A stretch of DNA of 41,095 nucleotides from Streptomyces sp. NBS 14/10 (GTDB taxonomy: Bacteria > Actinomycetota > Actinomycetes > Streptomycetales > Streptomycetaceae), in assembly GCF_002224125.1 (NCBI RefSeq), contig NZ_NCSM01000045.1, forward strand, positions 1 through 41,095, written 5' to 3'. The notes under the pieces are model-generated. The model saw only the letters and a program-made list of their open reading frames with translations. It made no database searches and had not been told where the DNA came from. The position numbers and the translations under genes are program-made. Below, one piece after another: positions 1-41,095 of the stretch (positions are counted from its first letter, which is position 1; every line of letters starts with the position of its first letter).

Positions 1-18
1 GATGATTTATCGGCACCC
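1..18. repeat. IS-end-like sequence, direct copy of 37148-37165
   Basis: The first 18 bases are identical to 37148-37165 and in the same orientation, and the match stops immediately after. Read on the minus strand it begins GGTGCCGATAAATC, resembling the TGTGCCG-type ends seen at 40360. I infer the terminal part of an insertion sequence whose body would lie left of the window. Only 18 bases are visible, so the family is not certain. Confidence 0.5.
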
Positions 19-97
19 GCAATGTTCCCAGCATCCCCGCAGGTCTCACCACACCCCCCATGAACTGCAACGACGCATTTCTGAACGACACAGGGAC

Positions 98-474
98 AGG
101 ATGGGACTCGTGGTAGGTGAAGTCGTCGGGCACGGCGTCCAGGATCGGCGAACATGGGCCGACTCTGTACGACGCTGCGCCCTCTCGCCGACTCGACATG
201 CCCTCGGACGAGTTGCTGACCCAGCCTCGACGATCTCCTACTGCGACTGGAACGAGGTGCGGCAGAGCGGGGAATTCACGCGTCGCCGACCCACCGACGA
301 CGCGGTTCTGCTGCTCGCCCGGACCAAGGTCCATCGGCAGCAGCCAAGTGGCCAGCTGGCCGCCGGGGGACGAACCGCGGCCCCGCGCTCATCACATGAC
401 GTGAGCGATGCCAGCAGCGCGCGCCCCACCTTCGACGCACGCGAACCTTCGGTAAAAAAGGGGGACAAGGCCCG
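98..474 (+). pseudogene. Remnant of a SpoIIE-type PP2C phosphatase / HATPase regulator
   Basis: No frame is open across this stretch, but three frames together give recognisable pieces of a Streptomyces-type serine phosphatase. These are a VVGEVVGHGVQ segment (expected metal-binding DVVGHG motif, here with E for D), an LDMPSDELL segment, then RPTDDAVLLLART, which matches the end of the PP2C domain. A VSDASSARPT segment resembles the anti-sigma-type HATPase that follows in such proteins. Most of the catalytic domain is missing and the frame changes at least twice, so this is a decayed fragment and not a gene. The identification rests on motif recognition by eye. Confidence 0.55.
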
Positions 475-625
475 CTGATCGTCGCGCAGCTCACGCAGTC
501 CGGGGTCGTTCGCCTGCAGTCGACCGCTCACACCCGGACTGCGCGAGAGGTTGGACGATCCCAGAGCCAGTGCCGAATCGTCGAAAGCAATCTTCGTGCC
601 TTCGCGACATTCGGCGAGGGGTCTA

Positions 626-1198
626 TCAAGTGCCCACTCGTTCCCATTGGGATAGCAACTGAACAGCAGCAGCAACAGCCTCGTCTACATCAAAGGCCTC
701 GTCGACGACGCGTTGGAGTGCCAGCCCCTTCATGAGACCCAAGGTGACCGCAGCTTTGCTCTCGTCTCCGAGGGCTCTCGCAAGATTTACGCGGAAATTG
801 CGGTCAGCCTCCTGGATCATCTTCCTCGCAAACTGATCATGGGCGGACTCGGCCAGGAAGGCAATGTACACCTGCCACCAGTCGCTTTCCGTGGCCGCTA
901 GTCCCACGACCAGCCGCGTGACCTCCCCTACGCCATCCTCAGCCGCAACCATCTGGTCGGTCGCGATGCTGGCATCCTTCAGCGCGCTCACCAGGGCGGC
1001 CTGCAGGATCTCCTCCTTGTTCTTGAAGTGATGATTGACCACCCCTCGCGAGGTACGCATGACCTTTGCGATCTGCGCGATCGTAACGGCTCCAATACCC
1101 TGGGTAGCCACTAGCTTGCGCACCACCATAACGACCTGCTGGCGCCTTACCGCGCCAACATCGAGGCGGCCATTCTCGTGTATCGGCACGGCGTTCAT
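626..1198 (-). CDS. TetR family transcriptional regulator
   Basis: This 190-residue protein has a typical TetR N-terminal helix-turn-helix at about residues 30-65 (VTIAQIAKVMRTSRGVVNHHF, then KNKEEIL), followed by an all-helical C-terminal ligand domain of normal length. The family usually represses promoters and releases DNA on binding a small molecule. It is divergent from the first HpaB-type monooxygenase, and the 254-bp gap holds a promoter overlapped by an ACATG-N8-CATGT dyad. The same dyad recurs at three more promoters of the catabolic region, which makes this protein the prime candidate for their regulator (inference). The ATG at 1198 lacks a strong ribosome-binding site. Confidence 0.9.
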   Translation of the reverse strand: MNAVPIHENGRLDVGAVRRQQVVMVVRKLVATQGIGAVTIAQIAKVMRTSRGVVNHHFKNKEEILQAALVSALKDASIATDQMVAAEDGVGEVTRLVVGLAATESDWWQVYIAFLAESAHDQFARKMIQEADRNFRVNLARALGDESKAAVTLGLMKGLALQRVVDEAFDVDEAVAAAVQLLSQWERVGT

Positions 1199-1283
1199 AG
1201 TCGGTCTCGACTCCCCAGTTGTGAGCAGAAAGCATGCCCGAGGGCACCCCGCATCTCCACGTCGGATCCTAAGGGGCTCACCG

Positions 1284-1324
1284 TTGACATGCCGACTGAC
1301 ATGTTCTTATGGTACACGACATGT
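1284..1324 (+). promoter_or_regulatory. Promoter and dyad operator before monooxygenase 1
   Basis: TTGACA at 1284-1289, an 18-bp spacer and TATGGT at 1308-1313 form a good sigma-70-type promoter. ACATG (1287-1291) and CATGT (1300-1304) form an inverted repeat with an 8-bp gap inside it. A third box, GACATGT, lies at 1318-1324, exactly 34 bp from the start of the -35; the same offset is found at the alanine dehydrogenase promoter. An operator overlapping the promoter suggests repression, most likely by the adjacent TetR protein. Confidence 0.75.
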
Positions 1325-1348
1325 AACGTGGTCGGCATCACCAAGCTC

Positions 1349-1374
1349 CTTGGCATGGAACAAGCAGTCCTCCC
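1349..1374 (+). promoter_or_regulatory. Shared leader element, copy 1
   Basis: The 16 bases 1349-1364 (CTTGGCATGGAACAAG) are identical to 11894-11909, and the next ten bases differ at two positions. The start codon lies 89 bases after the element here and 88 bases at the other copy. CTTG and CAAG could pair as a small hairpin. In one frame the element reads LAWNKQSS, with TTG at 1350 as a possible start of a leader peptide overlapping the monooxygenase start. Role unknown. Confidence 0.5.
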
Positions 1375-1452
1375 ATGGTGCACACCTCGATGTGGCTCTG
1401 TGTTGCGTGTTCGATCTTCATGGTGGCGGTTTTCTGGGAAGGAGGGCTTCCT

Positions 1453-2952
1453 GTGCTTCGATCTGGTGACGACTATCTGGCTTCGCTGCGCGATGGGCGG
1501 CAGGTGTACGTGGGAGGTCAGATCGTCGAGGACGTTACGTGTCATCCCGGCTTCGCCGGCGCGGCGCGCACCGTCGCCCGTCTGTTCGACGTTACCGCGT
1601 CGGATCCGTCCCTCCGCTATATCGAGCCGGAGACGGGGGAGCAGACGAATGTCAACTTCCTCAGGCCGCGCTCGGGCGACGATCTTGCGACACGACGGCG
1701 GCTGCACGTGGCCTGGGCGGGGGTGAGCAATGGGCTGTTTGGGCGATCGCCCGATCACGTGGCAGCCATGGTTACGGGTATGGCGTGCAGGCCGGAGGTC
1801 ACCGGCTCGGAACGGTTCTCGGAAAACCTGGTCAACTACTGGCGTTACATCCGTGACAACGATTTGTACCTCTCCTTCGCCGTGCTTCCGCCCGCCGGCA
1901 GCAAGTCGGGCAAGTCGACCGGCGTACAGAACGCGATGCGCGTGGTAGGCACCGACCGGGACGGCGTCACCGTGCGCGGGTTCAAGATGCTCGCGACGGG
2001 CGGGCCGCTGTGCGACGAGATCCTCGTCGGGAACGCGCAACCACTGAGGCCCAGTGATGTGGCCGTCGCTGTCAGTTTCGCGATCCCGGCCAATCATCCG
2101 GGTGTCCGGATCCTCGCCCGCAAGCCGTACGCGGCTCATGCGGTGAGCAGGATCGATGATCCCCTTGCTGACTTCGACGAGGCGGACTCGGCCATCTATT
2201 TCGATAATGTCCAGATCCCGTGGGAGCGTGTGTTCGTCCTCGACGACCCCCAGGCGAGCTACGGGCTTTTCGTCGAGACTCCGGCCCATACCCTCGGCAA
2301 CGCGCAGGCCCACATCCGGCTGCTGGTGAAGATGCGTTTCATACTCGCGGCCGCCAAGCGTCTGGGGGACGCGTTGGACTTCACCGGCAATCCCGCGGTA
2401 CAGGGAGTCTTCGGCGGGCTCGCGGCCAGGGTGAAGATGCTGGAGGCGGCAGTCGTCGCCCAGGAAGCCCACCCGGAGTCATGGCCGAACGGGTACGTGT
2501 CCCAGGACCGGCAGTTCATGTACGCAACGAGCAACTGGTCCATGGAGTACTTCCCGGAGTTCGCCAACGAGATGCGTAAGCTGCTCGCCAGCCACGCCTT
2601 CCAGCAACCAGCTGACGTCAGCGCTTTCGAGGATGACTACACGAAGTCCCTCTTCCTGGAGCTCAACCGGACCGAGGACTTCGAATCCGCAATGGGCAGG
2701 TACCGCCTCATCCGCCTGATGTGGGACCTCGTCGGCTCCGAACTCGCCAGCCGGAACAACCAGTACGAACTCTTCTACGCAGGCCCGCCTCACGTCACCC
2801 GGACCCGCGTATGGGACTACTTTGATTGGAGGGCCGCCGAGGCCCCGGTCCAAGAGTTCCTCACCCGGACCGGTCCCGCCAGCTCGCCTGATGGAGTGGC
2901 CCCGGCCAGGGCGCTGGGCGGTGGTGACGCCATCCTCGGCGATAGAACGTGA
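1453..2952 (+). CDS. Flavin-dependent monooxygenase, HpaB family (copy 1)
   Basis: This 499-residue protein belongs to the 4-hydroxyphenylacetate 3-hydroxylase oxygenase family, which uses reduced flavin supplied by a separate reductase to oxygenate aromatic or heteroaromatic substrates. Length and layout fit: an N-terminal helical part, a middle beta domain (RGFKMLATGG, IDDPLADFDE), and a C-terminal acyl-CoA-dehydrogenase-like helical bundle with LASHAFQQPADVSAF and RNNQYELFYAGPPHVTR. GTG at 1453 is chosen because it follows GGAAGGAGGG and aligns with the start of the second copy at 14553; by eye the two proteins agree at about four of five residues. The substrate need not be 4-hydroxyphenylacetate; family members also attack pyridine-type rings. 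The partner reductase is probably the one at 12170. Confidence 0.9.
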   Translation: MLRSGDDYLASLRDGRQVYVGGQIVEDVTCHPGFAGAARTVARLFDVTASDPSLRYIEPETGEQTNVNFLRPRSGDDLATRRRLHVAWAGVSNGLFGRSPDHVAAMVTGMACRPEVTGSERFSENLVNYWRYIRDNDLYLSFAVLPPAGSKSGKSTGVQNAMRVVGTDRDGVTVRGFKMLATGGPLCDEILVGNAQPLRPSDVAVAVSFAIPANHPGVRILARKPYAAHAVSRIDDPLADFDEADSAIYFDNVQIPWERVFVLDDPQASYGLFVETPAHTLGNAQAHIRLLVKMRFILAAAKRLGDALDFTGNPAVQGVFGGLAARVKMLEAAVVAQEAHPESWPNGYVSQDRQFMYATSNWSMEYFPEFANEMRKLLASHAFQQPADVSAFEDDYTKSLFLELNRTEDFESAMGRYRLIRLMWDLVGSELASRNNQYELFYAGPPHVTRTRVWDYFDWRAAEAPVQEFLTRTGPASSPDGVAPARALGGGDAILGDRT

Positions 2953-3152
2953 CGTCTCTTTGCCGGCGAAGGCGTCGGTTTCGTGTCCGGCCGCGTTCTC
3001 TACGTTGTGGGCGGTCCATGGGGCTGGTCAGTCCAGGCTTCAGCACTTCGATCGTCGAACAGCGTTAGCCCGTCGACAGCGAACGGCTGATGACGCGTGC
3101 GCCGTAGCGGCCGGCGTCTTCGACGGGTTATGCACGTGACAAGAGGAGAGTC

Positions 3153-4190
3153 ATGACAGAGCGTTTCGACCAGGGGTCATGGGCCGTAGCCGGCGTTGAG
3201 ACCATACAGCCGGGTGTGCACCGCGTTCCTCTGCCGCTCCCCCACGACGGCCTGAAGGCCGTCAACGTCTATCTTCTGGAGGGCTTGGCCGACGATGGTG
3301 GCCTCGTCATGATCGACGGAGGCTGGGCGATCCCCGAGGCGCGCAAAACCCTTGAGGAGGCCCTGTCCGCTATCAGTCGCGACCTCGGCGACATCAGCCA
3401 CATCCTCGTCACCCATATCCACCGCGATCACTACACGCAGGCGGTGGAATTGCGTCGGCTGCTGGGTGCCCGTGTCTACCTCGGCGTCGGGGAACGCCCG
3501 GGCCTGGAGCTGCTCAACAAGCTGCGCGATGGGCTGACGGCGCCACTTCAGATCCTGCGGCAGGCAGGAGCCGACGAACTGGCTGACCGCGTCCGGTCGA
3601 CGCACCCCAACCAGTACCAACCCGACGACTGGGAGGCCCCGGACCGTTGGCTGGATGCGGAGACCCTGCGCTTCGGCGAGAGTGATCTCCAGGTCATCCC
3701 GACCCCAGGCCATACCCAGGGGCATGTGGTGTTTCTGGACGAACGGCGCCGACTGCTGTTTTCCGGGGACCACGTCTTGCCACGCATCACCCCGTCCATC
3801 GGTTTCGAATCGGCGGAACCCGGCAGCCGACCGCTGGCCGCCTACCTGGACTCACTACGGCTGATGTCCCGATATGCAGACACCCGCCTGCTGCCCGCGC
3901 ACGGACCCGTCGCCGACAGCACCCATACTCGCGTCGCCGAGCTGCTCACCCACCACGATGACCGGCTGCGCACAACGCTCGCCGTACTCGAGGACGGTAC
4001 GCACGACGCCTTCGCGGTGGCGCGCCGTCTCCCCTGGACCCGTCGGGAGGTGCCGTTCAGCGAGCTCAGCGCCTTCCACCAGATGCTCGCGGTCAACGAG
4101 ACGGTCGCCCACCTGGACGTCCTCGTGCTGCAGGGCCGACTCACGGCGACTTTTGTGGACGGGGTGAATCAGTACAAGCCCGAGCGGTGA
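3153..4190 (+). CDS. Metallo-beta-lactamase-fold hydrolase
   Basis: This 345-residue cytoplasmic protein has the MBL-fold metal site: DGG at about 55-57, THIHRDH at 87-93 (His88, His90, Asp92, His93), then TPGHTQGH and the FSGDH segment. These are the expected metal ligands of a two-metal hydrolase. The family is wide (thioesterases, lactonases, glyoxalase II-like enzymes), so the substrate is open. The C-terminal third has a helical extension seen in MBL proteins near catabolic or CoA-dependent genes. An AAGAGGAGAG ribosome-binding site lies just before the ATG. It follows monooxygenase 1 after 200 bp on the same strand, so it may hydrolyse a ring-cleavage or CoA-ester intermediate (inference). 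Confidence 0.85.
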   Translation: MTERFDQGSWAVAGVETIQPGVHRVPLPLPHDGLKAVNVYLLEGLADDGGLVMIDGGWAIPEARKTLEEALSAISRDLGDISHILVTHIHRDHYTQAVELRRLLGARVYLGVGERPGLELLNKLRDGLTAPLQILRQAGADELADRVRSTHPNQYQPDDWEAPDRWLDAETLRFGESDLQVIPTPGHTQGHVVFLDERRRLLFSGDHVLPRITPSIGFESAEPGSRPLAAYLDSLRLMSRYADTRLLPAHGPVADSTHTRVAELLTHHDDRLRTTLAVLEDGTHDAFAVARRLPWTRREVPFSELSAFHQMLAVNETVAHLDVLVLQGRLTATFVDGVNQYKPER

Positions 4191-4367
4191 CAGTGCCGGG
4201 CGGTGGGTCGGGACACAGGGGTCCTCGATAGTTCGGGGTACGAACCACACTGAGCACGGAAGGCCCGCCAGAAACCGGAGCGCACCCATGCAAGGCCGCG
4301 CTCTCTATCGTCGGGGTGTGATGAGCGCCGCGATATCTACTTTTCACGAGTGAGAGAAGTCTCCCCA

Positions 4368-5468
4368 ATGGCTAAAGCCCTTGCCGCAGTTCTCGAAAGC
4401 CCTAGGAAGTTTCAGTTCCGGGAGTTCCCGATCCCGGAGATCGGCGACGACGACGCCATCCTGAAGGTCGAGGCCGGCGGTCTTTGCGGGACCGATTACG
4501 AGCAATATCTTGGCGGCATGGCCGGTTGGGGCGGCGGAATGCCGATTATCCCGGGCCACGAGATCATGGGCTGGATTGAGCGCATCGGTCCGGATGCCGC
4601 GAAGCGTTGGAATGTCAAGGAAGGGGACCGGGTCGCGATCGATCCGATCGTTCCCTGCGGCCAATGCGCGCACTGTGGTGTGGGCGCCTTTACGCGTTGC
4701 GAGTCGGACATCGGATACGGGCTCTACCAGGGCACGCGCGTAGCTCCCTCCCTGTGGGGTGGATATGCGACGCATGTCTACTTGCATCCCCGTGCGATGG
4801 TTCACAAGCTGCCGTCGAACATCCCAGCAGATGTGATGACGCTGGTCAATCCGCTCTCGAATTCGATCCGCTGGGTGTACGAAGTCGGCGGCGTCGGAAT
4901 TGGTTCGACCGTCGTCATCGAAGGTCCGGGACAGCGCGGCCTGCTCGCGGTTGCGGTAGCCAAGAAGGCAGGAGCTGAGAACATCATCGTAACTGGGACG
5001 GCAGCCGACAGCAGCCGACTCGATTTGGCTCGCGAACTCGGGGCCACCACCACGATCGACATTCACAAGGACGATCCGGTCGCGCGCGTCACCGAACTGA
5101 CGAACGGTGCATTGGCGGATATCGTTCTCGACGTGTCGGCGGGAGCTGTCTCACCCGTCGTCCAGGGGATCGACATGGTCAAGCGCGGGGGCCGCGTTGT
5201 TCTCGCAGGTCTCAAGGGCGAGAACAAGCTGAACGATTTCCCGGTCGATAAGGTGGTGCTCCGGGAGATCGAATTGCGCGGCGTCGTGAGCGGAAGCTGG
5301 CAGTCGACGGAGATGGCGATCAGCATGATCGAGGAAAACACTCAACTCGCAGCTGTTTGCACACATACCTTTGCGCTCGAAGATGTCACTGATGCGGTAA
5401 GGACCCTGGGGCGCGAGATCTCAGACGGCACCGATCCCGTACACATCACGCTTACCGGACGAGCGTAG
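4368..5468 (+). CDS. Zinc-dependent alcohol dehydrogenase (MDR family)
   Basis: This 366-residue medium-chain dehydrogenase has catalytic zinc ligands Cys40 (GGLCGTD) and His64-Glu65 (GHE), and four structural-zinc cysteines at 97, 100, 103 and 111. The Rossmann domain starts near VVIEGPGQRG. It should oxidise an alcohol or reduce an aldehyde with NAD(P). ATG at 4368 is preferred over the upstream GTG at 4350 because GAGAGAAG sits 8 bases before it. By eye its codon use is less GC-rich than that of the genes right of 25 kb, which fits acquisition from elsewhere. It probably acts on an intermediate of the same pathway as monooxygenase 1, but the substrate is unknown. Confidence 0.88.
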   Translation: MAKALAAVLESPRKFQFREFPIPEIGDDDAILKVEAGGLCGTDYEQYLGGMAGWGGGMPIIPGHEIMGWIERIGPDAAKRWNVKEGDRVAIDPIVPCGQCAHCGVGAFTRCESDIGYGLYQGTRVAPSLWGGYATHVYLHPRAMVHKLPSNIPADVMTLVNPLSNSIRWVYEVGGVGIGSTVVIEGPGQRGLLAVAVAKKAGAENIIVTGTAADSSRLDLARELGATTTIDIHKDDPVARVTELTNGALADIVLDVSAGAVSPVVQGIDMVKRGGRVVLAGLKGENKLNDFPVDKVVLREIELRGVVSGSWQSTEMAISMIEENTQLAAVCTHTFALEDVTDAVRTLGREISDGTDPVHITLTGRA

Positions 5469-5679
5469 GTGCTCGCGTCCCTTGGGGTGGTCTGGCAGGA
5501 CGTCAGGGTCAGCTCGATGCATAAACGTGTCGGCAACGAGACCGGGAGCCACCCTTATCGGGTGACTTCTTGCCCAGGTCGGTACGGGATTGTGAGTGAC
5601 TGCGATGAGGCAACTACGGGCGGCGATAGCGTGCATGACACCGGGCCCTGTCGAGTCGCGTCCCGACAGGCGCGGTCCG

Positions 5680-5930
5680 GCAGGGCCCAGTTCCATCGGA
5701 TGGCGAGTAACTCCGCGTACGCGGCGAAGGCGTGCATCTCGTCGACGCTGCCTGGCCGCGGGGGATCACTCGGGTCCAAGCCGCAGGGTCGTCCTCAATC
5801 ACCTGGTTGAGTAGCGAGCGTCGCCTCGGGTCCAGGTGGTCGCGCGCCCACTCCAGGGCTCCGCGCTTGGAGGTCACCTCGCCAGTCCGCAGGGTGAACA
5901 GGGGCCCGGCAGTAGGTGGTCACGGCATGT
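5680..5930 (-). pseudogene. C-terminal remnant of an aminoglycoside nucleotidyltransferase-like gene
   Basis: On the minus strand several frames combine to TGEVTSKRGALEWARDHL, LDPRRRSLLNQVIEDDPAAW, then DPSDPPRPGSVDEMHAFAAY. This resembles the C-terminal helical domain of aminoglycoside (ANT-type) adenylyltransferases, where a TG-x-(4)-K-x-x-A-x-x-WA pattern precedes a final helix. The N-terminal nucleotidyltransferase domain with its GSxxxG motif is absent and the frame changes at least twice. This is a dead fragment; it gives no evidence of resistance. The match is by motif memory only. Confidence 0.42.
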
Positions 5931-5944
5931 CGATCGTGGCGTCC

Positions 5945-6155
5945 TCCGGATCCGGTGGGCATCTGCCGGATGGGCCGACGATCCCGAGGCGGTCGTGTCC
6001 CCCACCGGCGCCGTCCACGGCATCGAGTACCTGTACGCCATCGACGCCTCGGTGATGCCGACCTGCCCACTGCCAACCCGAACCTCACCACCGTGGACAT
6101 CGCCGAGCACTGCGCCGTCAACTTGCTCTGGGGGATGCGTGCGCGCGCAAGATGA
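5945..6155 (+). pseudogene. C-terminal remnant of a GMC-family oxidoreductase
   Basis: Pieces in different frames follow the order of the GMC C-terminal domain. DPVGICRMG starts at about 5949, corresponding to the family's H-x-x-G-T-C-R-M-G motif; VVSPTGAVHGIEYLYAIDAS follows, then ANPNLTTVDIAEHCAVNLL. In intact enzymes (choline and glucose-methanol-choline oxidases) this part forms the active-site and FAD-closing region. The FAD-binding N-terminus is gone and at least two frameshifts are present. The piece abuts a serine recombinase remnant, suggesting a recombination junction. Confidence 0.65.
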
Positions 6156-6163
6156 TCAGAGCC

Positions 6164-6454
6164 CTGGACGACTGGCCCCTCCCTGGCCTTTACGACCCCA
6201 CCGGCCTCGGCAAGTTGCTGTTCGGGGTCTTCGCCGCCATGACGGAGGTCAAGCGGGAGAACATCCGCGACCCCACGCTCGAAGGGCTCGACACCATGGC
6301 CCAGGGCAAGCACGGCAGGCCTCGGTCCTCACTGACGACATGCTCCACACGGTACTGCGGCGCCGCGCGGGCGGTGACTCTGTCGAGCGGATGCAGTCAT
6401 CTGATCATCCCCACCGGCGAGTGCAAGGGCCAGATCTCCTCGGTCGCCGGCCTC

Positions 6455-6470
<16 letters not shown>
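6164..6470 (+). pseudogene. Remnant of a serine recombinase (resolvase type)
   Basis: Translation across two frames gives GKLLFGVFAAMTEVKRENIR, then the DPTLEGLDTMAQGKHGRP region, LTDDMLHTVLRRRAGGDSVE, and IIPTGECKGQISSVAGLYQA. This is the long helix E plus the C-terminal DNA-binding region of resolvase/invertase recombinases (usual pattern: FAxMAExERxxIxERTxxGL, then GRP, then a helix-turn-helix). The catalytic N-terminus with its serine is missing. At least one frame change lies near 6320. It could be the resolvase of the Tn3-type element whose transposase fragment lies at 34.1 kb, but that is a guess. Confidence 0.6.
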
Positions 6471-7862
<1,392 letters not shown>

Positions 7863-8102
7863 CCGTATCTCCTCATGGCTGTGGGGTGCGGGACGTCTGG
7901 CTGCCGGTGACTCGCGGCGCCTCATGGCTCGTTTCGAAGAGCCTGACCCCGGATCATCGAAACCGGGCAGTCTGGCCAGCATCCCTCGACCGAGAAGGTG
8001 CCGCCCTTACTAAAACGACGACGGCGTCAGCTCCCAGACCCTCATAGCCAGACGAACAAAGATGAAGGACCAGAACCCGTGCACCGCCCCAGCGGACTTG
8101 AC

Positions 8103-9206
8103 CTACGGCATCATCAGGATCGCTTTCACTGTTGTGCCGGTGTGGATGTCGGCGATCGCCTGATCTATCTGGTCGAATGCATAGCGGGTGATCAGCTGGT
8201 CAAATGGGAAGGCACCTGCATCGTGGAGGGCGAGCATGTCGGGGATGAAGTTCTGTGGGACCGCGTCCCCTTGATACACCCCGACGACAGTCTTTCCAGC
8301 GGCCGAGAGAAGGCCGAGGTCCAATGTGGAGCCGGGCTTGGTAACCCCGACGAGCGCGATCTTCGCGCCGAGTGCGGTCGCATCGAACAGCGCAGCAATC
8401 ACCGACGCGTTACCGGTCGTGTCGACTGCGTAGGAGACCCCGCCGTCCGTGATTTCACGGATGCGCTTGGCGAGGTTTGCCTCCTTCCCATTGACGGCGT
8501 GGGTTGCTCCGAGGCGTTTGGCGAAATCGAGACGTTCGGGCAGTACGTCGACGGCGATGATCGTCGTCGCACCGGCGACCTTCGCGGCCATGATCGCGGC
8601 GAGTCCCACGGTGCCGGCGCCAGCGATGACCACGGATGCGCCCGGGGGCACGGATAGGGAATTGAGAATGGTTCCGGCGCCGGTCTGGATGCCGCATCCG
8701 AGCGGCCCGGAGATGTCGAGGGGAGCGCCTTTGGGGAGCTTGACGACGTTGCGGGCAGCGACGATCGCGTGGGTAGCGAAAGACGACTGCCCGAAGAAGT
8801 TGCCGTGGACCCCGTCCCCGGACCCGTCGCGGAGAGTGAGTGTGCCATCCTCCCGGGAGCCGGCGAAGTTGAGCGCCCCGAATCTCAGGCAATAGGCCTC
8901 GCGCCCGGTGAGGCAGTTCCGGCAGCGCCGACAGGACGAGAAGGAGAGGATGACCTCGTCGCCGACGGCGGGGTCGGTCACGGCGGAACCGACCTCTGCG
9001 ATCACGCCGGCTCCCTCGTGTCCGACGACGAGCGGGAAGGCCTGCGGGAGATGGCCGTGCTGCACGGCAAGGTCGGTGTGGCAGAGTCCGACCGCGGTGA
9101 TCTTGACGAGCACCTCGGATGGACGCAGATCATCGAGAGTGAGCTTCTCGAACTGGAACGGCGAGTCTACCTCGCGCAGAATGGCTGCGGTGACGGATGT
9201 GGCCAT
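8103..9206 (-). CDS. NAD-dependent aryl/allyl-type alcohol dehydrogenase
   Basis: This 367-residue zinc-dependent medium-chain dehydrogenase has catalytic Cys42 (GLCHTD) and His63-Glu64, structural-zinc Cys92, Cys95, Cys98 and Cys106, and a Rossmann motif in VVIAGAGTVGLAAI. Overall order and length fit benzyl-alcohol/AdhC-type enzymes that interconvert alcohols and aldehydes. The ATG follows an AGAGGGG box. It runs the same way as the aldehyde dehydrogenase just upstream of it (164 bp), so the pair could take an alcohol to an acid in two steps (inference). No ACATG dyad is visible in that gap; it may be co-transcribed from the promoter at 11049-11078. Confidence 0.9.
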   Translation of the reverse strand: MATSVTAAILREVDSPFQFEKLTLDDLRPSEVLVKITAVGLCHTDLAVQHGHLPQAFPLVVGHEGAGVIAEVGSAVTDPAVGDEVILSFSSCRRCRNCLTGREAYCLRFGALNFAGSREDGTLTLRDGSGDGVHGNFFGQSSFATHAIVAARNVVKLPKGAPLDISGPLGCGIQTGAGTILNSLSVPPGASVVIAGAGTVGLAAIMAAKVAGATTIIAVDVLPERLDFAKRLGATHAVNGKEANLAKRIREITDGGVSYAVDTTGNASVIAALFDATALGAKIALVGVTKPGSTLDLGLLSAAGKTVVGVYQGDAVPQNFIPDMLALHDAGAFPFDQLITRYAFDQIDQAIADIHTGTTVKAILMMP

Positions 9207-9370
9207 GAGGAGTCCCCTCTTGCTAGAGAAGTAATCAATGGCGGACTTCGTGTCCGGCCTGAGGAACTGCCGAGCAGGTCACGAAAATTCACTAGTTGGT
9301 GGTCGCCAATCGACCCAGGATCCAATCGCGGGACCGTTGTAGCAGCGTTGAGGGGAAACGCACGTCCTGC

Positions 9371-10925
9371 TCATTCGCCGACGGCAATGGACTTCGTTTC
9401 GAGGAACTCCTCGAAACCTTCAATCCCGGATTCCCGGCCAAGACCGCTCTGCTTGAATCCCCCAGCAGGCAGGTCAGGTGCGTAGTACATTCCGCCGTTG
9501 ATAGAGATCATTCCCGTTCGAATCCGCCGGGCGACCTCAATCGCAGCGCCCTCATCATTGCTCCATACCGAACCAGCGAGGCCGTAGCTGGAGTTGTTCG
9601 CGATGGCGACGGCGTGGTCGACATCGTCGTAGGGTGAGATCGTCAGGACCGGCCCGAAGATCTCCGCCTGCGCGATCGTGGAGTTGGGATCGACGTCGAC
9701 GAACAGTGTCGGCTCGACGAAGTATCCCCGGTCGAACCGCTCCGGCCGCCCACCGCCGACGACCAGGCGTGCCCCCTCTGCGATGCCCTTGTCGATGAGT
9801 CCGAGAACCCGGTCGCGCTGTACTGCTGAGACCTGCGGGCCGTAGACAACCTCCGGATCGGTTGGGTCACCGTAGGAGATCGTCTCGTATACCAGCTTGA
9901 CGAGGTCGACGGCTTCCGCGTAACGCGAGCGCGGGATCAACAATACGAGTTGGGAGCACACAGCCCTGACCGGCGTTCATGCAGACCATGCCGGCAGCCT
10001 GCGGCCGAACGTCCTCAAAGTCGGCGTCGTCGAGGAGAACATTGGCCGACTTGCCCCCCAGTTCGAGAGACACGCGGGCCACGCGGCTTGCAGCGTTGGC
10101 CATGACGCGCTTGCCGACCGCTGTAGATCCGGTGAAGTGCACCAGGTCCACCCGGGGGTCGGTCGTCAGCAACTCGGCAACGGTGTTATCGGACGTCGGC
10201 ACAATGTTGATGACCCCGGGCGGGAAGTCGGTCTCCTCGGCAATGATCTTCGCGACCAAGGTCGCGTGCCACGGTGACTGAGGGGCGGGCTTGAGCACCA
10301 CCGTCGATCCGGCGGCCAGCGCGGGTGCGAGCTTGGTGACCAGCGAGTAGAGCGGGAAGTTCCACGGGGTGATGGCTGCGACCACTCCGACGGCCTCCCG
10401 GCGCACGATCCGTCGTGTGCCGGCCGACCAGGTCTGGTCGGCGAGAGGGTGCTCGTACTCGTAGGAAGTGGCCAGGTCGGCGAAATAGGGGATGTAGGAG
10501 ATCGGGAAGTCGGAGTGGAACGCATAGGTGGTGCGCACTGCGATCCCGATCTCACGCACAGCGGTCGCGCGGAGCTGATCGGCGGCCCGCGTCAGGCCGG
10601 CGTGCAACTGGAGGAGGCAGTGCCTGCGGAACTGCGCATCGCGGGACCAATCAGTGTCGTCAAACGCATGGCGCGCGGCGCTGATCGCACGTTCGATGTC
10701 CTCAGGGCCGGCATCGGCTACCTCGCCCAGCGACTCCTCAGTGGTGGGGTCGATGTTGACGAACGTTTTCCCTGTCAGCGATCCCACGAGTTCGCCGCCG
10801 ATGAGCATTCGTGACTCCCCAGCCGGTGAGCCCGACAGCAAATCCATCGTCGACTGGAACGGATCGTGAGAGTTCCAGATAGAACCCAGTTCCTGCCTGA
10901 GTCGACTGTGATTGATGACCATCAT
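9371..10925 (-). pseudogene. NAD(P)-dependent aldehyde dehydrogenase with a single frameshift
   Basis: Two overlapping frames together make a complete aldehyde dehydrogenase of about 517 residues. The first part carries TPWNFPL, FTGSTAVGK, LELGGKSAN and the catalytic Cys322 in NAGQGC. The second carries EIFGPVLTISPYDD and the C-terminal GGFKQSGLGRE. They are joined by a +1 shift near 9944, where one extra base separates codons for PTR and LLIPRSRY. Everything else is well preserved, so this is either a very recent mutation, a sequencing error, or (less likely) a recoded gene. The start ATG at 10925 follows AAGAGGGAG. The promoter at 11049-11078 with the ACATG dyad drives it, which argues it belonged to the TetR regulon. 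It has an unusual N-terminal extension of about 30 residues. Confidence 0.8.
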
Positions 10926-11008
10926 GCTCCCTCTTCGGGCACTTCTTGGCCGCGACTTGCATGTGCTGCGGCGGAGCTCGTCTCTGGGCGCTACCACGGC
11001 GGGTGATG

Positions 11009-11024
11009 CTCGTTCCAGGCCAAG
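11009..11024 (-). promoter_or_regulatory. Shared leader element, copy in the aldehyde dehydrogenase leader
   Basis: On the minus strand this reads CTTGGCCTGGAACGAG, differing from the copies at 1349 and 11894 at two positions. It lies about 54 bases after the start of the -35 box and about 84 bases before the ATG. The CTTG/CGAG ends can still pair in RNA with a G-U. In one frame it reads LAWNEHH and ends at a TAG a few codons later. Confidence 0.45.
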
Positions 11025-11048
11025 CGGGCTACGGCCTATGTGATGCTG

Positions 11049-11078
11049 AACATAGAAACATGTCACTCGACATGTCAA
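11049..11078 (-). promoter_or_regulatory. Promoter and dyad operator before the aldehyde dehydrogenase
   Basis: On the minus strand TTGACA (11078-11073), an 18-bp spacer and TATGTT (11054-11049) form a promoter pointing at the aldehyde dehydrogenase. It contains GACATGTC and, after the 8-bp gap, CATGTTTC, the same ACATG-N8-CATGT dyad as at 1284, 14408 and 21563. Confidence 0.75.
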
Positions 11079-11852
11079 GGCGCTGGAAGGTGCGGCCCTG
11101 TTTCGCAGCCGCCGACCTCTCCAACGTTTCAGTCCATGCACCACCGGAGGCCGGGGGGAGACATCTATTCGCCGTGACCGGGACGCCGCGACGTACAAGG
11201 TTGTGGCCGAGTGTGACCCGCCGGTCGAGGCTCTCTTGGGACCATGAAGCCGCTGACCATGGCCAGACGGGCCTTGAAGAGCCGTGCGAGGACGCCCTTC
11301 CGCCCGAGCCGAGATGGAAACACGGATCTTGTCCATGACCGGCTCGAACTGGGTGCAGTACCCGTCCGGCGGACAGAGCGCCCGCCAAGGCTTCCGGTAC
11401 GTCACCCGAGGGCCGCGAGCCTCGACGGACCTATGCCCAGGTGGGCGGCGAGGTTCCTCGCCTGCTGGACACGACCGCAGCCCGCGGTGACGCCGGTGGA
11501 CGGCCACGCCGCGGGGAGACACTGACGTCCGCTTTCACCGGCAGCGACCTGGCCGAGTCAGCCAACGCCAAAGGCAGCCGCACCATGGTCGCAGTCCTGC
11601 ACGCCGAAACGTCGATTCCCCCTGGTGCTCTTCGAACACGTCCATGGCGACACCGTGTGCCCGGGACCCTCGCCGATGAACGACACCGAGCGCGAGGCCG
11701 CCGAAGCCAGCCCCGCGAGACCACCCGGACCGTGGCCGCGTGCGAGACACCCGTCTCCGACTGCCTATGGCACCTCACCGCGACACGGAGGCAGCGCATG
11801 GCCCTGACGTGCGGCGCGACACGAAATTTTCCGCCCCAGCGCGGACGGGGCC
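11079..11852. other. Stretch without a recognisable gene
   Basis: About 770 bases lie between the divergent promoter at 11049 and the leader of the flavin reductase. Short open frames exist on both strands but none has a ribosome-binding site, a familiar motif or consistent codon use. It may hold decayed coding sequence, as in 5.7-7.9 kb, but I could not identify a source. Confidence 0.4.
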
Positions 11853-11893
11853 TTGTGTACCCCGTCCGACGGGTGCATCATTCTGGCCACGCC

Positions 11894-11919
11894 CTTGGCA
11901 TGGAACAAGAAGTCTTCCC
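11894..11919 (+). promoter_or_regulatory. Shared leader element before the flavin reductase unit
   Basis: Bases 11894-11909 are identical to 1349-1364, and the following AAGTCTTCCC differs from copy 1 at two positions. GCATCA precedes it at 11875-11880, as it does in the leaders at 1335 and (minus strand) 11046. No TTGACA/ACATG promoter is visible upstream of this copy, so the element appears to be conserved independently of the dyad. Confidence 0.5.
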
Positions 11920-11996
11920 GAGGTGCGGCCCGAATCTGCGAACTGTTCAGTTTGCCGTCGAGCCCGCACGCTCAACGGTGGAAGGATCTTGAAGCC

Positions 11997-12173
11997 ATGT
12001 GTCTTTTCGGCAAGCACTACGCGCCAGGCCTGCTTGGCGGCCTGAAGGTCGAATCCTGGTCGGGGCCGATCAACGAGATCACCGACGGCACCCCCTACGA
12101 GGGGACGACGTCAGGTCTGCCCGCGTCGCTCGACGTTCCGGCACGCTCTCGCAACGGGTGGGTTTCGGCATGA
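11997..12173 (+). CDS. Small protein overlapping the flavin reductase start
   Basis: This 58-residue open frame (MCLFGKHYAPGLLGGLKV at its start, ending RNGWVSA) has no family I recognise. Its TGA overlaps the ATG of the flavin reductase in an ATGA, the arrangement typical of translational coupling. A GGAAGG lies about 11 bases before its ATG. The same frame is open upstream and includes the AWNKKSS reading of the leader element, so a start at TTG 11895 is possible. It is either a genuine small protein, a leader peptide coupling translation, or chance. Confidence 0.4.
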   Translation: MCLFGKHYAPGLLGGLKVESWSGPINEITDGTPYEGTTSGLPASLDVPARSRNGWVSA

Positions 12174-12697
12174 CGGGTATCCAGGCCGCAGAGAGCGCCC
12201 ACGCCGACCTGAAGCAGCACTTCCAGGATGCCTTCGGTCGCGTCGCAGCGACTGTCGGCATCATCGGGGTCTGCGACGAGCACGGGGACATGCACGGCAT
12301 GACAGCCACCGCGATCTCGTCGCTGTCCAACGATCCGCCCTCGCTGATCGCGCTGCTCAACCATGAGAACCAGACGTTCCGCACGATCTGCGAGCGCAAG
12401 CGCTTCTCCGTCAACTTTCTGTCAGCGGGGTCCGCAGGGTCTGAGGAGTTGGCGTACCAGCTCTCTCGGCCGGGGCAGAGCAAGCTCATCGACACCGAAC
12501 ACCTCGACTGGCCCGCAGGCTGGCCGATACCGGCCCTGCGACACGCGACCGCAACCCTGGTCTGCGATCTCGACGACTGCATTCCACAGTTCACCCACCG
12601 AATCCTGGTAGGCCGCATCACCCACGTGCGCACCAGCGAAGGACCGGCGAACCCGCTGCTCTATCTACAACGCAGGTTCCAGCGCCTCACCGCCTGA
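12170..12697 (+). CDS. Flavin reductase (NADH:FMN/FAD oxidoreductase, HpaC-like)
   Basis: This 175-residue protein matches the flavin-reductase-domain family that makes free reduced flavin for two-component monooxygenases. Typical segments are FGRVAATVGIIGV, GMTATAISSLSNDPPSLIAL (the flavin-contacting T-x-(3)-S-x-S-x-x-P-P region), FSVNFLS and the late HRILVGRITHV. Its length is normal. It has no gene-internal operator, but its leader carries the element shared with monooxygenase 1. The two HpaB-type oxygenases in the window have no other evident reductase, so this is very likely their common partner (inference). ATG at 12170 overlaps the preceding small frame by four bases. Confidence 0.88.
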   Translation: MTGIQAAESAHADLKQHFQDAFGRVAATVGIIGVCDEHGDMHGMTATAISSLSNDPPSLIALLNHENQTFRTICERKRFSVNFLSAGSAGSEELAYQLSRPGQSKLIDTEHLDWPAGWPIPALRHATATLVCDLDDCIPQFTHRILVGRITHVRTSEGPANPLLYLQRRFQRLTA

Positions 12698-12878
12698 CCT
12701 CTCGGCGAGATCTCCAGCGCGGATACGAGCTCCTGGCTGCGTGACTCCTAGTCGGCGTGACCAGCTATCACGACCGACAATCCCGGCCGTCACCCCGTAC
12801 AAGCGGTGGCGGCCGGTCCCTCTCAGGCACGCACGTTGCGTGACCGCGCCATGTCCTCTCAAGAACGGATGAGTCCTC

Positions 12879-14207
12879 GTGACAGCATCATCCCAAGCCC
12901 CAAGCAATCGGACACTCATCGCCTCAAGTCTGACCGGCACCACCGTCGAGTATTTCGATTTCTTCGCGTATGCGACGGCGGCATCGCTGGTCTTCAACAA
13001 GGTCTTCTTCCCAGACCACGACCCCCTTGTCGGCACCATCCTGGCCTTCGGCGGCATCGCCGTGGGGTTCGTCGCTCGCCCGTTCGGGGCTGCGCTGTTT
13101 GGACACTTCGGCGACCGCGTCGGGCGCAAGTCGGCCCTCTTCGTGACGCTCAGCATCATGGGAATCGGCACGTGTGGCATCGGTCTCGTCCCCAGCTACG
13201 ACCAGATCGGCGTCTGGGCGCCCATCCTGTTGATGGTGCTGCGACTGCTGCAGGGCCTCGCGCTCGGAGGCGAATGGGGTGGGGCGGTGCTGGTTACGCA
13301 CGAGCACGCCGAGCCAGGCAAGGAGGGCAGGCTTACCAGTTTTCCCTCCGCCGGCATGCCGCTGGGCCTGATACTTTCGACGCTCTGCTTCCTCGGGATG
13401 TCGGCCATGATCTCCGACGCGGCCTTCGAGTCCTGGGGTTGGCGAGTGCCGTTCATCGTCGGTGTGGCTCTGGTGGGCATTGGCCTCTTCATCCGTAGCA
13501 AAATCCCGGAGACCCAGGACATGATCGAGCTCAAGGAGAGCGACGACCAGGCCAAGGTGCCGCTCGCGATGCTCTTCCGGACTCGCGCGGTCAGCCTGCT
13601 GCTTTGCGCCCTCGCCTTCCTCGCCCAAGGCTTCTACTTCTATGCCGCCTACAGCTTTGGCGTGGCCTACGGCATGGAATCGGTCGGCTACTCGTACAAC
13701 TCGCTGCTCGTTGCGACGCTGCTTTTCTCGTTCATGTACTTGGTGACCATTCTGCTCTCGGGCCGGCTTTCCGATCGACTTGGCCGCAAGAGAGTCATGT
13801 ACTTCGGCTACGCGGCGACGTTCGTGACCGTGATCCCTTTCTTCGCGCTGCTGAGTTCGGGGTCAATGGCGCTCGTGGTTCTGGCGTTCGCCATGGCCGG
13901 CATTTCAAGCGGTTTCATGTACGGGCCGTACGCCGCGCTGTTGTGCGAGGCATTCGAGGCAAGAGTCCGTTACACTGGAATTTCGCTGGGTCTCACACTC
14001 GGCGGCGTGCTCGGCTCCGCGTTCTCGCCGATGCTGTTCACCGAGTTCTTCCGACTGGCCAATTCCTGGATCCCTGTCGCCGCATTGGTGATGGCCTCGG
14101 CGATCATCAGCACCGTTGCCGTTGCAGCGCTGAAGAAGGCCAACGGCATCACATCGGCCGCCCCCAGCTCGCTGGACGGCGCGCTGGGGACGACGGTGCA
14201 CTCCTAG
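12879..14207 (+). CDS. MFS transporter, metabolite:H+ symporter (MHS) type
   Basis: This 442-residue membrane protein has about twelve hydrophobic segments. It shows the MFS loop 2-3 motif (GHFGDRVGRKSAL) and the MHS-typical GGEWGGAVLVTHEHAEPGKE after segment 4, with a repeat of the loop motif at LSDRLGRKRVM in the second half. MHS proteins import organic acids, osmolytes and aromatic acids with protons. Here it probably brings in the growth substrate or a related acid (inference). GTG at 12879 gives the normal start of the family; the ribosome-binding site is weak. A strong hairpin follows six bases after the stop. Confidence 0.9.
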   Translation: MTASSQAPSNRTLIASSLTGTTVEYFDFFAYATAASLVFNKVFFPDHDPLVGTILAFGGIAVGFVARPFGAALFGHFGDRVGRKSALFVTLSIMGIGTCGIGLVPSYDQIGVWAPILLMVLRLLQGLALGGEWGGAVLVTHEHAEPGKEGRLTSFPSAGMPLGLILSTLCFLGMSAMISDAAFESWGWRVPFIVGVALVGIGLFIRSKIPETQDMIELKESDDQAKVPLAMLFRTRAVSLLLCALAFLAQGFYFYAAYSFGVAYGMESVGYSYNSLLVATLLFSFMYLVTILLSGRLSDRLGRKRVMYFGYAATFVTVIPFFALLSSGSMALVVLAFAMAGISSGFMYGPYAALLCEAFEARVRYTGISLGLTLGGVLGSAFSPMLFTEFFRLANSWIPVAALVMASAIISTVAVAALKKANGITSAAPSSLDGALGTTVHS

Positions 14208-14212
14208 ATCGC

Positions 14213-14254
14213 TCGGCGCGATCACCGACCCGAGGGGGCCGGTGATCGCGCCGA
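14213..14254 (+). terminator. Strong hairpin terminator after the MFS gene
   Basis: A perfect 15-bp inverted repeat (14213-14227 with 14240-14254) encloses a 12-base loop. There is no long T-run, as is usual in actinomycetes. It separates the transporter gene from the promoter of monooxygenase 2. Confidence 0.8.
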
Positions 14255-14407
14255 TACTGACATACCTCTCCTCGTTCGACGTCCCACTCACCAGCAGCTC
14301 GAGGATCTCCTTCCCGAGGTGCCGTGCGGGCCTGGGGTCGCCTCAATTCGTTCCATTTGGCTCTCGTAAACGCTCCTCCAAAGCGCCGCCAGCAGAGCAT
14401 GAAGCGA

Positions 14408-14437
14408 TTGACATGTCGCCGGGCATGTTTCTATGCT
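14408..14437 (+). promoter_or_regulatory. Promoter and dyad operator before monooxygenase 2
   Basis: TTGACA at 14408-14413, an 18-bp spacer and TATGCT at 14432-14437. The spacer carries ACATGTC and GCATGTT, the ACATG-N8-CATGT dyad of the regulon. The third GACATGT box found at two other sites is absent. It should drive the five-gene unit 14553-21280. Confidence 0.78.
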
Positions 14438-14456
14438 GACTGAATCACCGCTGCGC

Positions 14457-14508
14457 CATGGCGTGGAACTCAACAAGTTCTGTGTGCGAGAACCGGCGAG
14501 CCGGGTGA
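14457..14508 (+). promoter_or_regulatory. Divergent leader element with a possible 16-codon leader ORF
   Basis: CATGGCGTGGAAC at 14457 resembles the shared leader element (TGGC-R-TGGAAC) and begins 49 bases after the start of the -35. ATG at 14458 opens a short frame reading MAWNSTSSVCENRRAG and ending at a TGA at 14506-14508, 44 bases before the monooxygenase start. The AWN reading matches the frames at 1350 and 11895. No ribosome-binding site is visible, so translation is uncertain. Confidence 0.35.
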
Positions 14509-14552
14509 ACGATTGTTCCGATCGTCGAATTATTCCAGAAAGGACGGCTCTT

Positions 14553-15995
14553 ATGCTTCGCACTGGCGATGAATACCTGGTTTCCCTCCAGGACGGCCGG
14601 CAGGTGTACGTGGGGGGAAACCTCATCGATGACGTCACGGCGCACCCCGGATTCGGCGGCCCGGCGAAGACCGTTGCCCGTCTTTTCGATCGGACGTCCT
14701 CGGACCCGTCCCTGACCTACGTCGAGCCGGAGACGGGAGAAAAGACCAGTCTCAACTTTCTCCGTCCGCGCTCGGGTGAGGATCTCACCTTGCGGCGGCA
14801 GCTGCACATGGCCTGGTCGGAGGTGAGTAATGGTCTCTTCGGGCGCTCGCCCGACCATGTGGCCGCGATGGTCACCGGCATGGCGTGTCGCCCGGAAGCC
14901 ACAGGAAACGACCGGTACGCCGAGAACCTGCTCAACTACTGGCGCCACATCCGGGACAACGACCTCTACCTCTCCTTCGCGGTGCTCCCCCCGGCCGGTA
15001 GCAAGTCAGGCGCGTCGTCCGCTGTAGAGAACGCCATGCGCGTGGTCGGGACGAGCAGCGCCGGCGTCAAGGTCCGGGGTTTCAAGATGCTCGCCACCGG
15101 CGGCGCGCTCTGCCACGAGATACTGGTCGGCAACGCGCAGCCGCTGCGCCCGGGGGATGAGGCGGTAGCGGTCAGCTTCGGCATCCAGGCCAACCATCCC
15201 GGCGTGAAGATCCTTTCGCGCAAGCCGTATGCCGCCCACGTGACGAGCAGGATCGATGACCCGCTGGCCGACTACGACGAGTCGGACGCCGCCATCTACT
15301 TCGACGATGTCGTCGTGCCGTGGGACCGGATCTTCGTCCTCGATGACCCGAAGGCCAGCTACGGACTCTTCGTCGAGACACCGGCCCACACGCTCGGCAA
15401 CGCGCAGGCCCACATTCGTCTGCTGGCCAAGATGCGCTTCATGCTCGCGGTAGCCAAGCGTCTGGGTGACGCGCTCGACTTCGCCAGCAACCCCACCGTG
15501 CAGGGCGTCTTCGGAGGGCTCGCGGCACGGGTGAAGATGCTTGAGGCTTCGGTGATTGCCCAGGAGTCTCGCCCCGAGCAATGGGACCACGGCTTCGTGT
15601 CCCAGGACCGTCAGTTCATGTACGCGAACAGCAACTGGTCGATGGAGTACTTCTCCGACTTCGCCACTGAGATGCGGCGCATGCTGGCCAGCCACGCGTT
15701 CCAGCAGCCGGCGGACGTGAGCGCCTTCGACAACGAGTACACGCGCAGGCTCTTCCTGGAGCTCCACCGCACCGACGACTTCGAGGTCGCCATGGGGCGC
15801 TACCGGCTCATCCGCCTCATGTGGGGCATGGTCGGCTCTGAACTGGCCAGCCGCAACAACCAGTACGAGCTCTTCTACGCCGGCCCTCCGCACGTCACCC
15901 GGAGCCGGATGTACGGCAACTTCGACTGGGAGTCGGCCGAGGCTCGCGTCGACGAGTTCCTCGCCCAGACCGCTGCGGACGACGGCGTCGCATGA
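14553..15995 (+). CDS. Flavin-dependent monooxygenase, HpaB family (copy 2)
   Basis: This 480-residue paralogue of the protein at 1453 has the same segment order (YVGG near the N-terminus, RGFKMLATGG, IDDPLADYDE, HAFQQPADVSAF, RNNQYELFYAGPPHVTR). ATG at 14553 has AAAGGA at 14539-14544. Differences from copy 1 are scattered and mostly conservative; copy 1 has a C-terminal tail about 20 residues longer. It heads an apparent operon with SDR, CoA ligase, aminotransferase and aldehyde dehydrogenase (gaps 61, 120, 62 and 2 bp), under the regulon promoter. Two such similar oxygenases may act on successive intermediates, on related substrates, or be a dosage duplication. Confidence 0.9.
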   Translation: MLRTGDEYLVSLQDGRQVYVGGNLIDDVTAHPGFGGPAKTVARLFDRTSSDPSLTYVEPETGEKTSLNFLRPRSGEDLTLRRQLHMAWSEVSNGLFGRSPDHVAAMVTGMACRPEATGNDRYAENLLNYWRHIRDNDLYLSFAVLPPAGSKSGASSAVENAMRVVGTSSAGVKVRGFKMLATGGALCHEILVGNAQPLRPGDEAVAVSFGIQANHPGVKILSRKPYAAHVTSRIDDPLADYDESDAAIYFDDVVVPWDRIFVLDDPKASYGLFVETPAHTLGNAQAHIRLLAKMRFMLAVAKRLGDALDFASNPTVQGVFGGLAARVKMLEASVIAQESRPEQWDHGFVSQDRQFMYANSNWSMEYFSDFATEMRRMLASHAFQQPADVSAFDNEYTRRLFLELHRTDDFEVAMGRYRLIRLMWGMVGSELASRNNQYELFYAGPPHVTRSRMYGNFDWESAEARVDEFLAQTAADDGVA

Positions 15996-16056
15996 GGGGG
16001 GAGTCGCCGCAGAACTCGGTGCAGCAGCCAACCACGCGTAGGACTTTCGGGAGTGA

Positions 16057-16833
16057 ATGATGGGAAGTCGTGATCGACGGGTGGCGCTGGTCACCGGTGG
16101 CAACCGCGGGATAGGACGCGAAGTCGCGCGTCAGCTCGGCGAGGCGGGACTGACGGTCGTCATCGGATCACGCGACCTGGTCGCTGGCGAACGAGCAGCC
16201 AAGGAGATCCAGACCGAACTGGCGGACAGCAGGCCGGATATCCAGGTGACCGCGGTTCACCTGGACGTGACGGCACGAGGCGACGAGGCCGGCAACCCGC
16301 ACAGCGCGGCCGAGGAGATCAGCAGGCGTTATGGCCGGCTCGACATCCTGGTGAACAACGCCGGACGGATGGTCGAGGTCCTTCCTACCGACATCACCGG
16401 CAAGGACCTCGAGGCGGCGTTCATCACCAACGTGGGCGGTGTCGCCGAGACCACCCACGCTTGTCTCCCGCTGCTCAAGCAGGCGGAGGCCCCGCGCATC
16501 GTGAACGTGTCGAGCACCACCGCATCGCTGAAGCTCACCACCGAGGACAAGGACTTCGGCGGCGACCACGGGGTGCGGGCGCCCTACTCGACCTCCAAGG
16601 CGGCGCTGAACATGCTCACGCTGCACTACAACAAGGCCTTCCAGGCCGATGAGTCACTGCGTCACATCAAGATCAACGCGATCACTCCCGGGTACGTCGC
16701 CACCGAGATGACCCACGGCCTCGGCACCCGCACCGTCGAGCAGGGCGCTCGCGCCCTGGTCACGCTGGCGTTGAGGGGCGAGGACTCGCCGACCGGTGGT
16801 TACTTCAACGAGAACGGCCCGCTGCCCTGGTGA
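16057..16833 (+). CDS. Short-chain dehydrogenase/reductase
   Basis: This 258-residue classical SDR has the cofactor motif TGGNRGIG near residue 14, NNAG, a catalytic serine in NVSSTTASL, and the YSTSKAALN segment holding the Tyr-x-x-x-Lys pair. The short insert before the Tyr (KDFGGDHGVRAP) is common in carbonyl reductases acting on small ketones. It should interconvert a hydroxyl and a keto or aldehyde group with NAD(P)H. In this operon, with a CoA ligase and a MaoC-type protein nearby, it could be the 3-hydroxyacyl dehydrogenase of a short beta-oxidation, or reduce a ring-cleavage carbonyl; the sequence does not decide. Two adjacent ATG codons (16057, 16060) are possible starts. Confidence 0.88.
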   Translation: MMGSRDRRVALVTGGNRGIGREVARQLGEAGLTVVIGSRDLVAGERAAKEIQTELADSRPDIQVTAVHLDVTARGDEAGNPHSAAEEISRRYGRLDILVNNAGRMVEVLPTDITGKDLEAAFITNVGGVAETTHACLPLLKQAEAPRIVNVSSTTASLKLTTEDKDFGGDHGVRAPYSTSKAALNMLTLHYNKAFQADESLRHIKINAITPGYVATEMTHGLGTRTVEQGARALVTLALRGEDSPTGGYFNENGPLPW

Positions 16834-16953
16834 CCTCCGGACTGACGGCGCTCCGGTCCAGCGGGCCTGGCGGTTTCCCCACGGTCGAGGACCTACTCCG
16901 CGCGGGCAAGCCCTGGTCACCGGGCTGGTTCATTGAGAAAAAGGAACTGGAGC

Positions 16954-18450
16954 ATGAGTAGTTTCGCCGACGACGTCCTCTACACGGGACTGACGACGGG
17001 CCCGGACCGGCACGCGGTCGCCGATGCGTTCGGCGACTGGACGTGGCGAGAGCTGCAGGAGCAGGTCTTCAAAGCGGAGGCGTACCTTCGCGGTCTTGGT
17101 CTTCCCAAACGCTCACGGGTTGTCCTGGTCGGGCCGGACAGTGTGTGGCACCACATCATGCTCCTGGCCTGTGCCCGTGCCGAGGCGATCTTCGTGCCCG
17201 TGAACAACCGCTATACCTCCGCTGACGCCGACCACGTGATGCGGCTGATCAAACCCGCGGTCGGCCTCCTTCACCCGGACTTCGCTTCGATGTTCGCGCA
17301 TACGGGCTCACACGCATCGGACGAAAAGATGGGGCCGTTCGACCTCGTCACCTGGAACGTCAGCGATGTGAAGGACCTGTCCCAGGTTCAGACGCAGCGT
17401 ACGCCGATCCTGATCACGCTCACCTCCGGTTCGACGGCGGCTCCCAAGCCTGTGTTGTACAGCTCCGAGGGTGAGACGGCGGTCTCTCGGCTCCACGGGG
17501 CGCTATGGCGGCTCAACTCGAGTGACGTCATGCTCGCGCCTCCCGCATTCTCCTGGATCTACGGTCTTGGAACCTCGAACCTGACCGGGCTCATGTCGGG
17601 TTCGAGGGCGGTCATGCTGGAGCGCTTCAGCCCCACGCTCCTGTGCGATCGCGCCGAAGGCCGTGGTGTCACCGTCTTCATGGGCGTGGTCACTCACTTT
17701 CGAATCCTCGTCGACTACTGCGAGAAGACCGGCCGTCGGCCGTTCGGCCCGGAGCTGCGCATGGCCGTCAGCGGGGGAGAACGGCGGGACGAGGTCGCTT
17801 TCGCCAAGTTCGAGGAAATGTTTGGTGTACCAGTCCTCGACCTCTACGCCTCCTCGGAGGGCAGGCCTGGCTTCGGCTACGACCCGCAAACCGACCCACG
17901 CCCAGTGCCGGGCTCCTGTGGCCGTGTCATCCCCGGGGTCCAAGCGAGAGTCGAGGTCGAGGCAGACAGCGACCTCGCCGGGGAGCTCTACTTGCGTTCT
18001 GAGGGTAACTACATGGGCTACTTCGACCCCGAGTGCCTCGTTGAGCCCGAGATCACCCCCGACGACTGGCTGCCGATGGGCGACCGGTTCGAGATCACCG
18101 AGGATGGCTGGGGATTCGTCGTCGGGCGGAGTAAGGAAGTGATCATCCGGGGAGGTGCCAACATCTCCCCGGTCGAGGTCGAAAGCGTCATCGCGCAGCA
18201 TCCCAACGTCACTGGGGTCGCGGTGGTCGGCATCGAGAGCGCCAGCCGCGGTGAATCCGTAGCGGCCGCGGTGGTCGGGAACTTCGTTGGTGTGGAGAAG
18301 CCCGACGCTGCTCTTGCCGAGTACTGCGAGACGCGGCTCGCGAAATTCAAGGTGCCCACCGAGTGGCTGGTCCTCGACCGACTGCCCCGCAACAGCAACG
18401 ACAAGATCGACAAGGTCGCCGTCAAGGGCCTGTTCAACGCCGACGTCTGA
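16954..18450 (+). CDS. AMP-dependent acyl-CoA synthetase/ligase
   Basis: This 498-residue adenylate-forming enzyme has its ATP-binding loop at about 155-165 (LTSGSTAAPKP, where the usual Gly after the Thr is Ala and the usual Gly after the Lys is Pro), YASSEGRPGFGYD as the A5-like region, GDRFEITEDGWGFVVGR, EVIIRGGANISPVEVE and the C-terminal catalytic lysine K484 (NSNDKIDK). It activates a carboxylic acid to its CoA thioester. ATG at 16954 is preferred over the upstream TTG because GGAACTGGAG precedes it. The acid could be the product of one of the aldehyde dehydrogenases. The altered P-loop is unusual but the other motifs are intact. Confidence 0.88.
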   Translation: MSSFADDVLYTGLTTGPDRHAVADAFGDWTWRELQEQVFKAEAYLRGLGLPKRSRVVLVGPDSVWHHIMLLACARAEAIFVPVNNRYTSADADHVMRLIKPAVGLLHPDFASMFAHTGSHASDEKMGPFDLVTWNVSDVKDLSQVQTQRTPILITLTSGSTAAPKPVLYSSEGETAVSRLHGALWRLNSSDVMLAPPAFSWIYGLGTSNLTGLMSGSRAVMLERFSPTLLCDRAEGRGVTVFMGVVTHFRILVDYCEKTGRRPFGPELRMAVSGGERRDEVAFAKFEEMFGVPVLDLYASSEGRPGFGYDPQTDPRPVPGSCGRVIPGVQARVEVEADSDLAGELYLRSEGNYMGYFDPECLVEPEITPDDWLPMGDRFEITEDGWGFVVGRSKEVIIRGGANISPVEVESVIAQHPNVTGVAVVGIESASRGESVAAAVVGNFVGVEKPDAALAEYCETRLAKFKVPTEWLVLDRLPRNSNDKIDKVAVKGLFNADV

Positions 18451-18512
18451 CGTCCTCAACACCGGCTTCATCGCCCCGTCTGCGTACCTCCGCTATTCCC
18501 CAGGAGACTTCT

Positions 18513-19790
18513 ATGTCCAACGAGGCCGTCCCGGTGCTGACCGGACCAGCTCTGTGGAGCGCCCAGGCGCACATGCCGTCCGTGCTCGGTCGGCAGATTG
18601 TCGTCGAGCGCGCCCACGGCTCTTATCTCTTCACCGCCGACGGCAAGCGCCTCTTCGACGGCACTGCTGGCCTGTGGCACGCCAACGTCGGGCATGCCCG
18701 GCCTGAGCTGGCTGAGGCGGCGTACGCCCAGATGCAACGCCTGGAGACGTACCACATCTTCGGCCGGTACCTGAACGATCGGGCAGTTGAGCTGGGGGAG
18801 GTGCTGGCCGGGCTCTCGCCGATCGCCGACTCGAAGGTCATTCTCAACAGCGGGGGATCGGACGCCATTGATGTGGCGTGCAAGCTTGCGCGTCGTCACT
18901 GGCAGGCCGAGGGACGCCCGACCAAGACGATGATCTTGAGCAGGGAGTTCGCCTACCACGGGCTCCACGCGTACGGCACCAGCATCGCCGGTCTGCAGTT
19001 CAACCGAGACGGCTACGGCACGGAGTCGTTGGTGCCGGAGACGGCCCGCATCTCGGCCTATGACATCAACGCTGTCGAGCAGACCGTACTGGAGATCGGC
19101 GCGAGCAACGTCGCCGCGATCGTGGCCGAGCCGATCCAGGGCACCGGCGGTGTCAACCCGCCGGTGCCCGGCTACCTCGAGGGTCTGCAGAGGATCTGCC
19201 GTGAGAACGACATCTTGCTCATTGCCGACGAGGTCATCACAGGCTTCGGCCGCACGGGCAGGATGTTCGCCACCGAGCGCTACGGCCTCCAGCCGGACCT
19301 GATCACCTTTGCCAAGGGCATCACCTCGGGCTATGCGCCGCTTGGTGGTGTCTTCGTCTCCCCGCGCCTGTGGGAGCGCTTCTACCGTGACGCCGACGAG
19401 ACGCCGATCTTCCGCCACGGTGCGACGTACGCCGGTCACGCGACCGCGTGTGCCGTCGCTCTGCGCCACCTGGCTCTTCTGGAAGAGGAGAAGCTGCTGT
19501 CTCGGGTCAAAGAGCTCGAGGTTGTGCTCACCGAGGAGCTCAAGCGCCTGGACGCCCTCGCTGGGGTGGCAGAGACCCGAGTGGCGGGCCTGCTGGGCGG
19601 GATCTCGCTGCATGAAGACCTCAGCGCCGAAGCCCTCACCGATGCACTGATCGAGGACGGCTTCGTCACTCGACCGCTGCGCGGCAACACCGTGCAGGTC
19701 AGTCCGCCGTTCATCACCACCGACGAGGAACTCCGCGAGCTCATGGGCGCCATCGAGGCCGCCGTTCTCGCACAGGAAGGGGGCCGCTGA
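18513..19790 (+). CDS. Class III aminotransferase (PLP-dependent, omega-type)
   Basis: This 425-residue fold-type I aminotransferase has NSGGSDAIDVA for PLP-phosphate binding, Asp239 in LIADEVITGFGRTG, and the Schiff-base lysine K268 in TFAKGITSGY. Family members move the amino group of an omega-amino acid or amine to pyruvate or 2-oxoglutarate. Alanine dehydrogenase in the same regulon suggests pyruvate is the acceptor and alanine is recycled with ammonia release (inference). ATG at 18513 has CAGGAGA upstream. The following dehydrogenase starts 2 bp after its stop, so the two are tightly linked and probably act in sequence: amine to aldehyde, then aldehyde to acid. Confidence 0.9.
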   Translation: MSNEAVPVLTGPALWSAQAHMPSVLGRQIVVERAHGSYLFTADGKRLFDGTAGLWHANVGHARPELAEAAYAQMQRLETYHIFGRYLNDRAVELGEVLAGLSPIADSKVILNSGGSDAIDVACKLARRHWQAEGRPTKTMILSREFAYHGLHAYGTSIAGLQFNRDGYGTESLVPETARISAYDINAVEQTVLEIGASNVAAIVAEPIQGTGGVNPPVPGYLEGLQRICRENDILLIADEVITGFGRTGRMFATERYGLQPDLITFAKGITSGYAPLGGVFVSPRLWERFYRDADETPIFRHGATYAGHATACAVALRHLALLEEEKLLSRVKELEVVLTEELKRLDALAGVAETRVAGLLGGISLHEDLSAEALTDALIEDGFVTRPLRGNTVQVSPPFITTDEELRELMGAIEAAVLAQEGGR

Positions 19791-19792
19791 TC

Positions 19793-21280
19793 ATGAGCAA
19801 GCCCGACACTCTTCTTTCCCCGGACCCGATGTTCCGAGCTGCCGCGGCGAAGGTCGTCGCACGGATCGGGGCCGACCGGGCGACAGTGCCGAATGCAATC
19901 CCGGTCCACGACCCGCATGACGACTCCGTCATCGGCTACGTGCCGGACCTTGATGCCGATCAGGCGTTGGAGGCGGTTTCCCGCGCCGATGCCGCCGGCC
20001 GTAGCTGGGCGGCCACGACGCCCAGGCACCGCGCCGATGTTCTGCGCCGCTGGTATGACCTGCTGATCGACAACGCCGACGACATCGCCCTGCTCATCAC
20101 CCTGGAGATGGGCAAGACCCTGGCCGATGCTCGAGCTGAGGTCACCTATGGGGCTGACTTCGTCCGTTGGTATGCCGAGGAGGCCACGCGGCACACCGGC
20201 ACGGTGCGTGAGGCGCCGACGGGTGGGGCCCAGCTCCTCACCCGACACGCCCCGGTCGGCCTGGCTGTGCTCATCACCCCGTGGAACTTCCCGCTGGCGA
20301 TGGCCACCCGCAAGATCGCTCCTGCGCTGGCCGCAGGTTGCCCCGCTGTCGTCAAGCCTGCCGCGCTCACTCCGCTCACCACGCTCTTCGCGGTGCAGCT
20401 GGCCGTGGAGGCCGGGGTGCCCGAGGATCTGGTCCAGGCCGTGACTACGAGCGACGCCGGCGCCTTCAGCAACGCGGTACTGGCCGACCCTCGGGTTCGC
20501 AAGGTGTCTTTCACCGGATCTACCAGTGTGGGCAAGGTGCTCCTTCGACTCGCAGCGAACAATGTGCTCAAGAGTTCGATGGAGCTGGGCGGGAACGCCC
20601 CTTTCGTGGTCTTCGACGACGCCGATCTCGAGCGGGCGGTCGAGGGCGCCTTCATCGCCAAGATGCGCAATGGCGGTCAGTCCTGTATCGCGGCCAACCG
20701 GTTCCTGGTCCAGGACGGCATCGCGGACGCGTTCGTCGAGGGCCTGACTGAGCGGTTGACGTCACTGCGGACTGGCAGCGGGTTCGCGCCCGGCGTTGGG
20801 CTGGGGCCGATGGTCGACCACAAGGCCGTCCACCGGCTGCAGGGTCTCGTCGATGACGCGGTCGGTCGAGGTGCGAAGCTTCGCACCGACGCTCATAGCT
20901 ACGAAGGCCCCGGCTCCTACTTCGGGGCGGTGCTGCTGGACCACGTGCCTGGTGACGCCGAGGTGGCCACCACGGAGATCTTTGGACCGATCGCGGCTGT
21001 GCAGCGCTTCTCCACCCAGGAGGAAGCCGTCGCACGGGCGAACGATACCGAGTTCGGGCTCGCGGGCTACGTTTTCACCGAGAGCCTCGACCGAGCGTTC
21101 ACCGTCGCCGACAGCCTCGCCACCGGGATCGTCGGCATCAACCAGGGCGTCCCGTCGAACGCCGCAGCGCCGTTCGGCGGCATCAAGGAATCGGGCCTCG
21201 GCCGAGAGGGCAGTACTGAGGGTCTTGAGGAGTACCAGGAGATCCGCTTTTACAACCTGGCCCTGCGGAGCACCAGTTGA
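19793..21280 (+). CDS. Aldehyde dehydrogenase, succinate-semialdehyde type
   Basis: This 495-residue NAD(P)-dependent aldehyde dehydrogenase has Asn165 in TPWNF, Glu264 in MELGGN, the catalytic Cys298 in GGQSCIAANRF and EIFGPIAAV. GGQSC-I-A-A-NR is typical of the GabD/succinate-semialdehyde group. Such enzymes oxidise omega-semialdehydes to dicarboxylic acids. It directly follows the aminotransferase, which would supply the semialdehyde. Residue-level substrate prediction is not possible here; malonic, succinic or glutaric semialdehyde are all open. It may also cover for the frameshifted dehydrogenase at 9371. Confidence 0.9.
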   Translation: MSKPDTLLSPDPMFRAAAAKVVARIGADRATVPNAIPVHDPHDDSVIGYVPDLDADQALEAVSRADAAGRSWAATTPRHRADVLRRWYDLLIDNADDIALLITLEMGKTLADARAEVTYGADFVRWYAEEATRHTGTVREAPTGGAQLLTRHAPVGLAVLITPWNFPLAMATRKIAPALAAGCPAVVKPAALTPLTTLFAVQLAVEAGVPEDLVQAVTTSDAGAFSNAVLADPRVRKVSFTGSTSVGKVLLRLAANNVLKSSMELGGNAPFVVFDDADLERAVEGAFIAKMRNGGQSCIAANRFLVQDGIADAFVEGLTERLTSLRTGSGFAPGVGLGPMVDHKAVHRLQGLVDDAVGRGAKLRTDAHSYEGPGSYFGAVLLDHVPGDAEVATTEIFGPIAAVQRFSTQEEAVARANDTEFGLAGYVFTESLDRAFTVADSLATGIVGINQGVPSNAAAPFGGIKESGLGREGSTEGLEEYQEIRFYNLALRSTS

Positions 21281-21562
21281 GTCAGTCGCGCCGGGAGCGA
21301 GCCTGCCTGCTGGCCGCCAGCTCGTGTACGAGATGAATCGGGTGCCATCGCCGACCGCAATCGGCTGCTGACGTGAAGAGACGAGACGCCGTCGGGGTAC
21401 CGCAGCAATCAGTCGATACCACGGGTTGCGCCAGTGATCGCACCCCGCACCGGCATCGACAGGCACACCCCAGCCAGCACGCACCCGGGCCGGAACGACC
21501 TGACCGTTCCGTCTCACCCCCGCCAAACCCTCCGCGAACGCGGCCGGCGAACCCCAGACACA

Positions 21563-21603
21563 TTGACATGTCAGCCAGCATGTTTCTATACTCAGCGACA
21601 TGT
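21563..21603 (+). promoter_or_regulatory. Promoter and dyad operator before alanine dehydrogenase
   Basis: TTGACA at 21563-21568, an 18-bp spacer and TATACT at 21587-21592; the best -10 of the four sites. ACATG-N8-CATGT lies inside. A third GACATGT box at 21597-21603 is 34 bp from the -35 start, as at 1284. The rest of 21281-21689 shows nothing else except a weak TTTGGAG match to the leader element near 21625. Confidence 0.8.
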
Positions 21604-21689
21604 GATCCACCGCCTTTTCACGGTTTGGAGTCACATGACGTCCTCCGTGAGAGAGCCGCTGAACTGTTTCTTCGCCAGAGAGGCGCGTC

Positions 21690-22802
21690 ATGAAGATCGG
21701 CGTTCCGAAGGAAATCAAGAACCATGAGTACCGGGTCGCCATCACCCCAGCGGGGGTGCACGAGTTGGTCGCGCATGGCCATGAGGTCGTCATCGAGAAG
21801 GGCGCGGGCAGTGGCTCGTCCATCGCTGATGAGGAGTACGCGACTGCAGGTGCCGAGGTGCTCTCCACCCCTGAGGACACATGGGCGACCGCAGAGATGA
21901 TCCTCAAGGTCAAGGAACCCATACGTGAGGAATATGGCCGCATGCGAGAGGGCCAGGTGCTGTTCACCTACCTGCATCTCGCCGCCGACAAAGCTCTCAC
22001 CGAGGAGCTTCTCGCCCGCAAGGTCACGGCGATCGCCTACGAGACCGTCCAGACCGCTCAGGGTGGCCTGCCGCTACTCGCCCCGATGTCTGAGGTCGCC
22101 GGTCGTCTCGCTCCGCAGGTGGGCGCAGCAACGCTGCTCCGGAGCGCCGGCGGTCGAGGCGTGCTACTTGGTGGCGTCCCTGGCGTACTCCCCGCCAAGG
22201 TCGTCATCATCGGCGGTGGCGTCTCCGGGCAGCACGCCACCCGAATTGCGGTTGGAATGGGCGCCCAGGTCACCGTTCTGGACAAGAATCCGCACGCTCT
22301 CAAGGCGATCGACAGGGAGTATCACGGCCGCGTTCGGACGCTCGCGTCGAACGCCTTCGCCATCGAACACGAGTGTCTCGACGCCGATCTCGTCATTGGT
22401 GCGGTGCTGATCCCGGGTGCCAAGGCACCGACGCTTATCTCCAACGACCTGGTCAGGCACATGAAGACTGGCTCCGTCCTCGTTGATATCTCCATCGACC
22501 AGGGCGGCTGCTTCGAGGATTCTCGTGCCACCACGCACGCCGAGCCGACCTACGCGGTGCACGACTCCGTGTTCTACTGCGTCGCCAACATGCCCGGGGC
22601 GGTGGCGAACACCTCCACGCATGCACTGACCTCGGTGACGCTGCCCTACGTCGTGGCCCTGGCCAACAAGGGCTGGCAGGAAGCCCTTCGCGCGGACGCC
22701 GAGCTCGCTCATGGCCTCAACACCAGCAGCGGACTGCTCACCAACGCGCCTGTGGGCGTCGCTCTCGGCCTCGAGTCCGTCGAGGTTGCCTCTCTCCTTT
22801 AA
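21690..22802 (+). CDS. ald: Alanine dehydrogenase
   Basis: This 370-residue enzyme interconverts L-alanine and pyruvate plus ammonia with NAD. The start MKIGVPKEIKNHEYRVA and the substrate residues Arg15, Lys75 and His96 fall at the numbering known for actinobacterial Ald, and VVIIGGGVSGQHA is the NAD-binding loop. Length is standard. ATG follows GAGAGG. It has its own copy of the regulon promoter, so it is not just the housekeeping gene caught nearby. Its likely job is to regenerate pyruvate from the alanine made by the class III aminotransferase and so release substrate nitrogen as ammonium (inference). Confidence 0.95.
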   Translation: MKIGVPKEIKNHEYRVAITPAGVHELVAHGHEVVIEKGAGSGSSIADEEYATAGAEVLSTPEDTWATAEMILKVKEPIREEYGRMREGQVLFTYLHLAADKALTEELLARKVTAIAYETVQTAQGGLPLLAPMSEVAGRLAPQVGAATLLRSAGGRGVLLGGVPGVLPAKVVIIGGGVSGQHATRIAVGMGAQVTVLDKNPHALKAIDREYHGRVRTLASNAFAIEHECLDADLVIGAVLIPGAKAPTLISNDLVRHMKTGSVLVDISIDQGGCFEDSRATTHAEPTYAVHDSVFYCVANMPGAVANTSTHALTSVTLPYVVALANKGWQEALRADAELAHGLNTSSGLLTNAPVGVALGLESVEVASLL

Positions 22803-23104
22803 CGGTCAGAACGTATGCGACTGGGAAGCCGGACCTCACTCAGGCAGGCGTTGGTCCTCAGCGATCGTCTCTCCGCTCTCCCTCTCTCATTCGGCTCCTG
22901 GGTGGCGCTCCGAGTGCACATCGGACGGCTACCTGCGAGCCCGGCGGCAAGCGGGCGCAGCAAGCCTTTGAATTCACGCACCGTCTGCTCCTTCCAGGGG
23001 CACCGTTCCCCTCGCGAATTGCGCCGACGCTGTAGCGGCGACTCCGCGCAACATTTCATTTCACGCCCGTGTGCACTGCTTCATTCACGTCCGGAAGGTT
23101 GACT
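22803..23104. other. Gap of about 300 bp with no recognised element
   Basis: Between ald and the MaoC-like gene I see no open frame with a ribosome-binding site and no ACATG dyad. A GGAAGG at 23093-23098 is the ribosome-binding site of the next gene. The following three genes therefore either share the ald transcript or use a promoter I cannot recognise. Confidence 0.4.
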
Positions 23105-23605
23105 GTGAGTTCACTCCAAGAAGAGGCGTTGAGCGCCGACGTCTCGGCCCCGATCGATCTACTAGAGGGTCGCTATTACGAGGAGGTGCAGGTCGGCCAG
23201 CGATTCATCGCCCCGGCCGTCACGATCACCGAGAGCATGATCACCACCGCGTGTGGTCTGTTTCAGGATCTCGCCCTCCTCCATCGCGACCACCGCATCG
23301 CTGCCGAGAACGGGTTCCGCGGCCCGATCGCCCCCGGAGCTCTCACCATGGGAGCGTGTATCGCTCCGCTCGCACTGATCATCGGCAAGAAGACGGCGAC
23401 GCACCTCACCGACGAGATCACTTACCGAGCGCCGGTGTACGCCGGCGACACGCTCGACATCGAGATCGTCGCCGTACGCCGTGAGGAGAAGTCGCGGTTC
23501 GGTCTCATCGAGTACGCGACGCATGTGACCAACCAGGACGGCCAGAAGGTGGCAGACATCCTCACCAAGATGGGCCACGCCTATGCACCGAAGGGATCGG
23601 CATGA
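23105..23605 (+). CDS. MaoC/hot-dog-fold hydratase-like protein
   Basis: This 166-residue hot-dog protein has FQDLALLH (Asp55 and His60, five apart as in the D-x-N-P-x-H catalytic motif of R-specific enoyl-CoA hydratases), then [13 protein letters not shown] and [16 protein letters not shown], the usual MaoC pattern. It probably hydrates an unsaturated acyl-CoA, although the N and P of the motif are replaced. GTG at 23105 is chosen for the GGAAGG six bases before. Its TGA overlaps the ATG of the amidohydrolase (ATGA), so they are coupled. With the CoA ligase and SDR it suggests CoA-bound processing of the carbon skeleton. Confidence 0.82.
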
Positions 23606-24546
23606 GCGACCGCAACTGGGATGTCGTCGACACCCACGTGCACCTTTGCAGGACCACGCAAGAGGGCTGGAACGCCCGCACGATCGAGGACCGATGGGAC
23701 CGGGGCGGTGACCTGCCCCAGCTGAACCGCTACATGGCTGAGGCCGGCGTCGCCTCGTCGTGGATCATCAACGCGTGGCCGACCGAGGCGATGGGTCAGG
23801 CGATGCGTGCCCGCGCCCCCCAGGACCTCTCCGAGGAGGGCAAGGCCGCTCTCGAGAAGCACTTGCTGGAGCAGCAGCGGGAGCGTTGCGACCGCAAGAA
23901 CGCCTGGCTGTGTGAAGTCGCCGCAGCGAATCCCAAGAAGTTCGCCGCGCTCGTGGGTGGTATCGACCCCTACTTCGGCGCCGACTGGGTCGAGGACCAG
24001 GTCGTGAAGTATCACGCCGCCGGCGCCCGCGGCGTGAAGATCATCTCGACCTGGGGCCAGTACTACCCGTCCGACCCCGCGCTCGAGCGCGCGTTCGCCA
24101 AGATCGAGGAACTGGACATGGTGATCCTCGCTCACAGCGGTGGTCTCGACGGCCACGTCGGCGAGGTCGAGCACGACGACTACGCGTTCCCGATTCAGTG
24201 GCGCCCCGTGCTCGAGCGCCACCCGAGGCTCAAGGTTGTCATGGCCCACCTGGGCTACCTGCAGCCGCTCACTGGCTATGGCACTGAGATGCACGACCAG
24301 CGCGTGCAGATGGCGCGGGATTTCGAAAACGTCTACTTCGACCTCTCCTGCGGTTTCGAGGAGGGCTTCGACGAGGTCGGTATCGAGTCCGTGCGGCAGG
24401 TCGGTGTCGACCGGTGCCTTTGGGCGTCGGACTGGCACAGCCACCGGGCCGTTCTCGGCCTGCAGGGTGTGAAGCGCTCGCTCCTCACCGACGACGAAAA
24501 GGCAGCGATCCTCGGCGAAAACGCCCGGCGCGTTCTCCCACTGTGA
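23602..24546 (+). CDS. Amidohydrolase family protein (PF04909-like)
   Basis: This 314-residue TIM-barrel hydrolase has an N-terminal DTHVHL metal motif (His12, His14), [16 protein letters not shown] in the middle, VMAHLGY and a C-terminal WASDWHSHR with the conserved metal-binding Asp. Members hydrolyse amides or decarboxylate aromatic acids. In pyridine and tetramethylpyrazine catabolism an amidohydrolase acts on the ring-opened amide, which is the role I would first test here. It overlaps the MaoC-like gene by four bases and precedes a small unknown gene by 16 bp. The insert [20 protein letters not shown] is a charged helical segment not typical of the decarboxylases. Confidence 0.85.
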
Positions 24547-24562
24547 AAGGTCCAGACGTTCG

Positions 24563-25018
24563 ATGAGCATCGTCACACCAACTACGAATCCTCACGACTC
24601 TGCTGTCGCGCAGATCGCGAGGACCATGTTCTCCTTCGCCAACGGCGAGGTCTACCCGGGCCTCATCAACCCCACATGGGGCACCTACACGAACGTGGGC
24701 GAGAAGCGGATGCCCGTCCATCATCGCTGGGAGGGCACCCTGTGGCCCGACATCGTGCTGGTGGACACGGCCAAGGACAACTCACCCCGGCTGATCGTCG
24801 AGGTGGAGACCGAGGACACCATCAACGAAGTGACCCTCGACAGGGTCTGGAAACTCGACATGGACGAGTGCCCGACCTTCTACCTCTTCGTGCCTGCTGG
24901 CACTGCCACCAAGACTGCCGAGCTGTTGCTGAAGTTCCGGGGCATGTGCAAGATCCCGCGGGCGCTCTACACCTACGAGTTCGACGATCTCTACAACGTC
25001 GTCGTGACGCCCGTCTGA
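24563..25018 (+). CDS. Uncharacterised protein with a PD-(D/E)xK-like pattern
   Basis: This 151-residue soluble protein is the last gene of the catabolic block. Asp63 in WPDIVLVD and Glu80/Glu82 in RLIVEVET are arranged like the D and E-x-K core of PD-(D/E)xK proteins, with Glu or Thr where the Lys is expected, followed by a helix (LDRVWKLDM) and a strand FYLFVPAG. Similar cores occur in many small proteins without proven nuclease activity. It has no signal peptide or membrane segment. Its tight spacing to the amidohydrolase and the terminator 18 bases after its stop make it a true operon member. Function unknown. Confidence 0.75.
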   Translation: MSIVTPTTNPHDSAVAQIARTMFSFANGEVYPGLINPTWGTYTNVGEKRMPVHHRWEGTLWPDIVLVDTAKDNSPRLIVEVETEDTINEVTLDRVWKLDMDECPTFYLFVPAGTATKTAELLLKFRGMCKIPRALYTYEFDDLYNVVVTPV

Positions 25019-25035
25019 CGACACTTCATGCCGGT

Positions 25036-25073
25036 GCCCGCAGCGAGACGACTCCACAAGCCTCGCTGCGGGC
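25036..25073 (+). terminator. Hairpin terminator of the catabolic block
   Basis: A perfect 12-bp inverted repeat (25036-25047 with 25062-25073) with a 14-base loop starts 18 bases after the stop of the last catabolic gene. No T-run follows, as is common in actinomycetes. Confidence 0.8.
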
Positions 25074-25419
25074 GCTGACGGCCGCCGGTAGCTGCCCGGC
25101 ACAGGGGCTCGCGCTCCACTTGCCACCCCTTCCCCGCCCTCAGCAGCCGCTTATTCCCAGCCGGCAGCCGGGCCAGTTCCTCGGCCGGGCTCGCTTGGCC
25201 GAGCCCGCTGGGCGCCGCCTGCGGGTTCGGCATCTCCCACGGCGCCCGTTCCACCGCGCTGACCTGGTCGACGCCCACTTCCGGAACCGTATCCCGGCGG
25301 CGGTTAGTCATCATTCCTGCGGGATGATCTCGGCATGCGTGGTGGGGATGGGCGGTTCGAGGTCGAGTCGGCCGCGAGGCCGTGCGGCGGGGTGGACCTC
25401 CCGATGTCGCTCCGTGCGG
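25074..25419. other. Gap of about 345 bp without a recognised gene
   Basis: This is the junction between the plus-strand catabolic genes and the minus-strand block. A minus-strand frame at 24991-25314 is open but has no motif or ribosome-binding site. The GC content and codon style change to very GC-rich from about here rightwards, so this is a plausible boundary of the acquired catabolic segment. Confidence 0.4.
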
Positions 25420-26412
25420 TCAGTCGAGAACGACTACGTGTTTGCCCGGGGTGTCGCTGGCCTCCAGGTCGATGTGAGCTTGGGGGACTTGGTCAAGGCC
25501 GTGGTACACCTTCGCAATCGCTGGCTTGAGGCGTCCTTCGCCGATGGCCCGCAGTTGGTGGTCGAAGACGGTGGGCGGCAGATCAGTGGCTTCGCCGCCG
25601 TAGACGGTGAGCCGGACCCCGATGGGGATGACGGCGAAGGGGTTGAAGTCGGGGATGGTCCACTGGTCGGCCAGGGAGCCGGTGAAGCAGGCCGTGCCAC
25701 CGGGGCGGACGGCGCGCAGGGTGTCGGGCAGCGCGGGGCCGCCGACCAGTTCCAGCGCGGCGTCAACGCCGTCCGGGAAGAGATCCTGTACCCGTTCGGC
25801 GATCTTCCCGTCATCGACGATCGGGTGATCGACGCCGTGGTCGCGCAGCAGTTGTGCGCGCTGGGGGCGGCGGGTGGTGGACAGCACGGTGGTGCCCAGG
25901 CCCTTGGCCAGTGTTGCCGCGGACAGGCCGACGGTCGAGGTGCCACCGCGGATGAGCAGCGTCTGGCCGGCCTTCAGGCCCAGTCCGGTGGTGAGGGAGC
26001 CGTGGGCGGTCTGGAACATCTCCGGCAGTGCGCCGACGGTTTCCCAGGGCAGGTCCGTGTCGAAGGGGATGAGCTGGCCGGCGGGGACCAGGGTGTATTC
26101 GGCGTAGCTGCCGTCGAAGGCGCGACCCATGCCGCCCATCATGGTGGCCACCTTCTGGCCGGGCCGCAGGTCGCTGTTTTCCGGGACCGCGTCGACGATG
26201 CCGATGCCCTCGATGCCGAGGATGCGCGGGAAGGAGAAGTCCGGGCTGGATTGCCCCTTCCGGCTGGTGACCTCCGATTCGTTGACACCGAAGGCTTTGA
26301 CGCGGATGCGCACCCAGCCGGGGCGTACGTCGGGGACGGGCACGTCGGTGACGGTGAGCTGGTAGGGGGTGACGGGTCCGGTCAGGCGGATGGCGTGCAT
26401 GGTCTTTTGCAT
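25420..26412 (-). CDS. Zinc-type alcohol dehydrogenase-like/quinone oxidoreductase
   Basis: This 330-residue medium-chain dehydrogenase lacks the zinc cysteines and carries the quinone-oxidoreductase pattern: FGVNESEV near residue 43, LGIEGIG, and a cofactor loop LLIRGGTSTVGLSAA for NADPH. Such enzymes reduce quinones or enones. ATG at 26412 is preferred over the longer frame because GAAGAAGG lies seven bases before it. It is 31 bp behind the UvrA-like gene and is probably co-transcribed with it and with the similar enzyme at 29089. The pairing of two quinone-reductase types with a UvrA-like ATPase suggests handling of an electrophilic or DNA-active compound (inference). Confidence 0.85.
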   Translation of the reverse strand: MQKTMHAIRLTGPVTPYQLTVTDVPVPDVRPGWVRIRVKAFGVNESEVTSRKGQSSPDFSFPRILGIEGIGIVDAVPENSDLRPGQKVATMMGGMGRAFDGSYAEYTLVPAGQLIPFDTDLPWETVGALPEMFQTAHGSLTTGLGLKAGQTLLIRGGTSTVGLSAATLAKGLGTTVLSTTRRPQRAQLLRDHGVDHPIVDDGKIAERVQDLFPDGVDAALELVGGPALPDTLRAVRPGGTACFTGSLADQWTIPDFNPFAVIPIGVRLTVYGGEATDLPPTVFDHQLRAIGEGRLKPAIAKVYHGLDQVPQAHIDLEASDTPGKHVVVLD

Positions 26413-26443
26413 GATGGTGCCTTCTTCGGGTTCGCAGGGGCGG

Positions 26444-28966
26444 TCAGGCGAGTGCCAGTGCGGGGTTGAGGTAGCGGCCGGTGACGCTATCGGGGTGGGC
26501 GGCGATCTGTTCTGGGGTGCCGCTGGCGACGATGCGGCCGCCGGCTTCTCCGCCACCCGGGCCGAGGTCGACGACGTGGTCGGCGTTGGCGATCATGTCG
26601 AGGTCGTGTTCGATGACGAGCACGGTGGCTCCGTTGTCCACGAGGCGTTGCAGGACGTCCAGGAGGACCTGGATGTCGAGGGGGTGGAGGCCGATGGTCG
26701 GTTCGTCGAAGACGAAGAGGGCGTCGCGCTGGTCGCGGTCGACCTCGGCGGCGAGTTTGAGGCGCTGTGCCTCACCGCCGGACAGGGTGGGGGTGGCCTC
26801 GCCGAGGGTGAGGTAGCCAAGGCCGAGGTCGGCGAGGGTCTGCAGGCGGGTGCGGACCTTCTTCAGGTCCTGGGTGTGTTCCAGGGCCTGGTCGACTGTG
26901 AGGGCGAGCAGCTCGGGCAGGGTGAGGCCCTCCTCGCCTGCGCGGCGGACCTGGTCGGCTTCGGGGGCGTAGCGCTGTCCGCCGCACTGGGGGCACACGA
27001 TGTCGACGTCGGGCAGGAACTGCACGTCGAGGTTGATCTCGCCGGTGCCGTCGCAGGTGGGGCAGCGCAGACGTCCGGTGTTGTAGGAGAAATCGCCTGC
27101 CGTGTAGCCCCGTTGCTTGGCGTCGGTGGTGGCCGCGTAGGCACGGCGCAGGTCGTCCAGGACACCGGTGTAGGTGGCGACAGTGGAGCGGACGTTGACG
27201 CCGATCGGTGAGGCGTCGACGTGGTGGACACGGCGGATGCCGGCCGGAGTGACGGAGCGTACGTGCGCGGGCAGGTCCGCGCCGGTGGCCTTGGCGCGCA
27301 GAGCTGGTACCAGGCTCTCCAGGACCAGGGTCGTCTTGCCCGAGCCGGACACGCCGGTGACCGCGGTCAGCCGGCCGCGGGGCACCTCCAGTTTGAGCGG
27401 GTGCACGGTGTGCACGGCGCGCGTGGTCAGGCGGATGCGGCCATGAGTGAACATGTCGTCGCCGTGGGCACGCCCTCGGGGGTGTGCACGTTCGCGGCGG
27501 GTGAGGAAGCCGCCGATGCGGGAGGCAGCGGTGGCATCGAGGTCGGTGACGGTGCCGGTGGCCAGGACGGTGCCGCCGCCCTGGCCGGATCCGGGGCCGA
27601 TCTCGATCAGATGATCGGCCTCGCGCAGCACCTGTACATCGTGGTCGACGGTGACCACGGAGTTGCCGTCGACGAGCAGGCTGCGGATGACGCCGAGCAG
27701 GCCGTCCACGTTGGAGGGGTGCAGGCCGATGGACGGCTCGTCCAGGACGTACAGGACGCCGGTGGTGCGGTTGCGGACGGCGCGGGAGAGCTGGACGCGC
27801 TGCCGCTCCCCGGTGGACAGGGTGGAGCCGGCCCGGTCCAGGGTGAGATAGCCCAGGCCGAGTTCGACCAGGCGGCGGGCGGTGTGCAGCATCTGGGAGA
27901 CGATGCTGTCGGCCATCGGCCGCATGTGCTCCGGGATCGTTGCGGCGAGGGTGGGAGCCCAGGCGACGATCTCGTCGAGGGTCTTGGCGGTGGCCTCGGC
28001 CAGATTGATGCCGTCCACCAGCGTCGAGCGGGCCGGGGCGCTGAGCCGGGTGCCGGCGCAGTCTGGGCAGACCTGCACGCTCAGGAAGCGGTCGACGCGG
28101 TCCAGGCCCTTCTTCGTCTTCGCGTTCTTCAGCGCCTCGCGGACCGCCTGCCGGGCGTTGCGGTAGGCGGCGTTGAGCTCGAACATCTTCCCGTTCTTCG
28201 ACGGGTACACGATGACGCGCTTGGTCTCGGGGCCGTCGAAGACGATGTGCCGCTCCTTCTTCGTCAGCTTCGAGAACGGCACGTCGGTGCGCACGCCCAG
28301 TTCGCCCGCGACCTGTGGCACGACGGTCAGACCGAACATCTTCCAGGGGGCCACGGCCCCCTCGGCGATGGTCAGGGACGGGTCGGGGACGAGACGGTCG
28401 TCGTCGACTTCCCTCACGGTGCCGGTGCCCTCGCAGCGGGGGCAGGCGCCGTCGCTGTTGAAGGCATAGGACTCCGCGCCGGGCGGCCCGAACACCGCCC
28501 GGCAGGTCGGGCAGGTCAGCGGGAGGTCGAGGGCGACGTCGATGGTCGGCTCCAGGCGGTGCCCGTTGGGGCACTGGTGCGAGCCGAGCCGCGAGTAGAT
28601 CAGGCGCAGGCTGTTGAGCAGCTCGGTCGAGGTGCCGAACGTGCTGCGCACGCCGGGAGCGGCCGGCCGCTGTCGCAGGGCGAGCGCCGCCGGGACGTGC
28701 TCGACGCTGTCCACCGCCGCGTGCGCCGCCTGGGTGAGGCGGCGACGGGTGTACGTCGACAGGGCTTCGAGATATCGGCGTGAGCCTTCCGCGTAGAGCA
28801 CGCCGAGCGCCAGGGACGACTTGCCGGAACCGGAGACCCCGGCGATCCCCACGAGCTGGCCGAGCGGCACTGTGACGTCGATGTCCTTGAGGTTGTGCAC
28901 GCGGGCACCGCGTACCTCGATCGCATCCGGGACGGCAGGTTCCCCGGCGCTGTCGGTGGCATGCAC
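26444..28966 (-). CDS. UvrA-like excinuclease ATPase (class II / drug-resistance type)
   Basis: This 840-residue duplicated ABC ATPase has a first Walker A at GVSGSGKSSLAL (about residue 43) and a second at GVSGSGKTTLVLES. It has signature motifs STGERQRVQLSRA and LSGGEAQRLKLAAE, and zinc-finger cysteine pairs (CPTC, CPRC). It is about 100 residues shorter than housekeeping UvrA (about 940-1000), as in the UvrA2/DrrC group found in antibiotic-producing Streptomyces, whose members bind damaged or drug-modified DNA or confer self-resistance. AGAAGGGA precedes its ATG. Housekeeping UvrA would not normally sit between two quinone oxidoreductases, so this is an accessory paralogue. Confidence 0.9.
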   Translation of the reverse strand: MHATDSAGEPAVPDAIEVRGARVHNLKDIDVTVPLGQLVGIAGVSGSGKSSLALGVLYAEGSRRYLEALSTYTRRRLTQAAHAAVDSVEHVPAALALRQRPAAPGVRSTFGTSTELLNSLRLIYSRLGSHQCPNGHRLEPTIDVALDLPLTCPTCRAVFGPPGAESYAFNSDGACPRCEGTGTVREVDDDRLVPDPSLTIAEGAVAPWKMFGLTVVPQVAGELGVRTDVPFSKLTKKERHIVFDGPETKRVIVYPSKNGKMFELNAAYRNARQAVREALKNAKTKKGLDRVDRFLSVQVCPDCAGTRLSAPARSTLVDGINLAEATAKTLDEIVAWAPTLAATIPEHMRPMADSIVSQMLHTARRLVELGLGYLTLDRAGSTLSTGERQRVQLSRAVRNRTTGVLYVLDEPSIGLHPSNVDGLLGVIRSLLVDGNSVVTVDHDVQVLREADHLIEIGPGSGQGGGTVLATGTVTDLDATAASRIGGFLTRRERAHPRGRAHGDDMFTHGRIRLTTRAVHTVHPLKLEVPRGRLTAVTGVSGSGKTTLVLESLVPALRAKATGADLPAHVRSVTPAGIRRVHHVDASPIGVNVRSTVATYTGVLDDLRRAYAATTDAKQRGYTAGDFSYNTGRLRCPTCDGTGEINLDVQFLPDVDIVCPQCGGQRYAPEADQVRRAGEEGLTLPELLALTVDQALEHTQDLKKVRTRLQTLADLGLGYLTLGEATPTLSGGEAQRLKLAAEVDRDQRDALFVFDEPTIGLHPLDIQVLLDVLQRLVDNGATVLVIEHDLDMIANADHVVDLGPGGGEAGGRIVASGTPEQIAAHPDSVTGRYLNPALALA

Positions 28967-29088
28967 GTTGTGGATCCCTTCTGAAGGTGCGGCGAACGCG
29001 GGCCGGAGCGTGCCCCGAGCCAGGTCAAGAAGTGTCGGCAGCGGCCGGTAGTGCGCTCAGCCGGGTGCAGTCGCAGAACATCAGCGCG

Positions 29089-30093
29089 CTATGACGCCGC
29101 TTCCAGCCCCGCCGTTGAGGAAAGGGTGACCACGGCCTGGCCGACGGCGCCTCCGCTGCGACTGGCGATGGCAGTGGGCACGGCATCGAATGTGTAGTGA
29201 TCGGTTACGGGCGGGGTGATGGATCCGCGGCGCAGGAAGTCGGAGAGGGTACTGAGCGTTTCGTCGCGTTCCGTGTCCGAGCGGAAGACGGAAAGGGCCC
29301 CGCTGACGGAGTAGTCGTCGAAGAGCAGGCTTTGGGGGTTGGGCTGTCCCAGTTTCCCGCTGGAGAAGCCGACCAGAAGGACCCGTCCTCCTCGGGAGAC
29401 GACCTGGGTAGCTTGATCGTAGGTCTCGCCGCCGACTGTGTCGTAGATGACGTCGGAGCCACGACCGTTGGTGAGGTCCCGGACCGTATCGGCGAGGGGC
29501 TGTTCACTGAGATTGATGACGTGATCGGCACCTTGAAGCCGACAGAAGCGGGCCTTGTCCTGGCTGCGGGCGGTGGCTATGACGGTTGCCCCCAGCGCCT
29601 TGCCGAGCTGGATCGCTGCCGAGCCGGTGCGTCCCGAGCCGCCCAGGACCAGAAGCGTCTCGCCGGGCTTGATCGCGGCCCGGTGGAACAGGCCGATGTG
29701 GGCGATGTGGAAGGAGCCGGGGAACCCGGCCGCTTGGCTGTCGGTGAGTTCCGGCAGGGCCGGGATCGCCCCGACGGACGGGCTGAGGGCGTACTCGGCG
29801 AGACCGCCCGCCCCCGCGTCGAACCGGCTGTTGCCCATCACCCGGGTGCCTGCCGGGAAGGGGTAACCCGGGCCAGGTTTGTCTACGATCCCTACGATCT
29901 CCTGGCCGGGGGACACCGGAGGCGTGGGTACCAGCGGGTAGCGGCCCTGGACCATCATCAGGTCGGGAAGGCCCACGCTGGCGGCCAGAACTCGGACACG
30001 GGCCTCCTGCGGGCCCGGTTCGGGCTGCGCTACTTCGGCCATCTTCAGGACGGCATGCGGCATGCCGAACTCGCTTGCTTGCCAACGTTTCAT
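29089..30093 (-). CDS. NAD(P)H:quinone oxidoreductase-like dehydrogenase
   Basis: This 334-residue zinc-free medium-chain reductase shows the family start MKRWQASEFGMPHAVLK, an ASVGLPDLMMVQGRYP substrate loop, SPGQEIVG, and the NADPH motif LLVLGGSGRTGSAAIQLG. The reaction is expected to be reduction of a quinone or enone. It lies 122 bp upstream of the UvrA-like gene in the same direction, so the three genes may form an operon. Compared with the enzyme at 25420 it shares only the fold, so the two are not recent duplicates. Confidence 0.85.
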   Translation of the reverse strand: MKRWQASEFGMPHAVLKMAEVAQPEPGPQEARVRVLAASVGLPDLMMVQGRYPLVPTPPVSPGQEIVGIVDKPGPGYPFPAGTRVMGNSRFDAGAGGLAEYALSPSVGAIPALPELTDSQAAGFPGSFHIAHIGLFHRAAIKPGETLLVLGGSGRTGSAAIQLGKALGATVIATARSQDKARFCRLQGADHVINLSEQPLADTVRDLTNGRGSDVIYDTVGGETYDQATQVVSRGGRVLLVGFSSGKLGQPNPQSLLFDDYSVSGALSVFRSDTERDETLSTLSDFLRRGSITPPVTDHYTFDAVPTAIASRSGGAVGQAVVTLSSTAGLEAAS

Positions 30094-30188
30094 GGAAGTG
30101 TCCTTTTGTCGGGAGCGGCAGGGCGGCCCGGGTGGGCACGCTGGCTGAGAGCTGGAGCCGGGTCGGGACGGTGAATTCGAAGGCGTCC

Positions 30189-31610
30189 TCAGGTCGGCTC
30201 ACGGTCTTGATCGGCAGCTTGAGATGATGCTGCTCGGCGTGATTCCTTCGCGCGCCGCTGGGTGCGCAGCCGGTTCCACCGCTCGAGCCACCGGCCGACC
30301 TGCGCCTCGTAGCCGTGCCCGGTGGGCCGGTAGAAGGACTCGCGGCCCATGCTCTCGGGGAAGTAGTCCGCGCCGGAGAAGCCGTCGGGGGTGTCCGGGT
30401 CATACTCGTAGCCCGCGCCGTAGCCGAGTTCTTTCATCAGCCGGGTCGGCGCGTTCACGATGTGCAGCGGCGGCATGAGGGAACCGGTGCGACGGGCACT
30501 GTTCCACGCGGCGCCGAAACCCCGGTAGACGGCGATGGACTTCGGCGCGGTGGCCAGGTAGACGACGGCCTGGGCGATGGCGAGTTCGCCCTCGGGCGAG
30601 CCGAGCCTCTCGTACACGTCCCAGGCGGCGAGCGCCTGGTGGACCGCCTGCGGGTCGGCCATCCCGACGTCCTCGTTCGCGAAGCGGACCAGCCGGCGGG
30701 CGACGAACAGCGGGTCCTCGCCCCCGTCGAACATCCGAGCCAGCCAGTACAGGGCCGCATCCGGGTCACAGCCGCGCATGGACTTGTGCAGCGCGGAGAT
30801 CAGGTTGTAGTGGCCCTCCTGGGCCTTGTCGTACTGCGGCGCCCGCTGCTGCACCTGCCGGGCGAGCCCGACCGCGTCCAGCGGGTCGGCGCCCTCGGGC
30901 AGGGCCTGTAGCTGCTCGATCATGTTGAGCAGGTAGCGGCCATCCCCGTCGGCCATGGCGATCAGGGCCTGCCGGGCCTCGCCGGTCAGTGCGAGTTCCC
31001 GCCCGGACAGTTCTTCGGCCCGGGCCGCGAGGGTTTCCAGTGCCTGCTCGCCCAGGCGTTTGAGGACGAAGACCCGGCTGCGCGAGAGCAGCGCGCCGTT
31101 CAGTTCGAAGCTCGGGTTCTCGGTGGTCGCGCCGACCAGGACGACCGTGCCGTCCTCCACGTAGGGCAGAAAGCTGTCCTGCTGGGCGCGGTTGAAGCGG
31201 TGGATCTCGTCGACGAACAGCAGTGTCCCCTGGCCGTGAGTACGGCGCTGCTCGGCGGCGCGGAACACTCTGCGCAGGTCCGCGACGCCTGAGAAGGTCG
31301 CCGACAGAGGTGCGAAGACCAGGTCGGCGGCAGCGGCCAGCAGCCGGGCGATCGTGGTCTTCCCGCAGCCGGGCGGCCCCCAAAGGACCATCGACACCAG
31401 ATGCCGCCGCTCCACCATCCGCCCGATCGGCGCCTGGTCGGCCAGCAGGTGCTCCTGCCCCACCACCTCGTCCAGGCTTTGCGGGCGCAGGCGGTCGGCC
31501 AGCGGACGGGAGATGTCGTCGCGGTCCGGCACGGTGGTGTCGTCGGCGCCGGTGCTGCCGAGGCCGGGACCGTCGTCGAACAGGGGGAGCGCGGGTTCGG
31601 AGTGATCCAT
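30189..31610 (-). CDS. rarA: Replication-associated recombination protein A (AAA+ ATPase)
   Basis: This 473-residue AAA+ ATPase of the RarA/MgsA/WHIP group has Walker A GPPGCGKTT at about 78-86, Walker B LFVDEIHRFN, sensor GATTENPSFE, arginine finger region LLSRSRVF, and the C-terminal tetramerisation part (HYNLISALHKSMRGCDPDAA, RRLVRFANEDVGMADPQA) that defines the family. It acts at stalled replication forks with clamp and single-strand-binding proteins. Length is normal. AGGAG lies 12 bases before the ATG. It is usually a single housekeeping gene; its presence among accessory genes may mean a second copy or that the accessory block landed next to it. Confidence 0.93.
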   Translation of the reverse strand: MDHSEPALPLFDDGPGLGSTGADDTTVPDRDDISRPLADRLRPQSLDEVVGQEHLLADQAPIGRMVERRHLVSMVLWGPPGCGKTTIARLLAAAADLVFAPLSATFSGVADLRRVFRAAEQRRTHGQGTLLFVDEIHRFNRAQQDSFLPYVEDGTVVLVGATTENPSFELNGALLSRSRVFVLKRLGEQALETLAARAEELSGRELALTGEARQALIAMADGDGRYLLNMIEQLQALPEGADPLDAVGLARQVQQRAPQYDKAQEGHYNLISALHKSMRGCDPDAALYWLARMFDGGEDPLFVARRLVRFANEDVGMADPQAVHQALAAWDVYERLGSPEGELAIAQAVVYLATAPKSIAVYRGFGAAWNSARRTGSLMPPLHIVNAPTRLMKELGYGAGYEYDPDTPDGFSGADYFPESMGRESFYRPTGHGYEAQVGRWLERWNRLRTQRRAKESRRAASSQAADQDREPT

Positions 31611-31667
31611 CGAGCGGGGACTCCTGAGCAGGTGGTGTGATGATCGGTGTGGAGCGTGAGCGGAGGG

Positions 31668-32037
31668 TCAGGTTTTTGTGGGCCGTCGGCTGCGGGGCAC
31701 CGAGTCGAGCGCGAGGTCGTAGGAGTCGGTGACCAGGTCCTCGACGAGGGCGGCGGTCACACCTCGACCGGCGCCCACGGAGATCCAGTGCTTCTTGTCG
31801 AGGTAGCGTCCGGCGGTGATCGAGGAGTGCTGCTCCCGCAGCCACCGCCCGTGTTCCGGCTCCGCCCTTGACCGTGATGATCCGCTCGCCGGGATCGTCC
31901 GTGACGATCAGGAAAACCTTTCCCGCGACCTTGTAGACGTCCAGCTTCTCGGTGAAGGGGCGCCCGCTGCCGGAACCGGGCAGCGCATCGGCCGCGCGGC
32001 GCGCAGTCTGCTGCAGCCGTACCCCGGTGAGCTTCAT
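31668..32037 (-). pseudogene. MmcQ/YjbR family protein with one frameshift
   Basis: From ATG 32037 the frame reads MKLTGVRLQQTARRAADALP, RPFTEKLDVYKVAGKVFLI and ITVKGG, matching the N-terminal half of MmcQ/YjbR (CyaY-like fold) proteins. One extra G near 31861-31866 shifts it, and the other frame supplies the expected rest: EPEHGRWLREQHSSITAGRY, LDKKHWISV, ALVEDLVTDSYDLAL, ending at 31668. The total is about 122 residues, the usual size. It is either a recent frameshift or a sequencing error. The family binds DNA weakly or has no known role. It overlaps the upstream short frame by ATGA. Confidence 0.75.
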
Positions 32038-32237
32038 CGCGGGGCCCCGGCACACTGTTCGGCCGCCACCAGGTCCGCCGGCCACTGCGCCGCGGGGGGC
32101 TTGGCGACCACCGGCAGGTAGGCATCGGTCACCAGCTCCTCGACGAGGCCGCGGTCGAGGGAGCCGCCGCCTTGCAGGGTGCAGGGCAGTCCCTCGGCGC
32201 ACTCGGCGGCCATCTGCTGCGGTTTCCTGCCGTTCAT
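32034..32237 (-). pseudogene. Internally deleted MmcQ/YjbR-like frame
   Basis: This 67-residue frame begins MNGRKPQQMAAECAEGLP, like the first helix of MmcQ proteins, and then passes directly to LDRGLVEELVTDAYLPVVAK, like their last helix. About 60 central residues, which hold the beta-sheet and the HWISV segment, are missing without loss of frame. AAGGAG lies about 12 bases before the ATG. Its stop overlaps the start of the next MmcQ-like gene. It looks like one of a tandem pair that suffered an in-frame deletion; a stable product is doubtful. Confidence 0.5.
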
Positions 32238-32396
32238 TGACGTTCAGCTCCTTGTTTCCTGCCCGAAGGACCCCACCGCCCGCAGGGCGCTGATTCCACT
32301 CCCCCACCCAGGGCCCTGCAGGCGGTCACGAGAAGCCCTCTGCTCGCAACACAGGGGTCACGCAGGGCATGTGGCCTGGCGCCCCTTGGCCCCCGG

Positions 32397-32828
32397 TCAG
32401 GACGCGATCGCGCCTGCCGCAGTCTGCGTGAACGCCCAGTTGGAGTGCACGATGCGCCACTCCCCGTCGATCAGCCGGTATGCCTCCGTGGCGTTCCACG
32501 CACGCAGCTGCTGCTCATTGCCGTTGCCGTCGAGCACGTACGTGTTCAGGTTGTAGGCCAGGACCGCGAAATCACCGCTGTCGCTGACGTGCACCGCGGG
32601 GTTGAGGTACTCGCTGCGCACGATGCGCGGGTTCGAGTAGATCGACTCGATATGCGCAACCACCGCATCACGACCGACGACCAGCACCTTGAGAACCGGA
32701 TCGAAGTAGCTGATCTCCTCGGCGTAGTTGTCGAGGTAGCCGCGGTTGTCGCCGACGCTCCACCGCTCGTTGAAGGACCTCTCCAGCTCAAGAACGGTCT
32801 TGCTGATCACTTCCTTGTCCACGCTCAT
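32397..32828 (-). CDS. NTF2-like/SnoaL-fold protein
   Basis: This 143-residue cone-fold protein shows MSVDKEVISKTVLELERSFN, WSVGDNRGYLDNYAEEISYF, RDAVVAHIESIY, VHVSDSGDFAVLAYNLNTYV and YRLIDGEWRIVHSNWAFTQ, the typical order of SnoaL-like/DUF3225-type domains. Such proteins are small-molecule isomerases, cyclases or binding domains. ATG at 32828 is chosen because AAGGAG precedes it by six bases. It is divergent from the AraC regulator across about 150 bp, so that regulator may control it. The substrate is unknown. Confidence 0.82.
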   Translation of the reverse strand: MSVDKEVISKTVLELERSFNERWSVGDNRGYLDNYAEEISYFDPVLKVLVVGRDAVVAHIESIYSNPRIVRSEYLNPAVHVSDSGDFAVLAYNLNTYVLDGNGNEQQLRAWNATEAYRLIDGEWRIVHSNWAFTQTAAGAIAS

Positions 32829-32975
32829 TCCATTCTCCTTCATGGGCGCTGTGGCCGGCGAGCCGACGTGCGTGTGTCCTCCCGGCGCCCTGCGGCGCCG
32901 ATCGCCCGGATGTGCGGGCCTCACCAGCAACTATCTCCCCGGGGGCGGGCATATCGGGCGGTATGCTGCGGACAC

Positions 32976-33956
32976 ATGATGGTCAGCAGAAGACAGTCGG
33001 GCAGGGCCAAGGCATCCACCCCTCCGGCGGGCGCACCCACCCCGCTGTACGGTTTCCAGCCCCCGGTCGGCACCCCGTACAGCCTGGAGATCACCACCAT
33101 CGAGGACTTCCACACCCACCACGACGACTGGCCGTGGAACCCTCCCCGCCCCGGACGGGCCACCTTCCACTACCTCATCCTCGTGACGTCCGGCGTGCTG
33201 GAGCACGACGTCGACCACATCACCCGCACCGTCACCCCCGGCCAGTGGCTGTGGGTACGCCCCGGCCACACGCAGTGTTGGCACCCGCCCGGCAGCGCCA
33301 AGGGCCCCTTCATCCTGTTCGAGCCGGCCGTACTACAGGCCGAGACCGCTCGCCTGCTCACCCCCGTCACCGCACACGACGCGCCCGCCGTCCTGACCCC
33401 GCACCCCGACGACGCCCCCTGGGCCGAGCGCACCGCCCTCCAACTCCTGGACGAACACCGTGCCCTGGGGCGACGCCCCCTCGACCTCCACCACGCCCTG
33501 CGGCGCAGCCTGCTGGAAGCCCTGCTACTCCGCCTCGCCCACCGCCCGGACACCACCCCACCGCCACCGCCCGCCGCCGCGGGCGACGGGCGGCGCGCCA
33601 CTGTCTACCGGCGGTTCCTCGACGCGCTGGAACTGCACTTCCGCGAGCTGCACCGTGTGGAGGACTACGCCTGCCTGCTCGGCTGCTCGGTCCGCACCCT
33701 CACCCGCGCCGCACGAGTCGCCACCGGCACCGGCGCGCGGCAGGTGATCGACGAGCGTCGCCTCCTCGAAGCCCGCCGCCTGCTCGGCCACAGCGGCTGG
33801 ACAGCCAGCTCCGTCGCCACCCACCTGGGCTTTCCCGACGCCGCCAACTTCGGCCGCTACTTCCGCAACCACACCGGCCTCACCCCCGCCGCCTACGCGG
33901 CACGGGAAGTACGCCAGGAAAACAGCTCCAGCCCGGACGCCGGCCCGGGTCTTTAA
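32976..33956 (+). CDS. AraC family transcriptional regulator
   Basis: This 326-residue regulator has an N-terminal cupin sensor (DFHTHHDDWPWNPP, VTPGQWLWVRPGHTQCWHPP), a Pro-rich linker near residues 190-200, and a C-terminal AraC pair of helix-turn-helix motifs (VEDYACLLGCSVRTLTRAAR, SSVATHLGFPDAANFGRYFR, then HTGLTPAAYA). The RRLLEARRLLGHSGWTASSV segment joins the two. It normally activates a neighbouring promoter when a ligand binds. ATG at 32976 gives a standard length. It is divergent from the NTF2-like gene. Confidence 0.88.
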   Translation: MMVSRRQSGRAKASTPPAGAPTPLYGFQPPVGTPYSLEITTIEDFHTHHDDWPWNPPRPGRATFHYLILVTSGVLEHDVDHITRTVTPGQWLWVRPGHTQCWHPPGSAKGPFILFEPAVLQAETARLLTPVTAHDAPAVLTPHPDDAPWAERTALQLLDEHRALGRRPLDLHHALRRSLLEALLLRLAHRPDTTPPPPPAAAGDGRRATVYRRFLDALELHFRELHRVEDYACLLGCSVRTLTRAARVATGTGARQVIDERRLLEARRLLGHSGWTASSVATHLGFPDAANFGRYFRNHTGLTPAAYAAREVRQENSSSPDAGPGL

Positions 33957-33971
33957 GGCGCCGACCCGGCC
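33942..33971 (+). terminator. Possible hairpin terminator after the AraC gene
   Basis: GGCCCGGGTC (33942-33951) can pair with GACCCGGCC (33963-33971) with one bulged base and an 11-base loop that contains the stop codon of the AraC gene. Confidence 0.35.
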
Positions 33972-34109
33972 ACACCCCCGCCGCCGGTCCGGGGGTCTGC
34001 GTCCCGGGCCGGGTGCGGAGCCGGGGGCCGAGCACGGTGGACACCGCGGCGGCGAGGTCTGGGTGGGTGTTCATATCCAGCTCGAACCGGCCGTAGGGGT
34101 TCCAGCCGG

Positions 34110-34263
34110 CCCCGGGATCTCCCCTGCGTCCTCTGGGAACCGGGCCTCCACCTCGAAGAACTTCACCAACAACGCGAACCCCCAACCGGTTTGTCCCCGA
34201 CTTGTTCCGCAGCCGCTCCTGGTCCTCCCCCAACAGCGTCCAGAACTCGACCAGGTCCTCCAC
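34110..34263 (-). pseudogene. N-terminal remnant of a Tn3-family transposase
   Basis: From ATG 34263 the minus strand reads MEDLVEFWTLLGEDQ, then RNKSGTNRLG; after one extra G the next frame gives FALLVKFFEVEARFPEDAGE. This is the DUF4158 N-terminal DNA-binding domain of Tn3 transposases. After EIPG the similarity stops abruptly; a following GRFELDMNTHPDL segment may be the far C-terminal tail of the same protein joined by a deletion (weak). The remnant shows that a Tn3-type element once sat here. Confidence 0.7.
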
Positions 34264-34274
34264 ACGCTGGTGTC

Positions 34275-34290
34275 TGTGCGTTTATGCACA
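34275..34290. promoter_or_regulatory. Dyad upstream of the FUSC gene
   Basis: TGTGC-GTTTAT-GCACA is a perfect 5-bp inverted repeat around a 6-bp centre, 58 bases before the FUSC start. GTGC-N6-GCAC recurs at the start codon of the convergent LysR gene, which makes it a candidate operator for that regulator. Confidence 0.4.
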
Positions 34291-34347
34291 CCTGGTGGGC
34301 AGTATTGGCTCTGGTGCAGCGGTGGCGTACTGGCACACGATGGGGAT

Positions 34348-36081
34348 ATGCGTCCACGTCCTTTCCCCTTGATCGTTGCCAGTATCGGGTCACATCTGGG
34401 GGCGCTGGGTCGCCTGAGCGTGCCAGTTCGCACCAGACCCCAGTGGGGAGCGATCATCCGGGGCGCCGTGGGCGTTTCCCTCCCGCTCGCGGTGGGGCTC
34501 GCTGCCGGCCAGGTGGTGACGGGCGTAGTCAGTGCGATCGGCGCGTTGTGGGCGGCCACGTTCGATGATTCCAATGCGATTCGTCCTCGCACTACCCGCA
34601 TAGGGGTGTTCGCTGTCGCTACCCCGCTCGGGGTGGTCGTGGGTCAAGCTGCTTATCGCGGTGGCTCGTTCTTGATCTTGGTTGCCACGATCCTGTTGCT
34701 GACGGCCGTTTGTATCGGCTTGTCGAGGAGCCCGCGCGGCGAACTGGTCGGCATACAGGTGCTTCTGGGCGGTGTCGTCGGTGCGGGACTGCCTCTGCCG
34801 GGGCCGTGGTGGCTAGGCGGTGCCCTCTTGTTCGCTGGTGGTGTGCTCATCCTCCTGTTGTCCGCCTTCCCCATGCTGGTGCAGCCGTTCGCGTTCGAGT
34901 GCCACCAGATCCGGCGCCTCGCCGTCCAACTGGGAGACGCGCTCGCCACGCCAGCAGCACCCGGGAACCGGCTGCCGGCGGGGATGCTTCGGGCGCGGGT
35001 GTCCGTGATCGACCAGTTGCAGGTGCTTCGCCGACCTGCCTTCCAGAAGAGAGCTGAGGCACGGCGACAGAAGCTGCTAACGGCTGCCGAGACCTTGGAC
35101 GACATGGTCGACGTGACCGCGTCCGCCCTGCACCGTGGCATCCGAATCCCGCCTTCCGTCCAGTCCCTTCCTGCCGCCGTCGCCGGTCTCGCGACGACGA
35201 CCCGGGCCGCAGCCGATCCGGAAGCACAAGAATCTGTGACCGCGTGGGAGATCGGGCGGCTCCGCGACCTTGCCGCTCATGGTGCGGACAGGAGGGTGAT
35301 TCCCTCGCCTGGGACGTCTCGGCGTTGGGGGGAGCGGCCGCATCGTTCCGCGGTGATCCTGCCCGTGTGCGTGGCCGCGGCGTTCACCGTTGCGACGTTC
35401 CTGCACGAGCCGCGCGCATATTGGCTGGGGCTTATGGTCGGGTTCATCTACAAGCCTGATGCCGGCCCTCTGGTTGGCCGTGCGTTCAACCGGTGCGCGG
35501 GCACGCTCCTCGGTACGGCGGTCAGTTTGCTGCTGGAGCCGGTCATCGGGGTGCCCTGGGTGATTGTGCTTGTCGCCGCGGCCTGCGGTGCGGGCATCGC
35601 GCTGGTGGTGCACCACTACGCGTTGAGCACCATGTCACTGACCGTGCTCGCGCTCGTGTTCGTCCGATTGCTCGGCGATGAGGGCCCGATGCCCAAGGTG
35701 CGTGCCATCGACACGCTTTTCGCGTCCGCGATCGTGGTCGCCGCAGGACTCCTCCTGGCACGCGAGTCCTGGCACGTTCGCGCTCGCCGAGCCGTGTCCG
35801 ACGCCGCGCGCGCCAGCTACGCCTATTCCCGCGCTCTGACGACCGGCGAAGGCTTGGACCTGACTCGCGCCAGACGGCGATACCTGCAGTCCGTCCACAG
35901 CGCGCAGAGCGCGCTGCGTCACGCACGTCTGGAGCCTCCGTTCCGGACCGACCCGCGCCTCATGCGGGTGCTGCACGAAGCGGAGGACCTATACGAGACG
36001 AGCACGAGAGCATCACTGAGTGCCCAGAACGCTGCTCTCGAGGCCTCTCCACGGAAGCGTCTTGACAGCACCACCGTGTGA
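34348..36081 (+). CDS. FUSC family inner-membrane protein
   Basis: This 577-residue membrane protein has two hydrophobic clusters separated by a soluble helical domain: about four to six segments in the N-terminal 170 residues (WGAIIRGAVGVSLPLAVGLA, SAIGALWAATFDDS) and another six near residues 335-465 (FIYKPDAGPLVGRAFNRCAG, then TLLGTAV). The P-D-x-G-x-x-x-G-R-x-x-x-R-x-x-GT pattern is the hallmark of FUSC/YccS-type proteins, linked to aromatic acid efflux or resistance. ATG at 34348 begins a sensible protein; the longer upstream frame runs through the Tn3 remnant. It is convergent with the LysR gene (17-bp gap). Confidence 0.85.
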   Translation: MRPRPFPLIVASIGSHLGALGRLSVPVRTRPQWGAIIRGAVGVSLPLAVGLAAGQVVTGVVSAIGALWAATFDDSNAIRPRTTRIGVFAVATPLGVVVGQAAYRGGSFLILVATILLLTAVCIGLSRSPRGELVGIQVLLGGVVGAGLPLPGPWWLGGALLFAGGVLILLLSAFPMLVQPFAFECHQIRRLAVQLGDALATPAAPGNRLPAGMLRARVSVIDQLQVLRRPAFQKRAEARRQKLLTAAETLDDMVDVTASALHRGIRIPPSVQSLPAAVAGLATTTRAAADPEAQESVTAWEIGRLRDLAAHGADRRVIPSPGTSRRWGERPHRSAVILPVCVAAAFTVATFLHEPRAYWLGLMVGFIYKPDAGPLVGRAFNRCAGTLLGTAVSLLLEPVIGVPWVIVLVAAACGAGIALVVHHYALSTMSLTVLALVFVRLLGDEGPMPKVRAIDTLFASAIVVAAGLLLARESWHVRARRAVSDAARASYAYSRALTTGEGLDLTRARRRYLQSVHSAQSALRHARLEPPFRTDPRLMRVLHEAEDLYETSTRASLSAQNAALEASPRKRLDSTTV

Positions 36082-36098
36082 GCGAACTCGGGAGAGTG

Positions 36099-37004
36099 TC
36101 AACGGGCGGTGCTGTCGGGGACCTCCACGCCGGGGAGCGCATCGAGCGCGTTCGTGAGCCGGGTGAGGACGAGCCGCACGGGGAGAGTATCGGCGACTGC
36201 CTTCGACACGGTCACCCAGTACGTCGACTGTGCGGACAGCTTCTCCGGGAGCACGCTCCGCAGACGCTCGTCCGTGTCTCCGAGGATGGCGGGAAGGACC
36301 CCCACTCCGACCCCTGCGGCGATCGCCTCTTGCTGGGCCCGGATGTTAGGGCTGCGGAACACCGTCCGCGCTGTCGGAACCAAATTGGTGAGAAACTGCA
36401 TTTCCGGGAAGTCCATCAGCTCTGGCACATACCCGACCGCGTCGATTCCCTCCAAATCGCTCTCCCGCCGAAACGGTTGCGGATCATCCCTGCGTGTGTA
36501 GACACGGTGGGTACTGTGCGCGATCTGAGTCGTAGAGAACTGCGGTAGGCGTGTTGCGTGCAAGGTCACCGCCACGTCGAACTCCCCGACCCGATAGTGC
36601 AGCACCGAGCTCGTCGCCAATAGCTCCACCGTCAAACTCGGATTTTCCCGATGCAACACCGCCAATGGCCCGGCGAGACTCACCCCAAGGGCGTCAGTCG
36701 CGACCACCCGCACCGTCCCCCGCGCCACTGCCTCGACCCCAGTCAGTGCCCCGGCAAGACGTCCCGCGTCCTCGTCCATTGCCAGAGCGTGAGGGAGGAG
36801 AGCCTGCCCGGCAGAGGTCAGACGCCATGTCTTCGCACTGCGTTCGAACAGCCGATGCCCCATCGCATGCTCCAGCGCATCCAGCCTCCGCGCGACGGTT
36901 GTATGACTCACCTGGAGTCGCGCCGCAGCTGCTACCAGCGAACCTCCCCGATGCAGCTCGATGAAATAGCGGAGATCACTCCAATCGAAACCCCTAGTGT
37001 GCAC
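36099..37004 (-). CDS. LysR family transcriptional regulator
   Basis: This 301-residue LysR protein has the N-terminal winged helix-turn-helix FDWSDLRYFIELHRGGSLVA, AAARLQVSHTTVARRLDALE, HAMGHRLFERSAKTWRLTSA, followed by a substrate-binding domain with normal length. It starts at GTG 37004, inside a GTGC-N6-GCAC dyad, and no ribosome-binding site is visible, so it may be leaderless and autoregulated. Most LysR proteins control a divergent gene, but here the upstream side is an IS-end remnant, so the original target may have been lost or may be the convergent FUSC gene. Confidence 0.9.
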   Translation of the reverse strand: MHTRGFDWSDLRYFIELHRGGSLVAAAARLQVSHTTVARRLDALEHAMGHRLFERSAKTWRLTSAGQALLPHALAMDEDAGRLAGALTGVEAVARGTVRVVATDALGVSLAGPLAVLHRENPSLTVELLATSSVLHYRVGEFDVAVTLHATRLPQFSTTQIAHSTHRVYTRRDDPQPFRRESDLEGIDAVGYVPELMDFPEMQFLTNLVPTARTVFRSPNIRAQQEAIAAGVGVGVLPAILGDTDERLRSVLPEKLSAQSTYWVTVSKAVADTLPVRLVLTRLTNALDALPGVEVPDSTAR

Positions 37005-37012
37005 GTACGCAC
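36999..37012. promoter_or_regulatory. Dyad at the LysR start codon
   Basis: GTGC-ACGTAC-GCAC overlaps the GTG start of the LysR gene. The same half-sites and spacing occur at 34276-34289 before the FUSC gene. It may be an autoregulatory site. Confidence 0.35.
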
Positions 37013-37099
37013 GCTATCAGCGCCCTCTTCACCGAGCGAGTAATCCAGGCCTCTGCACTGACGGCCGTGGAAACGGGAAAATGGGCCCGCGTCCGTCCG

Positions 37100-37165
37100 G
37101 GCTGCAGCGATGACTTTTCGAGCGGCACAGATTTGCCGACCTGCACGGATGATTTATCGGCACCC
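37100..37165. repeat. Insertion-sequence end remnant with repeated TGTGCCG-type motifs
   Basis: Read on the minus strand the segment has GGTGCCGATAAATCATCC, then GGTCGGCAAATC, then TGTGCCGCTCGAAAAGTC, three related motifs in tandem, as in the multi-site ends of some actinobacterial insertion sequences. The last 15-base motif (37115-37129) is repeated in inverted orientation at 40360-40374, the end of the IS there. The outermost 18 bases equal 1-18. No transposase lies beside it, so only an end remains. The remainder of 37005-37237 holds no gene. Confidence 0.6.
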
Positions 37166-37237
37166 CCAGAGTGGGAAGCGTGCGGCACCTGGACATGGCC
37201 GGACCGGGTCGGGCTCGCCCGCTGGGTATGGACCGGG

Positions 37238-38134
37238 TTAGCCCTTCAGGCCCCCGGCCAGGAGGTCCGCTCGCCAGAAGCGCTGCAAGCTCAGGACCAG
37301 GGCAATCAGTGGAAGGATCGAGACGGCCGAGCCCATGATGACCAAGGGATAGAGATCGGTGTCTCCTGCCCCCTTGGAAAGAAACGTGTACAGGCCCAGC
37401 GTGAGGGGGTATTTGTCCTGGTCGGAGAGCATGACGAACGGCAGCAGGAAGTTGTTCCAGATGCCGACGAACTGCAGGAGGAACACCGTCACGAGACCGT
37501 GGGTCATCATCGGCATGGCGATGAAGGCAAAGGTCCGCGCCTCGCCAGCGCCGTCCAGGCGGGCGGCTTCCAGGGTGCTGTCGGGGACGGCGGAGGCGGC
37601 GTAGACCCGGCACAGGAAGATGCCGAACGGGTTGATGATGACGGGCAACAGCACGGACCAGTACGTTCCGGCGAGTCCGAGCCGCGCCATGAGCAGGTAC
37701 TGCGGGACGGCCAGGACGATGCCGGGGACGAGTACGCCGGCGAGGATGGCCGAGAAGAGGATCTCCCGGCCGCGGAATCTGAATTTCGCCAGGGCGTATC
37801 CGGCCATGGCGGAGACCAGGGTGGATGCCACCGCACCGACGCCCGCGTACAACAGGGAGTTGGTCGCCCACTGCCAGAACTGTCCCCCGGCGTAGGCGCT
37901 CAGGTCGCCGAAGTTGCGGAGCATCCCGGTACCGGGCGCGAAGGAAAAGCTGGTGAACAGTTCGCGGGGAGACTTGGAGGCGGCGATGACAACCCATGCG
38001 ACGGGGGTGAGACAGTACAGCGCGCCGAGGAGAAGGATGATCGTCGGCAGCCAGGGCGGCCTGGTCGGCAGATTACGCCGGGGCAGCGGGCGGGTGCTCG
38101 GGCCGAGGTCATGTTCCTGGGCGGGGGCGCTCAT
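37238..38134 (-). CDS. Sugar ABC transporter permease (MalG/LacG type)
   Basis: This 298-residue inner-membrane protein has six predicted segments and the binding-protein-dependent permease EAA loop (DSTLEAARLDGAGEARTFAF, then IAMPMM) that docks to the ATPase. ATG at 38134 overlaps the stop of the preceding permease by four bases. It forms the channel with the protein at 38131. No ATPase gene follows; in Streptomyces many such transporters use the shared ATPase MsiK, so its absence is not a defect (established for several systems). Confidence 0.9.
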   Translation of the reverse strand: MSAPAQEHDLGPSTRPLPRRNLPTRPPWLPTIILLLGALYCLTPVAWVVIAASKSPRELFTSFSFAPGTGMLRNFGDLSAYAGGQFWQWATNSLLYAGVGAVASTLVSAMAGYALAKFRFRGREILFSAILAGVLVPGIVLAVPQYLLMARLGLAGTYWSVLLPVIINPFGIFLCRVYAASAVPDSTLEAARLDGAGEARTFAFIAMPMMTHGLVTVFLLQFVGIWNNFLLPFVMLSDQDKYPLTLGLYTFLSKGAGDTDLYPLVIMGSAVSILPLIALVLSLQRFWRADLLAGGLKG

Positions 38135-39090
38135 GAGTTGTCTCCGAAGGTGCGGCGCTGGAGAAAGCGCAGCAGAAGCAGCGAGAGGGCGAGGATGCCC
38201 AGGGCCAGGACGACGGAGGCGGCGGCCGCACCACCGAGGTTGTCGTTCATGAAGGCCTCTTGGTAGATCTTCATCAGAGGTACCCAGGTGAAGGAGATGG
38301 TCGTGGTGAGCGGCCGCAGCGTGGCCGGTTCGCTGTACAGCTGCAAGGTGCCGATGATGGAGAACAAGCCGGTCAGCACGAGAGCCGGGGCGACAAGGGG
38401 GATCTTGATACGGAGGGCGATCTGCAGTTCGCTCGCGCCGTCGATGCGGGCCGCCTCGTAGACCGAGGGCGGGATGGACCGCAGCGCGGTGTAGATGATC
38501 ACCATGTTGAAGCCAACACCGGACCACAGCGCGATGTTGGCGAGGGAGAAGTAGAGCGTTGGGTAACCGAAGAAATCCAGTGGGCCCGCGTGGAGTTTGT
38601 CGGCGAGGTAGTTGACCGGGCTGGTACTGGGCAGGTACAGGAAGCCCCACAGGAGGCTGGCGATGACGCCGGGCACGGCGTAGGGCAGGAATATGGCGGT
38701 ACGGGCGAAGCTGCGGGCACGGACGCGGGGAGTGTCCAGGAGCAGCGCGAACAGCAACGCCAGGCCAAGAACACTGGGGACGGCGATGACGCCGTACAGC
38801 AGGGTCCGGCCGAGCCCGGCGAGGAATTCGTGATCGGTGAAAACGGCCCGGTAGTTGTCGAGTCCGATGAAGGTCTCGACTCGTCGGCCGAACGCACCGC
38901 CGCCTTGGATCCGGAACCCGCGGAAGCTGAGGTAGAGCGAGTATCCGATCGGGATGATCAGGAACACCACGAAGAGGAGGAGGGCAGGAGCTGCGAACAG
39001 CCACGGCGTGGCCTGAGTCCGGATCTGCCTGCGGCGTCTTCGCGGTGGGGCGGTGGCGGGTGCGGGGGGCGAGGCGGCGGTACGTGGCAT
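38131..39090 (-). CDS. Sugar ABC transporter permease (MalF/LacF type)
   Basis: This 319-residue membrane protein has an Arg-rich cytoplasmic start (PPRRRRRQIRTQ), the first segment LFAAPALLLFVVFLIIPIGY with the family pattern P-x-x-x-x-x-x-x-F-x-x-x-P, and the EAA loop SVYEAARIDGASELQIALRI. It pairs with the permease that overlaps it downstream. The operon order binding protein, MalF-type, MalG-type is standard. Confidence 0.9.
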   Translation of the reverse strand: MPRTAASPPAPATAPPRRRRRQIRTQATPWLFAAPALLLFVVFLIIPIGYSLYLSFRGFRIQGGGAFGRRVETFIGLDNYRAVFTDHEFLAGLGRTLLYGVIAVPSVLGLALLFALLLDTPRVRARSFARTAIFLPYAVPGVIASLLWGFLYLPSTSPVNYLADKLHAGPLDFFGYPTLYFSLANIALWSGVGFNMVIIYTALRSIPPSVYEAARIDGASELQIALRIKIPLVAPALVLTGLFSIIGTLQLYSEPATLRPLTTTISFTWVPLMKIYQEAFMNDNLGGAAAASVVLALGILALSLLLLRFLQRRTFGDNS

Positions 39091-39151
39091 AGTGCGTCCT
39101 GGTGTTCTTGGAAGGGCCGCGTTGCGGCGGGTGTCCGGGACCCGGTCCGCG

Positions 39152-40359
39152 TTACTGAGTGACGGTGTAGCCCGACTTCTTCAGATCGTTGACCACTGTT
39201 TTCTGGGTGGCGCGGTACACCTCGCGGAACGAGGTCTTGTTGAGCGCGGCCTTGTTCAGCGCATCGCTGAACCCGCTCTGCGCGACGTTGACGTTGGGAC
39301 CCCACACGACCGGGATGGTGGTGTTCTTGATGACCCGGTCAGCGACCTGGTAGAAGTCCTTCTGCTGCGGCATGAGCTTGGGCGGCTCATGGGTGAGCGT
39401 CGCGGCGCGGCCGGCGTTGCCGCTAGGGTAGATGTCCAGGCCGAGCAGCAGCTTGGAGCCCTCGTCGGAGGCGCCCAGCCAGGCCGCGAAGGCCGCCGCC
39501 TCCTTGGCGTGCTTGGACTTCGCCGGCACCAGGTAGGTGGAGCCTCCCTGGAAGGGCACGGCCGCGTCCCCGGCCTTCCACTGCGGCAGCGGCGCCGAAG
39601 ACCACTTGCCCGCCGTGTCCGGGGCGATGGAGTAAAGAACACTGGGAGCCCAGGCACCGGCGGCCCAGCTGACAATCTTCCCGTCGTTGACCTGCGCGTT
39701 CCACTCCGGTGTCAGGAGCGGTTCGACCTTGACCAGGTCCCGGTCGACCAGGTCCTGCCAGAAGTCGGCCGTCTTCAGCGATGCCTCGCTGTCGATGCCA
39801 ACAGTCCACTTCTTGCCGTCGTTGCTCCACCATTGGGCGCCGGCCTGGGCTGCGTGGGCCGCGAAGAACTCGAATTGGCTGGCGGAGAAGCTTGCGATGT
39901 AGACGTCCGGGTTCTTCTTGTGGATCTTTTCGGCCGCGTCGGCGTACTCGGACCAGGTGGTGGGGACCTTGACGCCGTACTTGGCGAAGAGGTCCTTGCG
40001 GTAGGTGAACATCATGGGCCCGATGTCCTGCGGAACGCCGTAGATCTGGTCGTTGAGGGTCGTCAGGTCCCAGATGTTCGGCTCTATCTTGTTTTTGACG
40101 CTCGCGACGTCCTTGGTGATTTCCTTCACCGCCCCTGCCACCACCAGGGAAGGCAGGGCCCGGTACTCGAGTTGCACGACGTCAGGGGTGTCGTCGGCGC
40201 GGTCGGCGGCGAGCAGCTTGGAGGCGGTCTCCGCGGTGCCCCCGACCTCCGACAGCTTGATCGTGACGTTGGGGTGCTCCTGGTGGTACTTGTCCACGAT
40301 GGCCTTGGCCGCCGGATCCCCGCCCTTGACGGTGTAGGTCCAGAACTGAAGCGTGACCG
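39152..40359 (-). pseudogene. ABC transporter sugar-binding protein, 5' end removed by an IS
   Basis: About 400 residues of a family 1 extracellular binding protein are present, from VTLQFWTYTVKGGDPAAKAI through DVVQLEYRALPSLV, IYGVPQDIGPMMF, and VPFQGGSTYLVPAKS to the natural end YTVTQ. The signal peptide, lipobox cysteine and start codon that must precede VTLQFW are gone: sequence identity breaks at the IS end at 40360. The first in-frame start left is GTG 40297, inside the mature domain. The product would not be exported, so the transporter is probably inactive. Confidence 0.85.
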
Positions 40360-41095
40360 TGTGCCGCTCGAAAATGCGATTAAGTCTTGTGAGCTGCGGC
40401 GATGGGATGCGGTCAGGCAGCGTGTCGGTATTCGTTTATCAGGCCGCCGAGGACGGGTTGTCGCCGAATGCGATGGGCCTGGAGGTCGGTGACGGTGACC
40501 GGGGCAGGTGGTTCGGTGCTGCCTGGGGGTAGTTGCTGTCGAGACTGGTGGGGGCGGTGCTGGTTGTAGTGCCTGATGTAGGCGGTGAGCACTGCTTGGG
40601 CGTGGGCCTCGTCGTAGATGAGGATTCGGTCGAGGATCTCGCGGCGGAGGGTGCCCACGACTCTTTCGCAGATCGCGTTCGCTCTCGGTGCCCGGGGCGG
40701 GCTGAGCAGGACCTCCACGTCGTCTGCCTCGAAGACGGCGTCGAAAGACCGGGTGTACTTCGAGTCGCGGTCCCGGAGGAGGAAGCGCAGTGAGTCCATC
40801 CGGCAGCCCAATGTCATGGCGAGATTCCTCGCCTGCTGCGTGGCCCACTCGGCGGTGGGGTGGGCGGTAACGCCGACGAGGTGAACGCGTCGGGTGCCGT
40901 GCTCGATGAAGATCAGGGCGTACAGGCGTTTGAGTGACACGGTGTCGAGGTGCAGGAAGTCGCTGGCGACGATGCCGTGGGCCTGGGCGGAGAGGAACTG
41001 GCGCCAAGTGGGGCCGGAGCGTTGAGGGGCAGGGTCGATGCCAGCAGCGTGCAGGATCTCCCAGACGGTGGATGGGGCGATCGAGTAGCCGAGGC
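40360..41095 (-). mobile_element. Insertion sequence, partial (runs off the right edge)
   Basis: The left end begins TGTGCCGCTCGAAAATG at 40360, interrupting the binding-protein gene, and the body holds a DDE integrase on the minus strand. The first 15 bases recur inverted at 37115-37129. By orientation the other end, with the ATAAATCATC-type motif, should lie right of the window. No target duplication can be checked because only one end is visible. Confidence 0.75.
40413..41095 (-). CDS. IS transposase, integrase core (rve/DDE), 5' end outside the window
   Basis: The C-terminal 227 residues are visible. IAPSTVWEILHAAGIDPAPQ ends a helix-turn-helix region; GIVASDFLHLDTVSLKRLYA holds the first catalytic Asp; RFLLRDRDSKYTRSF holds the second; PPRAPRANAICERVVGTLRR holds the Glu. 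HYNQHRPHQS follows as in most rve transposases. This matches the IS481/IS3-like integrase proteins common in Streptomyces and Mycobacterium. The frame ends at 40413, 53 bases from the IS end. Catalytic residues are intact, so the element may be active. Confidence 0.88.
   Translation of the reverse strand, partial: LGYSIAPSTVWEILHAAGIDPAPQRSGPTWRQFLSAQAHGIVASDFLHLDTVSLKRLYALIFIEHGTRRVHLVGVTAHPTAEWATQQARNLAMTLGCRMDSLRFLLRDRDSKYTRSFDAVFEADDVEVLLSPPRAPRANAICERVVGTLRREILDRILIYDEAHAQAVLTAYIRHYNQHRPHQSRQQLPPGSTEPPAPVTVTDLQAHRIRRQPVLGGLINEYRHAA

Follow-up and report, generated by a model that had tools for sequence, protein, structure and literature searches.

The 41,095-nucleotide stretch of Streptomyces sp. 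NBS 14/10 analyzed here (the window) carries what is probably a catabolic unit of soil actinobacteria that is co-regulated, moves horizontally, and acts on a nitrogen-containing, non-phenolic substrate. Relatives of this gene block are present in three other genomes (Nocardia carnea, Arthrobacter sp. ISL-5, and one Nocardioides genome), its genes share a common promoter type, and its two HpaB-type oxygenases have an altered catalytic triad (Table 1). An earlier note on this DNA had listed a set of gene classes between positions 1453 and 25018, and searches with Pfam and NCBIfam profiles recovered every one of them; the gene set also agrees with its proposal of a catabolic unit. A tetR gene just beyond those coordinates belongs to the unit, which ends with a gene for a 151-aa protein. 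Start codons of the listed genes were picked by us from alignments.

Table 1. Features of the putative catabolic unit in the window
Feature	Coordinates	Strand	Details
TetR-family regulator	626..1198	-	PF00440, 39.5 bits
Promoter site 1	1284..1313	+	TTGACA, 18 nt, TATGGT; before HpaB1-MBL-ADH1
HpaB-type oxygenase 1 (HpaB1)	1453..2952	+	Triad R-H-F; PF11794/PF03241, 246.8 and 119.9 bits
Metallo-beta-lactamase-fold (MBL) hydrolase	3153..4190	+	
Zinc alcohol dehydrogenase 1 (ADH1)	4368..5468	+	Threonine-dehydrogenase-like
Zinc alcohol dehydrogenase 2 (ADH2)	8103..9206	-	71% identical copy in Nocardia
Aldehyde dehydrogenase (ALDH)	9371..10922	-	Rv0768 type; frameshifted near 9933-9943
Promoter site 2	11049..11078	-	Before ALDH-ADH2
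Flavin reductase	12170..12697	+	PF01613, 88.1 bits
MFS metabolite:proton symporter	12879..14207	+	Shikimate/ProP type
Promoter site 3	14408..14437	+	Before HpaB2-SDR-CoA ligase-aminotransferase-SSADH
HpaB-type oxygenase 2 (HpaB2)	14553..15995	+	Triad R98-H102-F142; PF11794/PF03241, 244.1 and 111.3 bits
Short-chain dehydrogenase (SDR)	16057..16833	+	Carbonyl-reductase type; nearest in PDB, salutaridine/menthone reductase
Acyl-CoA ligase	16954..18450	+	PF00501, 173.7 bits
Class III omega-aminotransferase	18513..19790	+	PF00202, 286.5 bits
Succinate-semialdehyde-type dehydrogenase (SSADH)	19793..21280	+	Carboxylate-binding Arg, Arg, Ser kept
Promoter site 4	21563..21592	+	Before AlaDH-MaoC-amidohydrolase-151 aa
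Alanine dehydrogenase (AlaDH)	21690..22802	+	TIGR00518, 532.6 bits (equivalog cut-off 391.85)
MaoC-fold hydratase	23069..23605	+	PaaZ/R-hydratase type
Amidohydro_2 protein, probable metal-dependent decarboxylase or hydrolase	23602..24546	+	PF04909, 314 aa
151-aa protein	24563..25018	+	Possible restriction-endonuclease-like fold; beside amidohydrolase

The recurring enzymes of the block are 50 to 94% identical across the four genomes, and the block has apparently passed between soil actinobacteria. Its HpaB clade occurs in the window's own genome alone among 246 genomes of the same genus (own genome included; E value, 1e-100), and in 2 of 394 genomes of the class, again counting its own (E value, 1e-120). 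The block is split into three scattered pieces in Arthrobacter ISL-5, where no close ALDH or ADH2 was found within the stretches read, and the MFS and MBL genes are missing from the Nocardioides stretch, where matches to ALDH and ADH2 reach just 33 to 46%. A 79% identical copy of the MBL hydrolase adjoins HpaB1 in Arthrobacter ISL-5; the matches in the Nocardia and Nocardioides genomes are just 48 to 49% identical and lie elsewhere in the genome. ADH1 stands after the amidohydrolase and 151-aa genes in all three of the other genomes. Both of the aldehyde dehydrogenases previously reported are present, but the Rv0768-type gene is frameshifted relative to an intact Nocardia copy, and the window copy may thus have decayed in part or be the result of misassembly. 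Between 5.8 and 7.8 kb, the window has fragments of genes for a GMC oxidoreductase and for a carboxylesterase.

The idea that the genes are linked by shared promoters is borne out by four near-identical sites in the window, compared with a mean of 0.00 in 100 shuffles, the pattern itself having been drawn from these sites. The 28-base pattern has 12 matches (with three or fewer mismatches) in about 29 Mb of the four genomes, and 11 of these, including the four in the window, precede genes of the block; the remaining one precedes adjoining ALDH and Rieske genes of Nocardioides. Each of the three scattered pieces in Arthrobacter ISL-5 has one site. With up to six mismatches, the window has no site pointing toward the genes for flavin reductase and MFS, and Nocardioides has none toward AlaDH. 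TetR relatives that are 56 to 77% identical adjoin the clusters in the three other genomes, and the protein is presumably the repressor of the regulon, with the promoter sites common to the unit, whose dyad symmetry is imperfect, as its predicted operator.

The two HpaB proteins share both domains with the HpaB 4-hydroxyphenylacetate 3-monooxygenase family, are encoded near a flavin reductase that is presumably their partner, and keep the Arg said to stabilize the flavin peroxide. They score 235 and 238.5 bits, however, against an equivalog cut-off of 480.2, and the Arg-Tyr-His triad through which HpaB hydroxylases bind the phenol and remove its proton (PMC10537072) is replaced by Arg-His-Phe in both, with His and Phe in place of Tyr and His. 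The R-H-F triad is shared by the six cluster copies and by the nearest 12 homologues, of which two are identical to cluster copies; R-H-Y occurs in 106 of 108 other homologues among the matches listed, and 11 comparison sequences have R-(Y or F)-H. In a tree of 57 rows, the window pair is split from the phenol/4-hydroxyphenylacetate clade with support of 100/98. The earlier note had taken a position inside that clade as evidence against its own reading, and both proteins fall outside it. We therefore reject a phenol hydroxylase of known type for both, on the R-H-F triad and the separate clade. Many of the listed HpaB-family homologues bear the name 4-hydroxyphenylacetate monooxygenase.

The gene neighborhoods covered relatives at 34 to 38% identity, more distant than a group at 40 to 51%, and amidase-like genes stand beside the R-H-Y relatives in five of the six examined; for StoSoilB13, one of the six, the query amidase has no match in the neighborhood. 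Proteobacterial clusters for a flavin reductase, HpaB, cupin, amidase, and DUF2848 protein (L023, L024, L025, and L036) resemble the unit in having an HpaB protein, there with an R-H-Y triad, and its reductase, but differ in the amidase and DUF2848 genes, with an ABC importer also annotated in three. Neither an SSADH nor an Amidohydro_2 partner was observed to adjoin the oxygenase in these clusters. About 5 kb from the oxygenase in Caballeronia is an AMP-binding gene, and in Roseateles a gene for a PLP aminotransferase lies at about 2 kb.

Nitrogen release by transamination and alanine dehydrogenase, together with a semialdehyde exit, is consistent with the genes present. Judged by sequence, the identity of the alanine dehydrogenase is well supported and that of the succinate-semialdehyde dehydrogenase is likely. 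Two Arg residues and one Ser bind the substrate carboxylate in SSADH-type enzymes (PMC11353897 and PMC11681614), and all three are present in the window protein in alignments to five solved relatives. The column assignment is our own: the numbering of E. coli 3jz4 (R164, R282, C288, and S445) trails that of the malic-semialdehyde enzyme in print (R166, R284, C290, and S447) by 2 throughout. The window protein scores 530.5 with TIGR01780, below the cut-off of 646.35, and has Ala where a second active-site Cys would stand, a residue described as conserved among ALDH5 enzymes, though not in all SSADHs (PMC11681614).

The amidohydrolase of the earlier note belongs to the Amidohydro_2 family, but its model is closest to non-oxidative (ring-carboxylate) decarboxylases, with many structural matches tied; it is probably a metal-dependent decarboxylase or hydrolase. 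It is 88 to 94% identical across the four genomes, with H216 and D277 invariant and H12, H14, and H178 present in at least 90% of 23 sequences; we take these to be the HxH, His, His, and Asp metal and catalytic positions. The fold and metal-ligand pattern are those of the ACMSD/dihydroxybenzoate decarboxylase group of Amidohydro_2, but identity to these proteins is 12 to 20% among the structural alignments listed and, unlike in that group, the gene is paired with the 151-aa gene, which adjoins it in all four genomes. The 151-aa protein has no Pfam match and possibly adopts a restriction-endonuclease-like (PD-(D/E)XK) fold.

In the route that we propose, the TetR repressor would hold the promoters shut until the substrate arrives, and the MFS symporter would import it. 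The HpaB proteins and flavin reductase would oxygenate it without the usual phenol activation, the alcohol and aldehyde dehydrogenases and the CoA ligase (which matches general families only) could convert a side arm to an acyl-CoA, and MaoC and SDR would act on the product. The Amidohydro_2 enzyme may remove a carboxyl group or open the ring hydrolytically; the leftover omega-amino acid would be transaminated with pyruvate, alanine dehydrogenase would recycle the alanine and free ammonia, and the semialdehyde would exit as succinate or a homologue. We offer only tentatively, and as a doubtful proposition, that HpaB proteins with an R-H-(Y/F) triad form a class of their own among two-component flavin oxygenases, for non-phenolic nitrogenous substrates. 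In the window they would start an undescribed actinobacterial route that takes an N-heterocycle by way of acyl-CoA intermediates to an omega-amino acid, and a metal-dependent decarboxylase or ring hydrolase would have a protein of restriction-endonuclease fold as its recruited partner.

The pyr genes of Arthrobacter sp. 68b reportedly code for a two-component flavin monooxygenase, an aldehyde dehydrogenase, an amidohydrolase-type protein said to cleave an N-formyl or amide bond, and a succinate-semialdehyde dehydrogenase. The likeness of the window to this set is one of enzyme class, with the succinate-semialdehyde dehydrogenase a likely member, but the window adds transamination, CoA, and alcohol steps, and its amidohydrolase is decarboxylase-like. 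A core common to both pathways, as the earlier note had it, is at most a possibility. The 4-hydroxypyridine kpi cluster of Arthrobacter sp. IN13, also an actinobacterium, likewise combines a flavin monooxygenase with an amidohydrolase-superfamily protein, but these are a PF01494 protein (KpiA) and a 52-kDa PF01979 protein (KpiC; PMC7356986), as opposed to HpaB and the 314-aa PF04909 protein of the window.

As to the substrate, the N-heterocycle proposed in the earlier note is plausible. A heterocycle or cyclic amide is the likeliest kind, although it falls somewhat short of probable. The scanned ORFs of the unit (Pfam) include no dedicated ring-cleaving dioxygenase or amidase, and the amidohydrolase resembles a decarboxylase; both points weigh against the overall reading. 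An N-alkylated open-chain amine ranks next. The substrate would then be a betaine or N-alkylated amine resembling choline, butyrobetaine, or trigonelline instead of a plain ring, with HpaB attacking the amine-bearing carbon or the pyridinium ring and the amine yielding 4-aminobutyrate, a reading that we consider unlikely overall. The Nocardioides promoter (one mismatch) points to such an amine as much as to a heterocycle: it stands before an aminobutyraldehyde/betaine-aldehyde-type dehydrogenase (620.3; subfamily cut-off, 615), after which come a Rieske oxygenase like GbcA and a reductase like BenC. A choline dehydrogenase is encoded just downstream (betA, 772.8; cut-off, 732.1), an S-(hydroxymethyl)mycothiol dehydrogenase, needed for the formaldehyde of N-demethylation, is nearby (677.2; cut-off, 512.9), and the window MFS protein matches the ProP model at 207.7 bits, below its cut-off. 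However, the Rieske protein is far below the GbcA cut-off (222 versus 670) and has no match in the other three genomes (E value, 1e-60, in a search without a positive control), the reductase is below that for BenC (379 versus 430), and the window has just a weak GMC fragment.

Less likely still is an aromatic acid without ring nitrogen, in which an amino- or carboxy-aromatic would be hydroxylated by HpaB and decarboxylated by the Amidohydro_2 enzyme before the CoA ligase, MaoC, and SDR finish as in the box or paa pathways; the conserved genes scanned include no thiolase, acyl-CoA dehydrogenase, or ring-cleaving dioxygenase, and the presence of the aminotransferase and alanine dehydrogenase implies an amino group. 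Biosynthesis or modification of a natural product is highly improbable, for although HpaB-type oxygenases, CoA ligases, and class III aminotransferases are found in such clusters too, and one R-Y-H comparison gene is <6 kb from an adenylate-forming enzyme and a P450, the scanned ORFs include no synthase, the unit has an SSADH, alanine dehydrogenase, and importer, and the set recurs in four genomes under its own promoter type.

If the substrate of this unit is an N-heterocycle, then it would represent an actinobacterial route for which no counterpart was found in the open-licence literature. The three-residue signature and the tree split mark off a non-phenol HpaB group that includes the window enzymes, correcting their annotation and naming testable proteins. 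The common promoter marks out a single regulon in the four genomes, the three scattered Arthrobacter pieces among them; its inducer could thus be looked for with a simple reporter, and finding it would reveal the substrate.

All of the gene classes that the earlier note had listed for the presumed catabolic block (1453-25018) are present in Pfam and NCBIfam scans, and two further genes are counted as members of the unit (see table). The 151-aa protein is rare, with a fold that is possibly restriction-endonuclease-like, and its gene adjoins the amidohydrolase gene in all four of the genomes compared (the window's own, Nocardia carnea, Arthrobacter ISL-5, and a Nocardioides). A profile search of the whole 12.1 Mb genome gave two PF03241 matches, both inside the block, and the GC content is 65.0% at 1-25018 versus 68.1% at 25019-41095. 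The window lies at the left end of its contig, so the block may extend past it. Comparison with the intact N. carnea copy suggests that one aldehyde dehydrogenase (ALDH) gene is damaged by an apparent frameshift, either real or an assembly error.

Features of the block and its right flank
Feature	Position (strand)	Remarks
TetR gene	626-1198 (-)	additional member of the unit
HpaB1 oxygenase gene	1453-2952	
GMC oxidoreductase fragment	within 5836-7813	choline-dehydrogenase-like; 27.8 bits; with the next, separates two halves of the block
Carboxylesterase fragment	within 5836-7813	67.7 bits
Aldehyde dehydrogenase gene	9371-10922 (-)	two reading frames meeting near 9933-9943
HpaB2 oxygenase gene	14553-15995	
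151-aa gene	24563-25018	no Pfam match; additional member of the unit
UvrA-like ABC ATPase gene	26444-28966	UvrA DNA-binding domain (PF17755); zinc-type oxidoreductase on either side
Integrase core domain	40413-40940	PF13683, 61.6 bits; right of the block; possible mobile-element remnant

The block is conserved across these genomes and appears to be mobile. A single 36.7-kb contig of N. carnea carries TetR, flavin reductase (FR), MFS, HpaB, SDR, CoA ligase, aminotransferase, and succinate-semialdehyde-type dehydrogenase (SSADH) genes, together with an intact ALDH, both zinc alcohol dehydrogenases (ADH1 and ADH2), the 151-aa gene, amidohydrolase, MaoC, and alanine dehydrogenase (AlaDH). In Arthrobacter ISL-5, much of the set is spread over three pieces (MFS-FR-HpaB-SDR-CoA ligase; AlaDH-SSADH-aminotransferase with MaoC-amidohydrolase-151 aa-ADH1; and TetR-HpaB1-metallo-beta-lactamase-fold hydrolase [MBL]); its AlaDH-like gene has only 50% identity, and the stretches read show neither a close ALDH nor a close ADH2. 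The Nocardioides genome has the groups HpaB-SDR-CoA ligase-aminotransferase-SSADH and MaoC-amidohydrolase-151 aa-ADH1, plus FR, AlaDH, and two TetR genes; MFS and MBL were not found in this set, and ALDH and ADH2 matches reach 33 to 46% at best. Among 394 genomes of the class, two carry the HpaB clade (E 1e-120), one of them the window's own, which is the sole carrier among 246 genomes of the genus (E 1e-100) and 396 of the phylum (E 1e-75). Listed homologues with organism names include Spinactinospora, Rhodococcus opacus, and Arthrobacter.

Shared promoters, as had been proposed from the sequence, are borne out by the pattern TTGACATGY N6 RCATGTTY N TATR in four intergenic regions of the window, upstream of HpaB1, ALDH (-), HpaB2, and AlaDH. 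There are four matches (≤3 mismatches) versus an average of 0.00 over 100 shuffles; the pattern was derived from these same sites, and the shuffle result therefore shows its uniqueness. Across the four genomes there are 12 matches (≤3 mismatches), 11 with ≤1 mismatch; 11 precede block genes and one precedes adjoining ALDH-Rieske genes of Nocardioides. The reversed pattern, used as a control, gives one match in each of two of these genomes. A 30-column profile over the 12 sites holds 43.9 bits (without sample-size correction). In a scan of the first site, the pattern ends resemble a sigma-70 promoter (TTGACA, 18 bases, TATGnT) with repeated CATG in between; the dyad is imperfect, and the TetR protein may be its binder. 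The pattern search found no site directed at the window's FR/MFS genes or the Nocardioides AlaDH gene.

The HpaB oxygenases of the block are, as judged from active-site residues and phylogeny, predicted to be of a non-phenol type. Excerpts of reviews describe phenol as hydrogen-bonded by Arg100, Tyr104, and His142 and deprotonated by His142 (PMC10537072; PMC10816480). Alignment to 2yyg gives R98, H102, and F142 in HpaB2; the block HpaBs retain the Arg, which is said to stabilise the flavin peroxide. In a larger alignment, R-H-F occurs in all six cluster copies and the 12 closest of the listed homologues (two identical to cluster copies), and the remaining 108 of the best 120 of 472 homologues (from 7996 candidates sharing most words) comprise 106 R-H-Y, one R-H-H, and one gapped sequence. 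All 11 comparison sequences have R-(Y or F)-H: the HpaBs of E. coli and P. aeruginosa, six with a dioxygenase annotated nearby, one adjoining biosynthetic genes, and a pair from a Chromatiales bin taken without neighbourhood information. A 57-row tree puts these 11 on one side of a branch (support 100/98), with the block oxygenases outside the phenol/4-hydroxyphenylacetate clade, contrary to the placement that the earlier note had named as refuting its reading; the 11 were grouped after the triad was known, and the tree was built without that label. Its Thermus row is a plasmid gene, not the crystallised protein.

Neighbours of six surveyed R-H-Y relatives, at 34 to 38% identity to HpaB2, favour nitrogen chemistry. 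Four (Caballeronia, Thioclava, Roseateles, and Paracoccus, the last by tblastn) lie in clusters of FR, HpaB, cupin, amidase, and DUF2848. The Rhizobium relative adjoins asparaginase, amidase-like, and FR-like genes, with 8-oxoguanine deaminase farther away, and that of Arthrobacter StoSoilB13 has DUF2848, cupin, and FR nearby, where the query amidase had no match. We note that FR-HpaB(R-H-Y)-cupin-amidase-DUF2848 is a recurring proteobacterial cluster (L024, L025, L036, and L023); no paper on DUF2848 was found among the open-licence papers searched.

Downstream, the class III aminotransferase gene adjoins the SSADH gene, with AlaDH nearby, suggesting pyruvate-coupled removal of an omega-amino group. 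Extracts of two papers (PMC11353897, PMC11681614) describe an Arg, Arg, and Ser set that binds the carboxylate in human SSADH and in a malic-semialdehyde dehydrogenase. All three are retained in the block SSADH by alignment; the columns are our own assignment, in which the E. coli enzyme differs from the published numbering by a constant offset. The block SSADH lacks the second active-site Cys and falls below its NCBIfam cut-off; AlaDH is above its own. CoA ligase, SDR, and MaoC are assigned to class level only.

In Nocardioides, aldehyde dehydrogenase, Rieske oxygenase, and reductase genes (L010, the Nocardioides stretch, 6889-12742) lie behind the block's promoter type, with choline dehydrogenase directly downstream and mycothiol-dependent formaldehyde dehydrogenase nearby, which suggests an N-methylated feeder substrate in that genome. 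A search of the other three genomes at E 1e-60, run without a positive control, found no match to the Rieske protein. The catabolic unit is real, co-regulated, and apparently mobile; a nitrogen-containing substrate is favoured, and an N-heterocycle is plausible.
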